A program made the translations under genes and the position numbers. The notes beneath the pieces were generated by a model. The model had not been told where the DNA came from and did no database searches. It saw only the letters and a list, made by a program, of their open reading frames with translations. Positions 1 to 64,000 of a DNA stretch of 64,000 bases are shown here, piece by piece. Numbering within the stretch: position 1 is the first letter of the stretch; each line of letters starts with the position of its first letter. The DNA comes from Medicago truncatula (lineage: Eukaryota; Streptophyta; Magnoliopsida; Fabales; Fabaceae): the NCBI RefSeq assembly GCF_003473485.1, contig NC_053045.1, positions 49,394,494-49,458,493 on the forward strand, given 5' to 3'.

Positions 1-766
1 ACTTGTGTTTTTAAAAAATAAATTGAATTATACTTGTCATCAAATTATTGTGAGGGACAAAAATTAATGAGGTGGAAATTTTTCTCATGCGTTGGATTGC
101 TGGTAAGGAAATTGATTAAAATTTTAACTAATTAAAACTACCCCAAAGTTCCCTTAAAAATAAAGCACCCCAAAGTGGCTGGTATATATATTGGATTGAA
201 AATAATAGTGCAGGCAGGAGCCCCCACACTGATGTGAGTGGCTCCGCCCCTGTATATATCGTTATTTTGTTTTGCTATCAATTGACCTAAGTACTTGTGC
301 AGCTCTTTGATAGAACTTTTGAATACAACTTGATGTTCATTAACCGTTTTCAATTTATTTTCATAAAACCTCCAAGTTAGCTTATATATGTATATAGTCA
401 CGTATATAATCGTAAAGTAACGACTAAAAAGGAAGGAATGGAGTATGAATATAAGCGAATTATTAGGCTTAAAAGAACCAAACCTATACATGATTAATTA
501 ATTAATTAATTAATTAGACATCTCTAAGCACTTTACACAAAGTCTATAATAAGCCTTGAAATGGAAAAAGTAAGTCAAGTAGAATATAGAAACTAAAAAC
601 CCTCCTCCTAGCCGTACCCAATAAAACAAATAATAATGGGTCAAACTGATACAAACATTATAGACCCACCAAATCATGTTTTAATATCCTAGCACATAAT
701 TCAAAAGCACACTATTACAACCTATTTCCTCGTTACAATGACCAAATCACCCTTAAAACGCCGTGA
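1..766. other. left-edge spacer, no gene seen
   Basis: AT-rich sequence downstream of the HD-ZIP gene. The minus-strand open frame at 138-491 has no recognisable domain and a low-complexity composition, so I do not call it a gene. Part of 500-766 is probably the 3' untranslated region of the HD-ZIP gene. A TTAA-type simple run lies near 493-515. Confidence 0.5.
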
Positions 767-2010
767 TCATTGACGGAAAACATCAAACATTCTATTCGTG
801 AGTGGAGGAGCAGCAGAAGCCCATGGGCCTATAGGTACAGCCCGAGGATGGGCTTGGGCCATAGAATGGTGACGGTTAGATGCATCAACACAAGCATTAG
901 ATGGAACAGCCACACGTTCACAAGAAGGGCACATAGTAAGAGTAGTTGGTGGTGTCATTTGCATGTAAAATTGTGGGGAAAGTTTCAGTGCTCTAAGCTC
1001 TTGTACTTCCTTCTGTAGTCTCCTATTCTCCTCCGTTAGATTTTCACAGCACCTTTTCAACACTTCACAATCAACCTCTGTTTGCTTCAGCTTTGTCCTA
1101 TAATTATTTCAAATCATAAAAAAAATATTAATTATAAACTAATCCAAAAATAAATTAGTTTTTTATGATTAAAAATAAAAGTAAAATTTTAAATAACAAA
1201 CCTAGCTCTTCTGTTTTGAAACCAGACTTCTACTTGTCTTGGACGAAGACCAAGTTGCTTTGCAAGTGCCAACTTTTGCTTCTAAAAAACATAAAAAATC
1301 AAATTAGTAAAAAATAAACAATAGTAAATTAATAAAATAATTAAGGAAATTAATTGGTATTGAGGTAGATTAATTACGGGATTAAGGGTATTGTGTTCTT
1401 TGAAGGTTTCTTCAAGAATAGCTGATTGGTCTTTAGAGAGTCTAAGTTTTTTCCTAGCAGTTTCAGCGTCTTCTTCATCACTGATATTCTCTCTATTTTC
1501 CACGTCATGATCTTCTTCTCTTAAGCTTCTTTTTCCACTAACACTTGAAACTGTGCTGTTTGGAGAAGAAACCCCTGCTTCTTCTTCCTCTTGGCATTCA
1601 ATAGCTGTAGATGGTAACCGATTCACGTCGATACCTCGTAGGTATTTTCCACTTTCTCCTCTGCATGTTTCCAAATTTCGATCTGTACGAGGAAAAATCA
1701 AACATTATATTAGATGTTAATTGAACGTTGAATCATTTTGAATATCATTTATTTTTTGATGTATTAAAAACTCTGATAGGTCCGTAAGACCTAACTCAAC
1801 TGACAATAGCGAGATTGTTAGGTTTTAAAAATAAAAAACAAAAACTTGTGTGGATCTGGAGAATGGGAAAAAAAAATGAATACCTGAGGAAGTGAAAGTT
1901 TGGATGGAAGAGGAGATGAGATTGAGAGGGTGAGGGTGAGGTTTTGGGGTATTGTAAAAGAAGTTCAAGCTAAGACTCAAACCCAAGTCTTCCTTTTCAA
2001 CCATCATCAT
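767..2010 (-). CDS. HAT4-like: HD-ZIP class II transcription factor (HAT4/ATHB-2 type)
   Basis: Nuclear DNA-binding protein. The family (ATHB-2/HAT4, HAT1, HAT2) acts as transcriptional repressors in shade avoidance and auxin-linked growth. Four exons join in frame with GT/AG borders: 1884-2010, 1378-1682, 1202-1281 and 767-1097, giving 280 residues, close to the family's usual length. The N-terminus carries an LxLxL EAR-type repression motif in [10 protein letters not shown] (residues 8-17). The homeodomain runs about 117-176, with helix 3 [11 protein letters not shown] encoded by exon 3. Leucine-zipper leucines fall at 184, 191, 198 and 205. The diagnostic class II motif CPSCE is at 227-231. 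The GIDVNR and [12 protein letters not shown] blocks in exon 2 point to the HAT4/ATHB-2 branch. The start was chosen at the first of three consecutive Met codons, because the open frame further upstream is only Pro/Ser-rich and overlaps the likely promoter. The closest orthologue (ATHB-2 versus HAT1/HAT2) cannot be settled by eye. Confidence 0.95.
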
Positions 2011-2118
2011 AAAGCTCCTTTGTTTGGTTTGAAGAATTTGTGTGTTTGTTTGGAGAATAAAAGTAGAAAGTGAGGAAGGTGGTTTTGGTTTTGGAGTGGG
2101 AGGAAGCGTGTGGGAGGG

Positions 2119-2128
2119 GATTAAATAG
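2119..2128 (-). promoter_or_regulatory. possible TATA element of the HD-ZIP II gene
   Basis: On the minus strand this reads CTATTTAATC, about 110 bp upstream of the ATG at 2010. That is a plausible TATA position for a leader of roughly 80 nt. The spacing and AT-rich core are the only support. Confidence 0.4.
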
Positions 2129-2289
2129 AAAGGAGAAGGAAATGGGGTGGGAGTGGTGTGTAAGTTCAATCATGACTTTATGTCAGCAAGGGCCAGTTAT
2201 ATCAATCATGGCATTTGTGATTCAAATAATACATCTATGTTTCTCTGTCTGTCCACCCCTCATTTACTGCTTTATGCACTAGTACATAT

Positions 2290-4591
2290 CTTACCATTGT
2301 TACCTCTACTCTATTTTCGTATCTTTGACCATTTGGTATATATATATATATATATATGGAGTTGGAGAGTGCTTCTTTTTCAAATAAATGAAAACAAGTA
2401 AAAATAATAATTAATAGTAAATGCCGACTCTTGTGAACAAAGAAGATATCGATCGAATGGAATAAAGATACTCACGGTGGTAATAAATTAGTGAAACAAG
2501 GTGATGACGGCGAAGGCTAAGGAGTGAATCTATCTGTAAACACTCTAACGTTTAAGTCAATAAATGATTGTGGTAGGTGGAGAAATTAGAGAATATGTAC
2601 CTTGCGAGATTTGATGGGTTGATTATATAGGCGTTGAAGAGGCCGTTGTATAGTGATGACAGAGTCATTACAGTTTGTTTTGAGTTAAAAATTGATATTG
2701 GATGAAATTGTATATATTGAGCATCATATAAGTGAGTTATTCATATGCATAATGCATTGAAGTTTTAGATGAAAATGTTGTGTCTAGCCTCACTTGTATG
2801 TTTGATCTTACCTTAATATGTTGATTCACTCTCAATATTTTAAAACTCCCTCAAAAATCTCAACAGTGGTATGAGTTATAAGTACCACATTAAATGAAAA
2901 AATAGATTTCGAACAACTTTAAGTGATCAAACAACTTGTATACGAACACACTCTATTGAGTTTTTATTATGCATGAGTTTTGCATCTTAGTTTTTTTGGT
3001 AGAAAGCTTTCCGTCTTTGGTAAAAGTATATAGATAGAAACACTTAGACATATTATTTATTCTCTAATTGTTATTGTAATTATTGAAATGTAATAAAACG
3101 GAAGTGGAATACAACCGGTAATGGGGAGATATATGAAAATGATAGCACCTATAAATTTCCACAAGGTATGTTGGTTCAATTCCATAATAATACATGTATA
3201 ATATAAATATATAACGGAGAAAACCTGTATTTGGCTTTTGATAAGACGATAACTATATACATCACATCATTGTTCACCTTACATTATTTTCTTTTGGTTG
3301 ATGGGACTGGTTGTGGTTTTCGTTCCCACATTTTGTGCCATGTACGATAAGACTAAACATCAATCAATTATTTAACACTTCTAATTTTTTGCAACGAACA
3401 CTTGTGGTTTTGGCATAATATAAACAGAAAATTATAAATTAAGTTTGCACTAATATTATGTTTAAAAAAAGTCTTGTTAACCGGTGTCTTCGGGGCCTGA
3501 GACGGAACCACACACAAAGTTGTGTGGGCTTCTACCTGCACGAAACTTTCATAATTTTTTTATAATACTATTACTAGATTTATCCTAAGCAAAAATGATG
3601 ATAGATGTCTTGAAGACATTGCAGGAGCTTAAGAATTTCAAGGAGTTTTATTTGTTGTTACAATCAATTTGTATGGTAGCAGACAACCGTATTGAAGGAA
3701 TTGCAAATTAGAAAGCATGATATATAGACAAATTGCTATATCCAGCATTTTCCTTCTAAAATATGACAAATAGTAGAGAATTTGTTTATTAATGCTTTCC
3801 AAAATGAAATCTAAATAAACTTACACAATTCTTCCTTTAACTTAATTTTAAGTAATAGTTTCTTCCTTTAATTTTTTTAACTTTTGTAAAAAGAAAAGCA
3901 TAAAGAAACCAAAAATAAAAAGAAAAGTCAAATTTTGCAATAAAAAAAATACTTTTTTAACTTTCAAAAAATAAAATACACAATTTTCAAGATAAAATTT
4001 CTTTTCATAATTCTTTAACCAAACCCCGACACAGATTAACCTTTCCCTTAAAAAAATACTACCCCAGTGATACTAGGGTCAAAAAAGAAATAGTGACTTT
4101 ATTGTAGCAAATCGCAAGAAATCTTTAGCATTTAACCAAGTGGACCAGGTCGCACCTGAAGACTTACCAAATGAGTTTCCTACATCAACGGGTGAGGGTC
4201 ACATAATAATAGGGTAAGGTAAGAACACACTCATGATGATCAACATCATCACTCGACATCCATCAAAATCAGCACAGCAAACCAAATGGTCATGATTGGA
4301 ATTTGAAACCAAACAGATAACCTTTTCATTTCATTTGTGTTGTCCCTGAGTGGGTCCCCCTTTATCCCTTTTCCCATTGCTTCACCCATGCCACCATCAC
4401 GAGGGTCTTTCCCCAGCCAACAAAGTCATTTTCTCAACCTTTTTCTTCTCTTTTTATCTTTTTCTTTCTCTATGTATTTTTTTTTCTTTTCAAATTCCAA
4501 TCTCAGATTTGCATATATTATCCTTATAACTGAATTAAATTTACGGGAATATCTTTCTCTATGATTTGATTACAGTGTGGTGATATAAAAC
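2290..4591. other. intergenic spacer upstream of the HD-ZIP gene, no gene seen
   Basis: Mostly AT-rich unique sequence with a TA dinucleotide run at about 2338-2357. A lone copy of a transposon-like end reading TTGTTAACCGGTGTC lies near 3475 and resembles the TTGTTAACGAGTG elements described at 11012-11185. The open frame at 4337-4564 is Ser/Phe-rich and has no recognisable domain. Confidence 0.4.
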
Positions 4592-5065
4592 GGTTAAATA
4601 TATTTTTAGTTTTTACAAATATATCAACTTTTCGTTTTAGTCCGTTTAAAAAATTTCTTCAACTCTTAGTTTCCGTAAAATTGTCAATCACTAATTTTAA
4701 GTTAATTTTTATATTTTTTAATGAAATTATGCATGACGTGTAGAATATTGTAAAAATGTCCCAAAAAAATTAGAATTTTTTTAACAAAACACAAATATAA
4801 ATTTTTAACCGCAAAAATATATAAAAAATCATATTTAATTCATATTTTTTTTAAAAAAAAAATCCATTTTTTTTAGAGATTCTTATAATATTATATATAT
4901 TTCTGCAAAAAATTTCAAAAATATGAATTCTACGTATGAGTTTACTCTAAAGGACAGAACAAAAGTGAAGATGGAAAACTTTTGGGGGAATAAGTTGAAG
5001 AAATTTTTTAAAGAGACTAAAATAAAAAGTTGGCATATTTATAAGGACCAAAAATATATTTAACC
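4592..5065. mobile_element. non-autonomous TIR element, GGTTAAATATATTTTT family
   Basis: The left end reads GGTTAAATATATTTTTAGT and the right end, reverse-complemented, reads GGTTAAATATATTTTTGGTC. Both are followed by fragments of a shared motif built around 'agtccg' and 'ggacc'. About 474 bp with no coding capacity. A shorter relative lies at 59061-59287. No clear target-site duplication could be fixed, so the superfamily is left open. Confidence 0.6.
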
Positions 5066-5421
5066 CTAAAAAAAGTTTGCTTCTTTATTGTGTCATACAA
5101 ATACAAATAGAGATGAAAATAAGTCGAACCGATCAATAAGACTTTATGTTTTAGTCTACTCAAGACGTGTTCTGCCTGATTATAGTGAGATATATTTCTG
5201 ATCATGACTAACTACTGGTGGAGTGTTATGAGATGGGAAGTGTAAGATAAAGTTGGTTGTTTATGATTTCAAGATTGGTACTTTGAATATTCCTGAGTTT
5301 CAAAACAACTATGAACGGACAGACCCTAATATCTACATTGAGAGTTTAATATCACCTTAAGCACGAATTCAAATGCAACGTTGATATGGTTAATTTTTGT
5401 TTGTGTTATTTATGTCATGTC

Positions 5422-5658
5422 TGCTCTAATACCATGTTGAGAGGACTTAGAGGGAAAAACAAAAGGATTTCTGAAATGCTTGAGTGAAATTCCACTCAGC
5501 TAATCTATTTATATACACTCTAGAGGTTAAATACAATATGGGAGTTACAAGAACATTAATCAACTTTCTAGTTCCTACATAAATGTGATTAACTATTGAT
5601 CTTCTAGCTGCATGAATAATTGTACATATTCCTAGGTATTTATTCTATAATTCTGACA
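5422..5658 (-). mobile_element. copia-type LTR with primer-binding site
   Basis: On the minus strand a 224-bp LTR (5435-5658) starts TGTCAGAATTATAG and ends CTCTCAACA. It is followed at once by TGGTATTAGAGCA (5422-5434), a near match to the initiator-Met tRNA primer-binding site used by plant copia elements. A TATAAATAG box lies inside the LTR at about 5507-5515. Only the 5' LTR and a short leader remain. No gag-pol frame or second LTR is visible, so this is a truncated remnant. Confidence 0.7.
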
Positions 5659-6799
5659 AATCGAATACAACAACTATCTCATTAATAACCTTATCAATAA
5701 AACTCAATAGAATAAAATCACGGTAAAAAACAAAAAGAGAGTAGTGCAGAACAACATGTCTCATGGTTGACAAAATTTAAATTCAATAAGTCCGAATGTA
5801 TCGTTAACAAAGACATCTATGATACTTCTTTTTAGTAAAAAGACGTCTATTATACTAGAAGTAATGAAATTTCATTATTGCATTCCATCAATCTCAAAAT
5901 TAAGAGTCACTCACTCTTGTCCTTAACCTAAGAAGAAAAACAAAACAAAAAAACATCAAAATCAAAACAATCATTAATTGTTGCAACTTTTTGAGTGTTT
6001 TTACATATAGTACCCTTATAGAAATCTGTCAAGCTTTAAATATACTCACTAAACACTAACATTAAAAAGAAACACTGATCATTTTCTTTTCTACTAATAC
6101 TCCATCTACAATATTTTAATCATCTAACTATCGTATTGGTATTATAAAATAGAAAAATAATTTGAGACAGAGAAAAACAGTAAAGAGGACACCTAATTTA
6201 AGACGGATGAAGTGTAAGAAATCAAAGATATCCCTAAAAAAAAAAAAAGTTTATCATAAAACTTATGCATTTTATATTAAAAAGGATGCATATTAGGGGC
6301 CCCCGTTTACCGGTGTTTTTGGTAAACAAGAAGGGATGGTTTTGGTTATTAAAAGTAGGATCAAACCAGAAATTCCTGGACTTGTTGTGCAAAGTTTTTC
6401 CACAAAATGAGTGAACGTTCATCAAATTCATAGGTTGTTTTATGAACAAGACGAATCTGTATGGTGTCTTTTGACAGAAAAAAGAATAAAAACAAAAGAA
6501 ATCGAAGTAAATGCAAGTAAAAACTAAAAGTTTAAAACGCAAAAACTTAAAGAAAATTGTATTACATACATTATGTATGACTCTTTTCTCTAGACGCTGA
6601 TACTTCGAGTGCTTAGAATTTCTATAAATAATTTGCGACTCATTTTCCATCGATTATATTATTAAAAGGTTTGCTTGGAAAAAGAATAATAAATTTATTT
6701 AAAAGCTTGTAAAAGGTCTTATAGTATAAGACAGAACCTTTCTCTATAAATATTCTAACAGGGTACATCAATTTTGTTGAACTCATTATTTTAGCAGAG

Positions 6800-6988
6800 T
6801 TTAATCAAATTTTATTTGTACAACTATTTGGTGATAACTTTTGAATAATCATCTCTCTCATACTTATATTATGTTGAGTCAAGGTCCTTTATTATGGTCT
6901 TATTCTCTCTTTTGTTTTTTCTATTATTTTTTACGAGAGAGAGAGTTGTCACAAAAATTATCATAAATGGTTATACAAATATCACTCA
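6800..6988. mobile_element. MITE, TATTTGTACAACTA family (degenerate copy)
   Basis: The left arm has TATTTGTACAACTATTTGG then GTGATAACTTTTG. The right arm, reverse-complemented, has GATATTTGTATAACCATTTA then TGATAATTTTTGTGACAAC. The same arms bound the elements at 35026-35210 and 44008-44191, which have clean 9-bp target duplications. The outer ends here are eroded, so the borders are approximate. Confidence 0.6.
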
Positions 6989-7171
6989 TCTTTATATATA
7001 CCTCCCACCGTCCAACAACCAACCTCCCTCCTCTCCATACCTTGCCGACAACACTTTATACCAAAAACTTTCCTTTTCAACCAACAACACCACTTCCCCA
7101 ATAAGGTACTATTAAACTCCCTAAATCTCCTCACCCCAAACCATCAACCTCCTTTCTCAAACAAACAAAAT

Positions 7172-7209
7172 TCAAATCAACCCAAGTTATTCAAATCAAC
7201 CCAAGTTAT
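7172..7209. repeat. 19-bp tandem duplication
   Basis: Two perfect adjacent copies of TCAAATCAACCCAAGTTAT at 7172-7190 and 7191-7209. They abut the end of the LINE reverse-transcriptase fragment. Confidence 0.8.
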
Positions 7210-7445
7210 CCCCAATCTATAGAATCATAAGCTTTCTCGAAATTAACTTTGAAAAGTAGCAATTCCTTTTTACGCTTACGAGCATCGTCCACAACCTTAT
7301 TGGCCACGAGAATACCATCAAGAATCAGACGACCTCTAACGAAAGCAGACTGAGAATCGGAAATAACCGACCCAATAATCAACCGAAGTCTATTAGCAAG
7401 GACCTTCGCAAGAATCTTGTACATACTTCCCACCAAAGAGAAAAA
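7206..7445 (-). pseudogene. LINE reverse transcriptase fragment
   Basis: An open frame of about 78 residues matches the N-terminal core of plant LINE (L1-type) reverse transcriptase. It contains SLVGSMYKILAKVLANRLR, then SQSAFVRGR, ILDGILVANK and FEKAYDSIDW. Everything upstream (endonuclease) and downstream (catalytic YADD box, RNase H) is absent, so this is a small dead piece of a non-LTR retrotransposon. No poly(A) or target duplication was found. Confidence 0.85.
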
Positions 7446-7688
7446 AGTAATAAATTGTGTATCGATATTGTAAAATAGCTAAATAATCCAAGACAAAAAA
7501 AAAAAGTTAGAAAAGAAGATAACTATTGTGAAGTAAAATAGCATAATATTTCTCTTTAGTTTTATTTTTCATCTGTGTTTCAAAATAATTTTCACTATCA
7601 AATATCAAGACATCATTTATTATTATATTTTTAATATTATACACTAATTTATTGAATTTTATCCAACTTAATTATTTCACTAATCATA

Positions 7689-7967
7689 CTCCCTCCGTCA
7701 CAAATTGTATGACGTTTTGGGTATTTCACACATATTAAGAAATGTAATTAATATTGTGTGGGAAATAGATATTATGAGTTGTTTTACAAAATTGTCCTCA
7801 ATAAATGATATGAGAAAGATAAATGAATGAATTGAAAGAAGAGAGTAATAAATAGTTAAGGATATAATAGGAAAAGTAACATTAATTTTTCATTGGTATT
7901 GTAAAACGACATATAATTTGAGACAAATATTTTTTCTAAAGTGTCATACAATTTGGGACGGAAAAAG
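7689..7967. mobile_element. Stowaway-type MITE with TA target duplication
   Basis: The left end CTCCCTCCGTCACAAATTGT and the right end (reverse-complemented) CTTTTTCCGTCCCAAATTGT form terminal inverted repeats flanked by TA on both sides (7687-7688 and 7968-7969). About 279 bp, AT-rich, no coding capacity. CTCCCTCCGT ends and a TA duplication are typical of Tc1/mariner-derived Stowaway MITEs. Confidence 0.85.
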
Positions 7968-8405
7968 TATTAATAATTTTATTATTGAAATCAACCTAAT
8001 TAATATTTTGTTAAAATTCATGCATAAGACATATTGAAAAAAATTGAAATAAGGGACAAGATGTCGGGTGATGATTAGCAATGTCCCTACAAATGCATGC
8101 TAGCTGTCCCACGTGTTCCCTTGAATTGTGCTTGGCTTTCTACAAACCCCAATAATGGATCCCTCTCCAACTTATTAAAATCATAACACTCATTAATGCA
8201 TAACACCCCACTACCCGACAAACCTACCCATCATAATTCATCAATCCTCCTCTTACCACTACCCTACCCTTTTCCACAACCCACAAGTGTGAAGTGAAGT
8301 AAAGTAGTACGAGAATATAGGTTATGTTCACAAATGTTTTAAGCTTGAACATTTCCGGTTATAAAAAGATAGTGTAATTAATTACCTCATCAAAAAAAAA
8401 AATTG

Positions 8406-8551
8406 CTCCCTTCGATGACTATTATAAACAAATTTTGATTTTTTAGATTCATTCAATAAATGATGTATGAGATATATATTGTAAACTACATAAATCATTT
8501 ATTGAATGAATCTAAAAAGTAGAAATTTGCTTGTAAATAAGACCAGAGGAG
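8406..8551. mobile_element. Stowaway-type MITE, near-perfect hairpin
   Basis: The left arm CTCCCTTCGATGACTATTAT and the right arm (reverse-complemented) CTCCTCTGGTCTTATTTACA continue into arms of about 60 bp that pair almost completely around AATAAATGAT. TA follows the right end and TG precedes the left end, so one duplication has mutated. Confidence 0.75.
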
Positions 8552-8578
8552 TAGTACATTTTTAAGATAAATGTTTTA

Positions 8579-8827
8579 CTCCCTCTATCCCTGTATATAA
8601 GTACCATTTGCATTAATGTGTCGAGTTTGTGCGTTAATATTACTAAATTGTCTTTTATTTATATGTGTATTAAATTTGACTTTTCATATTTCATGACAAG
8701 TTAGTAGTATTAATTAGGGTTGTATTTAGAAAAAAATAAACAAACGCATCTAGTAATTTGAAAAAAGATTTATATATAGAGACAAATTTTTAGTCAAAAG
8801 AGTGCTTAGATATAAAGACGAACGAAG
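8579..8827. mobile_element. Stowaway-type MITE
   Basis: The left end CTCCCTCTATCCCTGTATAT and the right end (reverse-complemented) CTTCGTTCGTCTTTATATCT are flanked by TA. About 249 bp with no coding capacity, lying next to the hairpin element at 8406-8551. Confidence 0.75.
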
Positions 8828-9523
8828 TATTTAGGATTTCTTAATCAGTGTCCCATAAACACTAATTAGCGATCCTTATTTAAATTTGGAGAACGCTAAA
8901 AAAATATTTTAGGAACTAAGCATTCAAAACTTCATAAAAAACATAATACTTGTAACTTTTAAGAAGTCAAATACACGATTTTTAATACGTATATTTCTAT
9001 AATAAGTTTCTTAACATATGTTCTTGAAGACCCAAGTTAACATTTGCTATAAAATTTATAAATAATTTTCTATTTTAAATCTTTAATAAGTGTCTTAACG
9101 ACATTTGTTTGTCTTAAGACACTTACCCCTACCCTATAGGTTAAAAAGACCCTTAAACACAGAAATCATTGGCTTCTCCCCTTGTTCGTGAGGCTGATCC
9201 CCCATGTGAATTGCACGTGAATTAGGTACCTCTCCACCTCCACTTCTCCTTTGTGTTTCGTCCCACTTTCCATATATCCGACTAGTCGGCTTCTTGGTAA
9301 GATAAACGCAATATATCTAATTTAATAATTAAATACGTTTTTCGTTGTTAATAAATTTGTTTTTTCAACCTCGCAAGAAAATTGGTCTTTTTTAAATTGA
9401 AGAAGTGGTATGTTTCTGTCCCCATACAGTTGAGAAATCAAATTCATACAACTATTTAGTGACAATTTTTAAATCAATTCTCTCTCATATTCTTATATCT
9501 TTAATAGGTAGTCTTTTATTTAA

Positions 9524-9709
9524 GGGTCATGTTAACTTGTGCCCTTAGAGCACATGTTAAACATTAAATTTCTTGCCGCTAATGGTAAATATTAAATGAA
9601 AAAAATTAATATTAAATTTTTTAAGTAATAAATTAACACAATTTTTAATACATATTTCTATTACTGGAATTCTTAACATGTGTCCTAAAGGCACAAGTTA
9701 ACATTTCTC
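9524..9709. mobile_element. MITE, GTTAAC-AGTG/TTGTGCC family
   Basis: The inverted arms GTTAACTTGTGCC and, at the far end, GGCACAAGTTAAC are each followed by a second short palindrome (GCACATGTTAA / TTAACATGTG). The arrangement matches the better preserved element at 11012-11185. The target duplication is not recognisable. Confidence 0.6.
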
Positions 9710-10541
9710 TTTTTAATATTATTTACATATATTGAGAAAATTAATAAATTTTTGTTAGTTTTGACATAATTTATCATCTTTTTTCATGTTCTCTCGTGTT
9801 TAAAATTATCTACACCTCTATTCCTCTCCCACTCTTTTCTCAATTTCCAAAACTCTCGCGTTATTTTTTCATGTTAATTTGTGGGAGTAGTAGCTGTTTT
9901 TGATAAGAAAGGGATGAAAAGATAGAACAAACAAAAAAAATCAAAAGATAGAATAAAAAGGTGACGAACAGTAGATGGAAAAATATAAAATCAATCATGC
10001 ATGTGAAAGATATAAAGTGCAATAGTAAGAATAAACTGAAATGTATTATTTTTTTACCTTATTATATAAATAAGAAGTTTTCACTACCTTTTTTTGAAAA
10101 AGAAAAACATTGTCACCATCTTTTTATCGATGATTAATATATGTTGGAGAATCTATTAGATGCACAAAGTGAATTCTTTTTATGTTCAAGTATGAGTGAC
10201 CATCGCACATGTTTATGAATGACTAAAATATTGGATATATATAGAGAGAGATAACTAATACACATAATATCTTAAGATTTTTGATGAAAATGTTTTTTTC
10301 TTCCATCATAACACTTGATAGTGTTTGGGCTTAACGAGTTATATTTATCACTCGTATTACTTTATACTTCGCTTTTATAATAATGAAAATACATTGACGG
10401 TTAATAAATATAATCTAGTAAAATGACCACTTTTTTTTTTTATCATATATTTTTAGTATATGTGAAATACTCAAATGCCATCATTATTGTTTGAAATTCA
10501 AGAATGATTTTAAATGGAAACAAGTTATAATTCTCAAGTTA

Positions 10542-10587
10542 GTCTCCCATGAAACCCTTTCAAAAAAAGAAAATGTCTCCCATGAAA
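10542..10587. repeat. poly(A) micro-insertion with 13-bp direct repeats
   Basis: GTCTCCCATGAAA occurs perfectly at 10542-10554 and 10575-10587. The 20 bp between them read CCCTTTCAAAAAAAGAAAAT, an A-rich insert of the class discussed in the findings. Confidence 0.7.
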
Positions 10588-10806
10588 TTTGAAGTATTTT
10601 TTTAGTGTGTAGAAAATGTTGGCATAATTGGAAATTAGTAATTACAATTTGAAACGATTGTAAAAATAAAGATGATAACTTTCTTAAGAACATTCAATTT
10701 AATAGTGCAACTTATTGGAGTTGCTTAACTCACAATTTTATGGTACCTTTTTGTAGATTTATCAATTCTCACTAAGCTACGCTAGCTAATCTATAGTTTG
10801 ATTAAT

Positions 10807-10853
10807 AAACCATTAAACAAATCTTTTTTTTAACAGAAAAACCATTAAACAAC
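10807..10853. repeat. poly(T) micro-insertion with 14-bp direct repeats
   Basis: AAACCATTAAACAA occurs at 10807-10820 and 10840-10853. The 19-bp insert is a T run with a few other bases (ATC, T9, AACAGAA). Confidence 0.7.
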
Positions 10854-11011
10854 TAAACTGTGGGATTCTCCACACGTGCATGTGCAACAACAACATCGAG
10901 GAATATATTATATAGTAACACCCACTTGGCTTTTGAATTAGAAATTTTGTATATCTAAGTAAGTATATTAAACATTATCAGTATTATTAAAAAGCATTAG
11001 TATTATTGTTA

Positions 11012-11185
11012 GGATCTTGTTAACGAGTGTCCCTGGAGCACTCTTTAAGCATTTTATATTTAGTAATTATTCTTTTAAAAAGTCAACTATTACAATTTCT
11101 TATGCATTTAATACATAATTTTTCATTAAAAACTTACTATTTAAAATGCTTAAAGAGTGCTCGAAGGCACTCGTTAACATTTGGC
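11012..11185. mobile_element. MITE, TTGTTAACGAGTG family, probable 9-bp target duplication
   Basis: The left arm GGATCTTGTTAACGAGTGTC and the right arm (reverse-complemented) GCCAAATGTTAACGAGTGCC are each followed by a matched inner palindrome (GCACTCTTTAAGCA). Flanks TTATTGTTA (11003-11011) and TTATTATTA (11186-11194) agree at 8 of 9 bases. A 9-bp duplication fits a Mutator-type element. Confidence 0.7.
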
Positions 11186-11552
11186 TTATTATTAAGCATA
11201 TCTGGCCATGTGATCTGCTGAGCTGGTTATCATGTGATTAACGGTTATAAGAATCGTTTATTACTTGGATGTGATATATATCGTTAATCGATGATTAGTT
11301 AGTGCCTATTAGCTCAATCACACGTGTATTGCTGCTGGTAAGGATTATTATATGAGATTTACAAATGACAATTTTTAAAATCATTGCTTCAAGGGACATA
11401 CATGCCCACGCTTAATTAATCTTAAAAACCGAAACTTAGTTTGGAATGAAGGGTATAATAGGAAATAGATAGAACGATTGAATAGATTCGGGAGATGATG
11501 CTTGGTTGAAAGAATATTGTATGTATAGCTTGATGGGGGAATGACAGAGAAT

Positions 11553-11588
11553 ATGTATTATATTTGTCCAAAAAAAAAAAATGTATTA
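11553..11588. repeat. poly(A) micro-insertion with 8-bp direct repeats
   Basis: ATGTATTA at 11553-11560 and 11581-11588 flanks a 20-bp insert beginning TATTTGTCC and ending in a run of A. Confidence 0.6.
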
Positions 11589-12888
11589 ACCCATATGATT
11601 ATGGATCAATGATATATATATATATATTTGTTTGAGGTAAATGATTTATATATTTCTTTCTTTGAAACGAGCGGTGATGTATATGATCCATAAAGTATTA
11701 AGCGCTATGATTTCTTTTGGAGTCTCTTTTATTTCTTAATTTTTGTTTTGAGGGAATTAAATTTATTTTATTTATAAACCAAGATAACAAATTACAAAAT
11801 ACATAAGATCCATTTAAGGGTTGAAATAATTCAATATATAATTTTTCATATACATTTAGCCAAAGATCAAACTCATCAAGGTTTTACTCAAAAAGAATAT
11901 ATTTACAACTTGTGTTACATCATGTTGATTTCTTTTATTCATTTTAATGATATATTTATACACAAAACCACTACTAACCTAATCATTCTGGTTCCTTATT
12001 CTTCAAATGATGAAAGGTTTATTTACAATTATATCAACAACAAAAAGGTTTCCGCACAATAATATCAAGCATGGGACAATGATTATTATAAATTTACAAT
12101 CATGTAAAGAATTATATAAGCAGTTCAATTTTATTTTATTCGTTGAAGATCTATTCAAATTTAACAAATATTAGAAGGACCAAGGTGACAATAAATTAAG
12201 ATGACCAAATGATGATTTAAGACAACAAGGCTGTATAAGTATATGTTAATTAGTGCATTATATAGGGCCACCTTGGTTGGACTAAATAATGAAGAAACAG
12301 GTAGCTCTATGCAGGAGTGTCCCCTACTGCCCAGATTTAGTGAGCGATTATAGATGATTATTCTTGGTGTTAAACGTGGTCCACTTGCAATATTTTTATT
12401 GTACACTATTTTATATTAGAGATTGAGATTTAATGTCCATAAAATTTAGCTCAATTAATAATGTCGAAATTGTTAGGTTAGATGTTTTCATCCAAATTTA
12501 AATCTGGAACCTTGCAGTATGTGAATTTTAGTGGAGGTTATCATTTTGTCTATCTGCCAAAAAAAAACATTGGAATTTAATTGCTTGTTTTTATTCAATA
12601 TATTAGTCTCGGTATTTTTTTAATTTTTATTAATATATTTATCTTTTTGTCTAAAAAATATTAAAAATTGCTTGTTTGTCTTTTTGACTCAATTCAATTG
12701 CTAGTTATAGCTTTAAAATAACTTGTGATTATTTCTTGTGAAAAAAACCTTGTTATTAGTTCTTGTAAAAGAAAACCTTGCGATTAAAGCGAGAATTGGG
12801 TTTTTCTTATGCGGTCATTGGATTGCTTACAATACCACGTGAAATTTTGGGACCATTTGTCAACTTAATGTCGATGATTATAGGTCAC

Positions 12889-13056
12889 GGGGATGGATCT
12901 CCTCCCGTGTGTTTTTCTTCGATTTTCTGCAGTGTAGAATCTACACCATTAAATATATTATCTCTCTTAATTTTAAGTTTTCAACATTTATATTTTCAAG
13001 CATTAATTTTTTTCAAAGGTTGAGATTTAACGGGACTCTACAGAGGATCCATTCCC
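12889..13056. mobile_element. MITE, GGGRATGGATC ends, 9-bp target duplication
   Basis: The element starts GGGGATGGATCTCC and ends (reverse-complemented) GGGAATGGATCCTC. A perfect 9-bp direct repeat ATAGGTCAC flanks it at 12880-12888 and 13057-13065. The 168 bp between have no credible coding content. End sequence and 9-bp duplication are shared with 28814-28986, so the two are copies of one Mutator-like MITE family. Confidence 0.85.
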
Positions 13057-13065
13057 ATAGGTCAC

Positions 13066-14396
13066 CACCTCCTAATGATTAGTGAGGCTACAATCATAAT
13101 GATAAGTTTAGAGATAAACTCCATATTCTCTCTATCTTCTCTATTTTTCATTCATTAGACAAGATTGATTTTGGATTTTTTTTTTTGCTGAAATAACTCA
13201 TGAATCATATTTTTCTTTAAATCTAAATGAATAGTTTTCACTTATATCTGATTTTTTATTTTGTTTCTTCTTGATTTTGTAGTCTGAGTACGACGTTATC
13301 ATGTTCTTCGCCTTTGTTTAGCATTGTTTGATTTCTTATCTTATTGCGACAATATTGTTAGAGAAGACCAAACTTACATGTTCAATAGTTAAGCCATATT
13401 GAGTAGTATAAAATGCTAGATAAAATATTCAAGTAACTTAGTGCATGTTTAGAAGCTATTGTTTCCACGATGCCATCACACGTTTATCAAACTCTACATT
13501 TTCTAGCTTTGAAAATATCATTGTGTAAAAATAAATTTTTTGTTGTTCGAATTATAAAATCCAATCTTGTAACAATCTCGAAAAAAAAAAAAGAAGTTAG
13601 CTACAATTTAACCGTGAATAATTTATCTTCTTTCTAAATAACAAGAATATACGCTTCAAATTCTAAAATTTGAAAGTAGTGGGGCATTCTCGAAAAAAAT
13701 AAGGGGCAATAGAGGTGTGTATGGGGAGAAATTATAATATGGTTACAGGACTAAAGAAATAGTGTTTGGTCACACACACATGGAGAAATATTTTTTAATA
13801 ATAAAGAAGAAATTGATAAAAAAGATGATTGAGTATTTTGAAGAGAATCTTTTTATGTGTGTATGTTTAAGTATTATTGATTTGATCTTGTGACCATGAA
13901 AGAATACCTCGTGTTGGGGTGGGGGAGGATTTCTCATAAGTTAGAGTAATCTAATGGAAAGTCCAATTAAGAGCTGAACATTGACGTGATATGGATCAAA
14001 TCATTTGATTAGAAAGCCCAATTAGTTGGCAAATTTATATATTAAAAGAGAACTTGGTAGTTTGTTACCAACTAACACTTGATTAGAAAACTATGTAAAT
14101 TAATAATGAGAATATATGACTTTCAATGTATAAACCGAAAGTAAATAAGAGACAATTCTTTACCAATTTATTTTAAAGTAGTTTGTTTAAAATGTCACAA
14201 CAAAAGGCACAACTTTAATCTTCTGAGAATTAGTTTGTAAGATCTAAATCAACTGATAATATCGATATTATTAGATTGTACACTTTTATATATGTTTGAA
14301 CTCATAATTTTGTATTTGGGAGTTTCAAGTGGTACTTTCCACTTGGTCTACCCACAAAATATCATGAGAATTATGGGTGATATAAATATTCTATCA
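13066..14396. other. AT-rich spacer, no gene seen
   Basis: No open frame with a recognisable domain on either strand. A diverged tRNA-like SINE fragment may lie around 14225-14345: a B-box-like GTTTGAACTC is present but the ends are not definable. Confidence 0.4.
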
Positions 14397-14405
14397 TTTA
14401 AAATA

Positions 14406-14905
14406 GGCTTAATTACACTTTTGGTCTCCTAAGTTTTCCAAAGTTGTGATTTTGGCCCCTAAAAAACAATTCTTTTCAGGCTCCCTAAGTTTACTTTCTG
14501 TTGCAATTTTGGCCCCCCACGTCAATTTTGACCCAGTCAACGATGACATAGGCGTCACGTGTGTAAATTTTTAATTTTTGTAATAAAAAAAAAATTGTAA
14601 TTAATTTTTTTTATTTGTAATAAAATACAAAAAATCATTTTTTGTAATTAAAAAAACAAAACAAAACTTAATTTTTTATTTTTGTAATTAAAAAAAAACT
14701 TTTTTTTAATTACAAGTCTATTTTTTTAAAATTAAAAAACAAAAAAATAAAAATAAAATTTTTACACACGTGGTGCCTACATGTCCGTTGACTTGGTCAA
14801 AATTGCAACAGAAAGTAAACTTAGAGGACCTGGAAAGAGTTATTTTTTTAGAGGGTCAAAATCACAACTTTAAAAAACTTAGGGGGTCAAAAGTGTAATT
14901 AAACC
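14406..14905. mobile_element. Mutator-like MITE with perfect 9-bp target duplication
   Basis: Inverted termini GGCTTAATTACACTTTTGGT and (right, reverse-complemented) GGTTTAATTACACTTTTGAC extend for about 60 bp on each side, including TTGTGATTTTG. A perfect 9-bp repeat TTTAAAATA flanks the element at 14397-14405 and 14906-14914. The 500-bp interior is A/T homopolymer-rich and has no coding capacity. A truncated relative begins near 16124 (GGTTTAATAGCAG). Confidence 0.9.
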
Positions 14906-15140
14906 TTTAAAATAATAATCAACTTAAAAAGTTATTGAACAATTTTCAAGTCTAGATAGAAGAACTATGAGAATCTCTTTTTCCAACACCAATCCTTCTT
15001 GCACACTCTTCAAATTCCCAATTGTGCCCCGTTTGGATTATATAAATCCAAAGTGTTTTCTATATAATTTAGGAATATATAATTTGAAACCTCTCAAAAC
15101 TCATATGATTAGATGTTTTGCCAATAAATCCTTTTTAACA

Positions 15141-15568
15141 AACTTAGGGTCTGTTTGATTTAGTTTTTAAAAAGTGTTTTGTAGTTTTTTAAAATTAAAA
15201 ACTTTAAAACTTGTTTGAATGTAGGATTTTGTAAAACTGTTTTTGAAAACTATTTTCCATTTTGCTGTTTTTAAAAGTAAAAAACCAAAACAACAAATAT
15301 GGGTTTTGCTTTTCACTTTTCAGTTACCAAAAACAGAGAACACGGAGGATTTGCCATTTTCTCAATGGCAAAAATGTAATATAAATCAACTTTGACTTTT
15401 TAAAAATGATACACAGGATTGACAAACAAGTTTTTAATTCATAAAATGGTTTTTAAATCTGAAAGTGCCAAACAGATTTTTTTTATTCTTTTTTCTTTAA
15501 AATAGTTTTTAAAAATTGATTTGTAAAAGAGTGTTTAAAAACTAAAAAGCAAAACTAAATCAAATCAG
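15141..15568. mobile_element. TIR element, CTGTTTGATTTAGTTTT family
   Basis: Left CTGTTTGATTTAGTTTTTAA (from 15151) and right (reverse-complemented) CTGATTTGATTTAGTTTTGC are inverted repeats. A direct repeat TTTTTAACA at 15132-15140 and 15569-15577 is a possible 9-bp target duplication, but it sits 10 bp outside the left inverted repeat, so the left border is uncertain. Confidence 0.55.
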
Positions 15569-16118
15569 TTTTTAACAACACTGGTCATTTTATTGATATA
15601 TTTTAGGTTATATTAACCAAATACGTAAAATATGCATTTGTGTTATATAATTTAAAACGTGTCAGCACAAAAAGCATACATATTTTTACAAAGAGCACAT
15701 ATATTCGCAAATTTACATTGATTTGCAGAACACATCTATTTACTTGCAACAAACACCAAAACATATTATCGACACACATAAAAATTAAATCAAAACATAA
15801 AAGAATAAATGCTCCCATGCAATATGAGGGATAGCCATGTGTTACCGCCTTGATGATAATCTTTTCCTGCATTAATAGAGATTTTAGCATTCTAATTTGA
15901 ATGTTTTTTCATATGTGAGATTCTTCAAATAGAAACATTTTTTTTTCTTTTTCCTTTCAATTAGGAAAGAGAGGCCAAGGTATTTTCCATGCCAGTATTC
16001 AAGGTGGATATAGCTTATTTCTTTCTACTTGTCATTGATTAACGACTAACAGATTTGTAATCATCAAGAATGTCCTTCAAGTTGCCAGCATTAGTCGGAG
16101 TGGCTTTGCAGAAATAAA

Positions 16119-16800
16119 ACTAGGTTTAATAGCAGTTTTAGCACCCTAAGTTTTAAAAAGTTACGATTTTGATCCCATAAAAAAAACTACAAAACCGCCC
16201 CTTAAGTTTTGCCCATGTGACAGTTTTAGCCCCCTAGGGCTAGCCCGAACGGACCGCGGATAGCCCGCATAACAAAAAAAATCCTATAAATTATATATAT
16301 TTCAAATAATTCTTTATTTAGTTGATTATGAAAGTAAATAATAAAAAAGAAAATTCATGAATTAACACACAAATACAACAGTAATATAAAATTATATTTA
16401 CTCGTTTCGTTGTTTATAATTTTAAAGATCGAATATAGAATAAATATCTATAACCATAACGCATGTAATTTATTTAAAATTGCTTTCCTCGCCATTTTAG
16501 TTTACGACGTTCGAACAAAAATGTTTACAATTTATTTTTGTGCTAGGTATTATTTAAACATATTAAAAATATTATTTATAAGAAATTTTATAGGAGTATT
16601 TTATAGTACTTTTTTTTTATAAAAAAGAATGTAATTTTTAATACGGGCCGACCCGTTTAGCCCGTGACCCGTGTAGGGTCGGGAATCGGGTAGTATATTT
16701 CAAGCCCATTTTTCAACCATACTTTTTGACCTGGCCCGAAACACGTTAAAGCCGGTCCTAAACAGGCCGGGTAGCTTGTTTTGACAGCTCTATGATATTG
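16119..16800. mobile_element. two fused element fragments, one hAT-like
   Basis: 16119-16240 is the left arm of a MITE related to 14406-14905 (phrases TTTTAGCACCCTAAG, TTACGATTTTG). From about 16243 (TAGGGCTAGCCCGAACGG) to about 16792 (ACAGCTCTA) the sequence has GC-rich ends containing repeated GCCCG/CGGGC words and ends TAGGGCT/TAGAGCT inverted, which resembles hAT non-autonomous elements. No target duplication was found. Confidence 0.5.
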
Positions 16801-16992
16801 GATGGACATTCCATGTAGTCATTGGTGACCGAACCTTTGCGGTTAGGATATATAAATGATAATATTAGTATAATTTAGAAAATGTCTCGGTTAACAGTGA
16901 GTTAACACACTAACCCATCTGAGTTAGCTCGAGACATGAGAGTGTGCTCCTCCTCAACGTCTCGATTCGACTATCCCTAATGTCAATTTGGG

Positions 16993-17035
16993 TGAGTTAA
17001 TTTATATTCTTTAAAAAAAAAAACGATGAGTTAAT
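16993..17035. repeat. poly(A) micro-insertion with 9-bp direct repeats
   Basis: TGAGTTAAT at 16993-17001 and 17027-17035 flanks a 25-bp insert (TTATATTCTTT, A11, CGA). Confidence 0.55.
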
Positions 17036-17045
17036 ACTTATTTTA

Positions 17046-17205
17046 AAGGTCTTGTTAACGAGTTTCTCTGGGGTACTCTTTAAGAATTCCAAAAGAAGAA
17101 ATTATGTTATAAAAAAGTTAAATATTCCGATTTCTGATGCATTGATTACATGTATTTTTATGAAAAGTTACCATTTAAAGGCCTTAACTAGTGCCCATTT
17201 CTCGA
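17046..17205. mobile_element. MITE, TTGTTAACGAGTG family (decayed)
   Basis: Left GGTCTTGTTAACGAGTTTCT with inner GTACTCTTTAAG, and right AAGGCCTTAACTAGTGCCCA, correspond to the arms of 11012-11185. The right arm is eroded and no target duplication was seen. Confidence 0.5.
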
Positions 17206-17251
17206 TTTTAAAATATGAGTTTTAGTTGTTTATAAATCGATATTTTTCAGG

Positions 17252-17416
17252 ATGCATGTCAAAGATGGCCATTCTGAACTTCTCTTTTGTGGAGGGCACG
17301 ATCAACTTGTTATTATGTTCATCAGAGATACAAGGGCCAAGGGCATGGAGATTAGATGTCATGTTTCTCCACTGAGCTACATAGAGCATAAATTCTCTCT
17401 TAATCTTCTTCTATGA
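17252..17416 (+). other. unidentified 54-codon open frame behind an acceptor-like site
   Basis: An ATG frame (MHVKDGHSEL ... HKFSLNLLL) of 54 codons is preceded directly by TATTTTTCAG, which looks like a splice acceptor. Composition is more gene-like than the surroundings (GGHDQLVIMFIRDT, EIRCHVSPLSY). I do not recognise the family and see no companion exon. It could be an exon of a broken gene or chance. Confidence 0.25.
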
Positions 17417-18589
17417 GATTGTTGTTTTTTATTCGAAGATGTCTAATGTTATTCTTCTTTTTGCAAGCATTCATGGAAAAACTGTTGTATGTGTCTGTCT
17501 TTAAGTCATAATGTTTTGTATCTTAGCTTCTAATAAGAGTCCTCCTGAAACACAACACAAGTGAGTTTATTTCTGATATACAGAAAGGATTTTACCAGGT
17601 TTTCATTACTAGTGTCACAATCGATTCAGTAGCCTCGTGAAGTTAAGGACATGAACTTTACTCCAAACATTCATATCGGTAATACCATAGCTTAGTCTTT
17701 CGAGAATATTCGACCAAGGGGGTATTATTTAGAGAAATGATATTTCAACAATCTTTTGAGACAATTAAATGGACAACTCTTGATTTCAAAATTTCGCAAC
17801 GATGGATCAACCATTGTGCAACCAACATACCATATATTGATTTTTACAACTCAGATTCTCTTTTATTTTAAAATTTCTCAACTATAGATCAACCATTAAT
17901 AAAATTGGTTTGTAACTTCTCTTAGATATTTTTGTTGACCATCGAATATTACTTTGACCAACATGCCAAATAGTGACACTGCAGATATGATAGGGGAAAT
18001 TTAATCCTTGCTTCTTCTTCTTTTGGGCCATGCCATGGAAGCCAGTACTCCTAAAATATTGGTGAAAATCATTATAATGTTTTAATAACTGCTCATGCAA
18101 ATTAGAATCGAAGTGGTAATGAAGATGAGGTGGTGATTCTTAAGAGGAGATGATGCTGGTGATGCGGCGACTTGTTGTGCAGGAGTCGATACAAGCTGAG
18201 CTTTGGCGTCGAGAAATGGGGTCGCAACACCGCCATATAGACACAGAATGGGAAAATGGGAGTTGCCCACGCTGGTTTAATGTAGAGGGAGGTATGTTGC
18301 TATGTGTGAGAGGATTCTTACATCATAATCATAAGTTTTCTCCTTTTCACCTCTCCTTTTTTATTAGGAAAATGCAAGTATAGCAAAGACTTTCGGGGGT
18401 TTGACCATTGATATTAGTCAAACCTTCATATAAGATGAATTGGCAGCCGAACTCATAGACCAATATATCTGAAGTCTGAACCTTATATTACTACAAAAAA
18501 ATAACAAGACCAGAACAAGTCTAATCGTAAGCATTTTCCTTAAATAAATAGGATACAAAACTATGCAGACACGTCGTTGATTTTTTATT
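17417..18589. other. spacer, no gene supported
   Basis: Short opposing open frames at 17882-18100, 18082-18270 (both minus) and 18150-18383 (plus) overlap each other and match no family I know. A fragment starting GAGAAATGATATTTCAACAA near 17735 resembles one arm of the 44008-44191 MITE family. Confidence 0.35.
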
Positions 18590-19420
18590 TTTTAACCAAA
18601 AGATAGCTTCGACTTTCGCATAAACCACACCAAAGTTTTACAACTCGAGAGTTTACCTCAACTCGTTTTAGCTATGTAAACTCGACTCGTAAACTCGTAT
18701 GAGTTTACCTAAAATTAAAATTATATAAAATTTATTATATATATAGCATATTTAAGCTAATACTCCCTCCGGTCCTATTTATAAGAGAATTTTTGGTCAA
18801 CAAAAGTTGATGTATCTATTTAAAAATTCAGTCCAAATACATTCACTTTTGTTGACCTAAATTTCTTTTATAAATAGGACCGAAGGAAGTATTTAAACAA
18901 AACATAACCAATTAACCACAATTAAATAATAAACTCTAACAATAAAAAACAAAATTTATCAGTACATTTAAACTCTTTTTCATCTTCAGTTGTAACTTTA
19001 ACTTCAATTGTTTAATTTTCTCATTTAAATACTTGAGCAAGTAATATATTTGAATGATGTCAAATCAATCAATAATAACAAACTTCTGAATGCATTCCCT
19101 AAAATTCAATGTATGTCGTTGTCACGCATTGACGTAGCTTCTATACATAACAAGCATGGAAAAACCGAGTTATGTTAACCGTAAAGGCAACATTTCAGCA
19201 CCTTGGGATTGAAAAAAGAATTGAATTTTGAAAGAAAATGAAACAAAAAAAAATAACCAAAAATAAAAAATAAAAAAATTCAAAGGTAAATTCGTAAACT
19301 CGGACGAGTTTACACGAGTTTACCGAGTTTAACACGTGTTAACTCGGTCAAACTTTCCAATTTCACCAAAAACCGAGTTTACCTCCGAGTTAACACGTTT
19401 TTGCCACCTAAAAACGTAAT
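18590..19420. repeat. TAAACTCG/CGAGTTTA-rich element with nested MITE
   Basis: Many direct and inverted copies of CGAGTTTA and TAAACTCG cluster at 18640-18715 and 19290-19400, on both sides of an AT-rich core. This looks like the two ends of a non-autonomous transposon whose middle was interrupted by the Stowaway element at 18763-18889. Exact termini could not be fixed. Confidence 0.45.
18763..18889. mobile_element. Stowaway-type MITE (127 bp), TA target duplication
   Basis: CTCCCTCCGGTCCTATTTAT at the left and (right, reverse-complemented) CTTCCTTCGGTCCTATTTAT form a long inverted repeat that also includes GGTCAACAAAAGT. TA flanks both ends (18761-18762, 18890-18891). The element at 36097-36222 is a sibling copy. 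Confidence 0.9.
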
Positions 19421-21378
19421 GGTATCAAAAGCTGATTGGACAGAGAGCTTCGCGTAAAACAGAGTTTTTGTTTCTTCTTTTAAAAAAAAAAATACATTTT
19501 TTTTGCCTCTCTACATTTTTAGTTAAAAATCTAATAAAATGTACATTTTTAGTTAAAAATCTAACAATTCAGCGTAGTTCACTTTTGATAAACCCGGCCA
19601 CATATTCAAACTAAAGGTTAATCAATCATTAACTTTATTCAACTCCACTTAATTAGCAGATGTATTGATTTATGATGAACTAGACAAAATCGCACTAACA
19701 CGGCAATTTTGTTGAAGCTCCAAATTGAAAACAAAATTACAGTGGCACACGTCAAAATCACCATGAACCTAAACCATACATACAAGCTTGTTTTCAAATA
19801 TCAAATTTGAACCGAAATCCTGAGCCTGAAAGGATACCTTAGATGTCCCCAACAGTTATTAATAATGAGAAGGAAATTTGAAAGTGCACGTGGCATGAAG
19901 GTAATATAACAGAGGTTACTTGGCAATCACTTCATCTACCCGAGACATACAAATCCAAACTCCATGCCTAATACTGTTCCTTCAGATCTTACGCAAAATG
20001 CAGAAAATTGAAATGTACACATTGCAAGGACACATAATACCAACCACAATTGAACTACTATGTGCAAATGAACACTGCTTGCACTTTGTCATTAAAAACT
20101 GAAATTATGCAGAGCCAAGTTCAAAGAAATAGCTAGAAAGCTAAGTACTTTAGGCTCTTGTGTCTGAACAAGAAACAAAATTATACACAACAATAGAATA
20201 AAGCAAGGTGATGCATGCAGCTACTAGCTTTTTTATTGTTGCCAAGTAAAATAGAATAAAGCATCAATAGAAGATTGCAAACTCGTACATCAAACATACA
20301 GTTTCAGAAAAGGATTCAAAAACAGAAATAAATTCATTGGGGTAAAAACACTGAAATCTTGCTGTGCATAATAAGAATTTAGAAAGAAAAAAAAGACACT
20401 AGATTGTGGTTCGAAACTTGGAGACTTTTCCCCCTCTAGAAAATGAACAATGTAAAAGAAAATACATTGGACAAAGCATTTCAAAAAATACACCATGGAT
20501 CAAACATTTCAAATAAGTTGGCAAATTTAAAAAAAAAAGTGCCAAACGAAGTTAATTAACAAACCAAAAAGAGAAAACAAACATAACTTTGTAAATAAAC
20601 AAATGCCCCAACAAAACATTCAAATACTAAGATACTTGATTATTCTCAGCTAATTTTTGAACTTTAAAAGATAGAAACCATTTTGTTATAATCAGAATAA
20701 GCAATCTACAAACTGTATATTCTTTCCACTGATGCCAAAGATTTTATTTCTCTCCATACCAAGCTTAATGATGACAATAATAGAGATTATCAATGCAAAA
20801 GTTAAAAGGATCAAATCAATGAAAATAACAACATGAAAACAAAAGAAAGTCAGAAAGCATGATGCAGTCATTGTATGAAAACTAATTCAACCTCATAAGG
20901 GCTGTTCTTGGGACAAAGTCCTCATCCAGAGCCAGGAAGCATGTAGTATAAAGAGGCTTTGCTAGCTTAACTACAAGCCTGTCAAACACCAAAACCAAGT
21001 GAAGGCATCAGATTTTTTTCAAAGAATGCCCCCAAAATTCCAAACAAAAGCTCTGAAATTATCATTATCATTGTAATAATAAACTCTTACTCTGTTAATT
21101 AAACTATATATACTGATATAGATATATATTTCTTTCCTTCCAGGAATAAACTACTACCACTACCACTACCACTACCACTAAGATGAACAAGTAAAAATAC
21201 CAACTAAACTAAACCCTTGTTTAAACCAACAAAAACAAGGGAATTAGCATCTTCAATCCTCTCCATCCAATCCAATATCTCCAACATTTCCTTCATACTT
21301 TCTCTTTACAATATTCTTCACGCTTATACCTCAATCCCATTACCCCATTTACAAGCTGCAATTCACTTCACAGCTTCT
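19421..21378. other. transcribed-looking spacer 3' of the DUF1639 gene
   Basis: This stretch is less AT-skewed and less transposon-like than neighbouring spacers. On the minus strand it may hold long 3' untranslated exons of the DUF1639 gene or a separate non-coding transcript. A 22-bp direct repeat at 19512-19533 and 19542-19563 is separated by 8 bp. A CCACTA microsatellite lies at 21151-21181. One coding-looking exon candidate (20882-20978) is listed separately. Confidence 0.35.
20882..20978 (-). other. orphan C-terminal exon candidate
   Basis: On the minus strand a splice-acceptor-like TTTGACAG is followed by one base and 31 open codons ending in TAG. The peptide begins LVVKLAKPLYTTC and ends DFVPRTALMRLN. 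It has gene-like composition and higher GC than its surroundings. The phase does not fit the last DUF1639 exon (phase 0) and I could not find an upstream partner or name the family. It could be an untranslated exon that is open by chance. Confidence 0.25.
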
Positions 21379-22442
21379 CTACCTCTGCAATGATCAACCA
21401 TCAAACAATCAGTATAAACACCACAAAATCATGAAAAATAACCTCGCACCAACATATCTGATCAAATGGGCGGCCGGTATCCATCACAGACATACACAAC
21501 AAATGTGATTACTTTCAATTAATTCACATTCTCAAATTATCAACGTTGTGAGTGTCGTGTCTGTGTCGATACTTCGCAGATAAAAACACAGGGTAAAAAA
21601 AGTACCTTTGTTGGTGTATCAGCTACCCTATAAGCATCAGCAGTTATACCCACTAACCATAATCCAGGAAAAACATTCTGAAAACAAAATAAACAAACAA
21701 ATAATCAAATAGTATTCATAATCATCAATCAGAAGAAGAAAGTAATAAAAAATCTGAATGAATGAGAAATTGAGAATCATTATCATACATCCATTTGTTT
21801 CTGAACATTCTTGGCCCTCTTTCTGGGCCTACGATTGGGCCTAGAACCAGTCATGACAAAAATATCCTCTTCGATCTCATCCTTCGAAAGAGCGATCCAG
21901 AATTTCCTCTTTTCCTTCTTCTCACCACAGTTTGTATCAGCAAAACCCCTGAGCCTCAGCGATTTCGGAGCTGGATTCTCACCGTTAACACCTTCCTGCA
22001 ATTCTCCACCGTTGTTGTTTCTAGAACCTCCTGCTCCGATCTCAAACCCGCCTCTCGGTATCATCGGCTTCCTCGGCCTCAAATTCCACGGCTTCTGCAC
22101 TATCTCCTCCGCTCCACCACCAGCTTCAGCATCGTCTTCAGCGTCGCGTTTTCTGTCACCGGCGTTGTCATCGGTTTCGTTGTTCGACGACGGCGTCGGG
22201 GGAGCTTGTCTCTGAGAGGAGGAAGAAGCAAATCCGAATCGGTTTCTCGCGGTTCGGGATCCGAGTCGGTGAGGACGGGAGTCAGGTTCGGAATCAGGCT
22301 CGGAAGCATGATCGGGTGGACGACGGGAACGGTGGTGGTTGGTGGCGTTAGTGTTGTTTTTTCCGGTGCCGCCCCATTTGAGAAAGGGGAGAGAGAAGTT
22401 GTGAAGAGGTTGTGACTTGACTGATGCAGGAGTAGTAGCCAT
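21379..22442 (-). CDS. DUF1639 family protein
   Basis: A plant-specific protein of unknown function, probably nuclear given its basic stretches. Three exons join in phase 0: 21789-22442, 21606-21677 and a last one coding only Arg-stop at 21379-21384, giving 243 residues. Family signatures are KPWNLRPRK at residues 117-125 and the C-terminal DUF1639 block KFWIALSKDEIEEDIFVMTG (180-199), followed by RPNRRPRKRAKNVQKQ. It then continues into exon 2 as VFPGLWLVGITADAYRV. The N-terminal 110 residues are low-complexity (Ser, Asp/Glu, Arg). An in-frame ATG at 22628 would add 62 residues. I prefer the ATG at 22442 because the extension has no family resemblance and covers a telobox pair typical of promoters or leaders. 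The tiny last exon follows a good acceptor but is the least certain part. Confidence 0.85.
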
Positions 22443-22523
22443 TGATGAATGAACGGTGAAGAAATAGTAGCGGCTTTGGAAGGTTAACGATGAAGGGTTT
22501 AAACGGTGTCGTTTGAAAATGAG

Positions 22524-22542
22524 AAACCCTAGAGCTAGGGTT
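22524..22542. promoter_or_regulatory. inverted telobox pair upstream of the DUF1639 gene
   Basis: AAACCCTAGAGCTAGGGTT contains AAACCCTA and its inverted copy, about 85 bp upstream of the chosen ATG. Teloboxes in this position are known from promoters of plant growth and translation genes. A second palindromic word, AAACGGTGTCGTTT, sits just downstream at 22501-22514. Confidence 0.5.
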
Positions 22543-22649
22543 GTTGATGAAATGGGAGAGGGTGGTGGTTTTGAATTGAGTTCAGAGAGAAAAGGGGGGC
22601 GCTGCGTTGTGCTGCCTACACAAGCCACACAAGAAGGAGTCTCATGCTA

Positions 22650-25400
22650 TGTGCTTATTTGTGCTATGGAATGCAAAATATAAGAGTGTGTGTGTTAGTT
22701 TTCTATTTCCTTCTTCTTGTTAGTGTAAGTTACAATCTACCCTACCTTCTTTCTAATTATTCCCCTTTAGGTCCTTCCTCTATCTCTTATCCAAAATTGA
22801 ATCAACGAGATCTCTCTCGATCATGGTTTAATCTGATTGAACTAGATGATCAATGATAAATAAGAAAGAATGAAATATTAAAAATTAATCTTTGAGTTGT
22901 ACTTCGTAGACTTGTGTCAATAAACAAATTTACAAGATAATAAAGGTTTAGTTGATTTTTTCATATTGCAAAATGCACACAAATAATAATTCAGTGAGGT
23001 TTCATCCATAGTGTTTCGGAACCTAATTCATTGGGAAAGAATTACAAATATTTTTGAAAAGCATGTGCTTTCTGCAACGTTTGACCTAAGTCGGGTAGCT
23101 TCAAACTATTAGGCATGTTGAAGTTGTAAACAAGGTTATTGTAAAGTGGGTCAAATGAGATTTAGATATGAAGCCAAACGAAATAAGGTCACACAATTGG
23201 TTAATGTCTTGAGTGCATAAAGAAAATCTTTCGACACAAAAGGAAGATGCACAAATGTAAAAGGATAATCACTTGATTACTGCAGAATCACTAGTAAAGT
23301 GGGAATGTAAAACCTTGAGCACAATGGGCACCTAAAATCGATGAATGTAACATAAAAAAAAAAAAAAGATGAATTATTAGGATTTATACGTAATAATGTA
23401 GGTCCTAAATATGTAAAATTGACTCTATATGCCTTGGGATTAATGGTTAAAAGTGTATTAAGTCATGCTTCTGTCGTATGCACGATGATTGTCTTCGCAT
23501 TCTCACAATCTATTTATCTCTATTTGCATGTGTGATGTATTTTCATGCACACATATGGTTTTGCGTGTTTCTTTTCGAGTTTACTAACAAAGATTCTTTC
23601 GTACGCATATCATGAGTGTCGTACCTTGGCGTGAAATTACAACTAAAACCCAATTTTATGAATCACCTCGAGTTAAATCAGTTATATCTTCGTTTCCCTC
23701 ATTCTCTACACAAATTATCTCCTACAAACCCTAAAATTCAACTTTGGCATATTCATGCTATGGCAACATGTTAAAACATTCTTCATTCTTCATCAACCTT
23801 GCAACCATGTGAAATCTTGTGATACCCAAATTAAGTCATTTTCTTCAAATCCCTAACTTTGAAATCTAAATTCACCGTTAATGTTTATCAAGCTCTTGAT
23901 CATGGACAATTATCACATAGTTAAGAACACTTCTTATTAATTTCATTCCATATTCTTCATTAGTGTGGTTTATTTTTCTCTTTGTACATTAAGCCTTTGA
24001 ACAATGCTCTTCGAGTAAAAAACCTCTATATGTTAAAGGTTTCGTTATTGATGAAGAAATGAAAAAGTGTGAAAAACCCTAATCTACTACTTTCACTCGT
24101 GCATTAAGTAAGAATCTTATTTTCTTATAATAATTTTAGTTTCCTTCCTAGATTAGTATTCTCATTATGTTTTGTTTTGACATTTTATTGAAGAGTTCAT
24201 CTTATGTTGTGTCTAAGATGGAATTGAGACCCTTATATCATTAACATCATCTTAGGTAAGAATTAGACCCTTGAACTGTCTCAATCGATTTAGTAGATGT
24301 TTCTTATGCTAAGTTGTTACTATCATATGCCTCAGGAGCATTACATGTGTTGGTGGCGAATGAGCCTCTCTCGGGAAAGCCAATGATGTCGTCACAAGAG
24401 ATTTCACTACTTACCTTATGTAAGAGGTGAGTTGTATCAATCTGCAATCATGAACATATTGTATCTAGGACGAACAAAAATGCCTTGATTCTCTATCTTA
24501 TCCGAGTAAAAGCCAGTTGCCGAGCTTTATCTTATCGAAACCTAATTAATTAATTGTGTAATCGGACGAGTGAGATTAAAATGGAAACTATAATAAATGA
24601 TATTAAAGTATTATATTCTTTATGTTACCCTAACTGCGTAAACAACACTGCCATACTCGCGAGGGATTTTGTCCCGACATATTCACACGTTTACAACAGT
24701 ATAATTTTGCTCATGCCACAATACAAGGGAGGGCATTCTTATAATTAAGAAAAAGTACATTTAGTTGAAATTAACATGTCGTGAGACTTTCGCTTGCTTA
24801 TCTGTCGGGATAACTAGAATTATTCCTGCGCAAATACTTGATTATAATTGAATATATGAATTACTATGTCCGATGCGAACTATATGAAGGCATTACTAAG
24901 TAAAGCAAAGAAAAGCATCCAATTGTTATTCATACCGGATAACTAGAATAATAATAATAATAATTTATACTATATATAAAGAAAGTAGACCGTATTGGAC
25001 CGACTATTTCTCATTCTAATTATAAATTTAAGTAAATTTGACCATAAGATTACTATTTCGTTGGTGTCATTATAAAAATAAGAATTAATATTATATTTGT
25101 TATATTTTCTTAAAACATATTATATTTATTATCTTGTTTGTATCATTGAAAAATACAAGGTTCCTTTGTTACATCCTTAAAAAAAAATTTAATTTGTTAC
25201 GATATGAAAATGCAAAATATCTATTATTTATAGATATAATTTTAATCAAAATTAAATTAATTTTAATCAAAATTTCATAAAAGGTATTGCTTGTAATTTA
25301 TACTGTTAGCGCAACAAAAAAGAGCAGATAGACAAATACAAAGTGTCTGTCTAAACGCTAGTAGTAGTAATAATAATAATAATAATTGGATTATAAATGC
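22650..25400. other. spacer, no gene supported
   Basis: About 2.7 kb with no convincing frame. Part of it (22980-24800) is less AT-rich and could be decayed retrotransposon sequence, but I see no LTR, primer-binding site or protein match. A short AAT microsatellite lies at about 25366-25386. Confidence 0.4.
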
Positions 25401-25507
25401 TTACTAGAATCAAACTACGTGACATTTGATAAAAGGTTCCGTATAAATACTAGACAAATAGAACTCACATCTCAAAACTATCAATATACCCTTTATTGAG
25501 TTCACGC

Positions 25508-25563
25508 GTTCACGCACATTGATTATATATACGACACGTTCACGCACATTAGTTATATATACG
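25508..25563. repeat. tandem repeat, two copies
   Basis: GTTCACGCACATTGATTATA (unit of 30 bp from 25508) is followed by GTTCACGCACATTAGTTATA (from 25538). Each ends TATATACG. Two near-identical units. Confidence 0.75.
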
Positions 25564-25821
25564 TAAACTCAGTTTACAAATCAATGAAAAAGATGTTGAT
25601 TCCGTCTTTAATCTTGGTAGGTATTGGTTGCACATTCATGGTGGTTTGTGGGTGAAAAGGAGTGAAGGTTCAAAGTGATAATGAAAAAAAGGTTTTAAGA
25701 AATTTACATAGAGAGGACAATTTTGGCATCGTTGTAAAATTTTAAGTAAATTTGGGTGCAATTAGAATTATATGGAGTGAGACTAGAAAAAACCTAAATA
25801 CTAAATTGGCTCTGAATAGAA

Positions 25822-25899
25822 ATAAGCATATTTTTGTACCAAAAAAAAAAAACACATAAGCATATTTTAGTGAAATTGAATGAGACATAAGCATATTTT
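25822..25899. repeat. triple direct repeat with one poly(A) micro-insertion
   Basis: ATAAGCATATTTT occurs at 25822-25834, 25856-25868 and 25887-25899. The first gap holds TGTACC, A12 and CAC (21 bp). The second gap is 18 bp without an A run. The sequence after 25940 (GATCGGAGGAAGTA) is a Stowaway-like right end, so this may lie inside an eroded MITE. Confidence 0.55.
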
Positions 25900-26034
25900 A
25901 GGATTAGATACATTAGATATTAAATGAATTTAAAAAATTGTTTTTTGTTTATAAATGTGATCGGAGGAAGTACCGTATTGTTGTTAATTTCCTCAACAAC
26001 AAAAGAGTGCACCTCTTTCAGAAGAAAAAAAAGC

Positions 26035-26130
26035 ACCGCGAATAAATGTAATGTCTGGGGTTCAAACATCGTCCTCTGCATATAACAATGTATTACTCAT
26101 GCCAACTGAGATATGCTTAGAGACACCGTA
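26035..26130 (-). mobile_element. tRNA-derived SINE (degenerate)
   Basis: Read on the minus strand, TATCTCAGTTGGCATG is a tRNA A-box and GATGTTTGAACCCCAGA a B-box, about 40 bp apart with TTATATGCAG between. The order and wording match the better copy at 41457-41604. Confidence 0.65.
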
Positions 26131-26413
26131 TTGGTAATGTTAATAGGTATCGTTGTGATTTTGAATTATTATTGTTATATTGAAGTTGCATTCATAATTT
26201 AAAGTTTAACGATTTAGCGACCAATTTATCCATTTACTGTTAATTTCAAAGGACATTTTGCTCACAAATGTAAAATTTGAAGGGGGCATTTGCACGTAGT
26301 TATAAGGTGTGAACGAATGTTATTGTTAGGAAAAAAATATTTTTTTAAAATAAAAAACAATTACCCCGTACGAGTGGCATAATGTTTTAGACCACTGGCA
26401 TGCCACATAAACT

Positions 26414-27108
26414 AGGGGTGTTCGTGGGTGGGTTTGGGTTGAGTTTGACCAAACCCAAACTCAAACCAAATAGGGTACTCCGATTTGGGTAAGGTAAAAT
26501 AACCACCCGTTATACTATTTGGATGGGTTTGGGCAAATCCACTAATTTTTGGGTTGTGTTGGATTGGGTAATGGGTTACCCAACTTATTTTTCTATTTTT
26601 TAATATTAAATGACTAAATGACAAGTCCTTATAACTTTTTTTGAAAATAGTACTCTACTTTTTTATTTTCTTAAAAAAATATTTAACTTATTGTACTATA
26701 ATTTTATGCATCATAGAATATCAAATAATAAACTTCATCATAAAATACTTGCAACAAACTAAAGTTGCATGACATAAAATTGCATTAGTATCAAAATAAC
26801 AAAAAAGTGTAACATATTAATTTGTAACTCTAGTATATTTTGATTTTCAATATATAGGGTAGAATGTGTATGTTTTGGAAATATAACTTTCTTCTACCCT
26901 ATGAAAATAAAGATAAAAAATATTAACATTATTGGGCAAGTGAGTTTTTTGGGTTTGAGTATGGTTTTACTCGAAACCCATTTATTTTTATGGATTTTCC
27001 ATTTTTAAAAACCATACCCACCCAATTACCCAACTCAACCCATTTTTTTGGATTTTTTGAGTGAGTTTGACCGGATTTTCTGGGTTGCCCCAACACATAA
27101 ACACCCCT
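26414..27108. mobile_element. hAT-like non-autonomous element, AGGGGTGTT ends
   Basis: The left end AGGGGTGTTCGTGGGTGGGT and the right end (reverse-complemented) AGGGGTGTTTATGTGTTGGG are inverted. Subterminal GGGTTTGGG/CCAAACCC words (left) and CCAACTCAACCC (right) recur, giving chance open frames on the minus strand. About 695 bp with no transposase. An 8-bp target duplication was not recognisable. Confidence 0.65.
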
Positions 27109-27109
27109 A

Positions 27110-28379
27110 TAAAGAGTCAATGAACACGTCATATTAACTAGTGTAATAGATAAAACTATCGAAGCGGTGAATTTACACACGTTTAATAATTTTAGGTTTT
27201 TTTTTGTCTTGTAAGAGTTTACAATTTGATGGGTTTTTTTATGGCTATTTACTCCTACATAAATATTGTAAATGTGAATGGGAGGGATGAGACAAATTTC
27301 CAGTTCACACGTTTTCAGTGTAATTGAGAGGCATATTGAATGTGTTGGCCAATTTCAAGTCATCTTAGGAGTGATGACAACTTATCATTTGTCTTTTTTT
27401 CCAAGAGAAGACATTAAAGATGAAGCAGGTTTGTTTCAAAGGATTCATATTCAGATGAGTGACTACAGTGCACTTCATCCGATCTCAAATACAAATACAA
27501 GTTGGTTAAAGAAGCCCTTGATATATAGTATAAATTTGTAGTATGAAACTTATAATGTTTTTTTTCTAAAAGCATGAAAATACATCATAATTGTCCTCTG
27601 GTATTTTTATGTTCTATGGTATTTTTATCTTAAATAACTATATCACATGTGAAACTTAGGTCAAGTGCACACAATCAATCCATTGGTTAGGATTTTAGAA
27701 GCAGAATTTCACATGATCATCTATTTGAGAAATAAGTGTGACCATACTTTTATCATTCACATTTGCACTTATTTCACATGTTTTTCCCCTACAAAAGATA
27801 TGAATGAGTTGCCCATTCATACACGTCTACAGATGAGGCCAAAACTAATATCAAATGGAAACTAGTTAGCAACCGGTCGTTTGGTTTCAAATATAAATAA
27901 CAATATGTCAAAAAAAGTTAATGTTTTTTTGTCGTAATTTTGAAATAAATATGTTAACTTTCTCGATATTCATTTCTTCAAAAAAAAAAAAAAAACTTTC
28001 TCGATATTCATTACACAATATGCAGAGGAGCGATTTCAAATTTGTGATTCTCAATTTCTATATTGTATGTTATTTTTCACCGTTAGGCTATTTAAGCGAA
28101 GAAAATATTAATCAGAAGAAAAATGAAAATGAGATTACATCATACATTTCCTACCTTATTCTTTTATCGGTTTATCCCCTCTTTCTTATCGGGACAAGAG
28201 AATCATACATAAAGAAGAAATTGCATCAAAACCTAATCATCATATTCTTTATCGGTTTTATTTGAATTACTTTACAAAAAAAAAAATTAAAATCCAAATC
28301 AAACAAATTTGATGCACCATATTTTTTTGTTTGATTAGGAAGCTAAAGAGAAAGGAAAAAAGAAGGACACAATTAAGCT
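27110..28379. other. AT-rich spacer, no gene seen
   Basis: Open frames at 27278-27541, 27665-27865 and 27921-28265 show no domain. The last one spans a poly(A) micro-insertion. Nothing else is recognised. Confidence 0.4.
27956..28012. repeat. poly(A) micro-insertion with 19-bp perfect direct repeats
   Basis: AACTTTCTCGATATTCATT is perfectly repeated at 27956-27974 and 27994-28012. Between them is a 19-bp insert, TCTTC followed only by A. This is the cleanest example of the class. Confidence 0.85.
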
Positions 28380-28740
28380 CTAAGGAACCATGTTTATATA
28401 GAGTCTGCAGAGAGAAGGTTCATGATCGGTTGAAGGAGAGTGATGGACCAAGAGATCAATGCTAGAAGAAGCTCTCAGCTTAGTTAGAAAGTCTGCAAAA
28501 CTATTTTCTTCTCTGAGTGTTTGAGCAATGCGAACATGCCAACCTTGATGAATAAGATCTTTGATGTCGTGAATTAAAGTAACATATTTGTGAAACCTTA
28601 GAGTTGGAATTTGGAGAATATCAGTACAATGAAGAGAATATGCGAAACAAGTTATATCATGCACATTTTGATGCTTGGCCAACAATAGTCCCTAATGAAT
28701 AACATGGAACTCAACATGGAGGATATTAGAGGATCATGGA
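28380..28740 (-). pseudogene. RNase H-like domain fragment (retroelement-derived)
   Basis: The frame shows the C-terminal part of the plant RVT_3/RNase H-like domain: GLLLAKHQN, SLHCTDIL, RFHKYVTLIHDIKDLI and the closing TLREENSFADFLTKL. The preceding conserved stretch (VEFHVIH) is separated from GLLLA by a TAG where Gln is usual. No start codon or upstream domain remains. A decayed fragment of a LINE or of a related host RNase H-like gene. Confidence 0.75.
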
Positions 28741-28813
28741 AGTAGCCCCAAGAAATTAGAGATTTATTTCCGGTTGACATGCCATATTTGTGCGAGTGAA
28801 AATTATCATGTGG

Positions 28814-28986
28814 GGGAACGGATCCTCTCAATTAATTTTCTCTTATGTCTCTCAATTGTTATCAATCTCAACATTAAAATTTTTTACTCAGTTTTTACAT
28901 TAAAAATCAATATCATCTTTGTTAATTGAATTGTGAGATTGATAATAATTGAGAGACACGATAATTTTTTTGAGAGGATCCATTCC
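28814..28986. mobile_element. MITE, GGRAYGGATCCTCTC ends, 9-bp target duplication
   Basis: The left arm GGAACGGATCCTCTCAATT and the right arm (reverse-complemented) GGAATGGATCCTCTCAAA extend about 50 bp each, including CTCTCAATT and TATCAATCTCA. A perfect 9-bp repeat ATCATGTGG flanks it at 28805-28813 and 28987-28995. Same family as 12889-13056. Confidence 0.9.
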
Positions 28987-29431
28987 ATCATGTGGATAGT
29001 GTGGTGTTGTGTATGTATTAGGTGAAGTCACGTGTGTATTGACAACGACTAATAATTTTTAATCATAGCCAAGACTTTAATAAAAAAAGGGAAAATAATT
29101 TTTAAATACCCAACAAATCATTGGAGAGATATAAATAAATAAAAAGGTCGTATTAACAAGTGTCCTTAATATTTTTTTTAAAAAGCAATTGATAAGTTTT
29201 ATGTAGAAAAATAGTTTTTTTATTATAATACAAAGTTTCAGATAAAATTTTCACTACAAGCTTCATAATAATTACCTTTAGTGCATTTGTTATCATTTCT
29301 CATAAAAAACGGTCATACTAACTTATGCATTTATGTAGGTTACTATGTGATAGGCCGAAAATGAAATGTGGGATAAATGTACAAAAGTTAAGAGTATTCA
29401 ACTAAATGCTTTAGAAAAGGTGTATCGTACA

Positions 29432-29519
29432 TGTTTAATATTACCCCTCGTGTTCCATCACCCTATTATTTTAGTTCTCCATGATAGAATGATGATATCA
29501 GAAAATCGAAAACAAATCT
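29432..29519 (+). repeat. duplicated promoter block, copy 1
   Basis: This block, with CCCCTCGTGTTCCATCACCC and GAATGATGATATCAGAAAAT, recurs almost perfectly at 37954-38044 upstream of the second dioxygenase gene. Here it ends 116 bp before the ATG of the first gene. It marks the upstream edge of the tandem duplication. Confidence 0.9.
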
Positions 29520-29544
29520 AGCTGTGAAGCAGAAGTACTAGTAC

Positions 29545-29552
29545 TATATAAG
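29545..29552 (+). promoter_or_regulatory. probable TATA box of dioxygenase gene 1
   Basis: TATATAAG lies 83 bp upstream of the ATG at 29635, directly after the conserved promoter block, in a context (AGTACTATATAAGCC) that fits a plant core promoter. Confidence 0.6.
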
Positions 29553-29634
29553 CCATTTTGATATCAAAGGTCCATAGTTAGAAATTGTTATCAAGTGAAG
29601 CTAAATTGGAAGTGAGTGGTATCAAACTAGGAAG

Positions 29635-32600
29635 ATGGCAGGAACGGCAACAGTGAATCTTCCAATCATAAACCTCTCCTCACCTGATCGTCTTTCCTCA
29701 GCCAATTCCATCCGTCAGGTTTTTCTATACTAATTTTCTTTGAATAAAATATTAGTTCAACGCTTGCGAAATTAATGCAAATATGTTTAATAATATAGGC
29801 ATGTGTTGAGTATGGTTTCTTTTACCTTGTGAACCACGGTGTGGACAAAGATTTTATGAAGCAAGCGTTCGAGCAGAGTGCAAAGTTTTTTTCACTTCCA
29901 ATTGAAGACAAAATTAAATTGAACCGCAAGGAGTACAGAGGTTATACTCCTCTCTATGCTGAGAAACTTGACCCTTCACTCTCCAAAGGTATATATCTCT
30001 TTTCAAAAGACTAGCTACACTAGACCAATGAATAAGGTGTAAGTTTAAACTCAATTACCAAATCAGGAATTAAACAATGTGGTCCCTCCTTTAAAAAAAT
30101 GTGGTCCTAAAATTACCTTAATTTCAAAACAGATGTATGAGATTGATATATGATAGACGCGGTCCGATCCATGACCATAATTTCAAATTAACACATAAAA
30201 ATTTAAAATTCTATATCATTATGATCTTTTGGACAATTTTAAGGATTTAAATCTATAAACTCAACAATGAGGTCAAGCACTAAAGCTACTAGCAAAAAGT
30301 TAAGTCATATAAAATAAAGATAAAGTCTTTAAAAGAGGAACACCTTTTATTTTAGAAGTTGGTTTTTTTAAAAATGAGTTAGATTCAATATAAAATTTTA
30401 AAGATATTGAAGTTTATCTAAGATTCGTTGGATCAACCATCATTTATAAAACATGATCTATAAAGCCCCAAATACTTTAAAATGGAGACGTACCCGTATC
30501 AGATATCGATACTGATACTCGTAGTATCGACCCCAAATATTTTTTTTATTTGTATGAGTATGTGTATTTTATGTTTAGCTACCTCAATAAAATATATTTT
30601 AACTATTTCAAATAAATATATTTGTCGAAAGTTAGGATAAATAAGATGCTTAAAAGATTATCAATTGTTTGATAGATTTATTTGGTCTTATTTCGACACT
30701 TTTGATATCTTAATAAACTTCAAAGAAAACTTTGTTAGTAATGAAAATTGTAAGAACAAAGTTATATAAGTAAAATTTGTGAGTAATGAAAATTGTAAAG
30801 AGAAAGCTACATAAGTAAAACTATATAGTTTATTTTGCTTATATAAGTAAAAAATTTGTGAAATTTTCTTCTCATAGATTACTTTTTTTTTACAAACTAA
30901 AATGATATATAATAAACAACGATGAATCACTCCGCACAAGATGTGTAAAAGATGATGCAACCAAAAGTATTTACAAGGAAAGGTGCCAAAACAACATAAG
31001 CGCCTTCAACAAAACAAGAAACTAGTGAACGCCCATACACAGGAGAGGGTGTTTCCACCAATCATGATAACTGTAACTAAAAATTGCATGTTTTGATTTC
31101 AGCCAAAGAAAAGAATTTAGCTTAACTTTTTGTAGGAGAGAAGAAGGATTACAGGCCACATTATTAAATACGCAGCTGTTCATTTCCTTCCAAATCACCC
31201 AAACAAAAGCAAACTAAATTACCTTTAGATGGAGATGTGTAAATCTAGGTAAGCCATCCATATGAATAAACTGATTAAGGTGATGTCGTGGTGATGTCGA
31301 AGCTCACCAGGCAGAACTGCTGAAATGCCTAGCCAACGTAACACTGAAGGCCAAATAGAACTAAGAATTTTACATCCCAAAAACAGATGTCTAGCCGTTT
31401 CCAAATTACCGCAAGTTGCCGAACAGGTCGTATCAGTTGCTGGAATAACCCGCCGTCTTGCCAAAATATCTCATGGATTAAAATTAATATATTAATTTAA
31501 AAAAATATTTTATTTTATTTTGTTATATTTAGCCACTTTGTAAAAAATTGGTTAGATTCTTCACTTATTTGTATCTTTGTTTTTCATTAAGAAAATGTTG
31601 ATTCTACAATTGTTGAATTTTATGAAAACTTTAATATAAAGTTTTATTACAAGCAGGTGATCCAAAAGAGAGCTATTACATTGGCTCTTTGGAAGATACC
31701 ACTAGTGTTCGTTTGAATCAATGGCCTTCTGATAGTATGAATTTCCTTTGTGCTCATTCTTAATTAGGAATAATGAAAATTAGTTTCGTATACATGGTTT
31801 GTTTTTACATAAGCTTAATTACTTGAGGTGGGTTTTTTTTTTTATTGCATTGATACTCCAGAATTACTACCAAATTGGAAACCCACAATGGAATCCTTAT
31901 TTTGGAAAACACTGTAAGTTTTATTACCCTTCAAATGTATTTTTCTCTAAATTATTAAATTTCAATATTCTTCTTATGTTCCACAACAGGTCAGCTGGCA
32001 AAGAGTTGTTGTCTCTAATTGCCTTGTCTTTGAATCTTGATGAAGATTACTTTCAGAAGATCAGTGCCTCAAACAAACCGGATGCTTTTCTTCGCCTTTT
32101 GCGCTATCCAGGTTTGTTAATCAACGCGGTTCAATTTTGCATGTGATCAATTTGGCAGGCAGTAGTTCACTTCACAGTTCTAATATCAATTTGAAATACA
32201 TTAGGTGAATTGGGATGTTGTGGTGCCTCTGCTCATTCAGATTATGGCATGATCACTCTCCTAATCACCAATGGTGTTCCAGGACTACAGGTTCACATCT
32301 TTCCTTTAATATAGTTTATGTTTAAAGTTAGTATTTGTATAATTAATGACTTAAACATTCATATTTAAAGATATGCAAAGAGAAGTTGAAGCAACCTCAG
32401 GTGTGGGAGGATGTGTCTCATGTAGAAGGGTAAGTGCATGTATAAAAACTTTGTAATACAACCACTTTTAAGTCTATATAGTATATATGTTCTTTTTCTT
32501 CCTAGTGTTAGGTGATTTATGTTTGAATATGCAGGGCCATAATTGTGAACATTGGGGACATAATGGAGAGATGGACAAATTGTGTATACCAGTAAATTCC

Positions 32601-33886
32601 ATCACTCATTCACTTAAAAGTTATTTCTTTTATCAATGTTTATATAAATCATTTCTGTCATTACTCTTGCAGGTCAACCCTTCACAGGGTGATGCCAACC
32701 GGAAAAGAACGCTATTCTGTAATTACTAGCCACTTCCTTGTTTGCTTTATTTGATGAGGTTTTCTAGTTCTATAACATGATTTAAGTATGCATTTTTAGT
32801 AAAATATGAGTAGTGATGTGCAATTTTGCAGGTGGCATTCTACATGGATCCACCTTCAGACTGTATAGTGAAATGCTTTGAAAGTTGCTGCAGTGAATCA
32901 TCTCCTCCCAGGTATAGAAAAGTTTTAACCAATTAGAGTTTGTTTAACAAGCTAGACTGAATTAAGAGTCTAGTATGTGTCTAAACACACAAAAAAATAT
33001 AATAGAGTTCAATTTCGAGTGTGTTAAAAGAAAAACGGTTAACTGGGATGACCTAATTAATGTGTAAGAGAGATCTTGTAATAAGAGGAATACTTGATGG
33101 ACCCGCTTCGTGTGCAATTGGTGTTTGTACGAGTCAAATTGCACGATTGAAATATTTAGAAGATCAAAAGTGCGATTAAACTTCGTTAAGTGGGGCTCTT
33201 AATTAAATTTGATTGCAATATGAGTCTCTTATACCCTGAAGAAGAAAAGCTAAGGCAAAAACAATTATTAACAATGTTGGAGAATTTAGTTAGCTAGGAG
33301 TGACCAACATTGGGTATCAAGTCCCCTCACTATAAATTATTGAATTCTATCTATTCCAAAAGTTTTTCTTTACATAGACTTCTATGTGCATACTTTGTAT
33401 TACAGTGAATTTTCAGAAATCAGTGTGAGGCACAGTAATTTTGTAAAAGTTACAGAGTGTTGTTTTTACAAAATCATGATGGCTCACGGTAATTTCAACA
33501 AATTCAATATGGTACCAAACATGTACTAAACAACACAAGTTTACAAACGAAAGAGACACATCCTTGCAAAATCTACAAAGTATAGCTTCACAAAAATACA
33601 GTACTCATCCACTATAGTTAAGACAAACTTACTGTAATTCTAAATATGTACCGTGTAAATTGTAAATCTCATGTGCTTGCAGAAAGTCTTTTTTTTCTTT
33701 CTTGATGGAACTAAAAGTGTTCTTTATCAATATGAAAGTTACATATAAATCTTATTTTTATGCGGAAGATGCAATAACTTTTTGTACATTCCATGCAGAT
33801 TCCCTCCAATACGTAGTGCAGACTACTTCAATGAGCGATTCAAGCTCATATATGGGTCTGAAAAGGATCTTAAATGGTCCCTTTAG
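29635..33886 (+). CDS. 2-oxoglutarate/Fe(II)-dependent dioxygenase, array copy 1
   Basis: A predicted soluble oxygenase of the plant DOXC class, resembling the At1g35190/hyoscyamine-6-hydroxylase-like branch. The substrate is unknown. Eleven exons join in frame: 29635-29718, 29799-29988, 31657-31734, 31862-31913, 31990-32111, 32205-32290, 32371-32429, 32535-32591, 32673-32718, 32832-32911, 33799-33886, giving 313 residues, normal for the family (about 310-330). The N-terminal DIOX_N part holds YGFFYLVNHGV and YRGYTPLYAEK. The iron ligands are HSD (H186, D188) and H247 in STLHRVMP. The 2-oxoglutarate-binding RxS is R256-Y-S258. Against copy 2 it lacks four residues just before the HxD motif (GCCGASAH) and one Ser in exon 2. 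Intron 2 carries a reversed LINE fragment. The reading frame is intact throughout, so it may be functional. Confidence 0.9.
30882..31468 (-). mobile_element. 5'-truncated LINE inserted in intron 2 of dioxygenase 1
   Basis: On the minus strand, a zf-RVT zinc-binding domain (CGNLETARHLFLGCK, WPSVLRWLG) is followed after frameshifts by the usual LINE C-terminus (FLWLKSKHAIFSYSYHDWW), a stop near 31023, a 3' untranslated region and an A8 tail. Flanks TCTCATAGATTA (30870-30881) and TCTCATGGATTA (31469-31480) are a 12-bp target duplication with one mismatch. About 587 bp remain. Frame disruptions show that it is dead. Confidence 0.9.
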
Positions 33887-34997
33887 TCTATGATCACCGA
33901 AGGAATGCACTTTCTTTCTGAAATCTATATCCGAGGGAAAATGGGTGATCCCTGACGATTTTGGGGAAGAGGAAGAAGGTTCTGAAGAGGCAGATGTCGA
34001 AGAGGATGCATGCTTATCTTGCTTTTAGTCTCTTGTATTTTGGGGAAATAATGTTAGAATATTTTCAGCCCTTTCGGTTCGCTTTTAAATATACAGTAAT
34101 CTTTCTCGAATATCTTTGTGTTTAACATCCTTTGCGTGAATATTTTCTTTTCGTTGTTTTGTTTAATGTTTTGTCAAGAGTAGTGATTCCATACAATGAT
34201 GATGTTTTAGCATTACCTTCAGAGTAGTTTATCCAAATGTCTGTTCAGAGTTGTTTTGTTTTCCAAACAAGTATGATCTTGGCGGAACCTCTAAGGTTCT
34301 TTGTCCCAAGTGTGAATATCCCATCCCAAGCTTGGTGTTCTACTTGATGTACTAGTGGTGGTGGAGCAGTTGGATGCTTCCTACCTCGTGGCGAAGGCTT
34401 AGTTCGTTAGGAGAGACTAGGCTTTACTAAGGGTCCGTTTGGTTTGAGAATTAGGAGGGGAGGGGAGGGATTTTAACGGAGGGGAAGGAAGGGAGGATAT
34501 TTTAATTAAGTTTCTTTGAGATGGATGATCCAGTACGAGTTGATTAAGCAAGAAGATGGAGATTGAAGACTAGTTCAAGGGAAACGAGGAACTAGAGTTG
34601 AAGAAGGAGCAAGGATTTGAGTAAGGAAGACTTTAGGGTTTGCATCTCATCATTGTTATCATATCATGGTAACAAAGATGGGTTTCCTCTATTCACTTAT
34701 ATATAGAGTTTTTATCTAGAGAGTTTTTATCAAGAATTGATCAAGAAAAGGTTTAAGCCAATTAAATTTTCTGCTGGCAGGAAATTAAGGGAGGTAATGG
34801 GGTGTAATTAAGAAAAGATGTGGAGTAATTGTACTGTCTAGATGTTTTCGTGAAAAATAGGCATATAATTTGTATAGGAGTTTATATTTAGGGACTAGAT
34901 ATTCTTTAAATAGGCATATAATTAGGGTAGGAGGTAGTAGTGATTTTTATTTATTTGGCATTATTTACCAAATAAGTCAACGATAATTTGCATTCAT
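33887..34997. other. downstream region of dioxygenase 1
   Basis: Likely contains the 3' untranslated region. A 44-codon frame at 33894-34028, lying 7 bp after the dioxygenase stop, ends in a very acidic tail (GEEEEGSEEADVEED, then ACLSCF and stop). It could be a captured exon end or chance. A one-sided GGGTCCGTTTGGTTTGAG element end lies at about 34433. No other gene was seen. Confidence 0.35.
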
Positions 34998-35025
34998 TAG
35001 TTTCCCAATATCACATTGTAATTTA

Positions 35026-35210
35026 GAGGAGTGTTATTTGAACAACCAATTTGGTGACAACTTATTTGACAACCATATTTTACAAAGAAAAAAGTGGTAT
35101 TGGCACGGAAACCATAGCAATAGAGAGATAAAGTAAAAAGTAATGTGAGTATGAGAGAGAAAGTTGTTGCAAAAGTTATCACTAAATGGATGTTCAAATA
35201 TCATTTCTCT
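35026..35210. mobile_element. MITE, TATTTGTACAAC family, 9-bp target duplication
   Basis: The left end GAGGAGTGTTATTTGAACAA and the right end (reverse-complemented) GAGAAATGATATTTGAACAT are inverted. Both are followed by GGTGACAACTT/AGTGATAACTT words. The perfect 9-bp repeat TGTAATTTA flanks at 35017-35025 and 35211-35219. 185 bp, non-coding. Confidence 0.9.
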
Positions 35211-35251
35211 GTAATTTATGTAAATTATGCAGACATGAATGAAAGATTATT

Positions 35252-36024
35252 AGTTTCTCTTGTGAGCTGTCACCAAAACCCTAGTTTCTTCTCATTCAAT
35301 GATAAAGAAAAAGTATAAAAAGTTATCTAATTTAGACATAGTATAGGGCGGATGTAGCCAAGTAGATCAAGGCAGTGGATTGTGAATCCACCATGCGCGG
35401 GTTCAATTCCCGTCATTCGCCCATGAATCTATTAAATCTAGAGAAAAAAAGATAAAATAATTTCGAATAGAATCTTTTAAAACAAAAAGAAAAAAGAGAA
35501 AAGAATTTATAATATACTCATGTTGCAGCTGATACTGCTGTTTTCTTGATCCATCAAAGAGGGGTTATTTAGGGTCAATTTTTGATCCAAAATCACCCCT
35601 CTAACTCGTTTTTCTCTTTCCCTTATATTGAAATAAGAGATTTTCACATCTATTTCGTTTTTTATTTTGTGATTTTGTCGTCTTTGTGCGATGTTGGTTT
35701 GTTCGTCGTCTTTGTGCAACGTTGTTTGTTTTTCTTGTTTCTCTCAGCTATTTGATCGGTTCAGATTGTCAAATTAGCTTCGATACAGTGCAAATCCAAT
35801 CAATGACTTTGGCGTCATCCACGTTGCAGATCTGGAGACATGGTTATTCCGGAGATCTAAATCTAGTCATATGTGTAGGCATTTGTACTTTGTCGTTTAT
35901 GCTATTAACATGGATGTTGTGAGCCTGTTCACAGATTCATCCTTTTTGTTTTTAGCGAATTTGCATTATTTCGATGTACTCTATCAATTTGAATGAATGA
36001 ATATCTTTTATTTTATCAAAAAAA
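35252..36024 (+). mobile_element. retroposed segment with A-tail and 17-bp target duplication
   Basis: ATGAATGAAAGATTATT (35235-35251) and ATGAATAAAAGATTATT (36025-36041) are near-identical 17-mers. The 773 bp between them start with a leader-like ACCAAAACCCTAG and end TTTTATTTTATC plus a run of A, as in LINE 3' ends. This is the signature of target-primed reverse transcription. Inside lies an organelle-type tRNA-His. No protein domain was identified (the frame at 35686-35922 is unassigned). Probably an internally deleted LINE or chimeric retrocopy. Confidence 0.65.
35347..35421 (+). tRNA. trnH-GUG: tRNA-His(GUG), plastid-type
   Basis: The cloverleaf is complete: acceptor GGCGGAT pairs with ATTCGCC, the D-arm is GCCAAGTAGATCAAGGC, the anticodon stem-loop is GTGGA-TTGTGAA-TCCAC with anticodon GTG, and the T-arm GCGGGTTCAATTCCCGT is present. 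The sequence matches the plastid trnH type rather than the eukaryotic cytosolic one. From memory of the plastid gene it differs at about two positions. It is embedded in nuclear repeat sequence, so it is best read as organellar DNA transferred to the nucleus (NUPT, or NUMT because plant mitochondria often carry this tRNA). Expression is doubtful. Confidence 0.85.
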
Positions 36025-36096
36025 ATGAATAAAAGATTATTGAATCATTTTCTTATATTTATCGGTTTGATTTGAATTAAATTTCGTAAAAAAGTA

Positions 36097-36222
36097 TTCT
36101 TTTCGGTCTTATTTATAAGAGACGTTTGTATCAACAAAAATTGATGTGCCTGGTTCAAAATTAAATCAAATACATAGACTTTTGTTGACTAAAAGATATC
36201 TTATAAATAGGACTGAATGAAG
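36097..36222. mobile_element. Stowaway-type MITE (126 bp)
   Basis: Left TTCTTTTCGGTCTTATTTAT and right (reverse-complemented) CTTCATTCAGTCCTATTTAT are inverted, with inner TCAACAAAA words. TA lies on both sides (36095-36096 and 36223-36224). Sibling of 18763-18889. Confidence 0.85.
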
Positions 36223-36265
36223 TATTTTTTTTTTTTTTTTTGTATAAAAGGACCGAATGAAGTAT
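36209..36265. repeat. poly(T) micro-insertion at the edge of a Stowaway MITE
   Basis: AGGACTGAATGAAGTAT (36209-36225) and AGGACCGAATGAAGTAT (36249-36265) are 17-bp repeats with one mismatch. The 23-bp insert is a T run followed by GTATAAA. The left repeat is the end of the MITE, so this insertion is younger than the MITE. Confidence 0.75.
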
Positions 36266-36448
36266 TTTAAAAGCCGAACCAAACAAATCCCATTCTCCAT
36301 GCACCATGCTTGTGAGCTATGAAGCCCACATAGTACAAGTGCGGATACGATACAAATACAAGGATACACTATTTTAAAATTTAGGATACAGTTAAATATG
36401 TTAACAAAATCCTTATAATAAAACTAGGGAAATGCTTTTTCTCGCGGG

Positions 36449-36966
36449 TAGGGTTGGGAATAGGCCAGGCCAGGCTTTGATAGGCCTGAGCCTGGCCTAC
36501 GAAAATTTTTGCAGGCCTGAGCCTGGCCTATGGCCTTTCATAGGCCTATTTTTTTAACCTGACCTATTTAAAAGTCTAGCCTGGCCTGAAAGCCTATTTA
36601 CAGGCCTACTTACTATTAAAGTCATTAAACATTTCATTTTATCTACTTTTAAATAGGCTTAATAGGCCTCAAATCCTATTTCAGTGTAAGACTTGTCTAT
36701 CACTACTATAAGGCCTTAAAAGCCTATTTAACTATAAAGCTTTAAAGCATATTTAAAAAGTCCACTATGAAGTCTAACATGCATACACAGGCCGGCCTAT
36801 TAGGCTTCATAGGCTTTTTTGATAGCCTAAGCCTGACCTATTTACTTAAATAGACTTTTTAAAAAGCCTAAGCCTAACCTTTTTAATAAACAGGCCAGGC
36901 CAGGCCAGACTTAAACAGGCCAGGCCATAGGCCCCTGTAGGCCGGCCTGGCCTATTCCCAACCCTA
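36449..36966. mobile_element. hAT MITE with perfect 8-bp target duplication
   Basis: TAGGGTTGGGAATAGGCCAG at the left and (right, reverse-complemented) TAGGGTTGGGAATAGGCCAG are perfect inverted repeats of 20 bp or more. The 8-bp repeat CTCGCGGG flanks at 36441-36448 and 36967-36974. The interior is packed with AGGCCT/GGCCTAT words and has no coding capacity. The 8-bp duplication and end sequence fit the hAT superfamily. Confidence 0.95.
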
Positions 36967-36974
36967 CTCGCGGG

Positions 36975-37953
36975 AGAATATCAAGCGAATAGAGCACGAC
37001 AATAGCTGATTAGTTTTGATTGGAGGTTTATTTCTTAATTTCCTTTTATTTTCCCAACAAACACCTCCTTGTATTCCGTCAAACATCAAATTGTGATTGA
37101 TTAGTTTTGGTTCGGGAAGCTTTCACTATATTTTATTTCACACTATATAGCATCGCTCATAAAACTAATTTGCATGTGACATACTTTGAAAGAAATGTTC
37201 ATTGACACTCTTCATTAAATATAATTATAAAAATCACAATTAAAGAAAAAGTCATAATCTCCTTACATTCATCCAAAATTCAATATGTAAAGTATATTCT
37301 TAGAGCATTTCAACCAAATTCAACAAAATTCTTATAACAGATACACATGTTTAAATTGAATCATATATATTTCAAGTAAATTCTTATAAAATTGTCTTAT
37401 TTTTTTACCCTTCATTTTTTATAGGATATATAAAGTATCTTATAACCATCATTATGTATATATAAAGTATCCTATAAACAAAATATCTTATAAGATATTT
37501 TTAAAAAAATTAAAAAAGTTAATTATGATACTTCATAGGTACATATCTACATAATATCGATATCGAATACACATCTGATACATGCACGTCTCCATCGTTG
37601 GAGTATCAGGACTTCATAACCTATCTGTAAAGTGAAATTATTGTCACGTGGATATTGTGGTGATGTGTGCGTGTATTAGTGCCCAATTAGTTTCCATCAC
37701 TTATATTTAAACACCTTTAAATTTTGATCAAATTTGCACATGTTAAGAAATTTAAAATTGTAAATTTGTCTTAAAACTTATGCATTTTATATAAAATATA
37801 TAACTTAACAAATAATTTATATTTTTTAGTAACTTTTATTTGTTTTAACATGAACAATATACAATATTACACATTTAATTTTACACACTCATTCTTTTTA
37901 TTTATTTATTTATTTATTTTTATTACACGAGCAATATATTAGCTTCGCGTATT
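36975..37953. other. spacer between dioxygenase copies
   Basis: AT-rich, no gene. Words such as GATACGATACAAATAC (near 36345) and ATATCGATATCGAATACACA (near 37555) look like the two sides of an older GATAC-rich repeat into which the hAT MITE inserted. Similar words occur at 30490-30530. A TTTA microsatellite lies at about 37899-37922. Confidence 0.4.
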
Positions 37954-38044
37954 GTGTTTAATAATATACCCCTCGTGTTCCATCACCCTATTATTTTAGT
38001 CCTCCATGATAGAATGATGATATCAGAAAATCGAAAACAAATCT
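37954..38044 (+). repeat. duplicated promoter block, copy 2
   Basis: Near-identical to 29432-29519 but ending about 690 bp before the ATG of dioxygenase 2 instead of 116 bp. About 600 bp of unrelated AT-rich sequence (38045-38660) separates it from the shared leader word TATCAAGTGAAGCTAAATTG. An insertion split the promoter of copy 2, or a deletion shortened that of copy 1. Confidence 0.9.
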
Positions 38045-38736
38045 CTTTGGTACTGCATTCTGGCGACAAAAAATATTTATAAGATACTCCCAAGTTTTCT
38101 TAGGGGAAGATATTCAGTTTTGTTTTAATATACTATTTTATTACTGTCGTTTTAAAAAATGTATATTTTGTTATATTAAATTTATCTAGCAGCGTGTCAA
38201 GATGCTCTGCTCATTGAAATTGTCCTCCGTTTGGCATAGAATCTCTCTTCTTAAGAGATAAATTTGGAACTTAATTTTGACTCTCTCTTTTTCTTTTTGC
38301 CTCGTTACATCGTAACACTACCAAAAAAAATTATCTAACGTGTGTCCTCGTATACTTAACTTAGTAGTTGACATTAACAATGTATAATAAAATTTATCTA
38401 GTGTAATATAATAATAATAAGCATACCTAGATGTGAACTATTAATACTAAATAAAGAAGCAATTGAATTCAATTTTTTTTTAACTCCGTCGATGACATAT
38501 TGTTAAGAATAATCTGAGTTTGATTTTTAGTTGAAATAATTTTTGATCAAATTTTACTTTTCAACCGAACACTGGATTAACAAAGATATTTTTTGTGAGA
38601 AATGTTAACACTAAAAAAATTACTAATATAAGTATTTTGAAATCAACTCAATCAAACAACAAAAGCTCCAAAGCTAGAAGTTACTATCAAGTGAAGCTAA
38701 ATTGGAAAGGAGTAGTATCAATTATCAAACTAGGAG

Positions 38737-41700
38737 ATGGCAGGAACAGCAACATTGAGTCTTCCTATCATAGACCTCTCCTCACCTGATCGAATTTCCA
38801 CAGCCAAATCCATCCATCAGGTTTTCTATACTGCTATTAATAATTAATTAGTTCAACACATCCATGCATATACTGTGTTTCAATATTGATAATAATAACT
38901 AAGAAAAATTTATAGGCATGCGTTGAGTATGGTTTTTTTTACCTTGTGAACCACGGTGTGGACGAGGATTTTATCAAACAAGCATTCGATCAGAGTGCAA
39001 ACTTCTTCTCACTTCCAATTGAAGACAAAATTAAATTGAACCGCAAGGAGTATAGAGGTTATACTCCTCTCTATGCTGAGAAACTTGACCCTTCTTCACT
39101 ATCCAAAGGTAATTGGAGACACTTATTTGAGTTGTCGGACACCGGACACATGTACAAGGGGTGTCTAAGGTGTATTGAAACAAAGCAAAAACAAATAATT
39201 TTTTTTAGGACATTTATCTAAATTCCAGAGGTGTTTGTGCTTTAGTGTCTAAATTTGTTGAATTTTCTGAAAGATAGAAAATTTTAATTTGATAACTTGT
39301 ATTGTATTATAAGCAGGTGATCCAAAAGAGAGCTATTACATTGGCCCTTTAACAGATACCACAAGTGTTCGTCTGAATCAATGGCCTTCTAATGGTATGA
39401 ATTTCCTTTGGGTTGTGCACATTCTTCATTAGGAATAATGAAAATTAATTTTGTGTTCTGGTTTTATTTTTTTACATGAGATTAATTACTTGAGGTGTTT
39501 TTTCTTTCTTTCCGGCAATGACACTTCAGAATTACTCCCAAATTGGAGACCCACAATGGAATCCTTATTTTGGAAAATACTGTAAGTTTTATCAACTTTC
39601 AAATAATGTACTTTTCTGCATGTTACTAAGGCCCTGTCTACTCATAGTATATGTTTGACTATACCAAGAACTTTGCTCTTTTTTTTTCCTCTTTGCGAGT
39701 GTATTGCTTGTGTCAGTTTGAGCATTCAAATTTACATTCTTTTCTTTTTTCTATTGTTAAAAAACAGTTTTGAATTTAAATATTCTTCTCATGTTCCACA
39801 GGTCAGCTGGCAAAGAGTTGTTGTCTTTAATCGCCCTGTCTTTGAATCTTGATGAAAATTATTTTGAGAAGATCAGTGCCTTAAATAAACCAGAAGCTTT
39901 TCTTCGCCTTTTGCGCTATCCAGGTTTATTAGTATTTATTTTATTTTCTGAACCTTCTTAATTAAGCACATAGCCTAATCGGTAATACCAATTTTGTTTG
40001 CCTTTTACTGTTGATAACGTGTTTGTAAATTACATTAGGTGAATTGGGACCTAATGAAGAGATATGTGGTGCCTCTGCTCATTCAGATTATGGCATGATC
40101 ACTCTCCTATTAACCAACGGTGTTCCAGGACTGCAGGTTCTCATATTGAACCTTAACTCCTGTTTAAAGTTAGTATTCACATAATTTTGTTTTGAAGACG
40201 CGTATTATTCACATTATTAATGACTTAAGAATTTATATTTAAAGATCTGCAAGGAGAAGTTGAAGCAGCCTCAGGTATGGGAGGATGTTTCTCATGTAGA
40301 AGGGTAAGTTCATGTAGAAGAACTTTGTAAATAATATGTTACCACCACGTTTAAGTCTATATGCTTTTCCTTTCCCTTCTAGTGTTAGGTGTTTTATGTT
40401 TGAATATGCAGGGCCATAATTGTGAACATTGGGGACATGATGGAGAGATGGACAAATTGTTTATACCGGTAAATTCCATCATCTAGCAACTTATAATACA
40501 TTTCTTTTATCAACTGTTTATATCATATCATTCTTAGTTTCTGCTATTACTCTTGCAGGTCAACACTTCACAGGGTGATGCCAACAGGAAAAGAACGCTA
40601 CTCTGTAACTATTACTAACCACTTCTTTCTAGCCATGACATTACACATTTCGCTTCTTTGTTTTCATTTTGTTGGCATGTTTTCATATACTTTTCCAGCG
40701 AAATATGAGTGGTAATTTTGTACTTTTGCAGGTGGCATTCTTCATGGATCCACCCTCAGATTGTGTTGTGGAATGCTTTGAAAGTTGCTGCAGTGAATCA
40801 TCTCCCCCCAGGTATAGAAAAGTTTTATCGAATTTTATTTTAGTTCAATTTTGACTGTGTTAAAAGCAAAATGGACTTGATATATTTTCAAAATCCTGTG
40901 TCTCTCAACAAACAAAATCTTTCACTTCTTTTGTGAAACGTTAAAAGTTCATAATCTATTCGTTTTTTAGTACACATTCGATTTCCAAATTCCGTAGCCT
41001 ATGTGAATTTGGGGATTAGTTGCACTGACTTCTGCTAGCTTAACAATGCCAGCATGTAACAAGAAATGAACATTCGCGTGCCAAAAACATGCTTCTAATA
41101 GTTGATATGTGCAGTCTCGTTGTTTGACCACTTCGGCATCTCACACTGGTTGTACAACTCGCCAACTTAGACTCACATTGATCACATAGGCTACGAGCAA
41201 TTGGTATTTGTGTGACTAAAATAACACAAAAAGATCAAAAGTGTAATTAAACCTTGTTATAAAGCGAGGGGCCCTTTCCTTATATAAGAAACGTTAACTA
41301 ATGACATGGCATTTTCTTTTGCTTTTGCCCAAAAACAAAAAAAACTGATGACATGGGAAGATGCCATAGGGACATAGATAACCTTAAAAGTTACTTTTAT
41401 TGCAATCTGAGTCTCCAATAGCCCCGAAGACGAAAAGCTGAAGCAAAAACATTGTTTTATTTTATTTTGGTCAAGTAACCTAGTGGCTAGAATTCACCTT
41501 TTTCAAGGTAAATAAGTGGGGTGTCCAGGTTCGAACCCCGGCCCCTGCATATAATAATGCATGTCCCTGCCAACTGAGCTATGCTCACGGGGACATTTTA
41601 TTAGCATTGTTGGAGAACTTTTTTTTTTTTTTTTGACAAATCATTGTTGGAGAACTTAGTTAGCAAGGAATGACCAGCATTCGGTATCAAAAGTTAATCT

Positions 41701-41968
41701 TTAAGAAAAGTTGGGGGCAACAATCTTTAGTTAAATTTAGAAAAGTTCATCTTTATCTTTGTTTTTTGGCACAATAAATCTTAAACTTTACGTAGGCTAC
41801 AAATAAATCTTAGTATTTTTAGTTTGTACACTTAAGAGGTTATAAGCTTTTGCAATGTTCTCTTGCAGATTCCCTCCAATACGTAGTGGGGACTACTTGA
41901 ATCAGCGGTTCAAGCTCACATATGATTCAGAAAGAGAGCTCAAGTGCTCCTTCCAGTCAAAGAGCTGA
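38737..41968 (+). CDS. 2-oxoglutarate/Fe(II)-dependent dioxygenase, array copy 2
   Basis: Paralogue of the gene at 29635 with the same eleven-exon plan: 38737-38820, 38916-39108, 39317-39394, 39530-39581, 39802-39923, 40039-40136, 40245-40303, 40412-40468, 40559-40604, 40732-40811, 41869-41968, giving 322 residues. The active-site set is complete: H191-S-D193, H252 in STLHRVMP, and RxS at 261-263. It keeps the PNEEI stretch before HSD that copy 1 lacks, and ends in CSFQSKS, 9 residues longer overall. Introns are similar in place and partly in sequence to copy 1, showing a recent tandem duplication. Intron 10 has gained a SINE and a poly(T) micro-insertion. The product is a DOXC-type oxygenase of unknown substrate. 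No recent defect was seen. Confidence 0.92.
41457..41604 (-). mobile_element. tRNA-derived SINE in intron 10 of dioxygenase 2
   Basis: On the minus strand, CATAGCTCAGTTGGCAGGGA is a tRNA A-box and GGGGTTCGAACCCCGG a B-box, about 40 bp apart. They are followed by a body ending AGGTTACTTGACC and an A/T-rich tail (AAAATAAAATAAAAC). CATTGTT on both sides (41450-41456, 41605-41611) is a short candidate target duplication. The matching intron position in copy 1 (about 33262-33285) has no insert, so the SINE arrived after the gene duplication. Confidence 0.8.
41605..41657. repeat. poly(T) micro-insertion with 16-bp direct repeats
   Basis: CATTGTTGGAGAACTT is perfectly repeated at 41605-41620 and 41642-41657. 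The 21-bp insert is a T run followed by GACAAAT. Copy 1 of the gene has a single version of this word at the same intron position, so the duplication arose with the insertion. Confidence 0.85.
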
Positions 41969-43537
41969 AGTTTGTGCAAACATTCATTTGGTTTCAACCA
42001 AATTTAAATACATGTTGCATTTTAATAAAGTTTTCAAAATCTGGTCTATGACTATTGGTTGTTGTCATATCATATCAAGAATTTATTATGATATTGTTGT
42101 TGTTTTTATAATAGTTGGACCCGATGGATAAATAGCTTATTTAAGTACTTATGCATTAAGTGTTTATTTCTAAAGAGTTTACATCACATATGCTTAAACT
42201 TAATAAATTATGTGTGTTTGGATTATATGTGGAAAGATACTCATACAAAGTTAAAGTGTGTCGATGTATTTGATGTTAAATTCATACCTAAAAACACAAA
42301 CTCGGACGAGTATATGAGTTAACATTCTGAGTTTGAAAACAATCATCTGAATCTTAAATCTCTTTATTGTCATAAGTCGTAACAAACATAATACAAGTGT
42401 CCTAGTACACCAAAAAATGTTACATTGTTTAAGAATTAAGATGAAATGCAGTTTATAAGCAATAGTCATCGACTAACTATTGAGATGCCTCTTCTTCAAA
42501 AAACTATTGAGATGCCTTTTACAATTGACAAAATTGTAAGTGCTTCTACATTAGACTCAAAGTGGACAATACATTGGAAATGTGATGCCGTGGACTTGGG
42601 TCAGATCATTGGCGCGTCACTAAACTTAGGGGGGACTGAGTTGAAAGTATAATTTAGTGAAGAAAAGTAAATTTTTAAATGCACAACATATACAAGATAT
42701 TTAAGAAATTATAAGATATATTCAAAATTAATATATGTTTTAAATTATAAAATATTTCAAGAACATAAGAAAGTTGAGTACCTTAAGGTTTGCCAGAGAA
42801 TGATAAAACTAAAGCGATTTTCAAATAGCAGAGAAAAATAATATGAAACAATGAGAATGCAAATATAGGAAGATGAAATCACGACTAATGAATCGTTTGT
42901 TAGTGATTGTTAGCGGTTCCTCACTTTCTGATTTGCTGTTAAGGATAGAGAAATTAAGCTCATAAACTTAAGGTCCATTATATTGAATCTAACAAAAGGG
43001 TCATTATACAATATCATATGAAGTTCACAAAAAATAAATATATATCAAAAAGTATAATTGCATATTAGCGTTTTTTTTTTTTAAAAGCTCGGGGGACCGT
43101 GGCCTATGTTGGTCCCCCTTCTAGCTTCATCCCTAGCATCATGTGGAGGTTGAACTTATGTCACTCTCTGGTAGAATCGTTAGCTCCTTAACTCTATGTC
43201 TTTGACCGGATGCCACATATTATTCTAAATACAGCAAAAAGTTGCATATTATTTGAGAATCGAGACTAAATATAGTTTACAAATAGTGCTCCTCTATCGC
43301 TGAGACGTCTTTTATAAATGACGAAGCCTTAACATACAATATTGCTCTTGAGGTTGGAACTTGGAACAATAACATAGTAAGTAGTAGTGGGAGGTGGGGA
43401 GTCACAATCGAATATCTCGAGATTTGCCTCTATATTTCTATATTTATATCAATGAGTCAACAAAATTAAACCTCCATAGTTAAAGATTTACTATCAACAG
43501 AAGCTGAACTGGAATTAGTATCAGATAAGGGAAAGAA
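41969..43537. other. spacer between dioxygenase copies 2 and 3
   Basis: Starts with the 3' untranslated region of copy 2. Open frames at 42251-42469 (minus) and 42446-42652 (plus) have no domain. A retroelement-like scrap (GCTCGGGGGACCGTGGCC) lies near 43087. No gene supported. Confidence 0.4.
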
Positions 43538-44007
43538 ATGGCCATGACGGCAAAATTGAGTCTTCCTATCATAGACCTCTCCTCACCTGATCGTCTATCC
43601 ACAGCCAATTCCATCCGTCAGGTTTTTCTCTACTAATTGTTTATACTATTACTAGTATTAATTAGTTCAACACTAGAGAACTCTCGATGCAAATATTAAT
43701 AATAATTAAAATTTATAGGCATGCGTTGAGTATGGTTTCTTTTACCTTGTGAACCATGGTGTGAATGAGGATTTTATGAAGCAAGTGTTTGAGCACAGTG
43801 CAAAGTTCTTCTCACTTCCTCTCCAACACAAAATGAACTTGATCCTAGTCCACTTTCCAAAGGTATATTCTTATTTTTAGATATTTATTTTAGTTCATAA
43901 ATTATAGACGTTAAATTAATATTCATAACCATTTTCTAAATACATGACCAATTTTTCTTATAACATTAGAGATTTATATGTTTGGATACTCCACTTCTAT
44001 TATTATA

Positions 44008-44191
44008 GAGAAATGATATTTGTACAACTATTATGTGACAACTTTTGGAAAATTTTATCTCTTATACTCACATGAGATTTCTATTCTCTCTCTTCCTTTT
44101 TCTCTCTCCATTGTTTTTGACCAATAAGAAGAGAGAAAAACAAAGTTGTCACCAAAATTATCATCAATTAGATATACAAATATCACTATTC
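44008..44191. mobile_element. MITE, TATTTGTACAAC family, 9-bp target duplication
   Basis: Left GAGAAATGATATTTGTACAA and right (reverse-complemented) GAATAGTGATATTTGTATAT are inverted, with inner GTGACAACTTT on both arms. The 9-bp repeat ATTATTATA flanks at 43999-44007 and 44192-44200. 184 bp, inside intron 2 of the dead dioxygenase. Confidence 0.88.
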
Positions 44192-45155
44192 ATTATTATA
44201 CTAGTAGTTTTTAAGAGCAAGATCTAATAATATCCAAATTATACTATCCTCTGCTCTTTTTGGACACATCTGCACCTCTATTTTTATCTCTGCGGTTCTT
44301 GTGGAGAGGATTGACCAATTGATATTGCTTTCTACCTAATTATTTGTCTTTTTTGATGAAAGAGAGCTCAGTATTTTGTATTTTTCCACTTTATTATTAT
44401 TATTATACTTGAAATTCTCCAAAATGCAAAAATAAAAGTTAAGTTGATAACGTTTCTTTGTTTGAGAGTTTGGAAAGAATGGGAAAGAACGATTTTGGAG
44501 GGTTAAAAATATAGAGAAAAATGGTAAAATCTTTTATATTTTTTAAACGAGTAATTTTTTAAAGAATGATAGATTAATGTTTATGATTAATATATTTTTA
44601 ATTTTAAGAATATTATAACTTCGTAGATTAAATTTGAAGAATTCATGTAAATCATCTTTCAATACAATTTTTTGGTTCCCCAAATTATGAGACTTTTGTC
44701 CTATGAAGAAAAATGAACCCCAAAAGTCTTTCCCTCTTAATGTCATCTATTTCTTCCACTTTCTCTTTCCTTTATATCCAAACTCCTCCCCCCTTCCTCT
44801 CTAAACTCGAAAACCAAGCCTTAGGAAAATAGACGCATTATAGACAATAATATTGTTTTAAAAATATTATTATATTTACTATGTATTTAAATGAAAGTGT
44901 TTGTTAAATAGAGATGATCAATCTCATAATTGATTCCATCTTGAGAGACTATAATGACCCAAGATAGGTCCAAGAGAATATAATAGCCAAGCTAAATAAA
45001 GATTATGATGAGTTAATTGCATATATTTTAGAGATTAGTCATCATGTTCTAGAAGAATCTAGAGATATCATTTGTGATGAGTCATTAGAATGTCAATGCT
45101 ATAAATAGTGGGTTGGTCATTGTAATCCTTATCAAATGAATGAATGAAAAAAATA

Positions 45156-45438
45156 TTTCATTTGTTTCAAAATGAGTGTCATTTTAGCTAACAAAAATTG
45201 TTTCAAAATAAATCTCACTTTCAGTTTTCAATACAATAATAACTTTTTCTTTTCAATTGTACTCTTCAATTAATATTATATACACTACTCCCAAAATATT
45301 ATTTATTCTTCAATAAAAAACAAACAAATAGTTGATTAGGATAATTTGGTGAAATAACATTTCTATTTCTTTTAATTAATACATTTTTTAATATGTGTGT
45401 AAAAACCTTAAACGATATTCATTTTAAAATGGAAGGAG
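45156..45438. mobile_element. Stowaway-like MITE in intron 2 of the dead dioxygenase
   Basis: The left arm (CATTTGTTTCAAAATGAGTG) and the right arm (reverse-complemented, CTCCTTCCATTTTAAAATGA) are inverted. TA occurs at 45154-45155 and 45439-45440. About 283 bp, AT-rich, non-coding. Confidence 0.65.
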
Positions 45439-47019
45439 TAGTTTGTTAGAATAATATAGTCGTATTTTTTAGTCCCTTTTAAAAATAATTTTCCTCCATT
45501 AATGAACAACCTCAAAACTTGTTCATAGCAAAGACTCAACCACAAAGCTAAAGTTGTTGTGTAAACTATCTACAAAAGTGATATAGAGCGAGACTTGTAT
45601 TATTCTAACAAACTCAGAGTCTTGAATTTGTCACTAATTTCACACAAAAAAAACTGTTTAATTTTCTAAAAGATATAAATCCTTTGATCAGTCCTTCTAA
45701 TTAAGCAGATGATCCAAAAGAGAGCTACTAGGTACATTGGTCCTTTAACAGATAAAACTAGTGTTCGTCTGAATCAATGGCCTTGTGATGGTATACATTT
45801 TCTTTGTCCTCATTTTTTCTTTTCATGCAATGACACTCTAGAATTACTGCCAAATTGGATACCCACAATGGAATCTTTTATTTTGGAAAATACTGTAAGG
45901 TTTATTACCCTTCAAATTAATGTCTTGTTAATTATCTGCCTCAGGTCAGCTGGCAAAGAGTTGCTTTCTCTAATTGCCTTGTCTTTGAGTCTAAGATGAA
46001 AATCACTTTGAGAAGATAGGTGCCTTAAGCATACCAAAAGTTTTTCTTCGCCTTTTGCACTATCCAGGTTTATTAATTAGCATTTTATTTTTTTTAAAAT
46101 GGTACACAAAACTTAAATGACTATTATTTTGAGACGGAGAGAGAGTATATTAATCTAAAGTTTTTTCTGCCGTACTTTATTAGTAGAGTCAAGTTTTTTT
46201 ACCATTTTTTTTTTTTAAAGAAAACCAACTAATATAATCTATGTAACCTTTTATAATGTGAATTATATCAGGTGAATTGGGATCTCGTGAAGAGAAATAT
46301 GGTGCCTCTCCTCATACAGATTATGGCATGATCACTCTCCTATTGACCAACGGTGTTCCAGGACTGCAGGTTCTCATCTTCTCTTTAGTATTACTTTTTG
46401 TTCTAGAGCTCCTCATATATATCATATCATATGAGAAAGGAAATGGAGTTTCTTCTTCTATGGCCCTGTATTAGGATTCACTAATTCAGACTACATAGGA
46501 GAATTGGATTTGAAACAAAGGAAATAGTAAAAATAAACATAAAAGAACACAATTTCAGGATTAGATACTCGTGTGCCGTATTTTCTTGCACCCTGATTTT
46601 GTAAGGGTTGAGTCTAACTCGACACAAATTTTAAATTGGTACGAAAGTGAAGGGTTGAATTAAGTTCAAACCAAATTCTAAGACTCACCTAGGTTATAAA
46701 TCTCATGGCTTAACCTTTCCTTACAATTTTGGAGTGAATCTTCTCCCCCAAGGTAGAGTAAAAGTATTATCCAATTAGTTTGTTTAACTAGTCGACTAAA
46801 ATAATAAGAGTCTAACATGTGTCTAAGCACACACAAAAAATATACACGGAGCTCAACTTTGAGAGCGTTAAGAGAATAATATACGGAAAATGCTATTTCT
46901 CTAAAAAAATAGCATCAAAAATTATTCAAGACACACAGTTGATAAGTTTTAATTGCATGATTTATTTGTTCATTTCATATGTTATTTTTCTAAAGATATA
47001 GCATTGCTCATAATATACT

Positions 47020-47066
47020 AGCAAGTAGCAATACTTTTTTTTTTAGAGAAGCAAGTAGCAATACTT
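47020..47066. repeat. poly(T) micro-insertion with 17-bp direct repeats
   Basis: AGCAAGTAGCAATACTT is perfectly repeated at 47020-47036 and 47050-47066. The 13-bp insert is T8 plus AGAGA. It lies in the remnant intron 10 of the dead dioxygenase. Confidence 0.8.
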
Positions 47067-47484
47067 GTATGGTCACAAATACAAATGTTTTGAATTTAGT
47101 CACACTCATAAAACCATGAAAAGTAAAGATAAAATAATTGACTTTTATTAGTATTGTTGATATTTCCTCTTCTACTTTTATTTATTAGCGAGTGTGCATA
47201 AATCCAAAACATTTTTTTTCTGTGGCCTGGGTATAGAAGTGTTGCTCTTGATAGTTTTATCTTTATCTTTATTGAAAGTTACTTATAAATAAATCTTATT
47301 TACATGAAAATATTTTGTCAAATGTTTTATGCAGGTTCCCTTCTATACGTAGTGGGGACTACTTGAATGAAGGGTATAAACTTATATACGGTTCTGAAAG
47401 AGATCTTAACTAATGCTTCATTCAGTCAAAGAAATTAGCTACACTTCCCTGGGCACAAAATTATCATGTTTTAGATAAGTTTTA

Positions 47485-47643
47485 GAGTGTGTTTGGATGG
47501 GGGATTGTTTTGAGAGAAAATAATGTTTTTGAGGGAATTCAACCACTTTAAGGTGAATTCTATTGTTTAAATTCACCTCAAAATAATTGAATTCCTTCAA
47601 AACATTACATTCCCTCAAAATATTCCTCCATCCAAACACACTC
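47485..47643. mobile_element. Tourist-like MITE with TTA target duplication
   Basis: GAGTGTGTTTGGATGGGGGA and (right, reverse-complemented) GAGTGTGTTTGGATGGAGGA form a near-perfect hairpin of 159 bp that pairs almost to its centre. TTA flanks both ends (47482-47484, 47644-47646), as in PIF/Harbinger-derived Tourist elements. It lies about 70 bp after the stop of the dead dioxygenase. Confidence 0.85.
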
Positions 47644-48467
47644 TTAAGATATTTGCAATATATATTTTATCTGTCGACGTTAAGTTTTGTGAAATTATTT
47701 GCAAGATCTTATGAAAACGGCTTACGTTTTCTATTTTCAGTTTCAAAAAATATGTTCATTTTAATTTGCTAACATGATCGAAGATCGATGCGAGTCTCTT
47801 GAGTTGAATCGTTGTAAACGATGAGAAATGAAATGTTGCTTAGAATGTATTTCAGAAAATAATATATAAACTATTCTTTTAACATTTTCATTGTTCCATG
47901 AAATATAGATAATTGTTCACTTTGAGAGTCTCTTATTCCCTTGTTAACAAATATTCAGATATCAAGATCAAGTAAAACTGTAAAAACTTGAATATACAGT
48001 AACTAAAAGCTATGTAAACCACAAGTTAATCTATAAGAAAAGGTGGGGATATTAATCTTTGGTCCTTTACTTTGGACTAAACAACATGAGTTTAAAATAA
48101 CAACAATAACCAAGTCTAATTTTATTAAATGGAATCAGCTACATTGATCGAATAGGTCATAATGTTATATCATAAATTATATATTTGGATCAAACTCGTT
48201 AATCTGAGTTTAGAAATTAAAAAAAAAAAACATTTTTATCCCGTAAAGACATCTGAGACATGTAAAAGATTACGATGATATTTGATGTGTTTGGATTATT
48301 GTTTTAAATCACAATATCTATTTTCTTCTCATTTGGTGTTTTTGAGTTTAAGCATTAATTAAGCTCTCTATATATATTATATATATTTCTTATTCTTATT
48401 GAAAGCTACGTATAAATCTTATTTTTACACATCAGATGTTGCAAGCTTTTGTCAATATTTTCTGCAG

Positions 48468-48556
48468 ATTCCCCTCAAATACATAGTGGGGACTACTTGA
48501 ATGAACGGTTCAAGCTCACATATGATTCTGAGAGGAATCTTAAATGCTGCATGTAG
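48468..48556 (+). pseudogene. orphan terminal exon of a fourth dioxygenase copy
   Basis: After an acceptor TTTTCTGCAG the sequence repeats exon 11 of the array: SGDYLNERFKLTYDSERNLK, then a short tail and TAG. The first codons carry a one-base shift (CCCCTC for CCCTCC). The 100 bp upstream match intron 10 of the other copies. No other exons of this copy remain, so it marks a fourth unit or a partial duplication of copy 3's end. Confidence 0.9.
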
Positions 48557-48891
48557 TAAAAAAAAACTAAAGTTTGTACGTCCCTATGTATATGGCTAAT
48601 TCTTGTTTGTGTAACACAGATACGTCGATCTATGGATAAACAATTTACTTTGGATAAACAATTTAATATTATGAAATATAAGTGTTTATTTATAAGGAGG
48701 TTCGACTTCACTTGGTTTACTTTACTTTATTTATTATTATTCATTTACGAAAGAAATAAGCATAATAATAAATAAGGGTGTAAAATTAAACTTTCAATTA
48801 AAATTAGAGGTAATAACGAGTCATTGACATTGCCGAGTATAAGCTCTTATTCTCTTTTCTTTACTTTATTTATTTATAATATAGGTGCAAT

Positions 48892-51031
48892 CAGTGGCGT
48901 TGCCGGGACCCAGGGTCAGGAGGTTCAAAATTTTAAACTTTAATTTATAATAAATATAATAATATATATCTAAAAAATTACATTGTATTCAATTTACAAT
49001 GTACTCAAAAAACTTCATCCATTCTTTACAAATGTCCCTTACGCGGTGCCATCTTCTGAAATCGTTGAATAATCAACTCATCATCAATTTTGTCCGCCAC
49101 ATCTCTCTCAATATAAGTCACGAGACAATCATTCATCCAATCATCTCCCATTCGATTACGCAATCTAGACTTCACAATCTTCATAGCAGAAAAGGCTCGT
49201 TCAACGGTTGATGTGGCAACGGGCAAAATCATTGCTAACTTCAAAAGTCCATAGACTAAAGGATAATCAATATGTTTTTTGAGTGCAACCATTTTTTTTT
49301 TGAAAGATCACTTATTCCTTTCAAAGATGCAAATTCAACACTCCTACGCATATCAAAGATGTAAGTGTCAAGTTGACTATCAAGCAACACCAATGAAGTT
49401 GGAGAAAATTCAATTGGATAAAACTTTGCAAATTCAATCAACTTTGCTTTGTCAAATTTAGAGAACGAGTTGTTTGGGCACATACTCTCCATACAAATGA
49501 GCAACCGACTATTTGTCTCATTAAAACGATCATTAAGTTCTTGAAGTTGCATGTCCACAACCGTATAAAATAATTCAATGCGGTAATGATTCCCTATTGT
49601 GATAGATTCAGCGTTACCTCCACGTATTGACTTTCCACGGAAGAATATATCATCCATGCTTGGAATGTTAATGTCATGCTTATTGCCAAATAAAATTACC
49701 TCCTCCAATAAAGGTTCCCATCCATCATCTCTTAGAGCTTGTAATCGCTCCTTTGTGATGCTAATTAGGTTCATAGCATTGACGATGTCTTGATCTTTCC
49801 TTTGCAATGCTTGTGACAATTCATTTGAAAAACCTAAGACCTTTTTCATTAAATGCAATGTGAGTGCAAAATCAAAAGTATTCATGAGAATTAAAAGACC
49901 TTTTGCTTCACCTCTTCCATCTTTAATTGATACATCATCTCTCAACATTTCAAGAACATCAGTTATAGAACTATACATCAATATCAAGTTCACCAAACAC
50001 AATAACAAACTTTAAGATTCAATGAGTATGAAATAAAAAACAACATTCTTTCACATTTTCATCTAGTGCTACCACTCCTTTCTTACCATCCATCCCCATT
50101 AGAGTAAAACAATGTCACACAGAAGCTCACTCACTATTATAATGAAACATGATAAATTAGTAGGATTCAAACAAAGTAGAATAACATGATTCAAACAAAT
50201 TAGTAGGATTCATATTAGTTTCTTGGTTTAAAAATCAAAACAGAAGCTCATTCACCATGATTCAAACAAAGCAACATGGAAATGAAACACACAAGTTGAA
50301 CAAATAGAATAACATGATAAATTAGTAGGATTCATATGTTTTTTTGCATTTTGAACAAATTGAACAGATACTAAAAAATCTGAAGCGAACCATTTACAAC
50401 AAAAAAACCATGAGTGTTAAATTGCCACTTTAAAACAATTCTCCAATCAATTTCACAACACAGACATATCATTAGGACCCTCAATTGCATATTCAATCAA
50501 CCAATTTATCACAATTGAAGTCATCTAAAAAAAAAATCCAAATTTCAAAACCCTAAACCAAAGATTTTTAATTGATTACCTTGGTGGTAGATTCAATGTC
50601 TTTGAAAGCTTTTGAATGTCCCTTTGCGGTTGCACGACGGCGGAGGACGGCAAAATAAGGTGGAGACGGTGGTGATTTATTGCAACTGATTTTTGAGATG
50701 GAGAGAGAACTAAAACGTGATTGTAGATGGTAGTTGAAAGGTCGCGAGAGTGAAGATAGAATGGGTTGGGTGGTGGCGCGGTGGAGTTTGGTGGTGGTTC
50801 TGCCGCCGGTGTGGTGGAAGTGGAGGAAGAAGGGTTTTCTAAGTTAAGAGAAGATAGTTTAGAGAGAAGTTAAAATGTGTAAATGAGTGAGTGATGGTGG
50901 TTTGGGTCAGCTGGTGCAAAGAAAAAATATGAGGAGGTTCAAAGTGCTAAAAACATAGGGATATATGTGAAAAAATTTAATTTTGAGGGTTGGCAAGTGC
51001 ATCCCCTCAGCACTATGTGCCTCCGCCACTG
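48892..51031 (-). mobile_element. hAT element with 8-bp target duplication
   Basis: Termini CAGTGGCGTTGCC and (right, reverse-complemented) CAGTGGCGGAGGC are inverted repeats. The perfect 8-bp repeat GGTGCAAT flanks at 48884-48891 and 51032-51039. AGGAGGTTCAAA words recur near both ends (48918 and 50933). The element carries the 3' part of a TTF-type hAT transposase gene on the minus strand. The 5' half (50040-51000) contains short repeated words (GATAAATTAGTAGGATTC) and a GC-richer segment but no transposase frame. An internally deleted, non-autonomous element. Confidence 0.93.
49026..50008 (-). pseudogene. TTF-type/ZMYM1-like hAT transposase, 3' part
   Basis: The frame from 50008 to about 49290 matches the middle of plant zinc finger MYM-type 1-like hAT transposases (GRGEAKGLL, ALTLHLMKKVLGFSNELSQA, FDKAKLIEFAKFYP). 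After a poly(A) run near 49290 the match moves to another frame and gives the hAT dimerisation domain (YPLVYGLLKLAMILPVATST, VERAFSAMKIVKSRLRN). The frameshift in the homopolymer and the missing N-terminal TTF zinc finger and first catalytic Asp region show that it is dead. A sequencing error in the homopolymer cannot be excluded. Confidence 0.9.
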
Positions 51032-51236
51032 GGTGCAATAGTTGAAGATTGCAAAAGACTAACATCAAGTATCATTACTTTAAATTTTTTAAATATTTAC
51101 CGTGTTGCGAATCAAGCGGCTCATTTCTTAGCTAAATTGGTTATTATGTCTCTTGTGAATTTGTTTGTGTTGATGAAACCCCTCCTTATATTTATGTTAT
51201 TGTGTCTTTTAAATTTATCGTCATATTTCATTAAAT
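51032..51236 (+). pseudogene. RNase H-like fragment next to the hAT element
   Basis: The frame reads VEDCKRL, then YRVANQAAHFLAKL, the closing motif of the plant RVT_3 RNase H-like domain found at the end of LINE polyproteins and related host genes. It runs straight out of the right target duplication of the hAT element, so the hAT probably inserted into or at the edge of this fragment. Confidence 0.65.
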
Positions 51237-51437
51237 AAATGTAGTCATTTTAAAAAATAAATCATCCCAAAATTTGGTAGCTTAACCGCACAAAATGTTA
51301 GAAGAGGTGTATCACATGAACTTTCCAGAAGGTCAGTTGTTTGACCAGCTACCATAGAAAATAAATAAATTTAAAACAAAAAAAAAAATCGCATAGTCAT
51401 TATTCGATTGTATGTATTTAGATATATTTAACATTTA

Positions 51438-52190
51438 CTCCATCCGTTTCTTTTTAAGTGTCATTTTAAGGTTAATTTTTTGTTCTTATTTAACTGCATT
51501 TTGGTATTTTAATGGTACGATTTGTCAATTACTCATATTTTTTTCTTTGTTTGGTTACTCTTATCTTTTTTAATAAAATTAATTAATGTTATATATTTGA
51601 AAAACTAAAGTTTTTTTTTTTAAACTAAGTTTTTTTTTTAAAACAAAATTTGTTTCTTGTTATCTTCAGATTTAAACAAATGTAAAGAGATAAATATTGT
51701 ACACGTACCATTGTTGCTCTTTTCTGTATGCTCTACTAAGTTATCTTCATCCAGTGTGGATCTAGCATTGGTTAAAGCCATAGTTGAAGCCTTAATTTTG
51801 ATTAAATAAGTTTGAGGACAGATAATTTTTTTCTTAGCTTTTTATTAATGTGAAGTTGGAATAATTTTTATATTGACTTAAATTAATTAAAGAGTTGTGC
51901 ACAATATTTCGAAAATTGACAATTGTTTGTTATGAGAAGGAGTGTGTAAAAAAAATTGTTGGAGAAAAAGATAGTAAGTAACAAATGTTTGTTACGATCT
52001 AAAAAAAAAATGTTTGTTATGAAAAAATATAACATATTAAATTTATTAGAAAGATAAAGTGTGTGCCAAAATATATAAATATATTGGTGGATTAAATTGA
52101 GGGTATAATAGGAAGAAAATGTGCAAAAATACACTTTGCTATTTTTCGTGGAAATTTTTTAAAATGACACTTAAAAAGGAATCGAGGGAG
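51438..52190. mobile_element. Stowaway-like TIR element, enlarged
   Basis: The left end CTCCATCCGTTTCTTTTTAA and the right end (reverse-complemented) CTCCCTCGATTCCTTTTTAA are inverted, each followed by GTGTCATTTTA. TA is at the left border and TT at the right. At 753 bp it is long for the group, probably enlarged by nested insertions, one being the micro-insertion at 51983-52019. Confidence 0.7.
51983..52019. repeat. poly(A) micro-insertion with 12-bp direct repeats
   Basis: AAATGTTTGTTA at 51983-51994 and 52008-52019 flanks CGATCT plus a run of A (13 bp). Confidence 0.65.
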
Positions 52191-52398
52191 TTGTATTTTT
52201 ATATAAATTTGAAAAAATGCATCACTATAGTAAATAACATTCGCAAACTCAGAGTCAACAATAAGTACTTCATTGGACACATCTTAAATATATTCGGTAC
52301 CACTGATTTCATGGATAGCTTTGCTCTTTTATTTTTATTTTTATTCATAAACACATTGAACTTTGGTTGGATATTGATACTCCGTGACAAAATTCATT

Positions 52399-52444
52399 CA
52401 AAATTTAACCTTTTTTTTTTTTTTTTGGTCAGGCAAAATTTAAC
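52399..52444. repeat. poly(T) micro-insertion with 11-bp direct repeats
   Basis: CAAAATTTAAC at 52399-52409 and 52434-52444 flanks a T run of about 16 followed by GGTCAGG. Confidence 0.7.
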
Positions 52445-53152
52445 TTTATTTTAAAATAATTAAAACAGAAAATATGACATGACATTAAATAATTAAATGA
52501 TAGATATGTATCTAATTAAACTCAAAGTACTATTGTGTTCAATTCTTTTTTAACAATGGATGGCTTTGCTTTTAAATCTTCTTAGTAGGGCTTTGAAAAT
52601 AAATACTGTAATTGGAGAAATGGTGGTAAAAACGACCTTTGGAGTGGGATAACTAATAATAAGGTGGATAAGCATTCACAATCCTCTTTTGTACCAAAAA
52701 AGATAGAGATGCTATTTTGCACAAGAATATACTCAACCTTCAGGTTTGGAAGTATATACCCACGTGAATTATCCCTGCTAAATATGTTCCTAATTTCAGA
52801 ATTAAGTTTAGACCATCATTTGGGATGCCTTATCAACCAAGGCTTTAGTTTTTCACTAGGCTACTCTTGGTGTTTAGGAAATGATATTTAGTGTGTGTTT
52901 TTTTTTTTTAATGGATAAAACAGATTTCTAATGAACGAGAAAGAAGAAATAGAAGAATAAAGAGAAAGTTGTTAAATAATTTTTACAATTAATAAATTCC
53001 CAAGACAAATGTTTAATCCAAAAATATCCATATATATATATATATATATATCTACATTTTTTCATTGCAATTCTGAATATTATCTTTCTCACTTTCGAAG
53101 AAAAGTAGTACGTAATTGTTTCATCAAGTTGATGATGATAAGTACTGTATCG

Positions 53153-53200
53153 AAAGCAACCCAATCACTTGCATGAAGAAAAAAAAGCAACCCAATCACT
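53153..53200. repeat. poly(A) micro-insertion with 17-bp direct repeats
   Basis: AAAGCAACCCAATCACT is perfectly repeated at 53153-53169 and 53184-53200 around a 14-bp insert TGCATGAAGAAAAA. It lies about 350 bp upstream of the MYB-related start codon. Confidence 0.8.
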
Positions 53201-53358
53201 ATACTCAACTTCTAATCCTCCGCCACGTCAACAATCAGAAACAAATCTACGGTCAAAAAGAAACGATCACGTATCATAAAAAAAACACCGCGTAGCATCT
53301 TATCTTTACCTCTCTTTATCCACGACAAGATAGATAAATGGATAGTGTTGTGTTGTTG

Positions 53359-53389
53359 GTCTTTCTCTCTTTCTCTTTCTCTCTGCAGC
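53359..53389 (+). promoter_or_regulatory. CT-rich leader tract of the MYB-related gene
   Basis: TCTTTCTCTCTTTCTCTTTC and following CTCTCTGCAG form a pyrimidine tract 160-190 bp before the ATG. Such Y-patches mark core promoters and leaders of plant genes. No clear TATA box was seen. Confidence 0.4.
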
Positions 53390-53550
53390 AAAACCCGAGG
53401 GAGACCAAACCAAACATAATAATAAACTCAAATAAACCAAAAAAAACAAAAACCTTAAAACCTTCAATTTCATTTCATGTCTCGGATCCTGTGATTCGGA
53501 TCTTCAAAACCCGATAATTCACCTCTCTCCTTCGATCCGGTTCAGAAATC

Positions 53551-56540
53551 ATGACCCGTCGTTGTTCTCATTGCAGCCACAATGGGCACAACTCAAGAAC
53601 CTGTCCAAATCGTGGTGTGAAGCTGTTTGGAGTAAGATTAACCGATGGGATCCGGAAAAGTGCTAGTATGGGTAATCTTAGCCACTATAGCGGGTCCGGG
53701 TCTGGACTTTTGAATACCGGGTCAAATACTCCTGGTTCACCTGGTGAAAACCCTGATCATGGTGCTGATGGCTATGGTTCTGAGGATTTTGTTCCTGGTT
53801 CTTCTTCTACTTCCCGTGAAAGAAAAAAGGGTTTGTTTCTTAAAACCTTTTTCTTTTTAACTCTTTTGCTTGCATGTGAATTTTTGGAATTTAATTTTGT
53901 TCTGTTTTTTTTTTTTGAGCTAGATGAATTCAACTATATTGGATTAATTATGTGATCTTGTTTTGGATTGGTTTGTATTTACGATTATGACAAAAAAATA
54001 TTTATATTTTTGATTTTTGGTTGGTGTAATTGTAGGAGTAACTAGACAAGAAAGGTACTGATACGTGTTAACTTTATTAGTGATTGTCTCTTTTGAGAGA
54101 ATTATTGGAATGTTTCATGAATTTTGTATCTGAATTTTGGTCTAAGAAATGGATAGATACAAGTCTTAGGCCATGTGGTTCAAAAACAATGTTTCTCATG
54201 TGCTTCAAAATTACTCATATTTACTTATTTAGTGTCTATTGGGTTGGTGTCTGTTTAACTTGGATGTGTTGTGTATTCTAGTCTCTAATTATGGGGGATG
54301 TGGTCCATTAATATGCATATATTACACTGTTTCAGCTATCTAAACTAGGCTTTATATTTTACATTAAAAAAAAAAATAAACGCGTTGAAAAAAGTCTATG
54401 ATGATAGATTAAATACCAGGCTGTGGCAGGTGTTTAACAAACCTTGTCTAGCTTGTTTCACCCCTAATGATCTGCAAGCAATAGCAGAATATGCTCTTTC
54501 TAGCTATATAGTTCGGCTCTAATGAGCTTTCACTTAAAGACGAATAATTCAGGAGAACCTGAGTTCGAATCATGACTAAAACAATCTTTGGCCAAGCTTT
54601 ATTTTCGTCTAGGTCGAACTCTGGATTACCAGAGGCCCTTTCCCCTAGGAAGTAGGAACCGAAGGGTCAAGACAGAGAAAAAAATGGTCTTTTTGATGAT
54701 GATTTCTTAAGTTTTATCAGATTACACACAACCCTGAATAGGGTCACATTTCTTAAACGACAACATGGCTAGCTTATTTCCTCCCCTAAATCTAATACTA
54801 TGTGCAAGGTTTGGCTTCCGATCCATCCCAAGAGTGAGTAGGGCCTAGATCAAACTTTAGATAGACCTTTTTGCTTCAAATGAGATTTGTGGCTATTTTT
54901 GCCAGCATTTAAAGCTTTATTTTTTAAACATTCAAATAGTCAATGTTAGGTATAATTTTTTGGGGGCCTAAAGCCTTTGACTCATTTAACTAGGTTTCAG
55001 ACCAGTACTGTTTAGCTGAATTTGAATTTTATCTATTTGAAGTTCATATTACAGTCAGCTTCAACGGGGATCACGGAAAATTCTTGTGTTGTTTTTGTCA
55101 GCTTTTGATTTTTAATATATTTTTTTCAGGCACTCCATGGACTGAGGAGGAACATAGAATGTTTTTACTTGGATTGAACAAGCTGGGCAAAGGTGATTGG
55201 CGTGGAATTGCCAGGAACTATGTTATATCAAGGACACCTACTCAAGTGGCCAGTCACGCTCAAAAATATTTCATCAGGCAAAGCAATGTGTCTAGGCGAA
55301 AGAGACGGTCCAGCCTGTTTGATATTGTTGCAGATGATGTTTGTCCCCTTATTTCCAAATTCTATTTGCATAAAATGTGTTTCCTTTACATTATGTTGCA
55401 TATAATGAAATTGATGCCACATAACCTGTTCATTACCATTTGATAAGATTATCCAAATGTGTTTCTTTCTTTAACGATATTGTTTGACCTTTTATGGATA
55501 CTTTGAAAATTAAGTCAGTGAGTCTCATGTACACGACACTGTTTTCCATTTGGGAAAATTGTCCATTTCCTGGACATTTTGGATGTTGATGACCTCTCTG
55601 TGTATTAATAATGTTCGGGTTAGATATTTATAGAACCATGGCTCTAGGGTATTTAGCAATGTTTTAATAGCCGGACTGAACCAACCAACCGGTTGTGCTG
55701 AGAGGGAACCAACTAGTTCCCTGGTTGGTTTGAATCCAATTATATAGCTGGCTGGTTGAACCGCAGTTCAACTGTGGCTGGTTCAACCGTTTTTTTTTTA
55801 ATACTTTTTCTTAAAAAACTTTTTTTATTTGTCATTTAGTTCATTGAACCATGACCTGTATTTCTCACCAATTTGATGTCGGTACTGATTTTTAAAATAT
55901 TGGTATTTAGTTTGGAGGAAAAACATTGCATTTTCTGATGTGGTTCTCTTTTGAAATTTATATAAGCATTATGTAACCTCACTTTTCCTTTTCCTTCTGA
56001 ACCTTCTAATTTTTCTGGATTTCTTGTATTTTTGTTTTGATTTTGCAGGCACCTGATACTTCAATGGTACCGCAAGACTTCTTGTCAGCTAATCAACTAC
56101 AAACTGAAACAGAAGGCAATAACCCTTTGCCTGCTCCTCCTCCGCTCGATGAAGAATGTGAATCGATGGATTCTACAAACTCAAACGATGGAGAGTCTGC
56201 CTCTGCCCCATTAAAGCCCGACAGCAATGCACAAGCGTCGGCTTACCCAGTAGTATATCCGGCATATTATTCTCCATTCTTCCCTTTTCCTCTTCCCTAT
56301 TGGTCTGGATACAGTCCTGAGCCGGCTCCTAAGAAAGAAACACATGAAGTGGTGAAGCCAACCCCAGTACATTCCAAGAGCCCAATCAATGTCGATGAAC
56401 TCGTTGGCATGTCAAAACTGAGTTTAGGTGAAACTATTGGTGATGCTGGCCCCTCGACTCTGTCTCGTAAACTACTCGAAGAAGGTCCGTCTAGACAGTC
56501 TGCTTTTCATACAACTCCAGCTTGTGGGACTGTTCTGTGA
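53551..56540 (+). CDS. KUA1-like: MYB-related transcription factor, KUA1/MYBS3 type
   Basis: A nuclear single-repeat MYB (R1-type, SHAQKYF class). Relatives (Arabidopsis KUA1/MYBH, rice MYBS3) repress target genes in cell expansion, senescence and sugar/cold responses. Three exons, 53551-53830, 55130-55338 and 56049-56540, join in frame to 326 residues, normal for the group. A CCHC zinc knuckle (C5, C8, H13, C18) is followed by KLFGVRL (24-30), an R/KLFGV-type repression motif. The MYB repeat spans 95-144 ([15 protein letters not shown] ... SHAQKYF at 135-141). The C-terminus is Pro/Tyr-rich ([16 protein letters not shown]) and carries a second possible repressor motif KLSLGE at 286-291. The start is the ATG immediately before TRRCSHC, the conserved N-terminus. 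Introns 1 and 2 are about 1.3 and 0.7 kb. Intron 1 includes SINE-like tRNA words near 54530-54660. Confidence 0.95.
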
Positions 56541-57850
56541 GCATTATTATCATGATGTGGTCTTGTGTAATTCATCAAATATACTTGGTTTGGGATAACC
56601 TTAATAATTTTTTACTTGCCCTTCCAGAATGGTTAACCTAGTTTGTTTGTTTGTTCGCTTGTAGGCAGTAGCATCTAGTATTTACTTGGGTTTAATTAAA
56701 ACTTGATGTTTGTTTAGTAGTTTTCAACTTTGCATTTCTCAGGGTTATGTGAAGCTTGATTGTGCAGTTTGACAATCTACCAAGTTGTGCTTCCAATTTG
56801 AGTGTTGTCAAAAAGTTAGGACTATTACTTTTCCTACCCTATCATTTTCTCACATTCTCACATGTCCTATTTTTCTTTTCTTTCAAAAATACTCCTTGTT
56901 CGGATTATATAATCTGAAAATAACTATCAATCTATATGTGTTGCCCAGTATTTAAAAGAAAGAGAGGTGTGTATTATTTCATTGACATAATTATAAATGA
57001 CAAAAACATAAAATAAATATAATTATAAACAAAATTAATGGAACAAAGATGATACAAATTTTTATTTTATTATAAGTTAAATTATAAGGTTTGTTTCCTT
57101 TTTAGGGTGAAAGAGATCTTGGTGGTCAACCTTACACCCAAGCAGACCAACCTCGCATCCAGATAGGCCGCACTTCTTTGCAGTGTGGCACCATCCCCAT
57201 TGATCATTCCTACAATCATTGGATTTTCAAAGTAGCCTTTTGTATGAAAGACCAATGAAGGAAAAACATTGTTGTAGAAGAATGGAGGTGGTGTTAAAGA
57301 GTATTTATAAGGGAAATTTGTGAATAATGAGTAGCATAGAGTGTAGCGATTCTTAATTATGGGTCAAAAAACGTGTTCAAAGAGTTTTACTGGCCATTAA
57401 AGCCCGTAAAATCCTTTGAAAAACATGTTCCATGAGTTACTCTTGCTGAGCAAGTAACCGTCCAACACTTTGAGTTGATTCAGACTCTACAATCCAAAAT
57501 GTTTCAGATTATAGAATCTGAAATGCTTCAATAATGAGTTAAAACGAGTGAAACTTCGTACTTTGTAGGGTGAGGGATATTTCGAGTTATACAATCCGAA
57601 AACCTTATGCACATATTTCTATGTGGTCCACATTGCACCAACAGTTTTTGTGATCCATGACGGCCTAAGACTTCTATAAATTAGTCTGCCTGTTTTCTAG
57701 ATTTTAGAATCTGAAAATAAGGCGTCGAGAAGATTGTAGTGTTGAAAATAAAATCACATAAAAGATGAAGATATGCATACACAAATGAGAATATGAAACT
57801 TATATTCTCGATAAGTGTTTTAATCATGGAGGAGGAAGAAAGAGACAAGA
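56541..57850. other. spacer with dispersed TTATAGAATCTGAAA palindromes
   Basis: After the MYB 3' untranslated region, imperfect palindromes of the type CGGATTATATAATCTGAA recur at about 56898, 57500, 57590 and 57700. Between them (57105-57290, minus strand) an open stretch contains NPMIVGMINGDGATLQRSAA, which I do not recognise. This may be a decayed non-autonomous transposon. Confidence 0.35.
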
Positions 57851-57852
57851 CC

Positions 57853-58645
57853 GTTCCTAGAGTTTTACAGACCTTAGGCATAATATGAAAAAGGCCCCCT
57901 TATATGATATATCATAAATTTTTTTAGTTCATTGTTGTGATTTTATGTCTTCATTTTAATTTTTTCCCGCTTTTTACCAACAAAAAAGAACAAAAAAAAA
58001 AAAGATGAGTAGGCCATATCATCCTAAATGCGTCTCATATCGGTTTCATGATCGTGAACATGTCTCGCATGATTTTCCATTATCAAATTCAATTTTGTAA
58101 TCATTTTAATAATTCAAGAAAGTTGACATTACTATTATGATATAATTTAATTTTTTGGAACCTTTGAAAAAGACCATTAAGATTAATTTCTCTAATAGGC
58201 AGATTTTCAACTAAAATATAATTTGTTTAGTTATAAAATTGTCTCAATTTCTTGGATAATAAATATTACCAATATTTTTAATATTAGTGAGACACATTAT
58301 TAGGTAAAAAGGTCCCAAAAAATATCACCAATTTCTTCGAGAATAATTGTTTTGGCAGATTATTAAGAAGAAAAAAAAACATTAAAGGGAGGGTGTATAT
58401 ATAATTTTTTTATATACAGGGGTGTATATAGTAAATAACGAAAAAAAAGGGCCTAAAACTTGAACAAGCTTCAGTCCAGCCTTTCATCATTACAATGTTT
58501 GGGCCTTTCAGTGAATATTTCTATACACATCCCGCAAAAACCAAATATTTCTATATACACCCCCACCTTAAAAAAAAATTAGGGCCCCTACCGGCATGGG
58601 CCCTAGGCCGTCACACCCCTGGCCTAAGCCTAGGGCCAGCCTTGA
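57853..58645. mobile_element. hAT-like non-autonomous element (tentative)
   Basis: The left side has CCGTTCCTAGAGTTTTACAG with GCATAATATG and AAAGGCCCCC. The right side has GGCCCTAGGCCG and GGCCTAAGCCTAGGGCCAGC. The latter reads like the GGCCGGCCCT-type termini of some legume hAT elements. Inverted-repeat quality is poor and no target duplication was found. A possible second element with GGGGTGTATATA/TATATACACCCC ends is nested at about 58420-58566. Confidence 0.35.
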
Positions 58646-59060
58646 GAGATAGCATGTTTGATCATCCAATAAAGTGGAGAGCATCGCTATCAATTTGAAA
58701 CCTATATTTCAAACGTAGAAGGATAACTATTACAATATTTACTAATTACTCCCTTCACAAAAAACATAATCTGGTAAGTAAAAGTTTTTTGGAATTGAAT
58801 AAGTTATCAGAAAACTTAAGTTTTATTGAATTTTTTTTAAAGAATCCGGTTAAATTGTAGATTTCTTCAAAGCTCCAAGGACAAAAACATATCACAAATA
58901 TAAACATTTAGATATTAGGTTCATGTCAATTAATTAAATATTTATTTAGTTATCTAATTAGAAATCTAAATAGTCTATGTACCCAAAAAAAATATAAATA
59001 GTTTTATTACGTAATTTTACGCTAATCAATTACGACTTCTGATTAATACAAATATTATAA

Positions 59061-59287
59061 GGGTTAAATATATTTTTAATCCTTACATTTTGCGCCCCTT
59101 TGAAGAATAGTCCCTACATTTTATTAAATATTTCTAAAATCCTCATATTTTATCTCCCTTATCAAAATTAGTCACTGTTGTTAATTCTCTAACGAAATGC
59201 TGATATGACAGTTAATGGATTCAAAAATGTAAGGACTATTCTTCAAAGTCAAGCAAAATGCAGGACCAAAAAAAATATATTTAACCC
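59061..59287. mobile_element. non-autonomous TIR element, GGGTTAAATATATTTTT family
   Basis: Left GGGTTAAATATATTTTTAAT and right (reverse-complemented) GGGTTAAATATATTTTTTTT are inverted. Inner words (TTACATTTTGC, GAAGAATAGTCC) are mirrored by GCAAAATG and GGACTATTCTTC. 227 bp. Relative of 4592-5065. Confidence 0.75.
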
Positions 59288-59545
59288 TAATGCAGGATGT
59301 AAAATATTTCGAGATAAAAAATATTCCAAAAGAGTAATATATGATAACCTAATATATATTATCTTTTTATTTGATTATTTCTTAAAATAGACCTTAAATA
59401 CAAAATATGTGTGTATCAATTTTAATTTCAAATAGAAATTAAATTGTAGTATGTCAATATGGATATTTGAAAATTATGTCGAATCAAAAAAATTAATTAC
59501 GTTCACATCACCCAAACAAGACATATTTTCAATACAATCTTTATC

Positions 59546-59740
59546 ACATTCAAATAATTACCATAAATATTTCTTTCTTTCTTTTGAGAGTACGTTCAAA
59601 TAATTAGCATAAATATTTATTTCTTTCCTCTGAGAGAAAGAAATATTTCTTTCTTTCTTTTGAGAGCACATTCAAATAATTAGCATAAATATTTCTTTCT
59701 TTCTTTTGAGAGCACATTCAAATCATTAGCATAAATATTT
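59546..59740. repeat. 46-bp tandem repeat array, about 4 units
   Basis: Units contain AAATATTTCTTTCTTTCTTT, GAGAGCACATTCAAAT and AATTAGCAT. Complete units begin near 59565, 59641 and 59687, with a shortened one (ATTTATTTCTTTCCTCTGAG) at about 59613. Unit borders vary slightly. Confidence 0.8.
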
Positions 59741-59747
59741 AGTTATT

Positions 59748-59822
59748 TCTAAATATAAGTGTTTTATTTTTTTGACAAATTCTAATATAAGTGTATTTTT
59801 TTAAGGAATCTAATATAAGTGT
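59748..59822. repeat. two successive poly(T) micro-insertions in one site
   Basis: TCTAATATAAGTGT occurs three times (59748-59762 with one extra A, 59781-59794, 59809-59822). The first gap is TTTATTTTTTTGACAAAT (18 bp) and the second ATTTTTTTAAGGAA (14 bp). Both gaps are T-rich, as in the other micro-insertions, and the first shares GACAAAT with the insert at 41621-41641. Confidence 0.75.
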
Positions 59823-59987
59823 TATTATCATCATAAATATAATTCTAATAAATCCTTATCTTAATATTATGGTTTTCAAATCACAAACAAATGTGATATC
59901 AAACATTTTTTTGAGATGTTATCAAACATATATAGCCAATATATATTCAGGAAGATCCGTGTGTATCCTAATATTATTGTGCGTCGG

Positions 59988-60070
59988 ATATGAGTTTAAC
60001 TCAATTGATATTGATAATGCATAACATATGCGAGATCAAGGTTCAAGCTACGGCCACAAAAAAAAGTTTT
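59988..60070 (+). mobile_element. tRNA-derived SINE fragment
   Basis: ATGAGTTTAACTCAATTGAT resembles a tRNA A-box and CAAGGTTCAAGCTACGGCC a B-box about 45 bp later, followed by an A run. A second, cut-off copy of the head (GGATGTGAGCTTAACTCAGT) is at 60239-60270. Confidence 0.6.
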
Positions 60071-60274
60071 TTTGGTAAATTAGAGATCATAAATATGTAT
60101 AAAGTCATCTTATATCCAATTAGAAATTTAAATAGTCAGCTTTATTATTTAATTTGATCACTAATCAATTAAAATTTTGATTGATTAATTAATAGTAAAC
60201 ACAATTACGATAAAGATTTTAACTTATTTAATGATAAAGGATGTGAGCTTAACTCAGTTGATATTGATAAATGA

Positions 60275-60960
60275 CCTATCCGAAACAAACTTAAAATTTA
60301 AAGGACCTATCTGAAACTTTAGAAACTTAAATGATCTATCTGAAATAAACATAAAACTTAAAGGACTCGGGAAGGTATTTGATCTATAATTAAATAATTT
60401 GGTTTAATTTTCTATTAAATAATTATTTGTCAAATTTTACTTACGTTTTTTTTGTGGAACTTGAGATTTCTAAAATTCATTTCACTTGAACCGAATAGTT
60501 AACACAAGAAAAATCAATAAAATTCAAGTTAATTGAAGACCAAACTTACACGGTAACAAATCAAAGTTTGAATATTACCACTTAGAAATGAATGGATCAA
60601 CTTAATGTTTGATTAAGACATCTGAGATGAAGGACATTCAAGAAGAAGAAATAAAATTTAAAAGGGCAAAAAATGAAAAGAGTAGATGAGGCCACGAGGG
60701 TAGATATTTTAAGCTTCTAGATGATTGCTCAGCTAATTCTCGTTGGAACAGTAATTAATAACTACGATAACATAAAAAGAAAAGTTAAATTTCATCAAAA
60801 TAAATAAATAAAGAAAAACAGCATGGTCCGTTTGGATATTGTAATGTAAAAACAAAATTCAAAGATCGACTTTGAAAGTCGCATCTATCTATCCACTTTT
60901 ATTTTTTCAACATAATCTCAATCATTTTTATACTCCTATTTGTTTTCCCCAAAAAGAAAA
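60275..60960. other. spacer upstream of the acyl-CoA oxidase gene
   Basis: AT-rich and probably the promoter region of the acyl-CoA oxidase gene. No coding frame or transposon was recognised. Confidence 0.4.
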
Positions 60961-60963
60961 ACA

Positions 60964-60973
60964 CTATATAAAG
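60964..60973 (+). promoter_or_regulatory. probable TATA box of the acyl-CoA oxidase gene
   Basis: CTATATAAAG lies 167-176 bp upstream of the ATG at 61140, in a plain AT context. It is a good match to a plant TATA box and leaves a leader of about 135 nt with a CTTTCTTCTTTC tract (61078-61100). Confidence 0.6.
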
Positions 60974-61139
60974 CGAGTACATTAGTCGCAAATTTCTGGC
61001 GTCATTACATTTGTCTACTCGTGCAAAGAATAAGCAAATCTCGTAGTTCTCATTACTTCTTATTCTCAAACACCACTTTTCTTTCTTCTTTCTTTCTTCT
61101 TATTCAAAACAGAATAGAACTGTTACGTTTTGAAGAACA

Positions 61140-63735
61140 ATGGAAGGTGAAGATCACTTAGCTTTCGAAAGGAACAAAGCTGAATTCGATGTGGACGCAA
61201 TGAAAATCGTTTGGGCAGGTTCCGCTCATGCTCTTGAAGTTTCTGATCGAATGTCTCGCCTCGTTGCCAGTGATCCGGTTTTTTTTCTTCCTCAACTCTT
61301 CAATTTCGTCCTTCTCTTAGCTTCTTGTGTCTTCATATTTTTAACAATAACAATTCTTATTCATTCATTTTACGGATCCTAGAGCTTCTGATTTATTTTA
61401 TTACATTTTTATTTTTATTTGTGAAAGTATTTAATTTAATTCATATACACTGTGTCGGTATTAAGATCATTTTAATCATAATTCATAACTACTTCTAAAT
61501 TCACATTTGATTCATCGTTACACTTATAACCGACAGTGTATCAAAATTGAATAAACAACTTATTTGTAGCTTATAGCGCAAACACTTATCATGATTGTAG
61601 AATCTTACATAATCTATTTCCATAGCAATTGTTTTTGCGTATGCTATAAGTTGTTTTCATAAGCTTTCTGGAAGAACTTATGAAAATAAGATGATAAAAG
61701 CTTATGAAAAGTGTTATAAGCTGTATTTGTAAGTTCTCACAAAACTTAAGCCATTAGATACACTCAAATAAGTTAATCCAAACAGGCCCTTAGAATGAAA
61801 TTGGCATTGCTCTGCTGCTGTGATGTGTTAATGATAGTAAAATTGATTGAAACAGGCACTTATCATACTAAAACTGATTGATGTGTTAATGTTTACTGTA
61901 TAACTTGTTCCTAGCTTCATGTACTTGCTCTTTTGTGCGAGTTTGTAATACAGTGGTGATTTTTTAATTTTAATAAGTGTCTGAAATTTTTGATTGTCAT
62001 GTGTAGGCATTTAGAAAGGATCATAGACCCATGCTTGGTAGGAAAGAGTTATTTAAGAGCACTTTGAAGAAAGCAGCTTATGCATGGAAAAGGATTATTG
62101 AGCTTCGTCTTACTGGTAGGTTCTATTCTTTCTCTAGTTTGCATTTGGTATCTTGTTTGTTTCTTCAATGAGTGGTCGCCTAATGATGTTTTTCAACGAT
62201 ATTTATCATACAGAGGAGGAAGCTTCTATGCTTAGATCCTTTGTGGATGAGCCTGCTTTTACCGATCTTCATTGGGTACAACTCAATTTCTTTTCCTGCT
62301 GGCATTCCTATATTTAAGATCATACTTATTTGTAAAGAGATATCTCATATCGATCTAGTGTGTAAATTCTTTTTCAGGGAATGTTTATTCCTGCTATCAA
62401 AGGACAAGGAACCGAGGAACAGCAGCAAAAGTGGCTGCCTTTGGCACAAAGGATGCAAATAATTGGTTGCTATGCCCAAACCGAACTTGGTCATGGATCT
62501 AATGTTCAAGGGCTAGAAACAACGGCAACATTTGATCCCAAAACAGACGAGTTTGTCATTCATAGCCCCACATTGACTTCCAGCAAAGTGAGTAAAATCG
62601 GAGATGGCTTATGACAGCCTCTTTACTTGTCTTTTGAGACGCATTTTCATGATGTGAAGACCTAGAATCTTAATCTTAAGATGTTGATGTTTCATTCATA
62701 AGCACATTCGGGGGGAAGCAGCTTGCGCTTGCACCCCCTTTTCCACTATTTATTGTGTATACTTGTTTTAAATAGTATTTGATGAACATCATATTTTTAT
62801 TCATTTTAAAGAACATTTAATGTCACTCTTTTGATGTTGATTTAAACAGTGGTGGCCTGGTGGATTGGGTAAAGTGTCAACACATGCTGTTGTTTATGCC
62901 CGACTAATTACTGATGGTCGAGATCATGGAGTGCATGGTAATTACATACCTTAATCATCCAAATTTGTGTTTTAATATTCAGATTTCAATTAGTTAACAA
63001 TCTGTCCAATTGGATCATTGGAAGGCTTCATTGTCCAGCTGCGGAGTCTCGATGATCACTTACCTCTTCCTGGCATAACTGTTGGCGATATTGGAATGAA
63101 ATTTGGAAATGGAGCATATAACACTATGGACAATGGGGTTCTGAGGTTTGAACATGTACGGATTCCAAGGGATCAAATGTTAATGAGGTTAGTTTTTCTT
63201 ACTCATATATACCTCTCTTCCCTCTACTGGAGCAAACCTATAATCGTAGTTGGGGGTTTCAGGGTATTTGATTCATACATGATCTGCATTGACTGTCTAG
63301 TTCCTTTCATTCATAAAAAATAATAACAACATTGGATTTTAAATAAGGGGAAGTGGATTGGTAAAGGTCATTTGTCTTAATAATTCAGGTAAACTCAAAG
63401 AGGTTTATCTATGACAATTTGACAAGATAAGCATATCATAAACTGACTTTGTTTTAACGCATTTTAAATTGTCATTGTGCTTATCCGTTCGTGTCAATAT
63501 ATACAGAGTATGACAGTTTTTCTTTAATCCTACCAGGGTTTCACAGGTTACTAGGGAAGGAAAATATGTACAATCCAATGTTCCGAGACAATTAGTTTAC
63601 GGTACTATGGTATATGTGAGACAAACAATTGTCTCTGATGCGTCGACTGCTATGTCGAGAGCTGTTTGCATTGCTGCAAGATACAGTGCTGTTCGAAGAC
63701 AGTTTGGGGGAAATAATGGAAGTCTTGAATCACAG
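61140..63735 (+). CDS. ACX1-like: peroxisomal acyl-CoA oxidase, ACX1 type (5' part, gene continues past window)
   Basis: A flavoenzyme that oxidises long-chain acyl-CoA to trans-2-enoyl-CoA with release of H2O2, the first step of peroxisomal beta-oxidation. ACX1 also acts in jasmonate synthesis. Seven exons are visible: 61140-61277, 62007-62115, 62214-62275, 62378-62587, 62850-62937, 63025-63187 and 63537-63735, all joining in frame to 323 residues, about half of the usual 660-670. The N-terminus MEGEDHLAFERNKAEFDVDA is nearly that of Arabidopsis ACX1. FAD/substrate-domain motifs are CYAQTELGHGSNVQGLETTA (134-153), WWPGGLGKVSTHAVV, and TMVYVRQTIVSDAS with YSAVRRQFG. The last donor (CAG before GTGATT at 63736) is in phase 0. 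The rest of the protein, including the C-terminal peroxisomal targeting signal expected for ACX1, lies beyond the window. No defects seen. Confidence 0.95.
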
Positions 63736-64000
63736 GTGATTTGTACAGGCCCTTTGTTGATACACATTATTAGTGCTGCTGGACAGTCTTATTTTATCAA
63801 AACAGATGCTCCTGGGTTTTTCTTTAAATTAAAAAGAATGTAAAATGCAATAAAAAGGTGATTAAGCTTATATATTGGAGAAAATCTTTTCTTTTTCCTT
63901 TTTAAATTTTGATGATTTTTTGAAATAATTAAGGTGATTATTTATAATAAAAAAACTGAACCAAAATGAATTTTAGTACAGAAATTTAATCTATGCAATA

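Follow-up and report, generated by a model that had tools for sequence, protein, structure and literature searches.

What kind of event leaves a short direct repeat around little more than a run of A or T, and does so at many places along one stretch of the Medicago truncatula genome? The question arises from a 64,000-nucleotide stretch (the window, meaning the whole of that stretch), for which a first-pass annotation had listed 15 such sites. All 15 are found where they were placed, and 14 of them carry repeats of 8-19 bp, exact or with one mismatch; the exception is 9917..9953 (+ strand), a weak candidate with an 11-bp A-rich repeat in which 8 of the 11 bases are A. We consider it very likely that these sites are insertions of L1-type retrotransposons reduced to their tail, target-primed reverse transcription (TPRT) having halted within about 10 bases of the poly(A).

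When the run is read as poly(A), it abuts the right copy of the repeat and is preceded by a short leader. On the + strand, the tail-only inserts lie at 10542..10587 (13-bp duplication, leader CCCTTTC, A7 plus GAAAAT), 11553..11588 (8 bp, leader TATTTGTCC, A11-12, sharing TTTGTC with a LINE end), 16993..17035 (9 bp, leader TTATATTCTTT, A11, adjoining an inverted-repeat element), 25822..25868 (13 bp, leader TGTACC, matching the GGGCTTTGCCC family 3' end, A12), 27956..28012 (19 bp, leader TCTTC, A14-16), 51983..52019 (12 bp, leader CGATCT, A7-10), and 53153..53200 (17 bp, leader TGCATGAAG, A5-8). Sites 11553 (8 bp) and 16993 (9 bp) are weak when taken singly, being near chance. On the - strand, they lie at 10807..10852 (14 bp, leader TTCTGTT, A8 plus GAT), 36209..36265 (17 bp with one mismatch, leader TTTATAC, A16-17), 41605..41657 (16 bp, leader ATTTGTC, A14-16), 47020..47066 (17 bp, leader TCTCT, A8-10), and 52399..52444 (11 bp, leader CCTGACC, A16 plus G). 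Two further inserts on this strand share one target, the inner at 59752..59794 (leader ATTTGTC, A7 plus TAAA) and the outer at 59781..59822 (14-bp duplication, leader TTCCTT, A7 plus T). Site 36209 calls for a qualification: it sits where an inverted-repeat element (36088-36233) ends, and its duplication has a mismatch. We add three sites to the earlier list, at 30076..30107 (+, 10 bp, leader CTCCTTT, A5-7), 42475..42517 (+, 16 bp, leader CTTCTTC, A4-6), and 59897..59929 (-, 10 bp, leader ACATCTC, A6-7), together with a weaker candidate at 58391..58430 (-, 11 bp, leader CTGTATAT, A7).

Run-flanking repeats exceed chance under two nulls, one of which, shuffling, had been proposed as a check on the first reading. 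In the window, 21, 14, and 9 repeats of at least 9, 11, and 13 bp surround an A/T run; 60 dinucleotide shuffles of the sequence outside the runs, which stayed in place, give means of 1.7, 0.32, and 0.02 and maxima of 7, 2, and 1. With left and right flanks permuted 40 times over 160 of the 161 window runs, repeats of at least 9 bases span 20 of the 160 runs (mean 1.7, maximum 5 for re-paired flanks), and the inverted-repeat control in the same test gives 2. The class extends beyond the window, as 200 kb of random stretches yield 41 matches against a null of 2.75. A single rule applied throughout 314 kb (the window plus 25 random stretches) returns 40 repeat-flanked runs, 30 of them with 5-10 bases ahead of the run, where 0.13 are expected by chance. 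Repeat-flanked micro-insertions appear numerous in Medicago truncatula. The excess extends to gapped direct repeats that enclose no A/T run of 7: these make up 27 of the 41 gapped repeats of at least 11 bp in the window (shuffled mean for all gapped repeats of that length, 1.6). What sets the class apart is polarity, leader, and target, not the direct repeat itself. Part of the 27 run-less repeats sits in tandem arrays and one of them is site 42475, while 14577, one of the 14 run-bearing repeats of at least 11 bp, itself lies within an array.

The inserts are oriented, the poly(A)-right geometry occurring 40 times and the mirrored geometry 7 times (raw counts over 314 kb, all leader classes pooled). 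With the repeat defined without the A of the run, the two positions preceding the left core are A in 20 of 21 and 19 of 21 cases, and in the seed loci described below, again with run bases kept out of the repeat, in 17 of 23 and 16 of 23. An earlier figure of 83-88% for AA targets is possibly inflated, because the repeats could there absorb A bases of the run. The A-rich target matches the TT|AAAA-like nick of L1-type elements; on the T side there is no clear majority. The flanking duplications also fall within the target-site duplications of about 5-20 bp expected of L1-type TPRT.

Two sites can be compared with relatives lacking the insert, all from within the genome. The relative of 41605 is a tandem gene paralogue at 33265..33320 (+), which has a single repeat copy and no run, and 51983 has genomic relatives without the insert. 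The latter site sits within a stretch holding internal TTTGTTATGA repeats. For 47020 and 7 other sites, no relative spanning the site was present among the best 40 candidates scored per search.

C stands at leader position -1 in 64% of 42 inserts, compared to 27% of 551 runs without duplication. Some leaders recur far more often than their controls. Genome-wide, TTTGTC followed by A10 occurs 2047 times compared to 113 for the reversed control, TGTACC-A10 797 times compared to 40 (27 for the permuted word CATGTC-A10), and TCTACC-A10 609 times compared to 30. LINE copies L058 and L065 terminate in TTTTGTC at their 3' side. Their family includes the window LINE ending at 36017, a bodied 3' fragment at about 35557..36024 (+, start approximate) that ends in TTTTATC-A8. 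TGTACC and TCTACC also match retroelement 3' ends. The proposed resemblance of leaders to LINE 3' ends stands for TTTTGTC, with the qualifications that other element families contribute too and that the three matched words make up a minority of leaders, most having no assigned source. In the random 250 kb, none of 147 runs of A≥10 is preceded by TTTGTC, TGTACC, or TCTACC, where about 2 are expected from the genome counts. Upstream of 20 ATTTGTC loci, only one shared match (37 bp) is seen, and 16 TGTACC loci have no common sequence in the approximately 90 upstream bases compared. We rejected ATTTGTC as a fixed 7-base unit because the A or ATT at its start is often part of the duplication, and T is far commoner there. 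The LINE 3' region itself gives 2120 first-look candidates in the genome, the best 40 of which were scored, and bodied copies are therefore not rare.

Leader length was followed in 56 fetched seed loci, chosen with A≥10 and hence biased to young tails. In 37 of them, the flanking duplication exceeds the 99th percentile set by 3080 mismatched pairs, and 36 of these have leaders of 0-9 bases, the remaining one (L081) having 23. The 19 that fail the duplication test comprise two bodied LINE ends, a relative of L057 (L059), and others that are unexplained or decayed. The inserts are not purely tail bases: leaders of 0-4 bases occur in 2 of 40 cases under the fixed rule (314 kb) and in 9 of 37 under a microhomology-generous rule (seed set). 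A leader minimum of 5 is not firm, as bases shared by duplication and leader may be counted with either. A mismatch-tolerant scan of 264 kb gives 28 matches at 5-10 bases, 4 at 0-4, 3 at 11-20, and 26 from 21 to more than 1000; by eye, the last (raw counts) are mostly arrays or gene paralogues, with two clear bodied inserts (the window LINE ending at 36017 and L022). We rejected a smooth range of truncation given this peak at 5-10 bases, the long-class counts being raw.

Polarity, the AA target, the LINE-end words, and the two empty sites all support the first-pass proposal that TPRT halted almost at once. Under this scheme, an endonuclease would nick one strand at a target starting with AA, and the freed T-rich 3' end would prime synthesis at the poly(A) of an RNA (LINE, SINE-like, or other). 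Reverse transcriptase would then run through the A-tail and, as a rule, at most some 10 bases beyond it before halting. The second strand would be cut about 8-24 bp away, and the ends joined, presumably through microhomology, into duplication, leader, A(n), and duplication. A short stem immediately ahead of the tail (seen in two families, although not thermodynamically remarkable) might cause the halt, as might the enzyme losing its rA:dT hybrid or cleavage of the RNA by the host. A hairpin as general cause was set aside as weak, since folding of three element ends gave none with a clear stability advantage over its shuffles (z of -0.52 for the SINE-like L010 end, 0.45 for the window LINE end, and -0.42 for the L081 end). 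We put forward tentatively, as a possibility that we would not yet favor and that these folds make slightly less likely, that tail-only insertion is a main product of the LINE machinery with a defined mechanism, stalling at a set place just past the poly(A) through a stem or rA:dT loss and leaving tens of thousands of short 'ghost' inserts with duplications.

The templates could also be mostly ordinary mRNAs, copied by the same TPRT, so that the leaders would be the ends of many 3' UTRs rather than of LINE or SINE RNAs. Leaders are diverse and mostly without an assigned source, and almost all end in a pyrimidine before the A, which is typical of plant cleavage sites. L1-like mRNA retrocopies are moreover reported in dicots (PMC4838847). 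Nevertheless, leaders are C-rich (26-29% C, compared to 17% ahead of other runs) and each tested word recurs hundreds of times, which makes predominantly mRNA templates rather unlikely.

The explanations that dispense with tail-only TPRT fare worse. Filler repair of staggered double-strand breaks is known in plants and would give gapped tandem duplications in which A-rich filler is incidental; the excess of run-less gapped repeats (27 of 41) agrees with it, but the run is oriented, the targets begin with AA, the tested words recur and equal retroelement 3' ends, and copying of filler from the flanks may be weak at most (z of -0.1 to 2.1), so that we regard it as very improbable. A-runs are prone to slippage and several of those here are interrupted, as replication slippage or A-run growth between pre-existing repeats might produce; the insert-free relatives of 41605 and 51983, and the recurrence of leader words at loci without common upstream sequence, leave this account scarcely credible. 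Trimming of full-size insertions to their tail by later internal deletion, a collapse of which tails seem capable judging from L057 and L059, would demand deletions that repeatedly end at the duplication yet keep the last bases, and we give it next to no weight.

We know of no annotation of a tail-only class of LINE-driven mutation, and among the matches listed in the literature (20 of 63 in one listing, from queries without the term 'poly(A)') there was no matching description. Simple poly(A) insertions occur among human L1-mediated disease mutations and are likewise bodiless tails flanked by duplications; the inserts described here differ in being from a plant, numerous by extrapolation, and provided with short recurrent leaders. 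Patch-mediated tandem duplications, which arise at plant double-strand breaks, share the gapped short direct repeats, but are not expected to have an oriented A-run or recurrent filler. New LINE insertions are described as mostly heavily truncated, often to a few hundred base pairs (PMC10830420). Such 5'-truncated L1/LINE insertions have the same poly(A), flanking duplication, AA-type target, and loss of the 5' side, whereas the body here is about 0-10 bases and forms a separate size class in the sample, not the tail of a smooth range. The dicot L1-like mRNA retrocopies (PMC4838847) have this target, poly(A), and duplication, but hold a gene body.

The random 250 kb contain 19 inserts with leaders of at most 10 bases. 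If the random-sample density holds, about 3 x 10^4 tail-only inserts per 430 Mb are extrapolated; the class would then outnumber the detectable bodied insertions in the sample and seed A-runs and short gapped duplications across this model legume. If the reading is true, the class records target nicks that yielded no copy, and the short distance from the poly(A) to the stop opens the long-standing question of LINE 5' truncation to direct test. The leaders may also show weak local copying from their flanks, the four comparisons giving z values of -0.1, 0.75, 1.9, and 2.1.

All of the sites listed by the first-pass annotation, which had described short direct repeats around A/T runs, are present in the window (GC content 31.5%; contig C4, 49394494-49458493, of a 430 Mb genome in 42 contigs), and the excess over shuffled sequence is large, with run-preserving shuffles and re-paired flanks as two nulls. 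A direct repeat of at least 9 bp spans 20 of the 160 tested runs, compared to 1.7 expected and 2 in the inverted control. Gapped direct repeats lacking a run of 7 are likewise enriched (27 of 41 at lengths of at least 11 bp, including site 42475), so that direct repeats alone prove little. Gapped repeats lacking A-runs, at 25507-25563, 25854-25901, 35677-35717 and elsewhere, are in excess over shuffled sequence.

When the run is read as poly(A), it adjoins the right repeat; between it and the left repeat lies the leader, mostly 5-10 bases rich in C and T. We applied a fixed rule (A-run of at least 7, exact repeat of at least 10, right copy -3 to +4 from where the run ends, left copy no more than 25 bases away) to 712 runs in 314 kb, with no hits removed by hand. 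Leaders of 5-10 bases occur 30 times, against a mean of 0.13 in 30 permutations, those of 0-4 twice (0.03) and those of 11-25 eight times (0.30), a few of these matches sitting in repeats or being a single site read on both strands (stretch L032). Permuted totals never exceed 3, and the mirrored geometry yields 7 for all leader classes together. The 32 matches with leaders of at most 10 comprise 13 in the window and 19 in 250 kb of random stretches (20 of 160 drawn places and 5 more stretches); extrapolation from 19 sites gives about 3 x 10^4 tail-only inserts genome-wide. Among 42 inserts collected under looser criteria, with 8 of 50 removed by hand, the leaders contain 20% A, 29% C, 8% G and 42% T (23.5, 26, 9 and 42% without removal), versus 31, 17, 15 and 37% ahead of 551 runs that have no duplication; C occupies position -1 in 64% versus 27%. 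There is little sign that leaders were copied locally (z of -0.1, 0.75, 1.9 and 2.1).

For the target test, the right copy had to begin at the first non-A after the run, which keeps run bases out of the repeat. A directly precedes the left core in 20 of 21 cases and is found at the next base out in 19 of 21; among seed loci, chosen by leader word and A10, the same two positions are A in 17 and 16 of 23.

Empty relatives agree with insertion, as the first-pass annotation had proposed. The joined flanks of site 41605 find a counterpart with neither run nor second copy in a tandem gene paralogue, at 33265-33320 (56 bp, 87.5%), and a three-way alignment agrees. The joined site of 51983 is spanned by 34 non-self relatives, whose length excess runs from -2 to 22 (median 8), where the window copy requires 27; among the six starting no more than ~47 bases from the junction, it is 0-4 in five and 18 in the other. 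Only self spans seven other sites among the best 40 of 345 candidates, which says little because the 51983 family filled the scored list; the absence of a spanning relative for 47020 among the best 40 of 116 says little likewise. Self-comparison reveals a gene, oxygenase-like by eye, in three tandem copies (29563-33888, 38633-41975 and 43439-48577), useful as empty-site partners.

Leader words recur genome-wide: the counts are 395 for ATTTGTC-A10 (20 in the reversed control), 1652 for [CGT]TTTGTC-A10 (93), 797 for TGTACC-A10 (40) and 609 for TCTACC-A10 (30), with just 27 for CATGTC-A10, a permuted TGTACC (control 32). The tested words are a minority among A-runs, and TTTGTC, TGTACC and TCTACC precede none of 147 runs of at least 10 in the random 250 kb, about 2 being expected. 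The suggestion that the bases before the run resemble LINE 3' ends is borne out for TTTGTC, which ends two bodied LINEs, L058 and L065; these have 237 bp in common and are of one family with the window LINE ending at 36017. LINE copies with a body are plentiful (2120 first-look candidates, the best 40 scored). Among the 56 seed loci read, biased toward young tails by the A10 requirement, 37 carry a duplication that, under one rule, exceeds the 99th percentile for mismatched pairs (ATTTGTC 11/20, [CGT]TTTGTC 11/20, TGTACC 15/16); a looser rule finds one in 26 of 40 TTTGTC-set loci. The leader is 0-9 in 36 of these 37, 9 of them 0-4, and 23 in locus L081. With exact LINE-end leaders (n=19), the duplication end shares 0, 1, 2, 3 or 4 further LINE-end bases in 5, 4, 6, 3 and 1 cases, figures that would fit microhomology-assisted joining, although T-rich sequence yields some by chance.

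A retroelement source was assigned for three leader words in this one genome. Upstream of TGTACC, L081 carries GGGCTTTGCCCTCTTTTGTACC. The string GGCTTTGCC followed by 4-24 bases and A10 is found at 172 forward and 806 reverse places, a single tail possibly being counted several times, and the reversed control gives 0; the strings shown belong chiefly to two groups, ending in TGTACC and CTATCTACC. By-eye counts on contig C1 to 44.5 Mb place exact GGCTTTGCC, which misses diverged copies, upstream of 6 of 81 listed TGTACC-A10 and 9 of 51 listed TCTACC-A10 places; most such tails therefore lack that body.

Taken together, the polarity of the run, the AA targets, the duplications and the recurring 3'-end words are what target-primed reverse transcription predicts, in line with the original inference. 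Neither filler repair nor slippage predicts this combination. The unusual part of the insertion process is the stop within about 10 bases. Human ORF2p is reportedly highly processive, and host cleavage of RNA is the suggested cause of truncation (PMC10830420); a positional stop therefore deserves a test. A GGCTTTGCC stem, ~11-13 bases from the tail and common to two of the three assigned families, could cause it, and is a mere candidate because none of three element ends, when folded, clearly exceeds its shuffles in stability. The enzyme might otherwise stop on leaving poly(A), or host cleavage of the RNA could be responsible.

Two successive tail-only inserts with like duplications share a target at 59748-59822 and in loci L057 and L080; a fresh A-run may recreate the nick site. 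L057, with two tails, is related to L059, with a single tail and no right copy, as if a tail array had collapsed by deletion. At 35235-36041, the two copies of a 17-bp duplication (1 mismatch) enclose a LINE 3' fragment together with ~300 bp that include an organelle-type tRNA-His, which may be a chimeric product of retrotransposition; 181 bp around this tRNA-His recur at three further chromosomal places at 92-98%. An element at L010:4940-5060, which we take to be SINE-like from its putative tRNA-type boxes, ends in GGCTTTGCCATTTCGTCTATCTAC-A15 and has partial relatives in L019, in L029 and in the window at 12447.
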